Shown here: positions 1 to 64,000 of the stretch, one piece after another
How positions within the stretch are numbered: position 1 is the stretch's first letter
Layout: each line of letters starts with the position of its first letter
Assembly (NCBI GenBank): GCA_018105865.1
Contig: CM030851.1
Location: forward strand, 2,223,281 to 2,287,280
From: Metaphire vulgaris
Lineage: Eukaryota; Annelida; Clitellata; Crassiclitellata; Megascolecidae
Reading direction: 5' to 3'
DNA length: 64,000 bases
Program-made: the position numbers and the translations under genes
The notes under the pieces: model-generated
Database searches by the model: none
The model's input: only the letters and a program-made list of their open reading frames with translations
Told to the model about the DNA's origin: nothing

Positions 1-135
1 AGTTTATGAATTAACTCACATAATTAAAGAGTTTGAGTTAGCTCATTCGAAACCCAGTGAGTTGAGTTTGAGTTTAAACTCATTTCATTGAGCATGAGTT
101 GAGAGTTTGAGTTAACTCATTTATTGCATGAGTTT
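1..135. repeat. Degenerate GAGTTTGAGTT/AACTCA repeat
   Basis: The first 135 bases are built from short, imperfect and partly palindromic copies of GAGTTTGAGTT and its complement AACTCAAACTC. Two copies contain the palindrome GAGTTAACTC. The window edge cuts the repeat, so its full extent is unknown. No coding potential is seen. It could be the end of a foldback-type element or a degenerate minisatellite. Confidence 0.5.
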
Positions 136-825
136 ACCCAACACTGGCCTTATGCGGTATCGACCCATTTTAACCTGCCCATCCAGCTGTTGTTATTAAG
201 ATATCCTTGCTCTATACTCTAACGTCAGTGTTATATAATTCCCATCAGCATATGGTGTTAATTAGTTACTAAACATTACCCAGTCTAAATAGACCTCAGT
301 AGCCTATACTATATCAAACCCTCCTGAACCACTTTAAACCTTAATAATAATAATAATAATAACATAATAATACTAATATTATTATTATTATTATTATTAT
401 AGCAACTTCTTCATGTCTTTTTTTAGAAATGATTACCAGTGCTGTCAAGGAGTCGGTAAGACTCTCTGGAGTTGCAACTTTCTATCCGCTTCATGAACTA
501 ATATTATATACGCGAAACAGACAGCCGAGCTAGTGTGACTCATTCTATCAGTACGAGAAGGCCAAGCGAGAAGGCAATGGGCTAGGTCGTATAGGGCTCA
601 ATTAGGCCTACGTTGTGCAGCGTTTGCTCTGGAAAATAACGAGTTAAGTGCTCCGCAGTAAAGTATCATGTTAATGGTCAAATAAAGATGACGGTATGAA
701 AATACAATGGTCATAGTGGAATAATAAACCGCAAAGTAAAATGGGACAGTAGCTTACCAAATGCGTACCGATTCTGGGGTGACATTAAAAAAAATAGAAA
801 TAGGTTAATTATTGAATGCAGATGG
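136..825. other. Non-coding stretch with (AAT)n/(ATT)n microsatellite
   Basis: No gene is recognised. A SINE-like 3' end (CCTCCTGAACCACTTTAAAC) at about 321-341 runs into (AAT)n at 342-360 and (ATT)n at about 378-400, the same tail type seen at 826-970 and 14440-14600. The rest, 400-825, shows nothing I can name. Confidence 0.5.
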
Positions 826-880
826 TTACATCAGTGGTTTTCACACAGGCTTAATTAGCCTCCTAAACCACTTAAAATCA

Positions 881-970
<90 letters not shown>
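826..970 (+). repeat. SINE 3' end with compound (ATT)n(AGT)n tail
   Basis: The segment begins with CAGTGGTTTTCACACAGGCT and continues through TTAGCCTCCTAAACCACTT into about ten ATT units and about twenty AGT units. The same 3' segment precedes ATT or AAT tracts at 14440-14600, 5416-5520 (reverse), 46530-46590 and 50100-50160. It therefore looks like the 3' end of a dispersed SINE family with an ATT-type tail. The copy at 50015 has a tRNA-like head, which supports a SINE. Here no head is visible, so the copy is 5' truncated. Confidence 0.6.
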
Positions 971-972
<2 letters not shown>

Positions 973-2640
973 TAACTACCTGCCTCAGCGTCTACCAGAT
1001 TTCTGTGTTTTATTGGCTATAATTTAGGGCAACCAAAATTTGCCTTACTTCCGGGAAATCGGTTCTGGCAAGCTCATCATTTGCAAATTAACCACAGTCA
1101 GCACAACCACTTTCCTCAAAATATCGACATAGTTGCGGAAATATTCAGGAAATATAAACAAACATACCCAGCTGGGCCAGCTAGACGGTGTTACTAAATG
1201 CCAGCAGGACATATTCATTTCCTGCCTTCTGTGCGACAGAGATTAAAACAACATGATGAGATCCCTCTAGTATGACTAAGATACCTTTGTCAAGCAGTGT
1301 TTATTCTAGGCCTGCTCTGGGGTGTTTCCCCCAAAGTTTTAAAATCCTCCCCAAAAAAAAAAAAAAAATTATATGTTGGTTGGGAATGGAAATTCCCCCT
1401 CAGAAGTGTGGAGACTCAGACCTTGTCCCCCCAAACATTTCAAAATCCCCCCAATGCCAAGGTGGATAGAATAAACAACTTGCATAAGTCCGTCAATGTC
1501 AATGCGGCCATAATTTCGGCAGCAGTAATAAGCCACCAGTAAATTGTTGCAATTGTCTTACCAAATCAGCACAAACTGGTAGTGAGGTCAGTCAAAAGTT
1601 AGTTCTATTTGCATGGCTGCAGTCAAAACTTCTTTAATTTCTCTCGATTACAAACATCTGTTATAACGCTGAGGTTGCGATGGTATAGGCCATGCCGGGC
1701 GGTGGCCCCGACACGGGAAGGAGCATAGGTGGCTCTGGAAGGAGTCGTCTCCGCCGCAGGACGCATCACCGCGATGCGTCCTTCGTTTTCAGCGACAGAT
1801 ACTTTCGTCATCCGCCGGCTGTTTGAGAAGCGACTGTTTTGTCTGCCGTCTCCTCACGATGCCCACAGCTGCTGACAGAGTACAGGAGTGATTCCTCCCT
1901 CTCTCCTATCGTCTCTGCTTCCTTTCCTTCAGCCTGTCCGTGCGACACTCTACGTGCACATATACTCACACAAACAAATCAGACGAATAAAAAAAACTAA
2001 AACTAAATCATCGCTCGTGCCTCAGCATAAGCGTGTTTTTCTATACAGGCCGATGCTCAGCATGACTGAATACTTCTAACATCGCTTCACCATTATTATT
2101 ATGTTATTATTTTTTTAAATTTTAAGATATATTATTATTTATTTGGGGCTTCGTTGTTATTTTTTTATTTTACGATATATTATTATGTTGAGGGTTGGCC
2201 CCCTGCATTTCCGAAATTGATTATTCTAAATTCTCCCTAGTACTAACTATCCTAAAATTTTGCGCAGATTTCTCTAGAGAGGGTCATTACTACAGCTGTA
2301 CTTCGGGGGAATTTAATCGCCCAGGAGTCCAGGACCCTCTATACGTGCATTAGTCCCTAAGTGCCCCCCTTAAAGACAGCTAAATTAGTCCTGCTTTACC
2401 TTTGAGCCTTACCGTGCTCTCTATCTCTCTTCCATCCGGGCTACGCCATCTCTTCAAACTTTCCATCAGTACCGCGTACCCATTTCACCAGCCCAACAAA
2501 AAATTCACAGGCCCCGATTACTCATCGGCCTCTAATAACCACACCTGAAGTTCTTCGTTATCCTCCCCCCCGGCATCGCCAACCGGTAATTTCTGCGAAA
2601 TTCTTTATCACAAAGCCAGCAAAGCCAAACTGAGGGCATG
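971..2640. other. Intergenic stretch, no gene recognised
   Basis: Short open frames here have no recognisable domain. Around 1315-1470 there is a small repeat of CCCCAAAGTTTTAAAATCC-like blocks around a run of 15 A, probably MITE or retrotransposon debris. A GC-richer stretch at 1690-1860 and a TTATTATTT-rich part at 2090-2190 carry no feature I can name. Confidence 0.4.
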
Positions 2641-2846
2641 TCCTCCTCTTCTTCTTCTTCTTCTTCTTCTTCTTCTTCCGACTGCAGCTGACGTCAACCC
2701 CTCTCTCCTGGGGTTCCTTTCGAATTCCAACCGTCTTACAGTCTTACTGACCAACAACTGGGCAAACAATCGTTTCTTTCTTCTTCTGCTTCCTCTTTAA
2801 TTGCTGGATAATAGGGCCAAAGAGACAGAGAGAGAGACAGAGAGAG

Positions 2847-2880
<34 letters not shown>
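2641..2880. repeat. (TTC)n and (GA)n microsatellites
   Basis: About a dozen TTC/CTT units lie at 2643-2680, and a GAGAGACAGAGAGAGA tract lies at 2820-2880. The serine/leucine-rich open frames on the minus strand here are translations of the GA tract and are not genes. Confidence 0.85.
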
Positions 2881-2881
<1 letters not shown>

Positions 2882-3111
2882 CTTTGGCAGCAGCGACTGG
2901 AGCAGAGGCTCGTACCTCTGACCAGCACTGACCAGCACTGACCATTCCGCAGGAGCCGCTGCTTAATGTACTATGTGGGCCCTAGGCACAACTAGTCACA
3001 ACTCACAAGTCACAACTCTCTATCGAGTTCGTAATTTAAGATACAAATAAATGCTCATTTATTTTAATATTTGTATATTTAGAAGTTGCAATTATTATAT
3101 TCTCATAAGAC

Positions 3112-3520
3112 TTGCATATCATAATGTCCAAAAGAAAAGCAGAAGGAAGTGAATTTTCGTTGAGAAAGAAATCTTGTTCAAGATTCAAGGAAGAGTGGCT
3201 TTCAGAACTGGTCGAAGCTGATTTGTTATCATCTAACAAGCAGAAGGTAAAACTTGGAGATATTCTCACGTGCAATGATGCTGGTGCTGTTGTCTGCAAA
3301 CCTCGAGTGCAGAATGCGAACGCGGCTCTAGCCTAATGAACTCAATTAAAACTATAAATCTAGAAACAGGCTACAGGAGAATCATTTGGATAATTTGATG
3401 CGCATAAAATTCTATCTTTCATCAGAAAACGCTGTTGATCTGGATGCGGTTTACAAGCATTGGGCCACCGGCAAAGACAGACGCGGAAATCCGGCAATAA
3501 ATAAATAACGCAACTGATTT
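3112..3520 (+). pseudogene. Transposase-like ORF remnant, internally deleted
   Basis: A frame from 3124 to 3336 encodes a basic N-terminus (starting MSKRKAEGSEF) with a FKEEWLSEL block and a LGDILTC block. After a stop, another reading at about 3370-3508 gives HLDNLMRIKFYL and VYKHWATGKDRRGNP, which looks like the C-terminal end of a longer transposase-type protein. I read this as the N- and C-terminal ends of a hAT/ZBED-like transposase joined by an internal deletion, as in a non-autonomous derivative. I see neither the catalytic core nor clear terminal inverted repeats, so the family is a guess. It could instead be part of an unrelated low-copy gene. Confidence 0.35.
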
Positions 3521-4299
3521 GCTCTAAATTTCAAGCTACGTTTATTTTGTTTACAGTTTTTATAAATCATATCTGTGTAGCACTTTACCGACATCATTTA
3601 TGTAGTCTTACGTAAGTTGAACAATATTTTCATTGGCAAAATGTGCAAAATGTCTAAATTTGCATATTGAAGAAAAACGTGTAATAGAGTTGTAAACGTT
3701 CGTAAATGTATGACCTTCCCAAATGCCGCTCACTACAATATCGTATCATGTTTCCCGCGCACATCTTCATCTTTCCGCGCACCCCCATAAAAAATTAGAG
3801 GGAACAATGCCTGTAGGGGGCTCGGGTGGGTCCGTAGTTAGGGTTAGAATTTTTTAAAGTTTAAAAACTTTTTAACCTTTTAGAGGCCCGCTACACTGAT
3901 CTGCACAGGGGCTGGAATTTATCAGGGCGGGCCCGGTGGTGGTTAGCACTCTTTATTAAAAGCACATTCAGTGTTGTGATTTGCTTTTACGACATGCATT
4001 AAAGAAAAGGTTTTATATTAAAAAGCATCTACTAGTCCACAGATTGCCAGAACAATTTCTTAAGATCCTCCTGTAAAATGCAACTTCATCGGCACAGCAA
4101 ATTATTGCATATCATTATAAAAGAATCTTACAAAAGAGGTGTGGGAACGCCGTTCTCGTGCGTTCCCGCTGAGAAAAGCGCTGGAAATATTAGAAAAAGC
4201 AATGGCTCAAGAACTGAAACCTTGGCGCTCTCCACTAGTAACTCTTGCCCACTTGGAATGAAAACCCCATATGCCAACCTTAACCTATTCTTTCCATTA
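3521..4299. other. Non-coding stretch
   Basis: AT-rich DNA with no recognised gene. A TAGTTAGGGTTAG fragment at about 3836 resembles the telomere-like core of the MITE at 4300-4510 but is too short to assign. The frame at 4078-4392 runs into that MITE and is not considered a gene. Confidence 0.4.
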
Positions 4300-4510
4300 G
4301 GTAGGGGTAAAGACGAGCGGCGTAAGGTATCACTACGCGTATCAGTATGGGTTAGGGTTAGGGTTTCGGTAGGGTTTAGGGTTAGTGTTTAGGGTTAGGG
4401 TTAGAGTTAAAGTTAATCCTAACCATAACCCTGACCCTAACCCTTTCAACGGAATTTCTATCAGTGTTTACGGACTACTTTCAGTTACGCCGCTCGTCTT
4501 TACCCCTACC
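4300..4510. mobile_element. hAT-type MITE with telomere-like palindromic core
   Basis: A 211-bp element is bounded by perfect 26-bp terminal inverted repeats beginning GGTAGGGGTAAAGACGAGCG (4300-4325 and the complement at 4485-4510). It is flanked by an 8-bp direct duplication TTCCATTA at 4292-4299 and 4511-4518. Eight-bp duplications are typical of hAT transposition. The core carries about seven TTAGGG-like units followed by AACCCT-like units in the opposite orientation, so it resembles head-to-head telomere repeats. No transposase is encoded. Confidence 0.85.
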
Positions 4511-4864
4511 TTCCATTAACCTTGTTTATAGGTAAAAATCAAGTCTTGGGTAAAAATGTTTTCCAATATGCAAATAAAGAAGCAGGGATTTTCCAGGAAT
4601 TATTCCTTCTGATTGCTCAGATTGATATGCAGATGGTTACAAGCAAGGGATTTTTTATGGCTGAACTTTTCCAATATACAGTCTATAGTGAGGCCTCTGT
4701 AAAACTAAACAAAGGTAAAGGTTCGCCCATACTCGATGGGTTCCTGCGGTAGTCGAGCCCGTTCCGTCAGCATGCCGCTGTAGAGCAAGGCAAGTCATGG
4801 CTGTAGAGTGTTACCAATCTGCCATCATCCCGCCCCTCAGTGAAACCACACCGAGACTTGTAGA

Positions 4865-5060
4865 TTAGAGCGAAACATCCCAAGGCAATTAAATACCAAA
4901 TACTTAAAATACTTAGTATTAAACAGTCTTGGAAACATCCTCACCCCGATTCCGTACAATGGATCGGATTCGGCTAACTAGACACAGGCGGTTCAGTACA
5001 GTACGGTCCCTACTGGCTCCGGCCAATCACGTCAAGCAATATTTTTGTTTATACGCTGGG
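4865..5060. repeat. Dispersed repeat, copy 1 (mixed-orientation match to 7695-7880)
   Basis: This stretch shares two blocks with 7695-7880. The first is AAGGCAATTAAATA followed by AGTATTAAACAGTCTT, in the same orientation. The second is a CAGTACGGTCCCTACTGGCT block followed by CCAATCACGTCAAGC, which appears inverted in the other copy. Such mixed orientation suggests a palindromic or rearranged transposon end. No coding is seen. Confidence 0.5.
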
Positions 5061-5084
5061 GAAACCCCGTAGTATAGCCTTATA

Positions 5085-5375
5085 AAACAAGTAAAGTCCT
5101 TCCCGAGCACTCAAGGCTAGCCTCAAGGCTCATAGGGCGGCGCTGATATCCGTTACCAAGGCCCTCAGCCAGCCGACTGGTGCAAGGTTACATGATACGG
5201 GGCCAGTGTTCTCATGCAACGCGCCTGTTTACTTCGCGGATTAATCCGCTACTCATTTGCCATCGCCATCTGACGAAAGAAGGCTGAGTCGACCTTAGGG
5301 CTCCCACGGGAGTTGAACTCGCGACCTTCTGCTCCATTGTCCAACGCTGTTACCACTCTACTAACTTTCCGTCCT
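5085..5375 (-). repeat. tRNA-derived SINE, minus orientation
   Basis: Read on the minus strand this is the SINE family found at 33399-34300, 45530-45730 and 55750-56620. It has a tRNA-like head with a B-box-type GTTCAACTCCCGTGGGAGCC reading, then GGTCGACTCAGCC, and ends with the block ACGGATATCAGCGCCGCCCTATGAGCC. It is a diverged, transcription-incompetent-looking copy. Its promoter boxes imply descent from a tRNA gene. Confidence 0.65.
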
Positions 5376-5414
5376 AGTATAGCCTTATATTGTGTTCAAA
5401 CAATGGCAGATGTA

Positions 5415-5415
<1 letters not shown>

Positions 5416-5469
<54 letters not shown>

Positions 5470-5520
5470 TGATTTACAGTGGTTCAGGATGCTAAATAAG
5501 CCTGCGTGAAACCCGCTGTA
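5416..5520 (-). repeat. (AAT)n tail and 3' end of SINE, minus orientation
   Basis: Seventeen or so AAT units (5416-5467) abut GATTTACAGTGGTTCAGGAT and then AAGCCTGCGTGAAACCCGCT. This is the reverse complement of the SINE 3' segment seen at 826-970. The poly-asparagine open frame here is a translation of the repeat, not a protein. Confidence 0.7.
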
Positions 5521-5577
5521 TATAAATCTAAATTAAAATATAAATATAAATATCTGTATAAAAATTTAAAAAAATAT

Positions 5578-6513
5578 GTGACCCGCTGGGAGAAAAGGTA
5601 TTATAAGTGGGATCACAAATTAGCGGGAAATTGCATTTTTATCTTGAAAACTTGAATTTTTCAAAAATTACTTTTTGGTATTTTAGACAGTATGATGTGT
5701 AGACAATTAAATGATCATGTCTTTTTAGTCAAATCTGCATAATTTAGTAGAGATTTGTTTTAAAACTGAGATAGGTAAAAGGTAACATAAGTGGAATTCT
5801 GACTTTGACGCTCTGTTTAATCTTACTTACTAATTTTCACAAAATTTTAATACGTGTGAGCTTAGAACCAGCTGACAAATCTGCAATATCGGGCGATTTT
5901 TGTTTCTTTCTTTGCTTAAAAGTGAAGTTTAATCATATTTTGTGCTGTTATTTATGAATTACAACACTAGTTTCTCGTTCTTTGTTTTCATCATACCGTT
6001 ACATATTTTACATCTATAATCACTGATTAATAATATTAACTAATAAGTTTTATTGTGTTCTATTACAGCTTGTTCGTATATCTTGTTTAGATTGTACAGT
6101 ACAACCCTATTATTATGTCCTGCCCACTTATGGTACCTTTTTCAATTACTGTGTTCTAGTTTTAGTAATTATAGTAATTATATTTATTTAAATTTTCTAC
6201 TGATAAATTATGAATAGTTACGGATGAAAACTTTAGAGATATTTTGCATATATGACAATTAATACAGAGATAAAATTTCATCCGTAACTCTTGTATAGTT
6301 TTAAAATTTTGAACGCTTTAATTTCATCAATAATAAATGCTCAATTTCTCAGAATTTTGAATTTGATAGGCATGATGTTTGGATGCTGGTATCTCTGAAA
6401 TGACAAGGTATATTTCTCTAAAACTTTGCTGTGACTGAGCTAATATAACCCCGATATAGGCAGCATGTGTAACTCCAGAACCCCACATATGGTACCTTTT
6501 CTCCCAGGGGTCA
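5578..6513. mobile_element. Non-autonomous TIR element, about 0.94 kb
   Basis: The left end GTGACCCGCTGGGAGAAAAG at 5578 matches the complement of the right end at about 6487-6513 (CTTTTCTCCCAGGGGTCAC). The match extends about 35 bp inward with a few mismatches. The interior is AT-rich and non-coding and contains further copies of TTATAAGTGG/CCACTTATGG-type words. A (CA)n/(TA)n microsatellite lies directly at the right end, so target duplications cannot be read. The superfamily is not identified. Confidence 0.6.
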
Positions 6514-6575
6514 CACACACACACACACACACATACACTCACACACACAAATATATATATATATATATATAATAA
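6514..6575. repeat. (CA)n and (TA)n microsatellites
   Basis: CACACA units run to about 6548 and are followed by ATATAT to 6571. The open frame on the minus strand here is repeat translation. Confidence 0.85.
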
Positions 6576-6670
6576 ATGAATATAAAATGAAAAAATATAT
6601 AAATAATAAAAAATATATAATAGTAAATAATAAAAAAGAATAATATTAATAAATTAAATAAATAGAAATA

Positions 6671-7067
6671 TAGGGCTGTCCATTAATTATATCAACAAAT
6701 TTTGGGCATTAACCCCTCACCTCTTGTCAACAACTGTCAAACTTTCAGTGACCACCCCTATGATTTTGGCAAAAACTTTGCCCCCTATGATCAGTTACGG
6801 TCCCCTACAAAGTTTGAAGTCTATTATTTTTGCTGTGATGACCATTTCCCTCTTTTTGCGATTCAAGTGTCAAAATGTGATAGTGAGGACCTATTTTGGT
6901 CTAGCCTAGCCTGTTAGCTATGAAAGCCGATTATATATATTTATTATTATTCATATGTTTCCCAATGTAATAAGTATTAGTCTATGAAATTTCAATTTTT
7001 TTAAAAACTTCTTTTGACCCATGGCGACAGACTCCATACCTCTTTTTGATTTATTTAATGGACAGCT

Positions 7068-7144
<77 letters not shown>
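6671..7144. mobile_element. GGGCTGTCCATTAAT-type MITE plus (TA)n tract
   Basis: The left end TAGGGCTGTCCATTAATTAT at about 6671 mirrors TTATTTAATGGACAGCTCCA ending near 7069, giving a roughly 400-bp TIR element without a transposase. The right end abuts a perfect (TA)n tract at about 7069-7144, so the element may have inserted into a TA target that later expanded. A single related end (GGGGCTGTCAATTAATAACG) lies at 15731. Confidence 0.65.
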
Positions 7145-7146
<2 letters not shown>

Positions 7147-7694
7147 CTAATGTGAAATATAAATATAATTTGATATCCGCATATGAATGTGGGTATATAT
7201 AATTGCATGATCTCTACGTTTAATAACAACAGGTTCACGCTGTGGCTAAAATTTATCACAACTTGATAACATTACTTAGGACATTTTTCTTCATTATAGA
7301 CTAATGCAATTATGCAAATTTGCGCGAGCAAAGTAGGCAATTATGAATGAATTGACCGTGATTTTTGATTGAAGTGATTTGCATCTTCTGGAATTCAAAA
7401 ACCTTGGCTGCAGTTCAACCCTTGCATTGGATTCATAAGGAGGAACAGCTAAAACGTATCAACTTACCAAATGAGCAACGCTAAAAACGTATCAATTTAT
7501 CAAATGATCAACGAAATGCACCCCCTGCTAAAAATTTGTTCGGACGGGCCTGTGTAAGGTTGTTGCTTTCTTAACGTTTAGGCTATAATTCGTTGACACA
7601 GCGTATAGGCTATAGGCCTAATTTTCTGAATCCCGATGATCCAATTCTACCTAAGCTCGCTCACCCGGTAGATGCCCAAAGCAGAACGGGGTTT
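7145..7694. other. Non-coding stretch
   Basis: AT-rich DNA with no recognised gene or repeat end. Two similar AACGTATCAA(C/T)TTA lines at 7450-7500 form a short local duplication. Confidence 0.4.
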
Positions 7695-7880
7695 AATTAA
7701 CAGGGCCGAACCAAGGCAATTAAATAGTATTAAACAGTCTTTGGGCCGAACTATAATTACTGTTCGGCTCTGGGTTTAACGTCTAACTAAAAATAGTGCG
7801 CAACGGGCTTGTTGACGTGATTGGCCGGAGCCAGTAGAGACCGTATTGTACTGCTAGACCAGTGTTGCTGCTGGACTTTA
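7695..7880. repeat. Dispersed repeat, copy 2
   Basis: This is a second copy of the repeat at 4865-5060. The AAGGCAATTAAATA and AGTATTAAACAGTCTT blocks are in the same orientation, and the TGATTGGCCGGAGCCAGTAG block is inverted relative to copy 1. A CCGAAC/GTTCGG inverted pair is present at 7706-7775. Confidence 0.5.
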
Positions 7881-7942
7881 GAGAGGGGGCGGGGCAACGC
7901 CTGTCGGCTTTCGTAGCTCTAACAGGCTAGGCGACATTATGC

Positions 7943-10013
7943 ACGAGGGTCGTTCCATAAATAAGTTACAAAACGATGCAGTTTAGTTAGTTTTTACAAT
8001 GAAACAAATCCGAAATATAATTTTTGTGCACAATTCAATGACAAGCAGAAATATCGTTGTTTCATAGCTAAGGCAACATCTCTATGACATTTCGTGCACG
8101 TATTACACAGTGAGTCTGTGAACTATTTTACCCAACAATGTTTTCCGTCACAAACGCTCCATTGAACATTTTCATTTAATGAAAATCTAACGAATCAGTA
8201 TCGAGATGTACGAGTACGAGTAAGTGACATACCGGTGTGCAGAACGATGTCTGAAATTGACACGCAGCAGCCAGACCTTATGAACTCATCGATTGTTGCA
8301 ATCGCTTTACTGGTCGCCGGCCAGGCAGTGTGGTTTCAGTTAACTGTAACTGTAACTAAAATAGCAGTTAACTTAAAAATAACAAATCAGTTAACTCTAA
8401 CTGTAACTATAACTGAAAGATACCAATAACTGTAACTGAAAAATAAATTACTGACATAGTTAAAATAACTGAAAAATGGCAAACTTAAAAAGTCAAACAC
8501 CACATTAAAAGATCTTCGATTAAACACATTGAAACTCTCGATTTTCCGAAATTATTTATGTCATGTTTTGATGGACAGGCATGCAGAGATGGCCATGGGT
8601 TGGGTTAACTCATGGGCTGGGTATGGTTGGGTCAAGAATTTAGGCAGTTATGGTGGTTTGGGTTGGGATGGGTTGGGAAACGTTGGTATATTTATTAGTC
8701 TAGAATGCTAAAAACGAATTAGGTGTCCAAACTTTCCAAAGCGAATTTCATAGCGGTGGATTTATAGGAAAATCACGAGAAGTATTGACTAGAATGAATA
8801 GGTGAAAGCTTCAAAGACCGGTGAGTAGAAGCGATTTCAATTTTGATTTAGAGAAGATTTCAATTGAGAACATTTCAACAGTGATAGCGACACTTGATTC
8901 TCTTTCATCACAGCGCCCGTAGAGTTCGTCAAAGCCTATTAAGTAAAACAAAGGGGGGATTATTTCCGGGGGTGTCATTTCATCGGGTGTACCGGAGGGA
9001 GGGGGCAATGTCCGAGGGATTAGGTCTAGAGAGGAGAATGTCCAATCACCGCACACACCCTAAATTGCATAAGAACCTCCGCTGCCCAGCACCGGGGATG
9101 GAGGTGTGCTTGTACAAGTGCTGACAGCCAGACACATAGGCCTACATTCCTTAACAACTAAGATCAGATAAACGTGTCATGTATTCAGTCAAGACTCGAA
9201 ACCGCCGATATAATTTATTAACAACGCTATTAATGCATGTTCTGGTTTCCTGGGATAAAAAGGGTGAAGGGCAGATCCTTAAATCGCGATATTCTAGAAC
9301 TGACCGATATCATTACTCGTGTATTTCAATCACGTTTCTTGCATCTATTGGTTGGGTTGGGTTAGAACATTAGGCAGTTATGGTGGCTTGAGTTGGGTTC
9401 TAAAAAAATGGACCCAGGACCATCTTTGCATGCATGTGAAAATATGGACATATAAGTAGATTTTTCAATGAATTAGAGAGAATAGAGTTCGGACCTATTG
9501 CTTATTAAGAAAAATCATCAAAATTTCGTTAACGTGTTCAATGGCGATTAACTGAAAATAACTGAAAAATAATTAACTATAACTGAAACTGTAACTGAAA
9601 AATGACAATAACTTTAACTGTAATTATAACTGGAAAATAATATCAATAACTTTAATTGTAACTGTAACTGAAAAATAATCAATAACTGAAACCACACTGC
9701 GGCCAGGCAGTTTGTCGTCAACAAGACTTTCTCTGCTTTGAGCAAACTTATTACGCCAACAGTGTGTATTGTAAAACGATCTTGTAAAACATTTGTCACC
9801 ATCATATTGGACACATTTCCTCGCGGGATGTATTTAACAACAACGTCGCCATACTCAATGTTTACAGATGACGTCACTGTGACGTCCTCACTATAAACTT
9901 GGTCGATGTTGTTCCAAATAAATTTTCTTAACAACATATATTTCGGATTTCTTTCATTGTAAAAACTAACTAAACTGCATCGTTTTGAAACTCATTTATG
10001 GAACGACCCTCGT
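7943..10013. mobile_element. TIR transposon (ACGAGGGTCGTTCCATAAAT ends), host of a nested hAT element
   Basis: Long terminal inverted repeats of about 75 bp begin ACGAGGGTCGTTCCATAAAT at 7943 and end with the complement at 10013. They continue through a matching CGATGCAGTTTAGTTAG block on both sides. ACGAGGG-type termini recall mariner-like elements, but that assignment is inferred. Leaving out the nested element at 8326-9699, the interior is about 0.7 kb. It has short frames in both directions (from 8247 on +, from 9937 on -) but no transposase motif I recognise. Confidence 0.7.
8326..9699. mobile_element. hAT-type element nested inside the 7943-10013 transposon
   Basis: The termini are CAGTGTGGTTTCAGTTA at 8326 and TAACTGAAACCACACTG ending at 9699. 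They are flanked by perfect 8-bp duplications CGGCCAGG at 8318-8325 and 9700-9707. CAGTG ends plus 8-bp duplications are typical of hAT. The subterminal regions are tandem-like arrays of TAACTGTAACTGAAAAATAA words, inverted with respect to each other. The interior has GGTTGGGTTGG-like words at 8590-8690 and 9350-9400 and no transposase. It is a non-autonomous element of 1374 bp. Confidence 0.85.
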
Positions 10014-10208
10014 ATTTAATAGCAGGCCAACGGTCAGAGCCGAACTACATCGATCCGCTGCACTTATGCTAGTAGTTTGAGTAGGGTCTGCTCTTTTCAG
10101 CATCATCCAGCGATTGGATACAATTTAAGGTATAGATCTGTTGAGCAGTTTGTGAGAAGCATTTAACTGATTAGGGCCTATATTAATTCTGATGATTGGT
10201 AACTTAGG
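10014..10208. other. Short non-coding spacer between two transposons
   Basis: No gene is seen. GTAGGGTCTGCTCTTTTCAGCATCATCCAG at about 10081-10112 resembles GAAGTCTACTCTTTTCATCCTCATCATCAAG at 15063-15093, followed in both by an ATACAATTTTAAGGTAT-like stretch. This is another dispersed repeat of unknown type. Confidence 0.4.
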
Positions 10209-10701
10209 GTTTATATTAGAAATACTTATACTGTTGGAAAGGTCTCGACGAGTAGTATCCAACGACATAAAAGTATATTTTTAAAAAAATATTTTAATAA
10301 TTTTATTTAGACTAAAAATATCGCTGTTACAACGGCCCGCGTGTTTATTTTCCGTAAACCGGCAGAAGGTGTATGAATATGAATCGCGTGACTGCGCCTG
10401 TGGTTAATCAAAGCCGATGGTTAATCTACTCACACGTGACCTGACTACAGTAATGAATATTCATATTCATGTGACTTATGCACGAAACTTAGCGCAATAA
10501 GACAGGCGCAGTCACGCGATTCATAAATATTCATACACCGTCTGCCGGTTTACGGAAAGTAAACACGCGGGCCGTTGTAACAGCGATATTTTTATAGCCT
10601 AAATACAATTTTTAAAATAAAAATTTTAAAATATATTTTTATGTCGTTGGATACTACTCGTCGAGACCTTTCCAACGGTATAAGTATTTCTAATATAAAC
10701 C
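10209..10701. mobile_element. Long-inverted-repeat (foldback-like) element
   Basis: About 175 bp at 10209-10382 (GGTTTATATTAGAAATACTT and onward, including GGTCTCGACGAGTAGTATCC) is repeated inverted at about 10517-10701. Only about 130 bp lies between the arms. The central part contains AATGAATATTCATATTCATG, itself nearly palindromic. The arms are about 90 percent identical, so the transcript or single strand would fold into a long hairpin. There is no coding region and no target duplication I can prove. Confidence 0.75.
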
Positions 10702-10739
10702 GTCTGGAAGGGGTTCAGGTGGCGTCCCACGGTTTTACC

Positions 10740-11299
10740 CTAACTTAGTTATATCAAGCATTATTTTCATCATCATTGTCGTTGTTGTCATCATCATCAT
10801 CATAATCGTCGTCGTCGTCATCATCATCTTCACTCATGGCGGCAATAGTTAGGCGTAAATACAAAACCATTTCACTTTCCTCGGTCTTGTGCTAATCTGC
10901 ATCTTTTAAAATTATTGCTAAATTCTTCTGTTCCGTGTCTTTCTGATGCAATCCATCCATCTTTTTTTGTCTTCCTCGCCCTCTGTTTACTTCTCCCTTC
11001 TATTTTGTATATATGTAGTTATCTTGCAGGCCATTTTGTTGTTGATTTCCACTCTGTTGACATAACCACACCGAGTTATTTTTCTTTTGGGGACTTTGTC
11101 GATGACTGTTTCTGTGGCTACTGTCTGTTGTATTATATCTTCGTTTCTAAATTTTTGACGTTTGCCTAACCCAGTATTTCCTTCATACAACTCATTTCTG
11201 CAACCAACGCAACTTTGTTTATCAGTATCTAAAATTAACTAATTGCTGAAAACAATGCAACCTAATCACTGCCTACCAACACACGCACACACATATAGG

Positions 11300-11305
<6 letters not shown>
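10740..11305. other. Non-coding stretch with (CAT)n/(CGT)n words
   Basis: A low-complexity CATCAT/CGTCGT stretch lies at about 10765-10835. The two overlapping open frames at 10915-11190 have no recognisable domain and no splice context I trust. Confidence 0.4.

Positions 11306-11354
<49 letters not shown>
11306..11354. repeat. (TA)n microsatellite
   Basis: About 24 perfect TA units are followed by TAGGCTAGG. Confidence 0.9.
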
Positions 11355-11355
<1 letters not shown>

Positions 11356-11699
11356 CTAGGTAATATAATGTGATCAGCCTAATTTATATTGCTCTCGTTA
11401 AGGCTTAATTCCTATGTGCTACATTAGCTTTTCTCCGGCGCCTTTCTATGTCTTAATCCTTTTCTGTCCTGTCCTGCATTGTTCTGCCTGTCCTGTGCTC
11501 CTATGACCGCCTTGTTTTCTGCTTTTGTACTTTTTTGTTAATTGTGTGCGCCTGCTTTGTCACGTTTATTTATTATAACGGCACCCTTGGTAGACAGTTA
11601 CTACAGTTTCGCTGTCTATTGCCCCTAACATATCAGAGCACAGCGAAATTTGATACATTACACGGACCATTTTAGCATCCACACGGTGCCAGCGGACAT

Positions 11700-11830
11700 G
11701 TGAGTGCCTGAGAAATTAAAATCTCTAACTGTCCCGGCATCGAACCCGGGCTGATAGAACATCTCCCGGTTTCAGTGCTGACGCTTTTCCGAGTGACAGT
11801 GGTGTAATCAGGCCCTGGCAATTACAGGAA
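11700..11830 (-). repeat. Possible tRNA-like SINE fragment
   Basis: On the minus strand GGGTTCGATGCCGGGACAG resembles a Pol III B box with its T stem. Upstream lies ACTCGGAAAAGCGTCAGCAC. No A box or full cloverleaf is seen, so this is at most a SINE fragment. Confidence 0.35.
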
Positions 11831-12208
11831 ATTGCGGTTTACTTTTTTTCAGCCGGGTCGAGTAAAGAAACACTTTATATTTCTTTAAAATATGTCTAGA
11901 AAATTTCATGATTTATGCGCATGGAGAATCTTGCATCGCCTATTTACCTGTAACGCTGTTGTATGTAGATTGCATTAAACAAATCTGTTGAGTCGCCAGT
12001 TTCTACATGTTCCTTAAATTGCAGTAGGGCCTATGCCAACCATGATATCCCTTAGGTTTACTTTGGACAGAGGCCACAATTCCGCTTGGTATAAGGAGCG
12101 TGGGGAGGACGACTGCGTCTTATAACCTGAGCTTAGTTCGCTGATCCTGGAGCTCTTCCAGTTATTTGCTAGTTTTGAAAATGCACTATATATGTGCTTT
12201 ACTGCATG

Positions 12209-12401
12209 CAGGGGCGTAGCGACGGGGGGGTATATCGGTATATACATACCTCCCAACCTAAAAGTTGAAGAACCTAAAAATCTACCTTAAAGTTTTTTAT
12301 GTGATTTGCATGTGGTTTATATGGTTTATAGTTAAGATTTATAACCATGTGCACCCAAAATATTTATACCCTCCCAAATCAAATTCCTGGCTACGCCCCT
12401 G
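12209..12401. mobile_element. CAGGGGCGTAGC-type MITE
   Basis: CAGGGGCGTAGCGACGGGGG at 12209 mirrors the complement CTGGCTACGCCCCTG ending at 12401. The 193-bp element has no coding. CAGGGGCGTAGC ends resemble hAT MITEs. The flanks have near-matching CTTTACTG/CTTTACCG, displaced by four bases on the left, so the duplication is not certain. Confidence 0.65.
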
Positions 12402-12474
12402 CTTTACCGACCCTGAGCTTTATCTCTCCATCACATTTTCGTTGGGCAGCACTAATTTATTTATATTATTATTA

Positions 12475-12680
<206 letters not shown>

Positions 12681-12719
12681 TTAGGCCTATGCAGCCATTT
12701 TTAATCACAGTATAAGCTA

Positions 12720-14440
12720 TACTACGAGGTTCTCGGTGTCGGTGTCGAAATAAAAATATTGCTTGACGTGTACTGAACCGCTTGTGTCCTCACGTCATCA
12801 TCTGACGTTCGTAGATTGGCTCGAGAGGTCGTGGCAACAACTGGGTGCAGGCCAAGCCATCGAGCTCGCCCACTAGGCGGGGAATCCCGACTGCATAATA
12901 GCAAATCATACGCAGATCTCATGAATAAAGATAAGATAGAACAACTGTTATTGGCTGGATGGGACAACTGTGATTGGCTGTCAGGCCAAATTGTGATTCG
13001 TAACCGGAATATAGTTTATTTAGTGTTATGTTGTGTTCTAAAAAGGCATGTCTTACTAATCCTAGACAGTAATTACTAAATACATATCTCTTTATTTAGA
13101 TAAAACATGACAAAACGCAAGTACAATTACAAAGATATGGAAAATAAAAATTATTTCCTACATTTGCGTCACGAAGATAACAACCTTATAAAACCCATAG
13201 CACGACCGTGCTAAACCTGTTACTGTAAATATACTATGGTTTATTGTTGAATCTTTAATGGTCTCAAAACTGGGCCATTGGCGAATAAAACATTGCAGCC
13301 ATCCTCAGCACCGAAATTCCGTATTTAATCTCATTTTAAGATAAATCTTAAAAAATTTCTTCTACAAAACCAATCTGTAATTGAGTATTATCAATCTGTT
13401 ATTTAATAAGTATCAACTACCTGTCTTTACTCCAGTATTCCAACAGTTTAAGCTAATTTATTTACCTCATTTAGCCATTTATTATTAATCTTTATTGATC
13501 ATTTAGGTAACTCCACCTTTCTGTTAAAATCTTGTCCTCACTTGCTAGTATTTAGTTTAATTATACTCATTCTTTCTAGGATTACCACCTTTCGGGATCT
13601 ATGATTCCTTAGGTAATCCTTATTTTCACATACAGTGTCACTAAGAAAATATTATTTATGCAAATGTTGCTTCTTTTCATTTTATTTTTTATTTTTTGGT
13701 ACTTAGTATAAGTTAGTTAAAGTTAAATTTTCTAAAGTTTGCATTAAATATACTAGGTATATATCCTGACATATTTCTATATGTATCATTTGTGTATGTA
13801 TTGTGAAAATAAAAGACCATTTGAAATGCATAATTCAACAGGATCTGCAGACTCGTTGGCAGAGCTTTTTCTGACAGGCCTAAGGTTTTGAAACTGTCTT
13901 CCTCATTTCTGTAAGATCCTGTGTTTTTCTAGACTCCAGGCCTGGGGGGAATTGACTCAACGGGAGGAGAAGAGGCGCAGTTCATTGCACAAAAATTTAG
14001 TGCTCGGAGTTTTGGTGGTGAATTGAAATTGGGGGGGGGGGAATCTCCCCTCCTTACAAGCCTGGATAAAACATACTTTCAATGACTTTTTTATATTCAA
14101 AGACAGCTGCAAAAAATTGAGACCAGGTTCACTCTAGTCAATAACAAGCTTTCATGTACAGATTGTTTTTAAGTTATCACCTAAATAATTCATGTTGACA
14201 TTGATCTCCATTATTACATTGATCTCCATTATTACATTGGCAAATATTTTCTTTTAAACATACCATGCACACAAAAAGGCACCACCACAATTTGTGGCTA
14301 TCCAGGCCCCAAAGGTAATACTTAAACAGTATGGTATTAGGTAGAGCTGACATCAGCAGAAGTTGAATGTATAAACATGAACAAACACATAAAACCTTCA
14401 TCCAAAATGTTACATAATTCAATAGTCAAGATTTATTATT
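12720..14440. other. Long non-coding stretch, no gene recognised
   Basis: I see no domain or splice-compatible exon chain here. There is a run of nine or more G at about 14033-14041 and a small direct repeat ATTACATTGATCTCCATT at 14200-14240. The rest is unremarkable AT-rich DNA. Confidence 0.4.
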
Positions 14441-14444
14441 CATG

Positions 14445-14510
14445 ATTTGATAGTGGTTTTCAACAGTGGCTTTCACAGTCTTACTTAGCCTCCTAAAACA
14501 CTTTAAATGA

Positions 14511-14600
<90 letters not shown>
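14445..14600 (+). repeat. SINE 3' end with long (ATT)n tail
   Basis: AGTGGTTTTCAACAGTGGCTTTCACAG... and CTTAGCCTCCTAAAACACTT match the SINE 3' segment at 826-970. Here it leads into about 29 ATT units at 14513-14599. Confidence 0.65.
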
Positions 14601-14634
14601 AGTCAAATTTCTATCACTCTCAAACGCTTCTGTC

Positions 14635-14850
14635 TGTTAGACTCTGTCTGTCTGTCTCTCTTTCTCTCTCTTTCTCTCTCTCACTGTCTGTCTCCTTCTC
14701 TCTCTCTTTCTCTCTCTCTCTCTGTCTGTCTCCTTCTCTCCCTCTCTCTATCTCTCCCTCACCCTCTCTCTCAGACTCTCTGTCTCCTGTCTCTCTGTCT
14801 ATCGGTCTGTCTTTCTATTTGTACTCTCACTCAATTGCTTTCCTCTAAAT
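14635..14850. repeat. CT-rich microsatellite (TCTG/TCTC)
   Basis: Imperfect TCTGTCTG and TCTCTCTC runs. The Ser/Leu-rich open frame crossing it is not a gene. Confidence 0.85.
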
Positions 14851-15214
14851 CTGTGTGTCTCTCATTCTGTCTACATGTCTGTCTCCACTGTCCGTGGGTT
14901 TGCTTGCATGTCAGTTCCTGTATATATGTGTTTTATCATCATTTAAGTATAATTATTGCTAAAATAACCGTCACTACTATTTACAATGTGCGGATTGCAT
15001 CAGGCTGTACTAAGGTTTCAATCTATTACGTTGCAGCGTTGCTGATGGTCTAAACTCTAAACGAAGTCTACTCTTTTCATCCTCATCATCAAGTGATCAG
15101 ATACAATTTTAAGGTATGCCTGTTTTTAGTTTTTGGGAAGTATTATACTCATCAGAACATAAGTAGGTTTCTGACGTCAGCAGTGTGTCAGTAACCTAAA
15201 TTAGCCTACCTAAG

Positions 15215-15617
15215 GAGCCGTCCATAAAGGACGTCGCATTATTTTTGACAGTTTTTGACCCCTCCCTGTCACAAACTGTCACAAATCTCGGATCCCCACC
15301 ATGTAATTCGTTCATAAATTACGTCACTCAGCTTTCCAGTTTAATATATTATAGCTTCTCGTTCAATTTCGGCAGCGAAGCAGATATTCAACTTTCGACA
15401 ATGATAGCGAATACAACTGAGACCTAAAATTGTATGCCTCTCGGGCAAAAGAGTGTTAATGAGCGAAAAGTCTTTCACTTATACCAGGTATATTAAAGGT
15501 TTAGTTTATGTAGAGCGTGTGACGTCACTGTGTGCCATTGCCACTCTCTCCGTTACAAACTGTCACACTTTCTAAGACCTCTACCCTTCGAGCGTGACGT
15601 ACTTTATGGACGGCCTC
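15215..15617. mobile_element. GCCGTCCATAAA-type MITE
   Basis: GAGCCGTCCATAAAGGACGT at 15215 mirrors ACTTTATGGACGGCCTC ending at 15617. Just inside both ends are CTGTCACA-type words. It is a 403-bp element with no transposase. A related GGGCCATCCATATAGTGCGT element lies at 29233. Confidence 0.7.
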
Positions 15618-15639
15618 TAATCTAACAGATTTTCGTGTC

Positions 15640-16180
15640 TCGAATTTTTGCACCAGACGACGTATGAGAGAGGTCAGCGGACCCTTGTGCCAATGGCTTC
15701 ATCATATATAGTCGTTATCGTTATATATGTGGGGCTGTCAATTAATAACGTCAACAAAATAGGGGAGGGGCCATTTCCTTTCATTTGTTCACTATCTCCT
15801 CAAGCCTTTATGTCAAAACTTAAAACCTTCCTATTCGAAAAGTCATTTCCCCCATAGCAATAACAACCTGACCCGCCGCCTCATGGATACACTGACCTTT
15901 GCCCGGCCGACAATCCACCTTGCCTATGTCGCTATTTCAAGAAAGATTAAGCGCATAAGAATAAGCAGCTGCTACTATGACCAATCAAACTACCTCTGCA
16001 CATCACCCATCACCACCAGAAGATCCTTCCAATTTGTCCTGCTTCACTCTGCGACAGAGGAAGTATCTAAACTCCTGCAGTCCTTTCCAAACAAGCAATG
16101 CAATCTTGATCCAATACCAACCTCTCTCCTCAGACAGTGTGCCTCTACTCTAGTACCAACTATAACATGGTGACTGCCGC
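15640..16180 (+). pseudogene. CR1-like retrotransposon fragments
   Basis: Two pieces of non-LTR retrotransposon sequence lie here. At 15795-15855 a C-terminal end reads FMSKLKTFLFEKSFPP. At 16020-16173 the start of a reverse-transcriptase region reads EEVSKLLQSFPNKQCNLDPI and PTSLLRQCASTLVPTIT, which is the usual N-terminal RT signature of CR1/L2-type ORF2. Frames are broken and the catalytic core is absent. The two pieces are in the wrong order for a single element, so they are separate 5'- or 3'-truncated insertions. Confidence 0.7.
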
Positions 16181-16732
16181 GTTGGCTGAATGCAAGTGGA
16201 AAGGCACCTTAAGAAGTTAAGACTGATATAGGCTACGTGATCTAAGAACGTGAACGTGATTCATGCGATCTTGATTCTAGTTGCGCCACTGTTGAGAGAG
16301 CCACCAAGGCAGCAAACTCTTGGTGGAAGTTAGTGCCTGGAATTGACAAAGGTCCGGTTAAATTGTGATAATGTACACAACTACACATGCGAAAGATATC
16401 TGCGCAATTTCAGATTAACGGAAATATAAGAGCAGGAAACCAACTGCTAACAGACACCGTCAATGCTATCATGAATTACCACATGCAGGCCTTCGGCTGC
16501 TGCATTAGGCTAATCCCTCAGCGAATAGAGCTGCTGCCTCGCATCTCTTATATCAGTAATCTGAACCTTAGCCAGCCTAGACAAGCTAGCTAGCTAGCCT
16601 GAGCCTTAGGGCGGCGGTGGAATACTAACCTGAAATATAATTGCAAATTGCAATTTCGTAAGCCCTTTGTCCTTTGTTAAGTCCAACTGTCCAAGCGCCA
16701 AGAGTTTGCTGCCCATGTCCTTTAGTTTATGA
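16181..16732. other. Non-coding stretch
   Basis: No gene is recognised. A short (AGCT)n-like run TAGCTAGCTAGC lies at about 16588. Confidence 0.4.
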
Positions 16733-16926
16733 CAGTGGTTCTTAACCTTGTTTGGGGTACCGAACCCCACCAGTTTCATATGCACACTCACCGAACCCTT
16801 CTTTATGAAAAAATTATATATAATAATATATAAATTGGGTGCGTGTCTTGACCTCCCTCCGCCAAACCTCCGAGACTGACTCACCGAACCGCTACGGTTC
16901 GATTGAATCCAGATTAAGAACCACTG
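16733..16926. mobile_element. hAT MITE (CAGTGGTTCTTAACC ends)
   Basis: CAGTGGTTCTTAACCTTG at 16733 mirrors TTAAGAACCACTG ending at 16926. Internal halves also pair (GGTACCGAACCCCACC with GAACCGCTACGGTTC words). Flanking 8-mers GTTTATGA and GTTTAGGA differ by one base, consistent with a decayed hAT duplication. It is 194 bp and has no coding. Confidence 0.75.
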
Positions 16927-17205
16927 GTTTAGGAGGCGGAACACAGTGTTTTTTAACATGTAAACTATGGGGGCCGCGGCCCCCTAGCTGTTTTCCTGGC
17001 CTCCGCAGTAATTATGTTATGACAGTCCGCCTTTCATACAAAGGCACCCCTAGAAGTTATTCCGAGTTTTTCTCTATTGGGCTTTGGCAGTCTTTTCATA
17101 GAAACACTGTACTTTTCATCTGATATTAGAAATTTTATTCTACTACCATCATGGCTGATTTGTGGGTAGCTGGGCGGAACAAACTAAAAACGGGAAGTGC
17201 CAAAA

Positions 17206-17840
17206 TTAGTTTACATCCGGAACAGTCAACGGGTTCTTTTTCTTCAGTCTTGAACCCAGTAACGCTGTTGACGCCTTCGGCAGATCAAGATCTCGTACAA
17301 GGTCATTCAACTCAGCTTGGTTGAATGTTCGGTACATTCCAGCGTCAACTTCTGAGGCCACGAAATCTTCACCATCGGTGTCTGTTGACTGACAAAATTC
17401 ATCGTCGCCAGAAACTCCCAAAGTAGTGCAAATAGGTACAGGAACTTCGTCACAGTGAGCAACCGGTCTCAGAGCAGAGGGGAGATTTGCATGGGTACTG
17501 GATGGAAGACTGTCTTTGTGGACATGCCTGCAATATTTACCAGACAGAAGTAGCAGTCATCAACATGGTTTCGAGGCTCTCGTCACACCATTGGAACTCC
17601 AAAGCTAAGACTTTTTCCCTGACCTTTAGCCACTGTCTGGGATTTTTAACACATGTCCTGCAAACTTTATGTGGTGCCCAAGGTTTTTCCTGGTCCCCCA
17701 ATTTAACTCCGAAATATGCACGATAATCTTTATGCACAAATTCAGACACATCTCTCCTTTCTCAGTGTTGTAAAACAACCACAAATGTAGCAAAAATTGT
17801 CGGGATCATTCCTGCACTGCCCACGAAGTGCTCGAGTGCT
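17206..17840 (-). pseudogene. Degenerate repeat-associated cysteine-rich ORF
   Basis: Reading down the minus strand from about 17848 there is a start MSSSTRALRGQC, a CYICGCFTTLRKERC block, then after a frameshift EFVHKDYRAYFGVKLGDQ and KPWAPHKVCRTCV. After a TGA in place of a probable Trp codon come REPRNHVDDCYFCLVN and finally FNQAELNDLVRDLDLPKAS at 17206-17330. I associate AYFGVKLGDQ...PWAPHKVC with a protein family that is highly multicopy in some invertebrate genomes and travels with mobile elements, but its biochemical role is unknown to me. The CxxC pairs suggest metal binding. At least one frameshift and one stop make this copy dead. Confidence 0.55.
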
Positions 17841-18138
17841 GGATGACATATTCCACACAAAACTATTTAAAAGAGTTAAATTTGCTGCGACTTGTAAGCC
17901 TCATGAACGACTAAATGCTGCGTCGGTTTCACGCTGCTTGTATAGGTCTATAGCCATAAAATGCTGACGTCTGCAGTTTAAAACTGCCTATTATGCTGTT
18001 GTACTAATAAATAGTTGTATACACTGCATATTCAGCGTATCTTTTTGCACATCCTTATCTTTTTGTATATTCAATATCACTAAAGAATTATAATGCGTAA
18101 TGCAACGTTATTACTGTAAACAGTAAATCTGTAAACAG

Positions 18139-18962
18139 CACAGAGAAAAATTTGTGTAACGTTACGATGAATTTAAGTGTAAATGTTACCTTAGTCGAGT
18201 AACCTACGTGTAACGTTACACCAGGTTACACTGAAGTGTATACCGAGAAAATTTTGTGTAACGTTACGATTAATTTAAGTGTAAATGTTACCCTCGTCGA
18301 GTAACCTATAGTGTGGCGAAATCAGAAAATAGCAGTGAAAAGAATTAATAATCAATAATAAATAAGCCTGAGGTCCTATAGAAATAATACATAGATGATA
18401 ATTACCCAAATAGCGTAGAGAAACAAAGAAACAAGTATTCTGTATATGGCGCAAAACGTTAAGGAAAGGGAGCAATATTAGGAAAGTGAGTTTAGCACAC
18501 CTTTCTATCGCCAGTTTAGAACTCCCTAAATAGCGGTACAGATTTTGCAGGCAACGCAATATTAATATATTAAATATAACCCTACTTTTGCTTTCTGTGT
18601 AAACTTACTCTTTGCTTTGTTATGTTGCTTTGTACTTTTGTATATTGTATGTATCCACTATTCCACTTTAAAACAATTTGGGGGAAACTTAAATCAAGTT
18701 TTCCCGAATTTACACCAAGGCATGGTGTCAACTTTACACAATGTTAATGTACCCTACTCCTGCTTTCGGGGTAAATTTACTCCAAAATTTGGGGTTAACT
18801 TACACCAAGTTTTCCCGAGGTTACACCAAAGCATGGTGTCAACTTTACACCTGGTTCGCGTTTTGAGTACACCATCGCTTGGTGTAAGGTTACACCAAGC
18901 GATGGTGGCAGCTGAATTACCACCAAGTCTTGGTGTAACGTTACACAACTTTTTTCTCTGTG
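18139..18962. mobile_element. TIR element built of GTGTAACGTTACAC-type palindromes
   Basis: CACAGAGAAAAATTTGTGTA at 18139 mirrors CAACTTTTTTCTCTGTG ending at 18962. The left end is internally duplicated (18139-18230 and 18240-18310, both ending TCGAGTAACCT). The right third (18660-18960) is a chain of short palindromic units such as ACACCAAGCGATGGTG and ACACCAAAGCATGGTGT, repeated about every 40-90 bp. The middle, about 18311-18600, is unrelated. The open frames across it follow the repeat and are not genes. Confidence 0.65.
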
Positions 18963-19539
18963 AGCGTTTTGCGGAAAAACTGGACGTGACTGGAGGAAAT
19001 GGGTGTGATTTTTGAATTCAGCACATCAAACTGCATAAAGATCATATGTTATCTTTAAGTCAGTAAAATTGACGTTGACCAGTGTAATTTATTACTATTC
19101 TTATTAGCAAATCGTTGTTGAGAGATTTTGTCAATAGGGTACGTCACCGTACGTGTATGTTAAATAATAAAGTTTCAAAATACGAATGTTTTAGCCTCTT
19201 CTAAAATTAGTCTGCAATGGAGGTCTCCCTTTCGCAGGTCGCTCGGAGGGGAATTTGATAGTGATGGGCGGAAGAGGCATATCATGATATCAGATTTTCT
19301 GATGAAGTCCCGGCAATTACGGACAATTCCCGAGTTAATTGCTCTTTTGCCCGGGTTGCTTTCAAATCCATCAAGCGAAGTTGATACAGCTTGACAATGT
19401 TGCTGATGAACTCAAAAACAGCAGTGATCATACATACCACATTATTGCTTTTAACTTTAGGATGATTTTGTTTGTCTAGGTCCAGTGACCCATAACGATT
19501 ATGACCCTTCAGGCATTGATGACCAATGAATGACCCATT
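18963..19539. other. Non-coding stretch
   Basis: No gene is recognised. Close to the foldback element a GACCCATT word is repeated (19532-19547). Confidence 0.4.
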
Positions 19540-19547
19540 GACCCATT

Positions 19548-20759
19548 GGTATCAAATTATGACCGCCCCGGCTATGACCGCCAAAGTTATGACGCCCCGT
19601 TTATGACCGCCCCGGTTATGACCGCCCCAGCTTTGACCGCCCCAGCCATAGGGGCGCCTTGAGCCAAATATTGGGTGGGCCAAAATGGCCAATATTTCAG
19701 AGTCAAGATGGCGCATCGAGAAATTCTCGTCGTTACGATGAATAAATCATTGAAAAAAACACAGCTATGTGGTTATATAAATATAATAATTTCGAATGGT
19801 TTTCCACATCTGTGACATCTCAATTATATATTGCAATATTATGCCAATATATTGCGGATTATCGGTTATTAGTTCCACAAAACATTGTAAATTGCCAATT
19901 GAAATTGGGTGGGCCAAACACATTGTGGCCCATTGGGCCTAAATGTTGGGTGGGCCATGGCTCACCTGGCCCACCCTGTTGCGCCCCCATGGCCCCAGCT
20001 ATGACCGCCCCGGTTATGACCGCCCCAGCTATGACCGCTCCAGCTATAACAGGCCTGTATAAAACACTGTTCATAACCCTTGTAAATCGGCCTTGTCTTT
20101 GGTTATTCTATGCTTACGGCCAGTGGAGTAGCCAAGAGGGGGAGGGTTAGGAACTTAGGAGTCACTTTCTCGGCCGACCAAAAATTTTTATACCGTATTA
20201 TTATTCTGTGGATGGATGGATGGGCGCCATGGGCGTCCGGAAGGGGATGCAAGGGGTGAAATTGCACCCCATGGAAAAATTGAGGCGTTATGAAAAAAGT
20301 AACATTATTTGTTTCTTTCGTTATAAGACCTTATTTTGCACCCCCTTTATACATTTCTGCGGACGCCCATGATGGACGCCAAAATCGGATTTAAGGTAGA
20401 AAAAAATGAAGAATTAAGGAGCAACTGAAAACTGCGCTCATATACTAACTATGTAGGCCTAACTAATCTAAGAAAGGGAAAAATAAGCGACGACTTCTTT
20501 TTGTTTGTCAGGATTTTCGGAATGTTCGGCTCGTAACCCCCTACTGCTTACGGCTATATATAAATAGTTCAGTAGGCTTCTACAATACAATAATACAATT
20601 ATAAACTCAACATAATTTCTGGCGTCATAAAGGTGGCGGTCATAGCTGGGGCGGTCTTAGCTGGGGCGGTCATAGCGGGGCCGGTCATAACCGGGGCGGT
20701 CATAACTTTGGCGGTCATAACTGGGGCGGTCATAACCGGGGCGGCTACCACCTGTAACC
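19548..20759. mobile_element. Foldback element with (TATGACCGCCCCRGC)n ends
   Basis: The left end, after GGTATCAAATTATGACC, holds about six tandem copies of a roughly 15-bp unit TATGACCGCCCCRGC (19556-19650). The right end holds about seven inverted copies (20635-20745). Both termini begin GGT and have the same 15-nt offset before the first CCGCCCCGG. The flanks share an 8-bp GACCCATT (19540-19547, 20760-20767). An extra direct array sits inside at about 19992-20050. The interior is non-coding. It includes GGGTGGGCCA repeats and, near 20227-20380, what looks like a small nested MITE with CATGGGCGTCCGG ends. The architecture recalls foldback transposons with tandem-repeat termini. Confidence 0.75.
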
Positions 20760-21220
20760 GACCCATTACCATATCTTAGGCGCGAACGATAGGTATCAAT
20801 GTAAAGGAATATGGTTGTGAAACAAGTGCAGGATTTGTGAGTGATAGCCTGATAGGCAATTAAATGTTTAATCATATTTAGAATCAAACAAGAAACGAAG
20901 GTTTCGGACATAGGAGAAAGGTAGAATTGAATCACCAAATAGTGATATCGATTCAGTCATAAATGCGTGACCATCTTGATGGCGGTGAAAATGCTGATGA
21001 TGATAATGATGACGATGATGATAAATTCTTTTCAAACACTTTTACAATTTGCGTTGTCCGTCATAATTCAAACGAACTGTGTTCAGAAAGTCCGACATTA
21101 CAGTAATTCGTGAATAATGTGCAAAATTGAAGAAAGTTTTAATTTAGAAACATTGATTGATTTATTGTTTGCAGAAGATAAATAAGACAGAGCGATCTTC
21201 TGGAAAGAGAGATTGAAAAT

Positions 21221-24200
21221 ATGAAGATAACAAATGTCAAAGTCACTGGAATATTAGTGACGCTAATACTTAACAGTGAGTGTATCTCTTATCCTTTCTC
21301 AAGACGAGTGTCTTAATTGTGAACGAAATGATTTTTAAAAAGGCATCACTTATTACATAATGAACGAAGCTCAATCGACTTTAATGGTTTTACATTAACG
21401 CTAAATATATATCGTATGTGATTATCTCAAGGGACTGAGTACCACACAGCTAAAATGTTCAGAAGACTCCACTGGTAATGTACAGTGTACCGAACAAATA
21501 GTCTAATTTTATTGTATCTAAAATAGTTGCCCACAGACCCTCTACAGCTCTCACTGTGTCGGCAGCTAGTAGTGACAACTTATGTAGGGTCATCATTTAA
21601 TTAATGCATAGACATTCATTATCCCCTGTTGAGAACACATATAATTTCTTCTCGCATTCATTAACCCAGTTCTTCTAAGTAACTTTGAAGCCGTTGGTTG
21701 TTTCAACTGTTACTGCCCTTTCATGACCTATGTACGGTTTGTCTTCATGTTGATCCAACTTGGAATTAGATCGACTAAGGCAGTGTTTCCCAAACTGTCC
21801 AGTGGGTCACGACGTAGTGTGAAATTAGATTAAAAAGTGTCATTTTATAACCAACACCAAAATGCCACTGGCCTTGCACATGGCCGCTGAGAGAATTTGC
21901 GGTCCCTGTGCAAAGAATAGTCACGGGCCACTTACCTGGGAAGTCTGTGAAAAAGTTGATGACTTTATTTTGCTTCTCGCTCCTTTTCAAAAAGGGGATT
22001 ACTTGATTACTTAACATGATCAGCCCGGGCCTCCTATCATTCCCCGGGTCCCTGTGTGCTCGTGACGAAAATATAATCTTTTTCCTATTGTTAATACATC
22101 TTCATCACCGGGCCCGGGACCCCTGCAGGCCGCCGGGCCCCAGTGCAATTTCCCCGTGTCCCCCTCTCTCAGCGGCCCTGGCCTTGCAAAGTTGCAAGTA
22201 AGTTTTGTTTTAAGAAATGTATAAAGGCTTATGTGTAATCTATTCAAAGTTTACATTAGGTCTAAAATGACTAGTGTTTTATCCACTTTTAGTTGACACA
22301 CAGTTTGCAGGGTCGCCTCACATTAAAAAACCGCTGAAGTGGGTCGCGGTCACAAAAAGTTTGGGAAACCCTGGACCTGGGCACTACGACAGATAAATAT
22401 GCGGCTGTTTTTGTTTTCAGATGTGCAGTGTATGCTAGTTAGAAAGCCCAAAGATGCAGTGGCGAAAATAGGGGACATCGTGATTATGAGATGTTCTTCC
22501 AGTTACGTCAACGATACTTGCGGGAAGATTAACTGGAGGCACTTCAAAATGGGTTCAAACTCAGAAGACCCAGGAGACTATATAAACGACGGTGGCCAAT
22601 TGAGCCCAGCGTTTACTTCCTACATTTCTCTCATTGGCTCCAGCGCAGGAAATTGCGATTTAGGAATTAATGCAACGCCATCAGCTGCCGGACGCTATCA
22701 ATGTCTTGATACAACACCTGACGATGTCAATGCTGAGTTGATTGTTTTCGGTGAAATCAAAGCTTGATCATACGTGTCATACGTATTATATTTTTTGTTT
22801 CATACGCACGTATTTTAACGCATGACTCTTTATCATACGCGCTATCACACGTGAACAAAAATACCTGTCATGCAGTCCTGCATCATCATGCAAGCAAGGA
22901 GCAACATAGTACTCTATATGATTGCCGCTAATTATATTTTAAAGTTATTTGATGCAACTTACCCTTTAAAAAGCGCTTTTGACGTTAGTCTTCACTTTGT
23001 TTACTGCGCTCTATAAATAGTCTTAATAATAATAAAATAATAAAAACGCAAGCTGTTACTTTCACAGAACTAAAATAAAAATATCTACTCAACATCAATA
23101 TCCGGAAGTTACAGTGACGTGGCGAGACGTCGCAATTGATATTACTTGCTAAGTAAGCTATTCATAAGTAACCGAGCAGACTTATAAAATACGCGTATCA
23201 GACGCGTATTTTAACCGTATTTTATTTTGTCATATGCGTATGATCAAGCTTAGGGTGAAATGCTTTTTCTTTTATAAACACTTCACACACAACACACACA
23301 GAGGTCATTTAATGTACCAATTCTCTAACTGTGCAAAGCATTTACGCAGCTCGGCAAATAGGCAATTTTCAGTGTGGTATTTATAGAGGTCGGGTCATAT
23401 CTGGTCACTGATTTGTAGACTCTAAATAGCAGGGAGAGGAGAAACGGGAATTGGCCATTTCCCTCCTCCTGACGGTCTGGTACTCAAAACCACTCTGGAA
23501 ATTTCATATACCTAGCGTTATATATATGTGTGTATTTTCAGAATATAACTTATTATAACTTATTATTCTATTTCTTTTGTATGCCATTGCATTATATTTG
23601 AGCTCTACAAGGTTGGGTTAAATGTGAACATTAATATAGAACGTTTGACTGTATAAAACTGTAGGCGAATTCTTTTAAGAACATAAAGTGATACGATTTT
23701 GTAAATAATATGTGTATACTTGCAATTATGTCTTAATATTGAATGTAGAAAACGATCCTGAAGTCGAAATCAGCAGAAAGTCTCGTAGCGGAATAATCAC
23801 CCTGGGGTGTTCTGTAAATTATTACGGTAACTGGGCTCCTAAAGTGCAATGGGGTAAAATCGTTGGAAACAGTTGGACAAGTGTTGCCTCAAATCACAGC
23901 GAAGAATCGAATAGTCCTGTTTCAAGCCTCATTCAGATGCCGTCAGCTACGTTTGATTCAACTGGAGCAACTGAATATTTCATGTGCAACGTAACAATTT
24001 CCAAACCCGGAGGATCGGATATGCCTATATATAATTGGCAGTCACTAAAATACGGTTTGACAATTGAATTATCCATTAGTATCATATTTCGTATCTTCCA
24101 TATTCTTACATTTAGCAATCAGTTCATTTTTGCTACATCTGTTACTAGTTTGGAGTTTGAATCCTTTAAAATTGTGAAATGAGATTCTAGTCGGAAAACC

Positions 24201-24763
24201 GTCAAAACCTACATTTTGGCAATTGGCCAGTTCGCTGAGTTAGGTAATAACTTTAGTATTCCAATTTAGTTTACAAGTTCACTAGATAATTATTCGAAAG
24301 TGTTTTATTTTGCAAGATGGCATTTGCTAATTTGAATAGCGCTAATTACTGTCATTATTAGGCCTCTTGCATGCAGCCTTCATTGCCAATTTAATTAGTT
24401 GCTCCTAAAAAAAACTTTAGTTTCTTCTACAAAGAACCTCGTTATAATTTATTTAGATGTAGGCCTAATATTGTGTCAAAATACCTCGTGTTAGATTTCA
24501 CCTTTGCTTCCATACTTAATATTTTTTAATCAGGTAAATTGTTTTAAAAAATAAACTAATTAATTTGGATGAAATTTTGATAGATTTGAAATCTTTAATT
24601 TTATATTCATTTTTAAGACACAAACTGGGGAAAAGGCGTTGACCAAGTCTCTTGCGACGGCTGTGGCATCGGCATTGACATCGGACTTGTCTTATTTGTA
24701 ATGTTCCATATGGTGCTATCATATTTGCAAAACTACAGTAGAAATAAGGCGAGAGAACAGTAA
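21221..24763 (+). CDS. Ig receptor gene A: two Ig domains, TM segment, very short tail
   Basis: Four exons join in frame: 21221-21275, 22421-22750, 23749-24054 and 24618-24763 (837 nt, 278 residues). All three introns are phase 1. Exon 1 encodes a signal peptide (MKITNVKVTGILVTLILN). Exon 2 is an Ig domain (Cys in VIMRCSSS, Trp in INWRHF, AAGRYQC) with an extra Cys pair candidate (DTCGKINW, GNCDLG). Exon 3 is a second Ig domain (TLGCSV, VQWGK, EYFMCNV). Exon 4 gives a short CxxC stalk, a hydrophobic helix GIDIGLVLFVMFHMVLSYL containing Asp and His, and a tail of about ten basic or polar residues. The donor after exon 3 (G|GTTTGA) is weak. A strong donor AAG|GTAAGT follows the stop by six bases, so more exons may once have followed. 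Predicted role: cell-surface recognition; the ligand is unknown. No tyrosine signalling motif remains, so it would need a partner or act as a decoy. The exon chain rests on frame and phase agreement only. Confidence 0.75.
21781..22373. mobile_element. hAT-type element in intron 1 of gene A
   Basis: CAGTGTTTCCCAAACTGTCC at 21781 mirrors AGTTTGGGAAACCCTG ending at 22373, ends characteristic of hAT elements. The GGGTCAC/GTGACC words just inside also pair. The interior carries a GC-rich block (22100-22190, GGGCCCGGGACCCC). It ends only 47 bases before the acceptor of exon 2, so it now supplies much of that intron. There is no transposase. Confidence 0.7.
22751..23748. other. Intron 2 of gene A
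   Basis: A donor G|GTGAAAT follows the first Ig exon, and the acceptor GAATGTAG precedes the second. The intron has repeated CATACG/CGTATG words (22765-22860 and 23190-23245) that form an inverted pair around AGCTTGATCATACG and CGTATGATCAAGCT. The pair spans 22759-23252 and may be a small inserted TIR element. Confidence 0.5.
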
Positions 24764-25535
24764 GGAAAAGGTAAGTTAACTGTCAGATTTTGCATTATTC
24801 TGCGTCTTGGTATCCGTAACTGCGCAGTGTGCACACAACTTTGTAAATGTCGCTATCCTTTGACAGCTAGGAAATATTTTAACCTGTTTAATCTTACTAC
24901 AGGACAATCTTAATTAATAACAGGACTGCTTAATATTTTGCCAATAATATAACTCAGCGGTCTGCAAACTTTCTAGCGACGGGTCAAATACTGTGGCAAT
25001 TTCTTTTCGCAGGCAATGGTTGCGTATTCGGCAGTGACTTATGTTTATGTTATTATTGTGTGAACATTGCAATCTTTGATAGTTCTTTGATATTGATTTG
25101 ATACAAGTAAACTGACATCGTCATCATTGATTTGTGGAAATTACCTTGAAGATGTTCATTTATTTGCAAATTCATAAGGAACTTTAACATCCAGGTTATG
25201 CAATTACAGGGCATGGGGTAGGCCTATGTGTGCAAATTCAGCAGTGACTACATACATAATTGACTATCATGACTGAAAATTAGATACCGAGGTAAACTTT
25301 TGTTATTTTCAGATAGGACTTATCTTGTTGTTTACAGATTTGGCGAACATCCAACTCAGTTCGTTTCACATATTTTGTGTCCAATGAGTATCTCATCTCG
25401 CATCATCTTTATCGGGCAAACGCCATTTCAAAACTCAATAATTTTTATACATTGCACAGTATGCGTATAGTCGGCATGATTTATAGTTTAGATTCTCAAA
25501 CTATCTATTACAGTATAGCTATTTGCTCCACTAAT
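24764..25535. other. Region downstream of gene A
   Basis: No further exon is proven. A single hAT-like end CAGCGGTCTGCAAACTTT lies at 24956. It probably includes the 3' untranslated region of gene A. No convincing polyadenylation signal was picked out. Confidence 0.4.
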
Positions 25536-25540
25536 TAGAA

Positions 25541-25658
25541 ATTCAACTGGAGCACCTGAGCATTTCATATGCAGAGTAATAATTTCGAAGCTTGAAAGAA
25601 CACATGTACCTATCTCTGCCTGTAATTTACTTAGTTGCAGTTTAACGAGTGAAATTAT
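25541..25658 (+). pseudogene. Relic of the second Ig exon of gene A
   Basis: ATTCAACTGGAGCACCTGAG, then CATTTCATATGCAG, ATAATTTCGAAG and further on GTGAAATTATCCATT align colinearly with the 3' part of the gene A exon at 23955-24080 (ATTCAACTGGAGCAACTGAA, TTTCATGTGCAACG, ACAATTTCCAAAC, TTGAATTATCCATT). Several small gaps and changed codons break the frame, and the 5' half of the exon is missing. It is the remains of a tandem duplicate, so this locus has lost at least one receptor copy. Confidence 0.65.
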
Positions 25659-25667
25659 CCATTTATG

Positions 25668-25863
25668 CAGTGGCGGCTCTAGGATTTGACAAGTGGGGGC
25701 CGTTGGGGTGGCAACTTCTAATCATGGGGCCAACCATTTGTTGCATTTGTTGTTTAATGTATGTAGCATTAAGTATAGGGTCCCAACAGGGGGGGCCACT
25801 GGGGGCCAGGCACTCAATAGGGAGGCACGAACCCCCCTAGCCCCCCCGGTGGAGCCGCCACTG
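25668..25863. mobile_element. hAT MITE (CAGTGGCGGCTC ends) with target duplication
   Basis: CAGTGGCGGCTCTAGGATTT at 25668 mirrors GGTGGAGCCGCCACTG ending at 25863. Perfect 8-bp duplications CATTTATG flank it (25660-25667 and 25864-25871). The interior is GGGGGCC-rich and non-coding. It landed at the edge of the dead Ig exon. A related right end (AGGAGCCGCCACTAG) lies at about 45358-45372. Confidence 0.85.
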
Positions 25864-25929
25864 CATTTATGGCCTATATTCATATTTTCATATATGCTTT
25901 TAAGCTTATAGGATTGTTTACATTTTGTA

Positions 25930-26696
25930 TAAGAGCCATTATACTCAGATTAACTCTATAAATTCTCCTAAATTAAATATTAAATTTGGGGTACCACAGG
26001 GCTCCATTTTGGGACCCTTACTCTTTATTTTATACTGTACATAAATGACCATCCTAATGTCTCCATTTAAAAAAGCTTTTTCTTTATGCTGATGATACTA
26101 ATATTATAGCTAATCATATTAACCTTATGGAGCTTATAAATGTAATTAATAATGAACTAACTAAAATATCAGCATGGTTTATTAAAAATAAATTACTATT
26201 AAATATAGGTAAAACAAATTTTATTATTTTTCATCCTTCGCGTAAACTAATACCTAATAACATACCATTAATTGAGATAAATAATATTGAATAATAAAAA
26301 TAAATTCTACTAAATTTTTGTGATTAACTGTAAATCAAAACCTTAACTGGAAAGAGCACACAGATCAAATTGCTAACAAATTAGCAAAAAACGTGAATAT
26401 TATTAGATGTATATTAAAATTTATTAACAAAAATGCAATATTAAATTTATACTAAGCACTAATCAACCGTAAATTCTTTTAATAAGCAAAAGAAACACGC
26501 GGGAAATTTCCACGTGACTGACTAATACACCCTCACTTAGCCTATTGCAATATTATATGGAGTAATAATTACAAATGTATTACGGATAGACTACAAAAAT
26601 TCAAAATAAAGTCATTAGATTAACCAAAAAGTTTGGAGAATACTGCAACACCCTAACCTTGTTTTCTAATTTAAATATAGGGCCTACTTCAAAGTT

Positions 26697-26700
<4 letters not shown>
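25930..26700 (+). pseudogene. Non-LTR retrotransposon RT fragment, 5' part
   Basis: Translated in shifting frames this gives LNIKFGVPQGSILGPLLFIL, a DDTNII-like stretch (the A/DD active-site region) and LNWKEHTDQIANKLAKN, then LQKFKIKS. These are the finger/palm and thumb landmarks of CR1/Jockey-type reverse transcriptases in order. Many stops and frameshifts are present. The C-terminal remainder continues beyond a Tc1-like insertion at 28950-29215. Confidence 0.75.
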
Positions 26701-26752
<52 letters not shown>

Positions 26753-26851
26753 TAGAAACTTTTAAGTATATTTAAATATATATATATCATACCATATAAA
26801 TAATATATATATATTAGAAACTTTTAAGTATATTTAAATATATATATCATA

Positions 26852-26917
<66 letters not shown>
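26700..26917. repeat. (TA)n tracts and local duplication
   Basis: TA tracts lie at 26701-26740 and 26855-26915. Between them ATATTAGAAACTTTTAAGTATATTTAAATATATATATCATACCATATA is present twice (26749-26805 and 26812-26858), a duplication at the microsatellite. Confidence 0.85.
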
Positions 26918-26918
<1 letters not shown>

Positions 26919-28871
26919 GTGGTCCTCAAATGTACACAGAATTTTAAAAGCAGATTTTATTAAAGTGCTTTTTGCTTAAACTGTTCATTTTCTAATAAAA
27001 ATCATTGCTACCAAGTTTGGCATTCATAGGCCCTTATTAACCACTGTCACACTTACATTGAAAATTACAAACAGGGTAATTCCATGACAATGCAGCCAGT
27101 ATTTAGACAATTGTTCACCATACCATCTCAGATCTGCAAGAAATTTGCAGGACTTGAAGTACAGCTCAAGTTGAGTAAATCTTGAAATTTTCAGCTAGTT
27201 TTGTCAAAAACTCTCAGAGATATGATATTTTGAAGATACGAGGCTAATCACGAGTCAACGCTACGTGTTATGTTTTACGATTTTTGAAGTTTAATATCTT
27301 GAGAAAAACAGCAGATATCAGGCTGCAATTTGCAGTGTGCATACACTTTTCCCAGCTGAGTTGACTGGTGTATTAATCTTTATCATAGGTGCTACACAGC
27401 ATGCTCTAAAAATGTCAAAACATCCCATAGCAGCCAGTTTTCACCGATATTTGACCCTTTATTACCATGAATCAGCAAAACGTTAGACTATGTTTGTTGT
27501 GTCTTTATGTTACTACATATATGTACTCATCAACTAAGCAAAGGTCGGCTGTAATCAAAGCATGGTTGTGCGCATTTTACTGAAGCACAAAGATACCAAA
27601 AGTACGACAGATCGACCCCGTTGCGGTCGGCCCAGAAAGTCAGCCACCAGAGGCAATAGAGTCCTGATCAGAACATCTCCTGATAACCGGAAGCTAACGT
27701 TTCCTGAACTTCTTCTGAGAGAAAACTATATAATTCATTAGTAAGGCCTTGTCTAGAATACTGTGTTGTGTCAGTCATGAGAAAAAGTTTTCTTCAGTGA
27801 TGAAAGCACATTTTGCAGCCTATGGAACCATGGCAAGACCTTTGTAAGAAGGTTCCCAACATGAAGAATCGAAACCGGAGTGCCTAAACATGTCAGTGTT
27901 AACGAAAGTTATGGTGTGTGGATGCATGGCAGCCAGTGGGGTTGGGAGACTTCATATTGTTGACTGGATGGTGAATGCAGATAAATACATTGACATTCTA
28001 GAGATATTCTAGAGAAATGTATGCTGCCATCAGCTAAACAGCTGTTTCCTAGCAAGTATTTGTTTCAGGACTGCAATGCACCCTGTCTCAGAGCGAAAAC
28101 TGTTGCTTGTAGGAAGAAGAATCATGGAGTTCAGTCCATTGATTTGCCGGCTGTCACCTGATCTTGACACTATTGAGAACTTGTAGTAGTAGTGTACATA
28201 CTGCACAATGTACAGTAGTAGTGTCAGCCGAGATTACCAAGAATCAGCCTCAGAAAAGGCGCGAGCTGATTGAGTCTCTAATTGCAGCCTGGAATTACAT
28301 CATAACACATGAGCACCTTGTCAAATTGGTCCATTCCATGCCACACAGATGTCATTTAGTCAGAAAGAACAAGGGTTGGCCCATAAAGTACTAATGACAA
28401 CAATAAATAAAAACGGCCCTTTCAAGGCTACCTTATAAAATTCAAAAGCAATTATTGCGCTAAAGTAGTTAGAACGCGCACCATATCATGCGAACTCCCG
28501 CGAGTGACCATTTTAGTAAAGATTCGAGAAATCACACAGTGGCCATATTTCCTCATAAAAGTCTGGGAAAAGTGCATAATCAAGTGACATCACATACAGA
28601 AATAGAGGCAGAATTAAAATTGATACAAAACAATATATAATAACCACCAATTCTACAAGAAAATCTGATAATAATATCAAAAATTTATTAAAATACTTCG
28701 GTTTCGCAGCCAATGCAAGACTTTTCACACACTATAAATATAGGGGTCGTGTGACAGTACTAAATATGTTTAGATTCGATTGGAATTTTTCCCAATTTGT
28801 TTTTATCCCAAATGGAACAGGAAAATGCAAAAGCACTTTGAAAAAGTATAACTTTGCTTTTGAGGACCACC

Positions 28872-28872
<1 letters not shown>
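26918..28872 (+). mobile_element. Tc1-like transposon, degenerate, inserted in a TA repeat
   Basis: The termini GGTGGTCCTCAAA (26918) and TTTGAGGACCACC (to 28872) are inverted repeats bounded by TA. Inside, from about 27540, broken frames read DRPRCGRPRKSATRGNRVL (the paired-domain/GRPR hook region) and SPDNRKLTFPELL. Further on come VFFSDESTFCSLWNHGKTFV (second catalytic Asp region, FSDES), GVWMHGSQWG, LFQDCNAPC (third catalytic region, QDxNAP) and VQSIDLPA. This order is that of a Tc1 transposase. Stops and small deletions inactivate it. The element interrupts a retrotransposon and sits between two halves of a TA microsatellite. Confidence 0.85.

Positions 28873-28926
<54 letters not shown>
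28873..28926. repeat. (TA)n microsatellite
   Basis: About 26 TA units directly follow the right end of the Tc1-like element. They are the other half of the tract at 26855-26915. Confidence 0.9.
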
Positions 28927-28929
<3 letters not shown>

Positions 28930-28949
28930 CAACAATATTTATGTACAAA

Positions 28950-29215
28950 TATTCTAAACATTTATTACCACCAATTTTCTATGAAGATGAATATTTAAAA
29001 CATTAATAAACTACATTCGCATGATATAAGAAATAAATTAATTAATTAACTCTTCGTTTTGCTCACACTAATGCCAGATTATTTTACTATCGAATTTTTA
29101 GGACCTCGCACTTGGAACAGACTCCCTACCTCTCTTAAAATAATACCTAATCTTAATGAATTTAAAAATAAAACCAAAAAATGTATAATGCTAGAACAAA
29201 GTCAATCTTAATTAA
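28950..29215 (+). pseudogene. Non-LTR retrotransposon C-terminal fragment
   Basis: The frame reads TIEFLGPRTWNRLPTSLKII and NLNEFKNKTKK, the standard C-terminal signature (GPxxWNxLP, then a final FK block) of CR1/Jockey-like ORF2. It lies downstream of, and colinear with, the RT fragment at 25930-26700, so both are parts of one element split by the Tc1-like insertion. Confidence 0.75.
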
Positions 29216-29232
29216 TATTTGTTATCTATATA

Positions 29233-29648
29233 GGGCCATCCATATAGTGCGTACACAAAAAAGTCATATTTTCAACCCCCTGTCCCTCCTGTTGCACATC
29301 GTACATTTTGGTTACCCCCTATGCGTACGTACAAATTAGCAAACACCCCCCGAACGGTGAAAATTAATTTTTAGCCATAGCCAAAAGCAGTTGTTTACTA
29401 TTAAAGGTTTTTAACATTTAAATAACCGTGGGAACAATAGTCGGGACCCTTTGTTTAACCGTGAGAAAGTAATTGTGTTCAAATCAACTGTTTGTGTGAA
29501 TATACCAGCTTTCTATCTAATTATAAATATGAATGTGCGTACGTACAGATTCAGTTGTGACCCCCCCTCCCCCTTACGCTTCCGTACGCAAAATCGCCTA
29601 AATCTCAAAACCCCTCCCTTCGTTGCGTACGTACTATATGGACGGCCC
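29233..29648. mobile_element. GGGCCRTCCATA-type MITE
   Basis: GGGCCATCCATATAGTGCGT at 29233 mirrors TACGTACTATATGGACGGCC ending near 29648. GTACGTAC words and C-rich CCCCCT words are arranged symmetrically inside. It is 416 bp with no transposase. It is related in design to 15215-15617. Confidence 0.7.
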
Positions 29649-29775
29649 CATATCATGCATACTGTTTTCTCACTTGTCAGATAGTCATTATTCATGTTAT
29701 TTAGTCCTTATTCTTTAAAACCTACTTAAATAGATGTTGTCATGATGTCTTTAACTTACTTTATTTACTATAGGG

Positions 29776-30830
29776 CAGGGGTGCACAACCTTTTTAGGCC
29801 GAAGGCCAAATTTAACATTCCCACAGTACTCGCGGGCCGGAATCTCGAAAATGCATGTTTTATATAAAATATATTGAATATAACCATAACATTTATATAA
29901 ATCAGCAAATCAAGCAAGATTAACTTTAATAAATGCTATAATGAACTAATGCTTCATAAAACACCAGTTTTTTGCTTACTACTTTCTATAACACAAACAG
30001 TAATTCTTCAGTCTGCACAATCTAATTCTAGTGAGATTGCTGTGACTAAATGTGTTTAACCACTTTATCGATGTCTGGTTCCAGCGGTTGTAGCAATCTT
30101 TAAAATGTTTGTGAGGTTGCTATCAGTCAAGTTTGAACTCAACTTACTTTTATTGAGGTTCATAATTGAGAATGTCTGCTCACATAAATATATACTTCCA
30201 AAGATTGAAAACAACTGTAATGCCAAGTCCTTAATTTTTCCAAACTTGTTAGGACAAAGACTTTTGAAAAATGTTAATGTTTTCTTCATTGAAAGCCAAT
30301 TTAAGTTCAGATGAACACTGAAGGTCAATGACCTCCAACTGATACTCAGCAGGAATATCTTGCAATGTACAGCTGAAAGGGTTAGACATGAAATTAAACA
30401 AATCTTTCTTCTCTCTGAAATCTTTAAACCGAATTTTAAATTCTGCCTGTAATGTTTGGCAATATTCAGCTAATCTGCCAATCAACTGCTCAGTAACGTC
30501 TGTTGCAAGGTCCTCAACTCGGCGTTGAATTGTCATTCTTGACAATGGAACTTTACTGAAAAGGCTGGCGTTTTCTGGGCAAATTTCAGTGCAGATGCTT
30601 AGGAGACAATCTCTAACAAAATCTCCGTCTGCGAAAGGCCGTGACGACCTTGCAATTAGCTGGGCCACTTTGCAGCTGGCCCGTGTAAAACACTTTGATT
30701 CTTGCGACTTCCTTGTGAAAAACTCGGTTCGGTCGACAGAGTCTTCTTTAACAGTTCAATTTTCTGTTCCCGCAACTCACCCCAATGTCAAAGTGGCTAG
30801 AATAAACACTGGCCGACTAGGCAATGCATG
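29776..30830 (-). pseudogene. hAT transposase relic (Charlie/GTF2IRD2-like)
   Basis: A hAT-type end CAGGGGTGCACAACCTTTTT lies at 29776. On the minus strand from about 30690 the frame reads VAQLIARSSRPFADGDFVRD, ISLFSKVPLSRMTIQRRVED-like and VIDLQCSSELKLAF. After a frameshift and internal deletion near 30260 comes the C-terminal hAT dimerisation block ALQLFSIFGSIYLCEQTFS and MNLNKSKLSSNLTDSNLTNI. This protein layout is that of hAT transposases related to the vertebrate domesticated GTF2IRD2/ZBED family. The zinc-finger start and most of the RNase-H core are missing, so it cannot transpose. Confidence 0.8.
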
Positions 30831-31079
30831 AAAAGAAACAACTGCATAAAATATTCCTTTTAGAGCTGGATGAACAGTTAAGGCATGGAATTAAAAGTCT
30901 TTTCGAAGCACTAAGAACGGAAATACAGCAGCAATCATCATCCTCATCATCTTCACCATCATCATCATCAGCTTCAGCTTGATCATCCATCATCAGCTTC
31001 ATCAGCTTCATCATGTTTTATGTCCTGGGACAGGACTCCATTATTTCCATTCCTCTCTGCGTCTTGCTTCTTCTATAAT

Positions 31080-31480
31080 TTCTGCTTAGGTCTTGTTACC
31101 ATGTGCATCTGTTTTCATCATCCAGTCCTGTAGCATCTTCCTTGGCCTCCCTTTTGTCTTTCCTCCTGATATACTTTCCTCAATTGTTCTGAGTAATTTT
31201 TCTCCCCTTAGTACATGTCCAATCCAGTTCCTCTGTCTTTTTTTGATGGTGCTGATTAACGATCTTTGTTCGTCTACCATCTGTAATACTTCATCCACTT
31301 TACCTTTTCCATTCTCCTCCATAGCCACATTACGAATGCTTCCCGTTTTTGTATGTCCTTATTTTGGATAGTCCAGGTTTCTGAGGCATATAAAGTGACA
31401 ACCCATATCAACGTTTTTATCAGTCTTTTCTTTAGTTCCCTATATTTAGCCCTCCTCTTACCAGTTCTACTCAAGATTTT
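31080..31480 (-). pseudogene. Non-LTR retrotransposon C-terminal fragment
   Basis: The minus-strand reading gives KRLIKTLIWVVTLYASETWT, KRQRNWIGHVLRGEKLL and GRPRKMLQDWM, the well-known C-terminal region of endonuclease/reverse-transcriptase ORF2 proteins. Two overlapping frames show that the copy is frameshifted. A (CAT)n/(CATCAG)n tract at 30915-31015 lies next to it. Confidence 0.75.
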
Positions 31481-31484
31481 AATG

Positions 31485-32122
31485 CATAGAGTATTAATAA
31501 AGCTAAACGATAGATTTCTATTAATAATTATGAAATAATTAGCAGCACATTATAATTTTGTCACAGTTTGGCACGAGGGTCTCTGGCAAGTCATGAGAAA
31601 CCTGGGCATAGAAGAAAAAAGTATAACATCACACACATTTTTCATAATTGTTCTGGTGTGCATCTTTAAAATTGCACTAGAAAAAAAATCAGAGCTTAGT
31701 AGAAGCTTTATGTGCTGGGGAAGTCGGAGTAGTTTCAAATTTGTTGATGACGTTAAGCATTGGAAACATTTCCTATCTAGCTATTGCCGCAATTGGCTGG
31801 CAGAGAGCCGAGATGAGGATGAGGATGATGATGAAATTATAATTTTATGCTAATTTGCTGCTACTCCAAAATGCAGCAATAAAGCCAATTTAAGCAGCAC
31901 TGCTGCTGTGGCAGGAAGCGATGGCAGTAATACTTTCGTGTCCGTCTGCTTAGATATCGATGACGAGGCTCCTCGTGTTCATTCATCATGGGTCGAGCCA
32001 TTTGAATCAGGAAGTAAATAAATGTCTATAATGCAGCGTTATCGGATCTTTGACATATTTTGAATGAACATCGCTACTGCTAAAGTTATAAGATCATCAG
32101 TGTAAAACAGACTAAATCAACA
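31485..32122. other. Upstream region of gene B
   Basis: The open frame at 31593-31853 is unrecognised and ends in an acidic (GAT)n-type run. The DNA just before 32123 should contain the promoter and 5' leader of gene B. I see no clear TATA box or other named site. Confidence 0.35.
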
Positions 32123-32174
32123 ATGTTTAAAGCTAATCTGCTTTTCATTTTTCTGCTACAAATAGATTTATATG
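32123..32174 (+). CDS. Gene B exon 1, signal peptide
   Basis: ATG in the context CAACAATG, then a Lys and a hydrophobic run LLFIFLL, ending phase 1 before the consensus donor G|GTGAGT. The counterpart of this exon for gene C is not found in the right arm. It would fall at or beyond the N gap. Confidence 0.7.
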
Positions 32175-35100
32175 GTGAGTATGTATATAAACCCATTTGA
32201 CTTACGAAAGGCTCCTACAACAACGTTGATGTAAATAAATTCTCGACTAGGCGCGATTAGACAGTTCATTCGCAACTGAGGCCCCCAGTGACGTGTTTAA
32301 AACTCTAAATTAAAGAATATGATTATATAAACTGCATACTCTTCACAATTTGATGACTTGGTCATATTATGGAAATTAACAAGACGTCGACTTAGGCCTT
32401 AATTATAGCGGTTGCTACAATAGAAGACCTATAGTAGACCTTTAGTAGACCTGGGGAAGTCATCATAAAGCGTAAGCAAGTGGTACGGGACCTCGGAGTG
32501 ATCCTCGGTGAGAACTTAACCATGGCTTATCACATCAGTAAGATGTTCTCGAGCAGCTTTTCTCAACTGCGTCAGTTACGATCTATCTTGGACTCGCTCA
32601 CGCCCGAGACTACTAAAACTCTGATCCATGCTTTCGTCTCTTCGCGTCTGGACTACTGCAACAGTCTACTGGCACTTATCACCGAGCATCAAGTACAGTA
32701 AAACGGTTGCAATTAGTACAGAATGCGGCAGCACACTTGGTCACCCGGACGACAAGGCGGCATCATATTACGTCAACACTCGAAGATCTCCACTGGCTTC
32801 TTGTCAAGGATCGTATTCGGTTCAAGACAATAGCAATAGTGGACAAATATATCCCGGCGAAGGCACCTCAATATCTAAGAAAAGACTGCCAGATACTTCG
32901 AGACTATAACCGGAATCGATCGATCACCACTAGGTCAATCACAACCCGAACTCTGAGAGTTCCTCGAACGAACACCAAAATCGGAGACCGCTCATTCGGA
33001 GCACTGGGTCCAGCCCTCTGGGACGTCTTACTATCATCGCTACGAGATGAAACTCTATCACGTCCGATATTTCTAAATCGCCTTAAAACCTATATTTTTG
33101 AACAATCAGCCGAGGCGCATTAGGTTTAATCGCGCCTTTGAATGTTAAAATGAAATGAAATGAAATTTATCTCGATGCCTCATTTATGGATGAGCTAATC
33201 GAGTGAGCTCAAGTGCTAGAAAGAATTGACGTGCAGAGGCAGAGGTTTTGAATCCTGAACTGACAGATTGGTAGGCTAATAATTAGACATCCATATTATC
33301 AACTTGCAAAGATTATGCAGCTTATATAAATAATATAATCATATTTGACAAATTATACTTGATAATTATATTTTAGGCACGTAATCAAAATATTTGGCGC
33401 GAAGCTAGTAGAGTTGTAACAACGTTGGACGATAGAGCAGGAAATCGCTGGTTCGAGACCCGTACGAGACCTAAGGTCGATTCAGTCTTACATCCAAGAG
33501 GGCGGTGGTAAAAATGAGGAGCAGTGGTCAGAGTTAGGAAATACCACTGGTCGATGGTGCAGAAGGTATCGGGTTCGATCTCCGAAGGAGCCCAAAGGTC
33601 AACTCAACCTTATTCGCTAGAGGGCGTTGGTAAAGTGAGGAGCAGCGTTAAGCTGCGAAGGTAAAAACGTGGGTCTAGGGAAGCTAATGGCAACCTACCC
33701 CAGATTAATGGCTTATACCACCCACGTCGCTGATTGCCCAGGCCGGAGATAAGCGCCGGAACCCAACGCTCGGACTCGAGTACGGGACCTACCTACCATT
33801 ACCTACCGACACCTCTTCAGTAAATAAATCAGTCTCCACTGGCCATCACTCCACAAACTATCCGAAAACTACCTAAAACTATTCTTTTCAAGAAATCCTA
33901 TGGCGAAATCTTTACTACAGGTCTGAACTCTATTCGCCGCAAATCTTGCTATCATCCTCCATAAAATACTTTGCTGCGACTGCTTCTGCGACTGCGACTG
34001 AATCCTTCTGCTAACCGGATCTACAACTTTGATCATCACGGACTACGGATTATGGACCATGGATTTACCCAGATTGAGCGCTCGAATAAGTTGGTGCATT
34101 GCGCTAATTTTTCGAGCAACGCTATAGAAATTTCGTTTCACTTACTTACTTAAAATGCTGCGGTAAGTCAAACAGGTAGGCTATGCGATGCACTAGCCCC
34201 GTATCCGTGGTATTACACGCATGGCTGAGGGCTATAGCAACGGAGATCAGCGCCGCCCTATGAGCCAGTGAGGCTCCGGAGGGTCTTTGACTTTGACTTT
34301 CATATTACTACGACTGTAGTAAAGAGACCCGTAGGCGCATAGTAATTGTAAACAGCAGTAAGAAACGACAAAATTCTTATCTATGTTATAATTATGGTCT
34401 CGACAGTCTATACGATTAGGGATGCACTGATGATGATGAATCATATTATCAGATTGTGCTTTGAATGTATGAACGTCCTGGTTCTAGTTATGTTATCAAA
34501 TTGCATGTTGTCCGTTATTCACTTATATGTTGCATTAACGCAACAGCTTTTGATTCATTTCAGGTTTTTGCCAACCAAATCCTTCCTTCCTGTCTGTTCC
34601 AAAAAGCGCAATCGTCAAAATTCGTGCAAATGTGTCACTCGAATGCGTCGTCAATTCAAGGAATACTGTTTTCTGGGAATTTATCAAAAATTCTACTGTC
34701 AATAGGATATACTTCGAAAGAAACATCACTGAACAAGTGAAATCAAAATACAGGATCAATAACGAAGGCAGTGGACAGCATGTCCTCGTAATAGATTCCG
34801 TCGACCATAAACATGCTGGAAGATATATCTGCCAAGAATTCCCGTCCAACTCAAAAGCAACTGCGGAATTAACTGTCATAGGTAACTCGTTGCTAAAATG
34901 AGATTATCCGCTAATTCTGTATAGGTATATATTTATTTATAAGTGTAGATATGTGCCCACATATATTTAGCATTTTCTTTCCCATAAATAATAAATCAGA
35001 ACATGCAAGCATTTATCATTAGATAAAAAAAACTTTATAGAGCAATTGTAATAGACGGTGAAAACATATGGAAAGAAGAAGAATAAATGTAAATATCAAT

Positions 35101-37754
35101 AAACTTAAATAATATAGTAAACGCATATTTCCTTAGCTAGTGATATCGTTGCTGAATCACGAAAGTGCTATTTCCAAGAAGATTATAGGTTAGGTCAAAC
35201 AATTAGACATCAAAGACAGAGATTGTATAAATTTTACAGCGAGGATTTTTTATTTGAAGATTCTGATCCAGTGTGTGGAATGAATGTGACTAATATGGCA
35301 AAAGACCAAACCATTTGGTTATGGTGTGAGATCAATTCAACGGGATTCCTGATTCCACAAATGAAATGGACAAAAGCCAACGACGCACTTATAAATAGCA
35401 CAACGCAGAACACGGCAAGCGATAGATTAACAACAACAACGACGTCATTCGTCCGTCTACAATTACATCTTCAAGATAACAATGCAATGGGAAGAATTAT
35501 AGTCAAATGTGCGACTTCATTTGTATGGAAGAACGGCACAACAGTTACCCATTACGAGCACGTATGGAATCATACTCTGTCTTGTAAGTATAAATGAATT
35601 TACCAACAATTCTGAAGCCACTGTTCTGAAGCTAAAGTTGAGCTGATTGTTGACTCAAAAGCGTATGTACACAATCAAACTTAAGACATTTATACAATAA
35701 CTTATAAGTGGGCCCACGTTTTTTCCACAATCAACTACTCAAAAACGTGTCAGACTTAATGAATTTGACAACCTTCCGTTAATATAGTTCTGCTTTCTTT
35801 GCTTTGAAATCTATCGTTTGTCAACCGACAAACTTGCCAGCAATTCTAGAATTTATATCAAACTTTTGTACAAAACTTTTCCTAGTTGAGCCAATGTTCT
35901 TGGGTGACAAGCCGAGAACGTTATCATCTATGGGGAGCAATCCCATCAGTACGTTTATCTGAGCAGACCAAAGGGTTCACCAGCAAAACGACCAGTAGGC
36001 CTATGGCATGAGTTAAAGTTTGTTTCTCATAGTCTGCTGATACACATCACTAGGTTTATACCGCATACAGGCAGTGAAACAAATTCTAATGAAAGCTGAA
36101 TTTATCACAAATAACATCGAATTTCGTGATGATCAGTTTTCTTTTCTATGAAAGCATCCAGCAATTACTCTTTTATGCTTCTGACCAAGGTATAATAAAT
36201 CTATACATATTGTAGCAACGTGTATGTATACAGTATATGCATATAAAATACGAAATAGACCTTTGTCTAAATACCAATAATTGTGAAATAATCCTGTTCT
36301 CTGACATCCTTTAAGAACAATCTTAAGACTTATTTGCTTGGTAAATCTTATTCTCTTCTGCCTTAGATTGTTTTTCATTTAATTTTATACTAATGACTGT
36401 TATTTTATTTATTTTTATTGGACTATGTAATGTGCCCTTGCTCCTGACATTTTGGTATTTATTTTTATTGGACTCTCCCAACCTCTTTCTCTCTCCCAAC
36501 CCCCCTTCCCTCTCCCCAAACCTCTCCCAATCGCCCCAGGCCCCAACCCATACCCGCTCCGCCTACCCCACATGCCCAAAACCCTCGTTCCCATTCCCTC
36601 TCATCATCCCTCTCCCAACCCCCCCGTTTCCTCTCACCATCCCTTTCCCAATCGCCCCGGCCCCAACCCATCACCGCTCCGCCCTACTCCAACGGCCCCA
36701 AACCCCGTTCCCAAACCTACGGCCACAAACCCCGTTCTCAAACCTACACAACGCTGCTCCGAAAACCCGTACAACCACTTTCCTCCTCCCAAACCTCCCT
36801 TCCCTCTCCCAATGCCCTGCCTTCCGTTATCATATATATTTATTCCTTCCTAGCCTCAATAGCTATTTTTTTAAATTTAACCCCTGAAATGGGGATTAAA
36901 TTTTCAGACGCCGTCACCGTACTGGGGATTTAATTTTTGGAAAAGCGTTCTTCAGAAATGATTGCTGTAAAGTTTTTAATTTGCTATATCTCAGGCTATA
37001 TAGGAGCTAAAAAAATGAGATTTGCACCATTGTTTAGATTGTTTATTCCTCTTTCTAACCGTCCGTGCAAAACAAAAACATTTGGGGTAGAGTCCACTTT
37101 ATGGCCTTCAATATCATCCTCTCCCAAAAACATTTAAGGGCCCCTAGCAAAATATTTTCAGTGGTAACCCCACTTTGGTCAGCGGCAAAGTTGCAAAAGG
37201 ATGTCAGAGGAACAAAATAAACCAAAAAGTTTGAAAATCGGTAGATATTTGGCAAAGATCTATCAATTCTAACTCGATGACCCCAATGTTTGAACATATG
37301 TATTATCGGTGAATTTCGCCAAAGTTTTGAATTCTGAGTTTCCTATTTTTTTGAATTTGCTATATCTCAGGCTATAAAAGAGCTAAGAAGATGCGGTTTG
37401 CACCATTGTTTGGCTTTTTTATTCCTCTTTCTAACCCTCTGTGCAAAACAAAAAAAGTCCAGCGTTCACGAGCTTTCCGACAATCAAGTGAGAATGAGTA
37501 GCAGGCTGTTGCTCGACGTGAAAAGCACCACAGCAAACAAGAGAATCAAGCACTGCATGTCGTTCGACACTGCCAAATCAGTACACTTACCTTGACTATC
37601 AGGTTTCAGAAAATTCATGCGAATGGGCGTCAACTCGGTTGAAAAAAAGGCGGCGAGTTAAGGACAATTAATTGCGCAAAATGCTATTGCATTTGCGCAA
37701 AATCGGGTGGTAAAACAGCCAATCTCTCCGTCATATTTGACGGGTAAACACCTA

Positions 37755-37797
<43 letters not shown>

Positions 37798-40700
37798 TAA
37801 TACAAGCCATGATGCATATTTACGAAGGTAGTAAATTTTCTGGCAAATTGTCAAATGTTGCACGATTTCGTCACTGTTAAATGCGATATTTGCTATTTTG
37901 GTGAAAACTTTGATACTTCTAGTCAAATATTTTCTTCCAAGCGTTGACATTAAGTAGACCTAACTACTAGCTAAGCTTGAAGTTCTATATGTTAATTTCT
38001 TTAATTATTGTTTAAATTACTGTTATTACTGCCTTGTTTAAGTTGCTTAATTACTGTAATTACTGCATTGTATAATTGCGGTATGTCAAATGTACGAGGA
38101 AGAAATAAACTCTTTCATTCATTATAGGTATAATTGGTTGAATAGGTTGAATAGGTATTTGAGTTTTGTTTGTTTGTTTTATTTAAAGTGTGTGTTTTAT
38201 TAGTTTATTATTAGTTTATTATTGTCTATCTTTTTGGTTTTTATTTGATGCTGTGCTTGTCACGAAATAAAGATTATTATTATTATATTCTGAGGCTATG
38301 AATTGATTAATTATTGCTACGGCAAAATTGCCCTTGAATTCTAAAAGCTGGCTAAAAATGTTTCTTTACAGTGACCACTGATAAAGATGCAACTTCTGAA
38401 ACAGTTTCGGTTTCATATACTCAAAAAGCTTTTGGTACGTGTAATAAAACGATATTCCGATATAGAAAGCTTTTCTTAGTTTGCCTGTCAAATAAAATGT
38501 ATAAGATATAACATTTTACATATTTTCAACATTCAATTTATGATACAATAATTTTCAAATAAATTCTAAATCTACTTATTAAAGCTTGCCACGTCCTTCT
38601 ACTTAATGTAGCTACGCCTCTGTCACGAGTATGAAGAGATAGTTTGAAATTGAGGCCATATCTTGTCTATGACCACATTGACTGAATAAGCAGGTATGGG
38701 TAGGGAATTAGTAAATATCTATGTTTGACAATCCAAAGTATTTGATGCAAGACGGGGTCTCTCCTTTAGAAAAGCTATCTACTACAAACATTTATCTTTA
38801 AATCGAGGAAACAAGCAGGCTGTGGGAAAGTTTAGGAAAATATTCTACTTATTTTTACATATGGCCACGTTGTCGTTGAAACTCGAGTCTCTACGACATG
38901 TAGACCTCCAGCGGTGGTCTGTAAAAAGCAAGGCACTTTTTCTAATATTTGTGCTTGTAAGATAGAGCTCCTGAAAAGGGTGAGAGAAAGAGGAGAGGAA
39001 AAAATAACCATGTTAAAATTAATATAAATAGAAGGCTTAAGAGATGGATAGACAGACAACATTTTCTTTTGTACCCTCAAAATGTTGGAGGCTTTTGAAA
39101 GTCTAACCTCAATGCAGCAAGGCAGACAATATTTTGGACTTTTAGAATGCTTCAATTTTTAAGAGCAATCTATCGTAATCTTTAAAACTCTTGGATTTTT
39201 TGCATTAAATAATGTGTGCATAAAGAAAACCTTCTTGTTATTGTTGTAGCTACAGCTGATCCCAGCTCACTCCAATTGGAAGCCTGGATCATTCTTGTAG
39301 TTGGCGGTTCAATAGTTATCATAATTCTCAGCATCATGTACATTGTCTTTAAATGCAGAAAGAAAAGTGAGTCTTTCTAGAGTTCTGTCTCTGCTAATCT
39401 GCTCGTTTCGTTTATCTTTAACTTGCCGGTGTGTGCAAATAAGTGTCATATGCAACACAGCAGCCTTTATAGAGGGGAGGTGGTTCTAAACCCTTGCAGC
39501 ACTGCCAAACTGACTATTGTATATGCTTACTTCAGTCAGTTTACAGTCGCCAGTTACCTTATGCTGGTACATTTTAATCTAAACTCTCTCAGATTGAAAA
39601 TTGGCTTTTACAATATGCTTCAAATGCATCCTGTTATCGAATTCAGCGAGATTTTTGTCACAATTGTATCTAACGTGGTTCGAATTTCTATATAGTTTCG
39701 CAGTAATTCGCATTACAATTCAGAGAATAAAAAGTGACAATTCTTTGATTTTACGCATTAGACCACTGACTTAATGAGCTATATCAATAAAGGTGTGTGA
39801 TAAACTAATGAGTACTTCATAAAAGCTGTGTTACAATTACTGTACTTTCTCAATCAAAGTGAATCACTAACTTTGAACTAAAACAGCGAAGCATATAAAA
39901 TTTAAAAGAACAATCACCAAACCCACACAGTAAAAATATATTTTTAATGCCTTTTTAAGAAAGTGAGAACCTTGGGACAAAGGTATGTCTATTTACGGTG
40001 AGAGACAAAAGTTGATATAAAATAGTTAATTAATGGGTATTCATGCGACTCTTATTGAAAATGATGGTAACAGTGGTGTTGGTGCTTCAGATGGTGTTGC
40101 TAGTGGTGTTGCTGACGATGACGATGACAGATGATAGCTAAAAGACCCGCTAGAAATCGTTGAAAAACCTAAACTTCGTTTACTTTAAAATGCAATGTCT
40201 CTTGTTGTTATTATTATTATTATTATTACGAACATTTCTATAGCGCAAATTATCGCAAAGCAGCAAATGCACTCATGTCAGTTGCGAACCAGATCAATCA
40301 AACAAGAATGTCTTCAGTTGTTTCCTAAAAGATAACAGCGTCATGGTTGAGTCAGAGGAACGCAATGTTGCTGGCAGACTGTTCCAAACAACCGGGCCAG
40401 CAACGGCCAGGTTGCGGTCACCAAAGCCTGTCCGAGTTCGAGGCACTGCAAGTGTGCTGGTCAAGGCGGAGCGCAGATGCGACCGACCAGGCAACTTAGC
40501 CGTCGAGCAGAACATATCAGTTAGATATGACGGAGCAGAGCTGTGTTGGGCCTTGAACAGGATGGTCCCGAGTTTAAAAGTCACGCGTTGACCGACCGGG
40601 AGCCAGTGGAGCTCCCGTAGTAATGGTGTGATATGATCGAACTTCCCTCTCTGGAACACCAAGCGTGCAGCTGCATTCTGGACGAGTTGAAGTTTCTGTA

Positions 40701-43700
40701 TCAGATGGTCACTGATGCCATAAAGGATGCTGTTGCAGTAGTCGAGTCTGCTGCTGATGAATGCTTGAGCCAGCATCCTAGTTGCGTCAGGTGTCAGCGA
40801 GTTCCTCACTGCCCGCAGCTGGCGAAGCTGGAAGAACGACTTCCTGCAAACTGATGCAACGTGGTTGGCCATTGTCAGTTGACTATCAATTAACACCCGA
40901 GGTTATTGACCACTGTAGCACATTCGATGGTGGCGTCAGGACGGCGTAAGGCATTTATTGTGATCTTTTGAATCTGTTGTCTTGTGCCCAGCCAGATAAT
41001 TTGTGTCTTATCTTCATTCAGCTTTAGGCAGTTCTCCGCCATCCAGCCCCGGATTCTAGTGATACAGTCACTTAACTGGTCCATTAATGCTTGCTCTCCA
41101 CTCGCATTCCCGCTGCTGTAGATTTGGATGTCATCAGCGTATCCGTGCCCAGACATTCCACAGGCAGCAATGATGTTGAACACATCTGACACGTACAGAA
41201 GGAACAGGACAGGTCCGCATACTGAGCCCTGAGGTACTCCATAGGGGAGGTGCAAGGTTTCCGATAGAAGACCACGGTAAGCCACCTGTTGTGAGCGGTC
41301 AGTGAGAAATGATGATAGCCAGCCGAGCGCCGCCCCCGTGATGCCAAATTTGTACTGTAGGCGCCGTAGAAGGATCTCGTGATCCACGCAGTCGAAGGCT
41401 GCGCTGAGATCGAGGAGGCCAAGCAATGTGACCTGTTTCCGGTCTATAGCACCAAGGATGTCAGATAGCACCTTTAGCAGCGCCGTTTCGGTGCTATGGT
41501 GACGTCTATAGGCGGACTGGAGTCTTGGCATCAGTCCCTCGCCCTCGATGAATTCTATGACGCGCCCAATGACAACCAACAATGTTGTAGGAGGACCGTG
41601 CAAGAATTCGTCAACACAATCGAAAAATAATCCGGGTGTCTTGCATCAAAATTCTCTGCCCTATGATGGTAAAATTGTTGATATTGGAGATGTTCTGTCA
41701 TGCGTATTCATGTGATGTTTAGCATCAGCGAAACAGACTCAGGGCTTTAACGATAATGATTTGCACTGTAATTAGTCAAATTAACGTTGTCTGCAGCTGT
41801 CGTTAGCCTTTCTGCAGTTGCCTAAATTATAATTGATTATTATCTCGCTCATAATTGAAGTTCTATTTTTGTATATGACAACTGTGCTTCAGAAATACTG
41901 TCCCAAATGTAACGCAAGCATAGCTTTCTAGGCTGAAAGCGGATCTACAATGATGCAGCAGTTACTTATTTCTTACCACTTGAAATAACTTGACCTACCA
42001 TTGGCTGATCTGAAATTTCATTGAATAATAATTATTGTCCAGCGACAAAACGAATTCAAGTATAAAACACGAGTGACTTGTATAATTTAATTTTGAGCAA
42101 CATTCACTTAACTGACGCGAGAACAGCACTGGGTTATTAAATTATGCCTAGAGTAATTATAGTGGTTTTATATAGGTTAACGCACCCTAAACAACTTGAA
42201 ATCATTTATTTATTTATTTATTCAGACCGATTCATTAAGCACAGTGGCAGTGTTAGAGTCCACGACAAGAGCGCTTCACACATACTAATTACGGGTAACT
42301 CGATCAAAATAAGCGAGTTTTTAGGTTCTTGGTAAAAAGTCCAGCAAAGTCTATGCTAGTTACATTATCCGGCAGAGTATTAGTCAGTATACTGTAGGAT
42401 TCCCTTGTGTACATGACCTTTTCCTCATCTTCACAGTCTTGGACGGTGGAGAAACGAGGAGTTTTCCCTGATGACTGGACCTCAGGTGTGATCTATGATC
42501 ATTTACCGTCGTTCTCTGTACAAGTGAGGCGAGGTAGCTCGGGCAGGTCGGGTCGTGTAGCGCGCGAAAAGTAACCAACAAGGTTTGCATGTAATCCTCT
42601 CGGGGACCCGGAGCCAATGAAGTCGGTCTCTGAGAAGCGTAGTTACGTGATCACTCCGGCGACATCCATAGACTACTCGCGCAGCAAGGTTCAAGACCAG
42701 TTGGAGTCAGTTCGTTCTAGCAGCTGTAATCTAGAGTAGCATGCTGTTACAAAAATCAAGTCTCGACAGCACGAAGGCACGGACGAATTGAATCGCTCCA
42801 GTGACTAGTGGATAACTCCGGACAGACTCAATCCTCCATAGCTGGTAGTAGCAGCGGCCAATCAGCTCCGGTATGTGTGGCTCGAACGTCAGTGTCTCAT
42901 TGAGCCGTATTCCCAGGAGCCATAAGGACGCAGAGGGGGCAATGTCCAGTCCACCCACCTTGAGGGATTCACGATTTATCAGGTTCTGTCTCCTCGGTGC
43001 GCATAGCCATAGGAATTCTGTCCTCGCTGGATTTAGGGCCAGATGAATCTCCTCTGACAACCACTATGCATCCCTTGAACCGCTTTCGCAGTGCGTCCAT
43101 ATAAACCGGCAGGCATGAAGAGTATATTTGCCCATCATCGACGTAAGTGTGCGACATCAAGTCAGCATCTTTCATGATTAGTAGACTATTATTATATTAA
43201 TTATTATTTCAGGCAACCACACATTGACTTAACCAATATAATTTTCGGTACAGACAGCGACATATGACAGGATGACAAGCAACTTAATATTAGAAAATCT
43301 AAACTATTTTGAGTATATTCACATAAATATTAACTAGAATGTGACCCTGCGGTCTCTGTGCCTCTGAGGTAATGCCTAGTCCTACATATGATTGATAATG
43401 AAAATCTACCCCAGTCTGTGCACATAGAACATCTGATGCCCGCAAAATAATAGCTTGCATATGATTATCATGTTACCTTATACACGAAAGATTGAGTAAC
43501 TGAAGTTAGGGTCTACATCTTAGGCTCCAATTTGTCTATGAACTTCAATTTTCAAAATACACTGATATATGATATGTAGTGCACTGTTTGACTTGTGTGA
43601 CGTCTCTTATATTAATATTTAGAGGCTTCCCGGCATTAGAGTCGCTTCGTAAGAAAATGAGACTTTCGTCTTCGCAATGAACTGAGCGTGGGAGTAAGGG

Positions 43701-46700
43701 GTGAGGCTAGAGTAGAGAAAGACAACCCATTCCAGAGAGAGGGTCTTGTCATTTTAAGGGGCAGGCTGTCACAGGACTATGTAGACTCATGTGCGGCAGT
43801 GCCATAAAAGAAAACGAAAATGTTGTTAAGCGACTGAATTATTTTGGTAAAAATTGATTTGATGATTGATCTGTTTTGATATCAGATAATTTTAATCTTG
43901 TTCTGTGAACATTCTAGTAGAGTAAATCACATGCCTTGCGCTGTGGTTGTTCTAACTGTTTCGTATGAAATTAGGTTCAAAGTCGAGCAATGCTAGAGAA
44001 GGCGCAAACTCACCAGTACAAAACGGCAATGCCATTTATGCAGAAGTTAAGAAAAAGACAAAGAAGAAAGGTACGCATCCAAGTTTTCTTCACTTAAATC
44101 TCTAGATTTTGTGGATCTGTTACCAAAAATCACTGACATTTCCCAATTGAAATTTAAGTCGTAAGTTAAAAGAAATTGCACAATATTAGATCCAAATGAC
44201 AGAAATTGTCTAGTTCGTGAATCGGTCTGTTTACAGCTTAGTACATTCGCGAGGATGTATGAGGCTCGGAAAAATTAAATGTTGACAGATATGTGATTAA
44301 TGCCTCAACATGTGCGCATTGCAAGTTCATTACAGATTTTTAGAAAAAGATTAAAAACCCTTCTTTTTGACCTGGCCTATCCACCATAGACTGTCACCCG
44401 TTTGCTTAGCCGGATACCCTCGATTTGACCTGGATCTTTAATTATTTGGATTTGGTGTGCCATCAGTTGATGCTCCTGTGCATTATGAAGTGGCGCTATA
44501 GAAGTTTAAGATTAGATTAGATTAGATAGATAATAAATTATTTGTCATATTTGCTTTATGACCGAAACTTTTCTTTTCTGAGCAAACTAATTTGTCCAAT
44601 TAGGCAAAGCCTTCAATTATATTTATTTTTATGTTCGTCTTTATCCTTCCTGTCCGTTAATTTAATAAATGCACGCAAAAGCTTTCAAATAAACATTGCA
44701 AGATATGCTTCCTGTTTTCTTTCCTGACAATTGCGATTACAAACCAATTTCACATCAATTTTCAGTCCGTTTTTACTGCATGATGTTTACAATTGTCTGC
44801 TAACATCAAGAGGTCAGTGGCCTTTTCTTTCTCTTTGAATGGCCACGCACTAAGCAAATTGCTGGTCGCTTGTAATTCCAAAATGAAAAAGAAACATTCA
44901 CTTAAATCAAAAATATTAAGGTGGCTCCTAGTTTTCCTTTTACATGTCTCCTTAATAGTTGTAGGCCTATGTTTTTGCAATCCATGATGTTAAAATATGA
45001 TGATGATGACGATGATGATGATGATGATGATAATGATCTTGATGATAACGGCGACAACGACGACAACAACGACGATGATGATAATGATGACAGGAGGTAG
45101 ATTTAATGAACTCGCACTCAGTATGCGAAAGATTGGACAAGGTACACTGTACAGTGTACACCTTCTGTCTTCAGCAGAGACGACTCCACATAGGGGCTCT
45201 GGGGACCCGTGCCGCTTACTGAATACCTCCCTCCCAGCGGCCCATACTTAAATGCATTCATTCTAAGCAACTACAGTGTAGACTAGTCCATGTTTATGAA
45301 AAATATGTGCCCCATGCTCATAAGTTTACACTCCAACGGCCCCCACTTGCAAAATCCAGGAGCCGCCACTAGTCTTCAGCTAAGGTGTTGTTCAACTTAC
45401 CGGATTATATGCTTTTCATTTTAGAGACCAGGAGTAACACTGAAATGAAAATCTTATCCAACACTGCACAAACCAAAGGCCAAGCGGTAGGCTAACACTG
45501 TAAATTATTTCAGTTATTTTAAAGCCTGGGGCGGGAAGTTAGCAGAGTGGTAATAACGTTGGACGATGGAGCGGGTTCGCGGGTTCGAGACTCACAGGAG
45601 TCCTAAGGTCGATTCAACCTTGCCCGCTAGAGGGCGGTGGTAAACAGAAGAGCAATGGCAAAACTCTGCGATAAGTCAAACAGGTACGCCACGCGATGCA
45701 CTAGCCCCGTATCCATGGTATTGCAAGCCTTGCCTTTACTTTAATTTTTGACTTTTTGATCTTAGGACTTCAATTTTGTGGGTTGAAACACCAGAAGTAA
45801 GAGAGATAGAGAGAGAGATGATTTAATAGAAACATACAAAACAATTACATGGAAAGTAGATGTGCCATACGAACGATTCTTTACATTAGCACGCTTCAGC
45901 AGCTCAAGAAGCCACAGATGCAAATTTTCAAAAAAAATTGTGGGACCAAGGAAGAAGAACGCTTTTAGTGAAAAGGTTATGGAGAAAATGGAGCAGTTTG
46001 AACCAAAAGGCAGTAACTGTCGAAACAATAAATACGTTCAAACGTCATCTTGGAAATTGACTGGACTTAATTAACACCCAAGCCGCGACACACATGGCCA
46101 AAGAAAGGAAAGGTCCATGGGCGAGCATTTCTACACCGTTGGCTCCGACGTATCTTATGGACTATGGAGTGTGGCGATGATGATGACGATGATGACGACG
46201 ATGATGATGATGATCAGGGACGTCATTTGGGGGTCAGGGGGGCATTTGCCCCCTGATTTTGAGGAAAAAATTTTTTTCTTGTGTTATTTAGTATTTAGTT
46301 TTTTACATGTCCTAAAGGAGCGCCTGATATGATGTATATGATGTGGAGTAGTCTAGTCTGAAAAGTAACTAACCGTTATAAACGGCTGACGAGCAAAAAA
46401 AGAGGTCGTCAACTTTTTCGCAAACTTGTAACTTGTCAGGTCAAAAGTGTTTTGCCCCCCCTGAAAAACAGTGAAATGACGTCTCTGATGATGATCTTGA
46501 AAAACTGGGTTATTAAGTGTTGAGAGTAATTATAGTGGGTTTCACACAGGCTAAAGCCTCTAAAATCACTTGAAATCATGTTGTATTATGTTCGCACTCG
46601 ATATGGCGAAGCTGTTTTGCAGTAGGGTGTAGACTATCAGTATTTTGCTTTCACTCTGCATAATTCGCCTACTTTTCACATCGAGCTATGCTCGTATCTC

Positions 46701-47147
46701 AGATTCAATGACATGATTAACCGCTGCCTCGCATTGCATATGTCTCTACTAATTATAGTTATCGAATAGCAGCACATTCATGGTGGTTGCCTAATGTGAT
46801 ATATTGGCACCTCATATCTCAAAGATGGATTAAATTATTATTACAAATCTCACATCGGCTTCGATGGTAATCTGTTATGCACTCGTGGTCTAATTTATTT
46901 GAATGTCAAACATCAGGAAGTAACCATCAAAAGTTGTTTCTTCCTGTTTTAGTGCATCGTTGGTGAGGACGGAACAGTGTACATGGACTTCAGCGGAGCT
47001 AAGCAAACCGAAACAAAGAAAGTTCAGTCAAACCCACCGCAGTTCAGTCAAGTGGAAGTGTACGCCTGCATTGATCATACACTTTTTGCTCCTCCGCATC
47101 CACCAAACAGCGCTAACGCACCAAATGGAAAGATGAACAAGAAATAG
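32123..47147 (+). CDS. Ig receptor gene B: two Ig domains, TM segment, tail with three YxxPhi motifs
   Basis: Eight exons fit in frame: 32123-32174 (signal peptide MFKANLLFIFLLQIDLY), 34564-34881 (Ig 1), 35260-35583 (Ig 2), 38372-38434 (stalk), 39250-39366 (TM), 43975-44070, 45425-45486 and 46953-47147 (tail and stop). The total is 1227 nt, 408 residues. All borders are phase 1 except the last, which is phase 0. Ig 1 shows SLECVV, VFWEF and HAGRYIC. Ig 2 shows LWCEI, MKWTK and VKCAT. Several N-glycosylation sequons (NVS, NST, NIT, NGT, NHT) mark the ectodomain. The TM helix is GGSIVIIILSIMYIVF. The tail carries IYAEV, VYMDF and VYACI among Lys-rich segments, candidate SH2-docking tyrosines. 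None matches a strict ITIM. It is one arm of the inverted duplication with gene C. Introns 5 to 7 are swollen by retrotransposons. Surface recognition is inferred; the ligand is unknown. Confidence 0.8.
32480..33130 (+). pseudogene. CR1-like 3' end (left arm copy)
   Basis: The frame encodes the ORF2 C-terminus: SQLRQLRSILDSLTPETTKT, RLDYCNSLLA, a one-base shift, then QLVQNAAAHLVTRTTRRHHI, FKTIAIVDKYI and GPALWDVL. It ends at ...FEQSAEAH, followed by TTTAATCGCGCC and an (AATGA)n tail at 33150-33170. It is inside intron 1 of gene B. The same insertion is present inverted at 56860-57480, so it predates the duplication. Confidence 0.85.
33395..34300 (+). repeat. tRNA-derived SINE cluster (left arm)
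   Basis: At least two tRNA-like heads lie in tandem: 33402-33480 with the B box GGTTCGAGACC, and about 33530-33600 with GGTTCGATCTCC. They are followed by AGAGGGCGTTGGTAAAGTGA-type bodies. Near 33971-34150 there is a degenerate open frame. At 34180-34290 comes the terminal block GATGCACTAGCCCCGTATCC...CCGCCCTATGAGCC. The family recurs at 5085, 45530 and in the right arm. Confidence 0.7.
36440..37745. repeat. Left-arm-specific insertion with duplicated segment and C-rich tract
   Basis: This block of about 1.3 kb is missing from the corresponding position in the right arm (about 53540), so it was inserted, or deleted from the other arm, after duplication. It starts with a repeat of TATTTATTTTTATTGGACT, has a CCCCAAACC-rich stretch (36475-36815), and carries a roughly 105-bp direct repeat (36975-37080 and 37350-37456, sharing TTGCTATATCTCAGGCTATA). 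The Pro-rich open frames in it are low-complexity translations. The mobile family is unknown. Confidence 0.6.
37756..37802. repeat. (AAT)n microsatellite
   Basis: About fifteen AAT units. The right-arm equivalent at 53440-53505 is longer, so the tract length has drifted since duplication. Confidence 0.85.
38372..39366 (+). CDS. Gene B stalk and transmembrane exons
   Basis: The stalk exon 38372-38434 (63 nt) lies between TTTCTTTACAG and G|GTACGT. The TM exon 39250-39366 (117 nt) lies between TTGTTGTAG and A|GTGAGT. It encodes LEAWIILVVGGSIVIIILSI then MYIVFKCRKK. Both keep phase 1. The gene C exons have identical lengths. Among the changes, the residue after the helix differs (Cys in B, Tyr in C). 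Confidence 0.8.
40205..41603 (-). pseudogene. CR1/L2-like retrotransposon, 5' truncated, in gene B intron
   Basis: The minus-strand ORF2 C-terminal half covers RT motifs LQSAYRRHHSTETALLKVL, LDLSAAFDCVDHEILLRRL, PYGVPQGSVCGPVLFLLYVS and the active site YADDIQIYS, then KLNEDKTQIIWLG. A frameshift near 40890 separates it from the second part (RQLRAVRNSLTPDATRM, RLDYCNSILYG, LQLVQNAAARLV, LHWLPVGQRV). The 3' end CGCTATAGAAATGTTCGTAA and an (AAT)n tail lie at 40203-40245. The 5' half, with the endonuclease, is missing. One frameshift in a mostly intact frame suggests a fairly young insertion. It is not present in the right arm. Confidence 0.85.
42380..43175 (-). pseudogene. CR1-like ORF2 C-terminal fragments, frameshifted
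   Basis: Minus-strand frames read THTYVDDGQIYSSCLPVY (RT active-site region with a VDD variant), EIHLALNPARTEFLWLC, FVLSRLDFCNSMLL, NLAARVVYGCRRSDHVTTLL then LHWLRVPERITCK. This is the normal order of a CR1-like RT and thumb, but in three or more frames. It is an older insertion than the neighbour at 40205-41603 and also lies in the gene B intron. Confidence 0.75.
43975..47147 (+). CDS. Gene B cytoplasmic tail exons
   Basis: The three exons are 43975-44070, 45425-45486 and 46953-47147. Phase continuity (1, 1, 0) requires the small 62-nt exon, which was too short to see as an open frame and was found by matching phase and splice signals (TTTTAG acceptor, GCG|GTAGGC donor). Tail tyrosines sit in NAIYAEVKKK, GTVYMDFSG and VEVYACIDH. 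Lys-rich stretches and a Pro-rich end (APPHPPNSANAP) follow. No counterpart exists in the right arm, where gene C uses a different tail. Confidence 0.7.
44330..44530 (+). pseudogene. Retrotransposon 3' end with (GATTA)n tail
   Basis: The frame LQIFRKRLKTLLFDLAYPP is the last stretch of an L2/CR1-like ORF2. It is followed by GTGGCGCTATAGAAGTTTAAG and a GATTAGATTAGATTAGATAG tail. A similar GATTA tail lies at 61240-61270. Confidence 0.7.
44995..45095. repeat. (GAT)n/(GAC)n microsatellite
   Basis: An imperfect ATGATGATG and ACGACGACA run. The Met/Thr-rich open frame is repeat translation. Confidence 0.85.
45525..45735 (+). repeat. tRNA-derived SINE
   Basis: The head is GGGCGGGAAGTTAGCAGAGT...GGTAATAACGTTGGACGATG with A-box-like TTAGCAGAGTGG and B-box GGTTCGAGACTC. 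The body is AGGTCGATTCAACCTTGCCC and GCTAGAGGGCGGTGGTAAAC. The 3' block is CGATGCACTAGCCCCGTATC. It is probably the most complete copy of this family in the window. It lies in the last gene B intron. Confidence 0.8.
45815..46075 (+). pseudogene. CR1-like ORF2 C-terminal fragment
   Basis: The frame reads DLIETYKTITWKVDVPYERF, FTLARFSSSRSHRCKFSK and RKKNAFSEKVMEKMEQF, ending KYVQTSSWKLTGLN. This is the C-terminal layout (ETYK, FF, RGH, RKN.FS, N.FK) of CR1-family ORF2. It differs in subfamily from the other fragments here. Confidence 0.7.
46215..46487. mobile_element. hAT MITE (CAGGGACGTCATTTG ends), copy 1
   Basis: CAGGGACGTCATTTGGGGGT mirrors GTGAAATGACGTCTCTG ending at 46487. The 8-bp ATGATGAT flanks both sides (46207-46214, 46488-46495) within a GAT repeat. 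273 bp. It matches the copy at 60669-60898 in most of its interior (AAAAATTTTTTTCTTGTGTT, TGACAAGC/CGAGCAAAAAAAG, TGTAACTTGTCAGGTC). Confidence 0.85.
46530..46600 (+). repeat. SINE 3' end fragment
   Basis: GTGGGTTTCACACAGGCTAA and CCTCTAAAATCACTTGAAAT match the SINE 3' segment of 826-970, here with no ATT tail. Confidence 0.55.
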
Positions 47148-47359
47148 TCCATGCACTGACTCTCTTGGCTCCATTACTCAACCATCTATTCAGCAAACCC
47201 ATGTCTTAGGTCGTTGTGTTATCTATTTGGATATGCTCAGACTATTACCGGGTAATAGCCATTGTACTGTACAGTTGAAATTCTTGCACATTTAACCTAG
47301 ATCAAATATGGATTCTCATCCCTTGCGTTTTAAGATGATCAAGCAATAATTCTCCTCTA

Positions 47360-47740
47360 CTAAAAGAGCTACACTGGCTCCCCGTAAAGGACCGAATACG
47401 GTTCAAGGTAATCGTACTGGTTGATAAATGCCTGAGAGCAGAGGCCCCAGGATACCTGAAGGAGACTGTAAACTATTTAGTGACGCCAACAGAAATCAAC
47501 CGATCAGCACCAGGTCAAATTCTACAAGCACCCTCCTCGTTCCAAGGACACGATCTGAAATCGGCGATCGTTCATTCAGAGTCTAGGGCCCGTCTCTATG
47601 GAATGCTCTACCAAAAGGGCTACGGGACTCGACACTGTCGCGCCCCATATTTCAAAAGCGCCTCAAAACTTTTATGTACGGTATATCAGTCGAAGCGCAT
47701 TAGACTTAATAGCGCTGTTGAATGTTTTATTTGATTTGAA
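47360..47740 (+). pseudogene. CR1-like 3' end after gene B
   Basis: Broken frames read VIVLVDKCLRAEAPGYLKET and further C-terminal RT-thumb and tail residues, ending in TTAATAGCGCTGTTGAATG, as in the 32480-33130 family. It lies about 210 bp beyond the gene B stop, possibly in its 3' untranslated region. Confidence 0.7.
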
Positions 47741-47750
47741 TAATTATCAG

Positions 47751-48650
47751 TGTACGGACATTTAATCACGCGCCACTTAATCACGCGACACTTAATCACG
47801 TAGACACTTAATCACGCGACACTTAATCACCGACACTTAATCACGCGACAGTTAATCACGCGACAGTAAATCACGCGACAGTTAATCACGCGACAGTTAA
47901 TCACGTGACAGTTAATCACCTCGGTATGTAGGCCCTATCCGTCTAAGCGACATTTTCCAATTTTACATATATATTTAATTTAATTAAGTTTTCGATATTT
48001 TCGCGTCGTTTTGTTGTTTTGCGGTCAGTTGAGGCATACTGTATATTTCCGTAGAAGAGGTTAACATTCAAGGATGGAGTGAGAACAACCCCCTATCTTT
48101 GATTAACACGTTGACTGCGCTGCAGGTTCTTTGCCAGGCGTGGCCGTTATGCGACCTCCCTGGCTTCAGATGCATTGAACAGAGGACGTTATTTGACGCC
48201 CTCACCGCTCTTCAGTGCCAAAATAAGTTAGTCAACTGATGTCCCCAGCGTGTTAAAGATACAGCGGTCAGTAACAGACTCAACGGATTAAAGCAGCTGG
48301 GCGCCGTACTTTGCAAAATAACTAAAGGCGGGTCGGGAAGAAATACATAGCCTAATGTCATATAAACAAACTAACCGTCGGTCATATTCAAATAAGAACA
48401 GTATAAGCCAACTAAATGGATGTTGAGGGTACCATGTTACTGTAACTGACGGGAGTGACCAAATCTTCTACATATGTCTACATATTCTATGTTCATGTGA
48501 TTAACTTTCACGTGATTAACTGTCGTGTGATTAACTGTCGCGTGATTAAATGTCGGTGATTAACTGTCGCGTGATTGAATGTCGGGTGATTAACTGTCGC
48601 GTCATTAAGTGTCGGTGATTAAGTGTCGCGTGATTAAATGTCACCAAACC
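47751..48650. mobile_element. Foldback element with (TTAATCACGCGACAG)n ends and 11-bp duplication
   Basis: The left end (47753-47925) is about eleven tandem copies of a 14-18 bp unit TTAATCACGCGACAG/ACTTAATCACGCGAC. The right end (48498-48645) is about nine inverted copies. The element is flanked by the perfect 11-bp duplication ATAATTATCAG (47740-47750 and 48651-48661), which fits Mutator-like or foldback-type transposition. The 570-bp core is unique and non-coding. It lies between the convergent genes B and C. Confidence 0.85.
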
Positions 48651-48661
48651 ATAATTATCAG

Positions 48662-49239
48662 GACGCAGTCATTTGTGATATCTGGAACATACGATCCTAT
48701 GCAGAATACGTCGTCTTAATACTTATCCCAATTCTTTCGTCACGATAATCTGGAAGCCCGGTCAATCTTCACAATTTTATTCTGATGACAGTTACTTAGG
48801 CCTATATTCAAGCTGCTCGAAATAATACTGTTGTGACATGATTAGACAACCTCAGAGCTGTCACCTCATTAACTTACCAGCCTCATTTGCTCAAACTCCG
48901 TAAAAGAAGTGAATATAAAATTTAATGATATCTTATCGCTGTGAAATCCTGAAGTTGCCTTGTTTAAATGTACGCAAAGGAATGATCTGTACTGTCAGTC
49001 ATAAAGGCTGCTCCTTTATCTGCATTCTTTCGAGTATAATCCTCAGAATTATCTTGCTTGCATGCGACACCAGATCAACGCTAGCAGCCTAATAATGCTG
49101 CTTCAGTGTAGCAGATTGAAAGACACTGTATCTCAGTTTTAGATTAATTATTAACTGAGTCGGGTTATATCGACATCTGGCTCAATGTTATTATCCTGTG
49201 TTAACCGGAAGACTATCTGTTCAGAAAAGCATACAATCT
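48662..49239. other. Intergenic stretch between genes B and C
   Basis: No gene or repeat family is recognised here. Confidence 0.4.
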
Positions 49240-49580
49240 CGAATACGAATATAATAAAGTGTTTGAGCTGAATTTTCATTGTACTTCGTCTATTATAATT
49301 GAATATAATTTAGACCTTGATAATAATGCCATACTACAGTATAATATTGTAATGCATATTTTCTCTTCTTTTAATATATTGTATTGCAAAATATATTATC
49401 GATTTATCAACAATAAAAATGTACAACAAAAGAAATTATCGTGTTCTGAAGATCATACAACCTGAAATATGAATAAAATAAAGATTTTGAGCTGAATTTT
49501 CATTGAACGTCGTATAGTCTAATTATTCCTGTCTTTGATATCATGACTCTACAATACAATATTGTAATGTATCCATCCAA
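49240..49580 (+). repeat. Direct duplication carrying AATAAA signals
   Basis: A segment at about 49245-49360 (TTTGAGCTGAATTTTCATTG, then TATTATAATTG, then ATACTACAGTATAATATTGT) recurs at about 49470-49580 (same 20-mer, then TCTACAATACAATATTGTAATG). Each copy begins with an AATAAA hexamer (49253-49258 and about 49471). They may be duplicated transcript ends on the + strand, possibly of gene B. This is uncertain because the gene B stop is 2 kb away. Confidence 0.5.
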
Positions 49581-49916
49581 TTGACAATGATTGCCTACTT
49601 AAATGATAAATGATATTGAGGCGCAAGTAAAAATGTTAAACCATCTGTTTGTCTATCGGTTTCTAAGACTCTGCATATTCTGTCATTGAGATTTCTTAAA
49701 GATAGCCAAATATGCCATCAAATCATTACTTTTTATGGCATTATACTGTGACCAGCTGTATTGCGATCAATTGTCCCTACGACCGATTGTCCATGTAATA
49801 AAAGTGGAATGACCAAATGCCGTGTTGCAAAAATGATCTATGACCAATGGCTTGGCGAAGCTGTATTTTGGTCTATGCAACCTCTGCTTACAGCCGATCG
49901 ACTAGCTAAAACACTG

Positions 49917-49991
49917 ATGCTAAATGTTTTAATAGGAAAATGCTTATAACAATAATTGTTATAAGCATTTTCCTATTAAAACATTTAGCAT
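49917..49991. repeat. Perfect 75-bp palindrome (37-bp arms, 1-nt centre)
   Basis: ATGCTAAATGTTTTAATAGG and onward from 49917 is exactly complemented from 49991 back to 49955, with a single A at 49954 between the arms. A one-base loop is too small for a microRNA hairpin; as DNA it could extrude as a cruciform. No target duplication is evident. Confidence 0.9.
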
Positions 49992-50014
49992 GGAAATAAA
50001 AATTATTTCCTCTG

Positions 50015-50165
50015 AGTCCTTTGGGGCGGAAGATGGCAGAGTGGGTTACGTGCTGGAGCGTCAGGCTGATGGAGCGGGTTCAAGCCCCGTTAGTGCCTCT
50101 AGTGGCTTTCACACAGGCAGTCCAATAGTGAAAATGCCTTCTAAGCCACTTTAAATCATGCTAAG
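50015..50165 (+). repeat. SINE with tRNA-Leu/Ser-like head
   Basis: The A-box region GATGGCAGAGTGGGTTACGT and B box GGGTTCAAGCCCC are well preserved, 33 bases apart. The 3' side of the acceptor stem does not pair. The head continues directly into GTGGCTTTCACACAGGCAGT and CTAAGCCACTTTAAATCATG, the SINE 3' segment. This copy links the tRNA head with the tail found alone elsewhere. Confidence 0.75.
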
Positions 50166-50900
50166 TTTATAATTAATTAAGTGGGCCTATAATCTACTGT
50201 TTTCCTTTTTATTTGTTTTTTGCCAGCGAATAGCTATCAACAATCAAGAGATTCTCTAATGCTAGAAAGAGAAATTATCGCTAGTTTCTCAAACGTTGCT
50301 GAAATTGTTCTCGAAAAAATTCAAAGTATACAAAACATTTCATATATTTAAAAGTATATCCCCGAGCGAAATTCAAATCTAGTGCCATAATTATCTAATA
50401 GTTTTCTATATAACGGAAAGTATTGCCAATAATATTCGTGGCCGATTGATCTTTTACATCACAAGCTGAATAATAATCTAATATTTGATAGCTCACTGCA
50501 ATGTAAATGTCCGTTTATTCATTATTATTGATTGGCATATTGTTGTACAGTATACATAGTCATACACAGATCACAATGGTTTAAAAACGTTAGCATTATC
50601 CAGAACAGTTTATAAAACAGAATGATCAACGCCACCTTGTTTTCGGTACTATAATGTATTTGTAGTTCTCGGATTAGGATTTTTAAATAAGAAGACAGTT
50701 TCAGAATAAAAGAAAATTACAAATATGATTCGTTTCCAGTGGAAATATTCTAAACAACGAATATGTTTTGATATTGCTACAAACAGGTCTCTGGCTAGAA
50801 AATTCTGAGTAAACTTATCATCGTTGGAACACATCCTCGTTGGAAGTCGTCGTTGGAAGTTCTCATTCAGCGAAATTTTGATAGTTGGGTAGTTGGTGGT
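50166..50900. other. 3' flank of gene C
   Basis: On the minus strand this follows the gene C stop. Just after the stop, CTTCCAACGA is repeated three times within 40 bases (50820-50860). A possible AATAAA signal on the minus strand lies at 50514-50519 (TTTATT on the + strand). No other gene is seen. Confidence 0.4.
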
Positions 50901-51427
50901 CTACTTCTTCGTGTCTTTCTTTTTCTTCACAATTTGCAATTCGCAATATGTTTCTGACTGCACAGCTGGCGATGGTCGATTTGCCAAAGTTTCGTAGTCG
51001 TCGATGGTATAGTATTCTTGTCTCTCGTCTTCCAAAACTGCAGAAGGCAGAGGCTTTGATTTTGGTTCATCTTGCTTCAACAAATTCAGTTCACAATATG
51101 TTTCCGACTGCATGCTTGCTGATGGTCGATTCGCCAACGTTTCGTAGGTTTCAATGGTTCGAGTTGATTTTGTTTCGGACTTCTCATGTTCCGTCAAATT
51201 CAGTTCGCAATAGGTGTCTGACTGCATGGACGTCGTAGGTCGATTTGCAAATGTTTCGTACGCCTCAACGTTCTTAGTTCCGCGTTCGACTTCTTTTCTT
51301 TGTGTCTTTGGAAGTCTCTTTCCTTCCGCTTGCCTCCTCGTGTTTTCTGTATTATCACTCGACCCAGCGTTAAGTGGCAAAGCTGCTGACGATGTGTTTC
51401 CCTTCTTTTCTATAATAATAGTTTCCG
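50901..51427 (-). CDS. Gene C cytoplasmic exon with three ITAM-like modules
   Basis: The modules lie at 51260-51201 (AYETF, 12 residues, YCEL), 51146-51087 (TYETL, 12, YCEL) and 50996-50937 (DYETL, 12, YCEL). The x12 linkers are nearly the same (ANRPxxxxQSxT). Each repeat is separated by Lys/Glu-rich spacers, so the exon grew by internal duplication of one ITAM unit. A further YYTI precedes module 3. The N-terminal part is Asn/Ser/Thr-rich and the C-terminus is KKKKDTKK. Nothing like it is seen in genes A or B. Confidence 0.85.
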
Positions 51428-53445
51428 CTATGTTCATTTAATTATTAATAGAAGTACACTGGTAACGGATTTCGCATAGAGTGATGCCGATGTCACAAAA
51501 TCGAATAATTAATTAATTGGCAGACTTATTCAGCACCTTTATGGGAAGAAGTACTCCTGTCTATTGCTGTAAGCACTAACGACTAATTAGCTTATATTGC
51601 ACATGCATTTAGCATAGAAATCAATTGTGGCTTTCCCGATAGGTGCTGTTGGTTTATCGAACATTAATTTTAGGATGGACATATTATTAAAACTGTGTTT
51701 GGGGAAGCGTTGAAATAATTGTTAGCTTAATTGGCCCTTCAAAAATGAACGGACAATAGATAGATTATAAAAGCGCTTTCCTTGTCACTTTAAGTTATGC
51801 CACATTTAAATGGCTCGCCTTAATTTACAGTACCAGTGAGAAATTCGTAAATGTCAAAGCGCCTAGGTTAGATAATAGATATGAAGGCAGCGAAATGCAG
51901 TGTGGATTGGCAACAGCAACAGATAAATCGCATTCGTGCTGCATGTGACACTTACTAGGAAATGCAGGTGAGTTAAGGTGAGTTAACGAAATGAACAGTT
52001 TTGCAAAGACAGAACTGTAGACAGACTCACTTTTCTTTCTGTATTGAAAGACAATGTACAGGATGCTGAGAATTATGATAACTATTGAACCGCCAACAAC
52101 AGGAATGATCCAGGCTTCCAATTGGGGTGGGCTGGGATCAGCTTTAGCTACAACAACAATAAGGACAAGGTTTTCTTTATACTCACATTATTTAATGTAA
52201 AAAATCCAAGAGTTTTAAAGATTATGATAGTTTGCTCTTAAAAATGGAAGCATTCCAGAAATCCAAAAGATTGTCTGCCCTGCTGTATTGAGGTTAGGCA
52301 TTGAGGTTAGGTTAACCTCAATGCAGTTAGGCTTTCAAAAGACTCCAACAATTTCAGGGTACAAAAGAAAATGTTGTCTGCCCATCCATCCATCTCTTAA
52401 GCCTTCTATTTATATTCATTTTAGCAAGGTTATTTTTTTCTCTCCTCTTTCTCTCACCCTTTTCAGGAGCTCTATCTTACAGCACAAATATTAGAAAAAG
52501 TGCCTTACTTTTTACAGACCATAGCTGGAGCTCTAAATGTCGTAGAGACTCGAGTTTCAACGACAACGTGGCCATATGTAAAAATAAGTAGAATATTGTC
52601 CTAAACATTCCCACAGCCTGCTTGTTTCCTAGGTTTAAGAATAATGTTTGTAGTAGATAGCCTTTCCAAAGCAGTGACCCTGTCTTCCATCAAATACTTT
52701 GGATTGTCAAACATAAATATTTATTAATTCCCTACACATACCTGCTTATTCAGTCAATGTGGTCATAGACAAGCAATGACCTCAATTTCAAACTATCTCA
52801 TGACAGAAGCGTAGCTACATTAAGTAGAAGGACGTGGCAAGCTTTAATAAGTACATTTAGAATTTATTTGAAAATTATTGTATCATACAATGAATGTTGA
52901 AAATATGTAAAATGTTATATTTTATACATTTTATTTGACAGGAAAACTAAGAAAAGCTTTCTATATCGGAATATCGTTTTATTATACGTACCAAAAGCTT
53001 TTTGAGTATGTGAAACCGAAACTGTTTCAGAAGTTGCATCTTTATGAGTGGTCACTGTAAAAAAACATTTTTAGCCAGCTTTTAGAATTCAAGGGCAATT
53101 TTGCCGTAGCAATAATTAATCAATTCATAGCCTCAAAATATAATGAATGAAGGAGTTTATTTCTAATTATACAATGCAGTAATTACAGTAATTAAGCAAT
53201 TTAAACAATGCAGTAATTACAGTAATTTAAACAATAATTAAAGAAATTAACATATAGAACTTCAAGCTTAGCTAGTAGTTAGGCCTACATAATGTCAACG
53301 CTTGGAAGAAAATATTTGACTAGAAGTATCAAAGTTTTCACCAAAATAGCAAATATCGCATTTAACAGAGACGAAATCGTGCAACATTTGACAATTTGCC
53401 AGAAAATTTACTACCTTGTAAATATGCATCATGGCTTGTATTATA

Positions 53446-53504
<59 letters not shown>

Positions 53505-55426
53505 ACTGACACTTTCTTGTGCGCCACATGACCAAAATGTCAGGCGCAAGGGCACATTACATAGTCCAATAAAAATAAATAAAATAACAGTCATCAGTAT
53601 AAAATTAACTGAAAAACAATCTAAGGCAGAAGAGAATAAAATTTTCTAAACAAATAAGTCTTAAGATTTTTCTTAAAGGATGTCAGAGAACAGGATCATT
53701 TCACAATTATGGGTATTTAGCCAAAGGTCTATTTCATATTTTAAATGCATATACTGTATACACACACGTTGCTACAATATGTATAGATTTATTATACTTT
53801 GGTCAGAAGCATAAAAGAGTAATTGCTGAATACTTTCATAGAAAAAAACTGATCATCACGAAATTCGATGTGCTTTGTGATAAATTCAGCTTTCATTAGA
53901 ATTTGTTTCACTGCCTGTATGCGGTAGCGACCTAGTGATGTGTATCAGCAGACTATGAGAAACAAATTTTAGCTCATGCCATAGGCCTACTGGTCGTTTT
54001 GCTGGTGAACCCTTTGGTCTGCTCAGATAAACGTACTGATGGGGTTGGTCCCCTCAGTTGATAACGTTCTCGGCTTGTCACCCAAGAACATTGGCTCAAC
54101 TAGGGAAAGGTCTGTACAAAAGTGTGATATAAATTCTAGAATTGCTGACAAGTTCGTCGGTTGACAAACGATAGATTTCAAAGCAAAGAAAGCAGAACTA
54201 TATTAACGGAAGGTTGTCAAATTCATTAAGTCTGACACGTTTTTGAGTAGTTGATTGTGGAAAAAACGTGGGCCCACTTATAAGTTATTGTATAGATGTC
54301 TTAAGTTTGATTGTGTACATACGCTTTTGAGTCAACAATCAGCTCAACTTTAGCTTCAGAACAGTGGCTTCAGAATTGTTGGTAAATTCATTTATACTTA
54401 CAAGACAGAGTATGATTCCATACGTGCTCGTAATGGGTAACTGTTGTGCCGTTCTTCCATACAAATGAAGTCGTACATTTGATTGTAGTTCTTCCTATTG
54501 CGTTGTTATCTTGAGGATGTAATTGTAGACGGACGAATGACGTCGTTGTTGTTGTTAATCTATCGCTTGCCGTGTTCTGCGTTGTGCTATTTATAGGTGC
54601 GTCGTTGCCTTTCGTCCATTTCATTTGAGGAATCAGGAATCCCGTTGAATTGATCTCACACAATAACGAAATGGTTTGGTCGTTTGTTATATTAGTCACA
54701 TTCATTCCACACACTGGATCAGAATCTTCAAATAAAAAATCCTCGCTGTAAAATTTATGCAATCTCTGTCTTTGATGTCCAATTGCTTGACCTAACCTCT
54801 AATCTTCTTGGAAATAGCACTTTCGTGATTCAGCAAAGATATCACTAGCTAAGGAAATATGCGTTTACTATATTATTTAAGTTTATTGATATTTACATTT
54901 ATTCTTCCTCTTTCCATATCTTTTCACCGTCTATTACAACTGCTCTATAAACTTTTCTATCTAATGATAAATGCTTGCATGTTCTGATTTATTATTTATG
55001 GGAAAGAAAATGCTAAATATATGTGGGCACATATATACACTTATACATAAATATATACCATATACCTATACAGCATTAGCGCAGAATCTCTTTTTAGCAA
55101 CGAGTTACCTATGACAGTTAATTCCGCAGTTGCTTTTTCGTTGGACGGGAATTCTTGACAGATATATCTTCCAGCATGTTTATGGTCGACGGATTCTATT
55201 ACGAGGACATGTTGTCCACTGCCTTCGTTATTGATCCTGTATTGTGATTTCATTTGCTCGGCGATTTTTCTTTCGGAGTATATCCGATTGCCAGTAGAAT
55301 TATTGATAAATTCCCAGAAAACAGTATTCGTTGAATTGACGACGCATTCGAGTGACACATTTGCACGAATTTTGACGATTGCGCTTTCTGGAACAGACAG
55401 AAACGAAGAATTTGGTTGGCAAAAAC
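50901..55426 (-). CDS. Ig receptor gene C: two Ig domains, TM segment, triple ITAM-like tail
   Basis: Minus-strand exons are 55426-55109 (Ig 1, 318 nt), 54725-54402 (Ig 2, 324), 53054-52992 (stalk, 63), 52147-52031 (TM, 117) and about 51427-50901 (tail and stop, 527). All introns are phase 1. With one base from a signal exon the frame closes at 450 codons. No signal exon is found. In gene B it lies upstream of the CR1 insertion, which here meets the N gap. Lengths of the first four exons equal those of gene B, as do the Ig landmarks (SLECVV, VFWEF, HAGRYIC; LLCEI, MKWTK, IKCTT). The tail carries three YxxL/F-x12-YxxL modules, each with acidic residues before the first Tyr. ITAMs recruit tandem-SH2 kinases of the Syk type once phosphorylated, so an activating role is likely but inferred. 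The tail acceptor could be 51428 or about 20 bases later. Confidence 0.8.
53440..53505. repeat. (ATT)n microsatellite in gene C intron
   Basis: About 20 ATT units, the right-arm partner of 37756-37802. Poly-Ile and poly-Tyr open frames over it are artefacts. Confidence 0.9.
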
Positions 55427-55719
55427 CTGAAATGAATCAAAAGTTTCCTTTCAAAAGCTGTTGCGTTAATGCAACATAAAAAATGAATAACGGACAACAT
55501 GCAATTTGATAACATAACTAGAACCAGAACGTTCATACATTCAAAGCACAATCTGATAATATGACTCATCATCATCAGTGCATCCCTAATCGTGTAGACT
55601 GTCGAGACCATAATTATAACATAGATAAGAATTTTGTCGTTTCTTACTGCTGCTTACAATTACTATGCGCCTACGGGTCTCTTTACTACAGTCGTAATAA
55701 TATGAAGGTCAAAGTCAAA

Positions 55720-56630
55720 GACCCTCCGGAGCCTCACTGGCTCATAGGGCGGCGCTGATCTCCGCTGCTATAGCCCTCAGCCATGCGCGTAATACCACGG
55801 ATACGGGGTTAGTGCATCGCATAGCCTACCTGTTTGACTTATTGAAGCATTTTAAGTAAGTAAGTAAAACGAAATTTCTATAGCGTTGCTCGAAAAATTG
55901 GCGCAGTGCACCAACTTATTCGAGCGCTCAATCTGGGTAAATCCATGGTCCATAATCCGTAGTCCGTGATGATCAAAGTTGTAGATCCGGTTAGCAGAAG
56001 GATTCAGTCGCAGTCGCAGAAGCAGTCGCAGCAAAGTATTTTATGGAGGATGATAGCAAGATTTGCGGCGGGTAGAGTGCAGACCTGTAGTAAAGATTTC
56101 GACATAGGATTTCTTGAAAAGAATAGTTTAGGTCGTTTTCGGATAGTTTGTGGAGTAATGGCCAGTGGAGACTGATTTATTTACTGAAGAGGTGTCGGTA
56201 GGTAAAGGCAGGTAGGTCCCGTACTCGAGTCCGAGCGTTGGGTTCCGGCGCTTATCTCAGGCCTGGGCAGTGGGCAATCAGCGACGTGGGTGGTATAAGC
56301 CATTAATCTGGGGTAGGTTGCCATTACCTTCCCCAGACCCACGTTTTTACCTTCGCTGCTTAACGCTGCTTCTCACTTTACCAACGCCCTCTAGCGAGTA
56401 AGGTTGAGTTGACCTTTGGGCTCCTTCGGAAATCGAACCCGCTACCTTCTGCTTCATCGACCAGTGGTATTTCCTAACTCTGACCACTGCTCCTCATTTT
56501 TACCACCGCCCTCTTGGATGTAAGCCTGAATCGACCTTAGGTCTCGTACGGGTCTCGAACCAGCGATCTCCTGCTCTATCGTCCAACGTTGTTACAACTC
56601 TACTAGCTTCGCCCCAAATATTTTGATTAC
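55720..56630 (-). repeat. tRNA-derived SINE cluster (right arm)
   Basis: This is the reverse complement of the cluster at 33395-34300, with the same internal order (GGCTCATAGGGCGGCGCTGA first on the + strand, tRNA-like heads last at about 56420-56600). It was duplicated together with the arm. Confidence 0.7.
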
Positions 56631-56859
56631 GTGCCTAAAATATAATTATCAAGTATAATTTGTCAAATATGATTATATTATTTATATAAGCTGCATAATC
56701 TTTGCAAGTTGATAATATGGATGTCTAATTATTAGCCTACCAATCTGTCAGTTCAGGATTCAAAACCTATGCCTCTGCAGAAAACTTGTCAATTCTTTCT
56801 AGCACTTGAGCTCACTCGATTAGCTCATCCATAAATGAGGCATCGAGATAAATTTCATT

Positions 56860-57480
56860 TCATTTCATTTTAACATTCAAAGGCGCGATTAAACCTAATG
56901 TACCTCGGCTGATTGTTCAAAAATATAGGTTTTAAGGCGATTTAAAAATATCGGACGTTATAGAGTTTCATCTCATAGCGATGACGGTAAGACGTTCCAG
57001 ATGGCTGGACCCAGTGCTCGGAATGAGCCGCGAGCGGTCTCCGATTTTGGTGTTCGTTCGAGGAACTCTCAGAGTTCGGGTTGTGATTGATCTGGTGGTG
57101 ATCGATCGATTCCGGTTATAGTCTCGAAGTATCTGGCAGTCTTTTCTTAGATATTGAGGTACCTTCGCCCGGATACATTTGTCCACTATTGCTATTGTCT
57201 TGAACCGAATACGATCCTTGACAAGAAGCCAGTGGAGATCCCCGAGTGTTGACGTAATATTATGCCGCCTTGTCGTCCGGGTGACCAGGCGTGCTGCCGC
57301 ATTCTGTACTAATTGCAACCGTTTTACTGTACTTGATGCTCGGTGATAAGTGCCAGTAGACTGTTGCAGTAGTCCAGACGCGAAGAGACGAAAGCATGGA
57401 TCAGAGTTTTAGTAGTCTCGGGCGTGAGCGAGTCCAAGATAGATCGTAATTGGCGCAGTTGAGAAAAGCTGCTCGAGAAC
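56860..57480 (-). pseudogene. CR1-like 3' end (right arm copy)
   Basis: The minus-strand frame matches 32480-33130 (QLVQNAAARLVTRTTRRHNI, FKTIAIVDKCI, SQLRQLRSILDSL). The N gap truncates it at the upstream side. The left-arm copy has an apparent stop/frameshift near 32700 that is also present here. Confidence 0.85.
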
Positions 57481-57500
57481 ATCTTACTGATGTGATAAGC

Positions 57501-57600
57501 NNNNNNNNNNNNNNNNNNNNNNNNNNNNNNNNNNNNNNNNNNNNNNNNNNNNNNNNNNNNNNNNNNNNNNNNNNNNNNNNNNNNNNNNNNNNNNNNNNNN
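57501..57600. other. Assembly gap (100 N)
   Basis: Exactly 100 N, the conventional placeholder for a gap of unknown size. It coincides with the outer end of the right arm. The gene C signal exon and promoter may be missing here. Confidence 0.98.
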
Positions 57601-57983
57601 GCAGCAGCACATGCAGGTGCAGTTTGAGAGGCTATATTGACTTCGAAGGGTGCAGTCACGCAGTGGTCTTTGGTCACATAAAAATCAAATTTCAGACAGA
57701 AAAAGAAGACGACACCCACGACAGCTGGTTTGTATTGCTTTGCGTCTATAATTTTATAGGTCTATTTTTTATAGGCCTATGCTTGTAATATGTTGATTTT
57801 TTCTCACTTAAACTAGACCTATTTATTGATTATCAGAACAGAATATATTCCATGTGCAATATATTGATACGCTACTATTCCTTCTTTATTCGTTAACGCA
57901 ATGTTTTGTTTTACTCAGCGTTTGAAGACAGCTGTGTTAGTCAATCTAAATTGGCATAGAATATAGCAGTGGCAATTATTTAG
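57601..57983. other. Non-coding stretch after the gap
   Basis: No gene is recognised. It does not match the region upstream of gene B. TATAGGTCTA and TATAGGCCTA words occur close together at 57757-57780. Confidence 0.4.
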
Positions 57984-58182
57984 CAGGCGTCATTTGGGGG
58001 CCCCAAGGAAATGAAAAATTAATTTATAATGTATTAATGCGCAAAATTTAACAAATTGCCAAAAATTTGCCAAAAATATATTTAAAATTGCAAATTTGCC
58101 AACTTTGCCTAAAAATTTGCAAAATTTTGCAAAATTTGCAAAACATTATCTCGCCCCAAGAAAGTGTGAAATGACGCTACTG
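57984..58182. mobile_element. hAT-like MITE (CAGGCGTCATTTG / AAATGACGCTACTG ends)
   Basis: CAGGCGTCATTTGGGGGCCC at 57984 mirrors GTGAAATGACGCTACTG to 58182, with one gap. The interior is a run of AAATTTGCCAAAATTTGC-like repeats. It is related to, but distinct from, the CAGGGACGTCATTTG family at 46215 and 60669. No clear target duplication. Confidence 0.6.
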
Positions 58183-59735
58183 CCTCCATGTGATCAGTTT
58201 ATTGATTTAAAAATTTAGCTCGTGATTTTCATTTTCGTTTGGAACTAGAGGCTATATATTTGTGTGAGAAACATTGTCTATGTCGATGTTTAAAGCCTGC
58301 TAGACAGACCATGTCGTACAGTAGCGGGCAGAGGGGTGGCGGTAAGTGGCCTCGGGGCGCAGACCAGAGGGGGCGCAAAAATTGACTCGACAATTTTTTG
58401 ATCGTCAACACTTTTTTACTACATTTTACTGCTGCTGTTTGAAGCCATCTAAACTTTCGCTTTTATGCTTAAAATGTTAAGATTTACATAAACAAAATTT
58501 TAAAATAATCGATCTACAGTGTATCTATAGATTTCAGTCACATACGAAAATTTGTTTACTTCAGTTCCTTGACATTCAAGCGGTGTCACTAGACAAAGCG
58601 AAACAAGCTGCGGTCGTCTTGCTCTACCACAGCGGCTGAGCCGCCCATCGAGACATCATGCTCAGCGCTAGCAGCTCATTTTGACTGATCGTGTAAACAC
58701 AGTTCGGTAATCAACGCAGCAGCGGAGCTAGGTGTCCGGCGCCCAAGGCCAAATACTAATGGCGCCCTCAACTTGACGAAACCCCTAAGAAGCCAAAAAG
58801 GGCGCCACTCTGCCCATCTTGGCGTCCCTTCATTCTTCATTCAACTTCGCGAATACTCTGACAAGCAAAAAGGTCATCGCCCGCAGCAAGCGGGGAACTC
58901 CTTACCTTAAACCATTTTGGCGCCCCCACCTCTGCCCACGAGGACATCTGCACCCCGGGTACCTCTAGATCCGCCTCTGAATTAAAAGTTTCTACTGTAC
59001 TGCAGGCCTATAGCCTATCTGTCATCTCTTTCGTTTTCATACGGTCCATTCTAATTTTTGTGGAATTAGTTATGGTGTTCAAGTTTCATTTCCAAAGGTT
59101 AATTCTCCTCTTAGAATTCTAAACGAATAGCTTTAACATCAGTCTGTTTTAGTGAGAGCCAGCACCACCCCTGGAAGAGTGTAGGGGAAGAGGTGTCATG
59201 TTAATAGCCGAATACCGTATAAACAAAACCGCTGTCGACCAAAGTCAAATATTTACATTAGGGCCTATAATCCAGTTACTGTTAAATCGAAGCGCAAGGC
59301 ACCCGATGTAGCTAGATTTCGAAATGAGCGAGTTCGATGTATCAGTGCACAACTGCACATGTCTCTTTTGTATGTATTAACATTATTTTGGAAGGACCGG
59401 CGCCTAAACTTATATGTAACTGGATTTCTATATATAGGCCCAAGAGGCAGGATTCTACAGAAACTCAAACTGTTAAGAAAATATAGCCGACAAAGATTCA
59501 GAATAAGCCCATAAATCTGTTTAAAACTAATATAACATCTAGTATCTTCTATCTAAGTTTCGGAAAGCTTCGCCATGCTATTTCTGGTGACTATAGGGCT
59601 ATATGCATGCTTTTGAATTAAATTTAGTTCCGCAACGTTAGAACCACTGTGGTTTGTAATTATTTTAATAAATATATTATGAATACTAAGTTTACAGACG
59701 ATGGACGATATGTCTGAAACGACAGAAGTGCGACC
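58183..59735. other. Non-coding stretch with transposon scraps
   Basis: Around 58320-58385 (GGGGTGGCGGTAAGTGGCC, GAGGGGGCGCAAAAATTGAC) and 58735-58985 (GGTGTCCGGCGCCCAAGGCC, CCTCTAGATCCGCCTCTG) there are hAT-like MITE remnants without paired ends. No gene is recognised. Confidence 0.4.
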
Positions 59736-59739
59736 GAGT

Positions 59740-59880
59740 GGGGCTAGGATGACCAGGTGTCCGGATTGGCCGGGACAGTCCCGGAATCGAATAAAATGTC
59801 CCACGTCTCGGACAGGTCCTTTCCGGGACAATGAGACGTCCTGGAATTGGGTTTTTCCATAATTAAATACCTATAATTTT
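59740..59880. mobile_element. hAT-like terminal fragment (GACCAGGTGTCCGG)
   Basis: AGGATGACCAGGTGTCCGGA with GGGACAGTCCCGGAATCG resembles the ends of hAT elements. Inside, GTCCCGGAAT and ATGTCCCACG words are repeated in both orientations (GGACAG/CTGTCC). The second end is not identified. Confidence 0.4.
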
Positions 59881-60007
59881 GCTATTTTATTTTTTGCAAC
59901 CATCAGAATTTAATATAGGCCTAACAGCCAACAAATTTAGGCTACAGCGCCACTGTATCTTTTGTAACCCTAATTCTGATGAGTGAATAGACTATTCGGT
60001 GCAGCCC

Positions 60008-60009
60008 TA

Positions 60010-60073
<64 letters not shown>

Positions 60074-60410
60074 GGTGACAACTTATATAGCGCTATCTTA
60101 AAGCTCAGGCAGTAGGCGAGAGGAATTTACAGAAAAGTTCCATAAGATGTATTAAAAGGTGTGTTTTCAGTTTTGAGGAAAACGGTCTGGGAAGATTTCT
60201 GACCTGACATCTACCGGGAGGGAATTTTACGCTGTGGGATTACCCCTAATTGAAAGGGGTCTGTCCCGAACTTAGCGGTCTTAGCTGGGGCACCACGAGT
60301 CTTATTCCTTGGTCAGATCTTAAGTTCAGAACGACCTGTCCCCGACCCTGCCTTATGCACCAGCTTAGCTAAGTAGTCTGGGCAGGTCAAGTAATAATAA
60401 TAATAATAAT
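60008..60410 (-). pseudogene. (ATT)n tail and 3' end of an L2/CR1-like retrotransposon
   Basis: On the minus strand, running down from about 60410, broken ORF2 C-terminal sequence (an NSLPVDVRSE-like block, then a KTHLF/KTEN-type end) is followed by AGCGCTATATAAGTTGTCAC and an AAT tail (60074-60008). It is strongly degenerate. Confidence 0.55.
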
Positions 60411-60668
60411 TACTAAATATCATCATCATGTTTTCTGTCCTGGGACAGGTTTTACTAATAAATATATAATAAAATAAAATAATAATAAGTGATAAATATA
60501 TACTAATATAGCAATATAATAATAACTCATAATCTATATCCCCTAATTGCTTTTAGTTGTAAAAGTAGTAACTAAAATTATTACATGCAAGCTGACTTGT
60601 CTGAAATAAATGCAGGACATTGCTTGTTCGTTTACACTCAAGAGAAAGACGTCAACCAGCACGTTGAC

Positions 60669-60898
60669 CAGGGACGTCATTTGCCCTTCTGATTTTAAGG
60701 AAAAAATTTTTTCTTGTGTTATTTAGTATTTAGTTTTACATGTGCCAAAGGGGCGCCTGATGATGCCGAGTAATCTGAAGTAACTAACCGCTATAAACGG
60801 CTGACAAGCAAAAAAAGGTTGTCAACTTTTCTCAGACTTGTAACTTGTCAGGTCGAAAGTGTCTTGCCCCTGAAAAAAACAGTGAAATGACGTCTCTG
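60669..60898. mobile_element. hAT MITE (CAGGGACGTCATTTG ends), copy 2, with target duplication
   Basis: It is bounded by CAGGGACGTCATTTGCCC and GTGAAATGACGTCTCTG. Perfect 8-bp duplications ACGTTGAC flank it at 60661-60668 and 60899-60906. It is 230 bp and colinear with copy 1 at 46215-46487, with small deletions. Confidence 0.9.
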
Positions 60899-60906
60899 AC
60901 GTTGAC

Positions 60907-61319
60907 GCCATTGCTCGATGGATCTGATAATTCTGATGAGTGAACGTCAAGTCCTTTGATACAATAACGCTGCATCAAATCAATATCAAAACGTGGATAC
61001 CGGAATACTGTAGTCGGTCATTAGCTCCAGCAGGAGGATTGAGATGTGAAACTTACAAGGAATTTGAGAAATTGAATATCGCTTAAACTAAACTAATTAT
61101 TGATTACATAGAAACATGTTTAAAAGATTCTATACATGGCGCTCGATGTCTGCTTCATTCAAGAAATATGCTATTTGAAACATTAATTTCTGACACTGAG
61201 AGTTTAAATTGATGGCTTTCAATGGAGCAGAACAGGCACAGCTAGATTAGATTAGATTAGATTAGATAGTTCATTAATAGGTGCACTTTAGAACAAAATG
61301 CGCTGCTGCTGATTGGTTA
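60907..61319. other. Non-coding stretch with (GATTA)n
   Basis: No gene is seen. A GATTAGATTAGATTAGATTA tract at 61243-61268 may be the tail of a retrotransposon. Confidence 0.4.
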
Positions 61320-62040
61320 AAGAATAATGTTTTAAGTCTTGAAAGGAAAACGTCTCGAGAGGTGGTATTGTCCCGTAGCTCCGTGGAGAGCATTCCAGTA
61401 GTAAGTAAGGCCTAGCGTCCGAAATGAACGATCGCCAATCTTTGTGCTGGTTCTGGTAGTGACCAAAGTTCTTGTGTTATCTGATCTGAGCCCGAACGGT
61501 CTGTGCATCGACCTCAACTGCTTACATTCACAGGAAAGGTATTCCGGTGCTCTCCTCGGAGACACCTATCGACGATGGAAATGATCTTAAAAATCAGTCT
61601 CTGCTTGATCGGAATCCAATGCAATTCGCGTAGAACCGGTGTGATATGCTGGTTCCTCTTGTGTCTGTTAAAGGCGGGCTGCAGCATTCTGCACCACCTG
61701 AAGGCGCTGAATTTGTGTTTTGCTGATTTGTACCAACAAGCTATTACAGTAGTCCAGTCTTGTACTTACAAGTGCATGAACCAACACCTTTGCCGCTTCT
61801 GTGTCAAAGTAGGTATTATCGATCTCAATTTCCGTAGTTCGCCGAAACTGCTTGCAACAACCTTGTTGACATGCTGAACCATTGTCAGATTTTCATCAAA
61901 CATAACACCTAGATTTCGTACAACTTTAGAACGGAAGATTTCAATCGATCCAATACTGATTTTATCCAGTATTACTTTATCTATTTGTTTCCTATGCCCT
62001 AGGCAGATTAGTTCATTTTTTGTGGATTGAGTTTGAGCCT
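61320..62040 (-). pseudogene. CR1-like ORF2 C-terminal relic
   Basis: Minus-strand frames give YLSCECKQLRSMHRPFGLRS, TRTSTKIGDRSFRTLGLTYY and, further upstream in other frames, LQAFNRHKRNQHI-like and antisense traces of the NAAARL and SRLDYC blocks (61680-61770). Reading 62010 down to 61320 gives the thumb-to-C-terminus order, with many frameshifts. Confidence 0.65.
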
Positions 62041-62439
62041 ATTCCTGCCAACCATTGGTGGATTGGTGTGTGCCTCAAGGCGTGTGTTTGACAGTTGCGG
62101 GCGAACAGTGAATTTATCTTGAGTTTTAATACTGTAGTCTGAAAGCGAATTTCGATCTCGAACAGTATGGATTACTGCGGCTGGTAACTCCCCAATCGCC
62201 CAGGAGGGTTTAATGTTGAGTTAAGCCAACCATTTTGGGGAAAAACTTTCAAATAAGACTACGATGAGACTGACTTATACAAAGGAGTGTCTTATGTCTC
62301 TTAACCACAAGCGACCGCCTGAAAACTCGATGCACTAGGAAACTGCTGTCCTCGCATTATCTGTGGAGGCCAATGGCAACATAGTGTACAATAAAGTCTT
62401 TCAACCACGCGAATAGACAAGAAGAAGCGAACTGAAGGA

Positions 62440-62625
62440 CCCAGAACAAAGGACGTTAAAATCGGATGGTTAAATGTACGGTCGATACAATAACAAGACA
62501 ACGGCGGTGAGGAATTGATTGAAGATCGTGATTATGATCTGTTTGTAGCCACGGAAACGTGGTATCGAAATGAAGATGACACTTTTACGTCTTTTATGCA
62601 GGCTTGCAGTGCTTCCGCTGCATCT
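62440..62625 (+). pseudogene. Retrotransposon endonuclease start, plus orientation
   Basis: The + strand reads VKIGWLNVRSIQ and, after one change of frame, LIEDRDYDLFVATETWYRNE. This is the N-terminal signature of the APE-type endonuclease of CR1/L2 elements (N-R-S, then D-I/L-ETW). It points opposite to the minus-strand RT fragments on both sides, so it belongs to a second element or an inversion. Confidence 0.6.
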
Positions 62626-62626
62626 T

Positions 62627-63330
62627 TTACTTCAGTGGGATGGTGGCTGAGATACAGTTGATGTCATCTGCGTAGTAGTGCGTATTGAGTTTGTGTAGCA
62701 TTACTATGTCATCAAGCTCACTAACGAAGATAGCGAACAACAGAGGTCCAAGGATCGATCCTTGCGGAACTCCATAGGCAACTTTCCTGAGACCAGATAC
62801 TGATCCACCACAGTGCACACGCATAGTCCTATCTGTTAACAGGATTTTAACCATTCGAGCGCAAACCCCCGCAGCCCAACCTTTGTTCTAATCTTTGCAG
62901 AAGTATTCCATGGTCCACTGTATCGAAAGCGGCCGACAAATCAAGTAATACCAGTGTAGTCACTTTCCCTTTGTCCGCCGCATCGAATACATCAGAGAGA
63001 ATACGCAATAGAGCCGTTTCCGTTGAGTGATATTTACGATATGCCGATTGAGTTCTTGGAAGAAGATCGTATCTCAACAGATGCGACTTAATTTGACCCA
63101 CCACTACATGCTCAATGGTCTTCGAGATAAACGTAAGGTTAGAAATTGGTCTGTAGTTGGAGGCGACTCCTGGGTCAAGACTTTGCTTCTTCAATCGCGG
63201 CAGAATTATGGACTCCTTTTCTGCAGTTGGTAGGTGCGCTTGCTGCAGAGATGTATTTATCATCGTGGTTATATACACTAGCAGGACATCTACTAACTCT
63301 TTAAGCAGAAAAGCTTGATCGGGTCATTTT
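62627..63330 (-). pseudogene. CR1/L2-like reverse transcriptase domain
   Basis: Minus strand from 63278: IILPRLKKQSLDPGVASNYR, PISNLTFISKTIEHVV, RTQSAYRKYHSTETALLRIL and LLDLSAAFDTVDHGILLQRL. After a frameshift near 62850 come VAYGVPQGSILGPLLFAIFV and the active site THYYADDINC. These are RT motifs in correct order with the YADD catalytic pair intact. The element is broken by one frameshift and by the inverted endonuclease fragment after the active site. Confidence 0.85.
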
Positions 63331-64000
63331 GGGATGTTTCTCCGGAGATTCAAGAATAATCCTTCTGATTTCACTTTCGGTTACTGGTTCAAATCAGCAA
63401 AGCGCATCTCCTAAGAAGGTCTCTTTGATCGTCGGTGATGGAGGTCGCCAAATTGACTCTTAATCCCTCGACTTTTCTCTGAAAAAGTCTGCAAAAGCTT
63501 CTGCACTCAGACTCCCGTCTGGTTGCTCCATGCTTATATTTTCTCCAAGAAGATGTTTCATAGAACGCCAGAGACGAGCACTGGAGTGACCATCATTTTT
63601 GATTCTTTTAACCAATATTGATCTTTCTTCTTGCGGAGGAGTTCAAATTTCTTTCTCGTCTCTTTTCACCCATCTGTTTTGATCATCCTGATTTCTAGTT
63701 CTTTTATATCTCCTCTCTAAGCGCCGGCAGTTCCGACGAGCTAATCTACATTCATCATCCACCCAGGGCGATAGTATTTGCCGAGATGTTTTAATGGTAT
63801 GCTTAGGAGCAAACCGATCTGCAAGTTCAATTAGCGTCGAATTATATGTATTGAACATTTGTTCGGCACTGCCATTTAGTGGTACGGTCTCGAGCGGGCT
63901 ATCACAAGATAGCTGCCGTGAGTTGTTGCCGATCCACCTTCCTCCAGCTTCGAACCTCCTTGTAGCAGGTTGAAGATGACATCGTCGGAAGACCATGAGT
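63331..64000 (-). pseudogene. Endonuclease-RT linker of the same retrotransposon, runs off window
   Basis: The minus-strand frame from 63996 reads PLNGSAEQMFNTYNSTLIEL, ADRFAPKHTIKTSRQILSPW then DDECRLARRNCRRLERRYKR. This linker region (FAPxKTxxxxxRxxxPWxxxE/DxxxARR) lies between endonuclease and RT in CR1/L2-like ORF2. It fits directly upstream of the RT at 62627-63330. The 5' end lies beyond the window. Confidence 0.8.

Follow-up and report, generated by a model that had tools for sequence, protein, structure and literature searches.

Described receptor pairs and ITAM proteins

Receptor pairs that differ in their tails but are kept similar by gene conversion are a hallmark of immune arms races in vertebrates. 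The locus analysed here holds two linked genes, B and C, which have near-identical ectodomains and different signalling tails, as paired receptors do. Two vertebrate systems resemble it: (i) SIGLEC11 and SIGLEC16, the ectodomain exons of which are converted, are, like B and C, inverted neighbours with a highly similar region (~3 kb with the N-terminal exons in the SIGLEC pair), and their conversion, with relaxed constraint on the converted exons, may have a counterpart in B and C, but they lie head-to-head, ~9 kb apart, while B and C lie tail-to-tail, and Siglec-16 signals via an ITAM adaptor, whereas C has ITAMs in its own tail (PMC5701461, excerpted text); (ii) CEACAM1/CEACAM3 and the paired ceacam genes of Xenopus also have matched Ig ectodomains, with an ITAM or ITAM-like motif in one partner's own tail. 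According to the excerpted source (PMC5112662), the putative Xenopus pairs share with B and C the opposite transcriptional orientation and have converted ligand-binding exons; their conversion is confined to the N exon, whereas the B/C similarity includes introns, and the ceacam partner carries an ITIM/ITSM, of which B has no strict form. This likeness is one of architecture.

Outside vertebrates, the fester co-receptors (FcoR) of Botryllus likewise form a cluster of type I receptors with Ig domains, and their tails carry ITIM, hemITAM or core-tyrosine (Y-x-x-I/L/V) motifs. Unlike B and C, they combine a V-type Ig, a sushi and two C2-type Ig domains, and each has a fester-family gene as its partner (PMC12065747, excerpted text). 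B and C have two Ig exons each, and no sushi domain was found in the B ectodomain (Pfam, E<=1). The Alr genes of Hydractinia resemble B and C, by description only, as clustered Ig receptors with ITAM/ITIM candidates (PMC11999971, PMC12065747, both in part). Oyster CgIgIT2 and a Halocynthia hemocyte protein with two ITAMs are, like C, non-vertebrate ITAM membrane proteins; CgIgIT2 combines an ITAM with five Ig domains, whereas C combines three modules with two, and neither protein is presented as a member of a tail-swapped pair in the excerpts of the sources (PMC11999971, PMC5465252). Among the titles and abstracts listed, which cover the subscription literature thinly, no tail-swapped receptor pair outside vertebrates was found.

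Genes B and C and their inverted repeat

The features identified in the window (the whole 64,000-nucleotide stretch analysed) are collected in Table 1. Joined, the exons of B encode 408 aa in one reading frame, and every junction has GT/AG; those of C have open frames and intact splice sites; for the C tail exon, the acceptors 51427 (the choice in the original prediction) and 51409 are each in phase. The joined B ectodomain matched Pfam Ig_3 (E=3e-10, 40.9 bits, cut-off 30, best stretch Ig1) and Ig_2 (E=1.1e-07, 32.4 bits, cut-off 27, best stretch Ig2). With Ig domains above the Pfam cut-off in the B ectodomain and a transmembrane exon in both genes, B and C can be classed as Ig superfamily receptors. 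A window scan for hydrophobic phase 1-1 exons recovered only the B transmembrane exon (two acceptors) on the + strand, and the C transmembrane exon (two donors) and three others on the - strand. No AATAAA/ATTAAA occurs in the 1000 nt downstream of the B stop. In a sequence search of solved structures with the C ectodomain, Dscam ranked first (E=0.0014), and no structure reached E<=0.001. The best Foldseek match of the Ig2 structure model (pLDDT 65) was PD-L1 (E=4.1e-4, the sole match at E<=0.001), followed by many general Ig folds, a result that supports a predicted Ig fold and nothing more specific; the Ig1 model (pLDDT 48) was left out of the analysis.

Table 1. Positions of the features of the B/C locus and its surroundings in the window.
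Feature	Position	Strand	Details
B exon 1	32123..32174	+	52 nt; start codon and signal peptide
B exon 2, Ig1	34564..34881	+	318 nt, phase 1-1; Pfam Ig_3
B exon 3, Ig2	35260..35583	+	324 nt; Pfam Ig_2
B exon 4, stalk	38372..38434	+	63 nt
B exon 5, transmembrane	39250..39366	+	117 nt
B exon 6, tail with YAEV	43975..44070	+	96 nt; YAEV aligns to P0001 YAEI
B exon 7, tail linker	45425..45486	+	62 nt, phase 1 to 0; loose alignment to P0001
B exon 8, tail with YMDF, YACI and stop	46953..47147	+	195 nt; P0001 alignment
C Ig1 exon	55109..55426	-	318 nt
C Ig2 exon	54402..54725	-	324 nt
C stalk exon	52992..53054	-	63 nt
C transmembrane exon	52031..52147	-	117 nt
C tail exon, three ITAM modules and stop	50901..51427	-	527 nt, or 509 nt with acceptor 51409
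B arm of inverted repeat	32525..39458	+	36457-37752 and 38078-38281 without match in C arm
C arm of inverted repeat	51936..57500	-	terminates at gap
100-N scaffold gap	57501..57600	.	side where C first exon expected; sole N run in window
Gene A, tentative neighbour	22421..24762	+	distant Ig1-Ig2 paralogue, possible transmembrane segment, short tail without tyrosine motifs
Further hydrophobic exon candidates	7040-7213, 19966-20043, 23005-23148	-	phase 1-1 scan

As originally predicted, B (+) and C (-) lie in a large inverted duplication, and their Ig1, Ig2, stalk and transmembrane exons are alike and equal in length. The inverted repeat measures ~5.5 kb and lies on N-free DNA, and exon phases and splice sites hold on checking. 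Nucleotide identities reach 298/318, 308/324, 61/63 and 109/117, respectively (93-97%), and no indel occurs in these 822 exon bases, where the noncoding rate would predict 3.6 (P=0.028). The arms align in three segments: 32525-36456 with 53531-57500 (95% identity), 37753-38077 with 53165-53488 (97%) and 38282-39458 with 51936-53144 (88%). Noncoding divergence is 3.4% and then, past 38618 and toward the tails, 8.6% (0/2000 permutations), although only two copies were compared and rate variation could also give such a step. Divergence that is lower on the ectodomain side and rises toward the tails is the pattern that gene conversion would give. The lack of stops is not significant (P=0.175), and clustering of replacements is not claimed, either in Ig1 (8/12 within 30 residues, scan P=0.06; within 20 residues, P=0.17) or in Ig2 (scan P=0.77 and 0.25).

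Past the transmembrane exon, similarity does not stop sharply, as had been thought, but tapers off within the next 92-95 bp, which are 74.7% identical and beyond which the tails are unrelated. Hidden homology beyond the arm edge was rejected: the C intron matches the first 95 bp only, and C further downstream gave three short matches to B downstream (best 28 bp, E=0.038), regarded as noise. Alternative splicing between the B and C tails is ruled out by the location of the tail exons on opposite strands.

Two unrelated cytoplasmic tails

The prediction of a single C tail exon with three ITAM-like modules held. The modules have the form YxxF/L-x12-YxxL (two are strict and the third has F in the first +3 position; the spacing is x12 throughout), and the predicted cytoplasmic tail thus contains the ITAM receptor pattern YxxL/I-x(6-12)-YxxL/I. 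Shuffled tails (n=20000) held 0.03 modules on average, and three were reached in 1/20000 (loose pattern, P=5e-5); for the strict pattern, P was 0.00045. The C tail is the only ORF with three modules among 622 in the window (at least 40 aa, at most 8% Tyr), compared with 0/545 in the reversed window under the same filter; without the Tyr-content filter, ITAM-pattern runs are common in the reversed window (53/664 ORFs with at least one, 21 with at least three). Between module pairs (22 codons each), dN is 0.13-0.23 and dS 0.57-1.00, so dN/dS is lowered (<0.4). From the motif alone, it is fair to infer that C is activating. A search with whole C retained 0/3220 candidates at E<=1, and the same search overlooked P0001 (see below) too; the C tail by itself retained 0/420 at E<=10. 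Two peptide patterns gave 120 matches in prokaryote genome contigs and 79 in viral contigs, with no relatives among either.

The three B tail exons are supported by P0001, a protein from another source that combines a diverged form of the B/C ectodomain (Ig1-Ig2 type) with a B-type tail (E=1.8e-43). The B tail alone matches P0001 with E=5e-14 (single comparison) and its last exon with 51% identity over 51 aa (E=2e-12; 26/52 identities, whereas none of 20000 shuffles exceeded 14). Chance ORFs are thereby ruled out, and the three tail tyrosines, described earlier as isolated, are all retained in P0001 and belong to a conserved tail type rather than to a chance set. The Ig3 of P0001 was sought in the window as a relic, with nothing better than E=1.0. 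As a B-type tail stands on the diverged ectodomain of P0001, the B combination of ectodomain and tail is probably the older one and the C tail a replacement.

The B tail has no match to the ITIM/ITSM patterns [SIVLT]xYxx[LIV] or TxYxx[VI] and no strict ITAM; position -2 of its tyrosines is occupied by A, by T (in the site that has F at +3) and by E. Two of the three sites read YAx[V/I], and several receptors that recruit SHP1 have a conserved Ala at pY+1 in their ITIMs (PMC8631942, excerpted text). With no strict ITIM, ITSM or ITAM, an inhibitory role of B is therefore plausible at most. The original reading of a paired-receptor system is partly supported: well in its architecture, fairly in an activating C, and in an inhibitory B no further than plausibility.

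Origin and significance of the pair

The locus is best read as paired-receptor-like, with a putative function. We consider it fairly likely that B and C are a tail-swapped receptor pair and that C was made by inverted duplication and replacement of its tail with a triple-ITAM one. The ancestral receptor would have had two or three Ig domains and a conserved tail with three tyrosines (B/P0001 type), and its gene would have been duplicated in inverted orientation up to shortly beyond the transmembrane exon; copy C would then have acquired a phase-1 splice to the exon with the three ITAM-like modules in tandem, to which its transmembrane exon would now be spliced, and arm-arm conversion probably keeps the ectodomains alike. 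The two receptors may share a ligand or have similar ones. C with phosphorylated ITAMs would recruit a Syk-type kinase and activate, and B would dock SH2 proteins, possibly SHP-type phosphatases at YAEV/YACI, or alternatively be taken up via AP-2 at YxxPhi sites, and thereby set a threshold or compete with C.

It is rather unlikely that the two genes are ordinary recent paralogues of a fast-turning Ig cluster, both perhaps activating or adhesive and without a common ligand, with tails that differ only because of where the duplication broke. Constraint on the shared part is weak, as its dN/dS of ~0.9 indicates, and differences are denser in the Ig exons (36/642) than in the noncoding DNA beside them (114/3285; Fisher P=0.013 without correction), which may reflect divergence of the binding parts; the missing strict ITIM of B and the distant paralogue A nearby fit such a cluster too. 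Nevertheless, the tyrosine motifs look conserved in both tails (between modules in C, in P0001 for B), and the ectodomain side of the arms seems to have been homogenised.

It is improbable that the duplication left C incomplete or dying, without a first exon, and that the ITAM exon is a relic or belongs to another gene. Its frames and splice sites are intact, a polyA signal lies 381 nt 3' of its stop, and dN/dS is lowered between the ITAM modules. C is also slightly nearer to P0001 than B (84/195 vs 79/195), and of 29 B/C differences covered by P0001, 6 match C, 1 matches B and 22 match neither, which indicates that the C ectodomain is not decaying faster than that of B. The near-neutral dN/dS of the shared part would suit a decaying copy, as would a signal-peptide exon not found in the window (with the 18-residue first exon of B, a tiny query of low power, tblastn returned only itself and otherwise a best E=0.53) and DNA right of the gap with no clear counterpart of 30001-32524, upstream in B (at best E=0.047 over 30 bp); however, homology to B extends as far as the gap, which sits precisely at its end. 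An assembly artefact (an allele or chimeric read placed inverted) would fit an inverted repeat of ~4% divergence adjoining a scaffold gap, but is highly improbable, given that no N interrupts either arm or the intervening 12.5-kb loop, that divergence is graded rather than uniform, and that differing tails and one-arm unmatched stretches would be unexpected for a fold-back read.

The tail-swapped pair may, as a more tentative possibility, be a true non-vertebrate paired locus, in which an old, phosphatase-docking B and a younger, triple-ITAM C see one ligand, are matched by conversion and are convergent with SIGLEC11/16 and CEACAM1/3. Since the non-ITAM tail is apparently the older one, as judged from P0001, activation would be the innovation here. 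The same gene layout outside vertebrates would suggest a recurrent design, and it offers a direct test of whether, in animals that lack lymphocytes, recognition is tuned by ITAM and other tails on one ectodomain.

Exon structure and the surrounding region

Gene B comprises eight exons and encodes a type I membrane protein of 408 residues, with a signal peptide, two Ig domains, a short stalk, a transmembrane (TM) segment and a 117-residue tail. Its neighbour on the opposite strand, gene C, has the same four middle exons followed by a single long tail exon. Every junction in both genes is GT/AG, all middle exons are in phase 1-1, and the exon lengths given in the original prediction were correct in a check of exons and splice sites. 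The predicted large inverted duplication was also borne out, as self-comparison of the window revealed two arms in opposite orientation; two stretches of the B arm have no match in the C arm, and the DNA between the arms is free of N.

Features of the region (coordinates relative to the window start)
Feature	Position	Strand	Remarks
Gene A, distant Ig1-Ig2 paralogue	22421-24762	+	Identity to B 25% (Ig1) and 19% (Ig2); exon ends uncertain
Possible TM exon of gene A	24618-24762	+	Short tail, then stop; no tyrosine motifs in the tail
Short piece like gene A Ig2	25540-25614	+	52% identity, E=0.001 (profile E=3); possibly a relic of another copy
ORFs presumably hAT transposase-like	30065-30755	-	
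Gene B	32123-47147	+	
B arm	32525-39458		
Reverse-transcriptase-like ORFs, presumably LINE-like	40294-41645	-	Within B intron 5
Gene C	55426-50901	-	Tail exon with two in-phase starts, 51427 (527 nt) or 51409 (509 nt)
C TM exon read past its donor	51828-52030	-	Open tail; VYSSV fits the ITIM pattern
C arm	51936-57500		
Scaffold gap (100 N)	57501-57600		Begins precisely where the C arm stops

The B-type tail

A search with B returned a single protein at E<=10, P0001 (E=1.8e-43; 2687 candidates, 5.8 billion proteins searched). It is encoded on a 1653-base contig from a source marked 'lgn', presumably assembled from public reads, and contains a partial Ig1, Ig2, an extra Ig domain missing from both B and C, a TM segment and a tail. 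Since its coding sequence is intronless on this short contig, whereas the B exons are spread across 15 kb, the contig is probably a transcript. The two tails are identical at 33 of 85 positions, and all three B tail tyrosines are aligned with tyrosines of P0001; in the last B exon, identity reaches 26 of 52 residues, while shuffles of B (n=20000) give at most 14. Because P0001 joins a B-type tail to a matching ectodomain, this combination is very likely genuine and of old standing. The B/C stalk falls, in one alignment, against the end of the third Ig domain of P0001 and may be its remnant, a reading weakened by a direct window search with that domain, which found nothing.

The tail sites are YAEV, YMDF and YACI in B and YAEI, YQDF and YAYI in P0001, with YxDF and YAxI spaced 27 residues apart in each; a pattern check found no strict ITIM or ITSM among the three B sites. 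They also fit a YxxPhi uptake signal. Two points make phosphatase docking by the B tail plausible at most: pY+1 Ala is conserved in many ITIMs and favours SHP1 recruitment (PMC8631942), and the spacing is close to the 25 that separates PD-1 sites Y223 and Y248 (PMC7078208).

The C tail and the state of gene C

The three ITAM-like modules expected in the C tail (YETF/LANRP-x7-TYCEL) are present and match YxxF/L-x12-YxxL, with the same 12-residue spacer as in the ITAM of human Fc-gamma-RIIA; only 1 of 20000 shuffled C tails reached three. In the reversed window, at least one pattern match occurred in 53 of 664 ORFs of at least 40 aa, and at least three in 21, so in frames rich in Tyr the pattern by itself carries little weight. 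When only frames of no more than 8% Tyr are counted, three matches were found in 1 of 622 (the C tail only) and, in the reversed window, in 0 of 545. The module copies (22 codons each) show dN of 0.13-0.23 and dS of 0.57-1.00, so the module stayed conserved as protein while its silent sites diverged. Protein searches gave no relatives of the C tail alone (0 of 420 candidates) or of whole C (0 of 3220), misses of little weight, since the latter search also overlooked P0001, though the C ectodomain matches it. The read-through segment beyond the C TM exon, whose B equivalent contains a stop, is probably an intron, and an intron-retention form is possible.

Decay of C is argued against by its slightly greater identity to P0001 (84 of 195 residues in the shared part, versus 79 of 195 for B) and by a polyA signal 381 nt past its stop; for B, none was found within 1000 nt past the stop. 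Among the 29 B/C differences covered by P0001, 6 agree with C, 1 with B and 22 with neither. The first exon of C is not visible in the window: tblastn with the 18-residue B exon gave no other match there better than E=0.53, and no clear match to the B upstream region (30001-32524) was seen in the 6.4 kb that follow the gap on its right. The fragment beside the gap presumably resembles a LINE, and the assembly join to the right of the gap may be wrong.

Divergence of the arms and comparison with known receptors

Across the 822 sites of the shared exons there are 46 differences and no indels, and across the 4588 sites of the noncoding blocks 192 differences with 20 indel events. At the noncoding rate 3.6 exon indels would be expected; finding none (P=0.028) is modest support for the reading frames having been kept, and the absence of stops in these exons is not significant (P=0.175). 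Replacements affect 34 of the 44 differing codons, and NG86 values (dN 0.057, dS 0.063) point to weak or diversifying selection on the shared part. Noncoding divergence is uneven, with the best change point at 38618 (8.6% on the tail side, 3.4% outside; 0 of 2000 permutations). Gene conversion of the ectodomain part would be the simplest cause of this step, and uneven mutation may be an alternative source.

Among the matches listed from literature titles and abstracts, no such receptor pair is described outside vertebrates. ITAM proteins are known from oyster and ascidian (PMC11999971, PMC5465252), and Botryllus FcoR and Hydractinia candidates bear ITAM- or ITIM-type motifs (PMC12065747, PMC11999971); FcoR has a domain make-up unlike that of B and C. 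In vertebrates, putative Xenopus ceacam pairs are described as combining matched ectodomains with unlike tails in opposite gene orientation (PMC5112662), and SIGLEC11/16 are inverted neighbours with converted ectodomain exons and relaxed constraint (PMC5701461).
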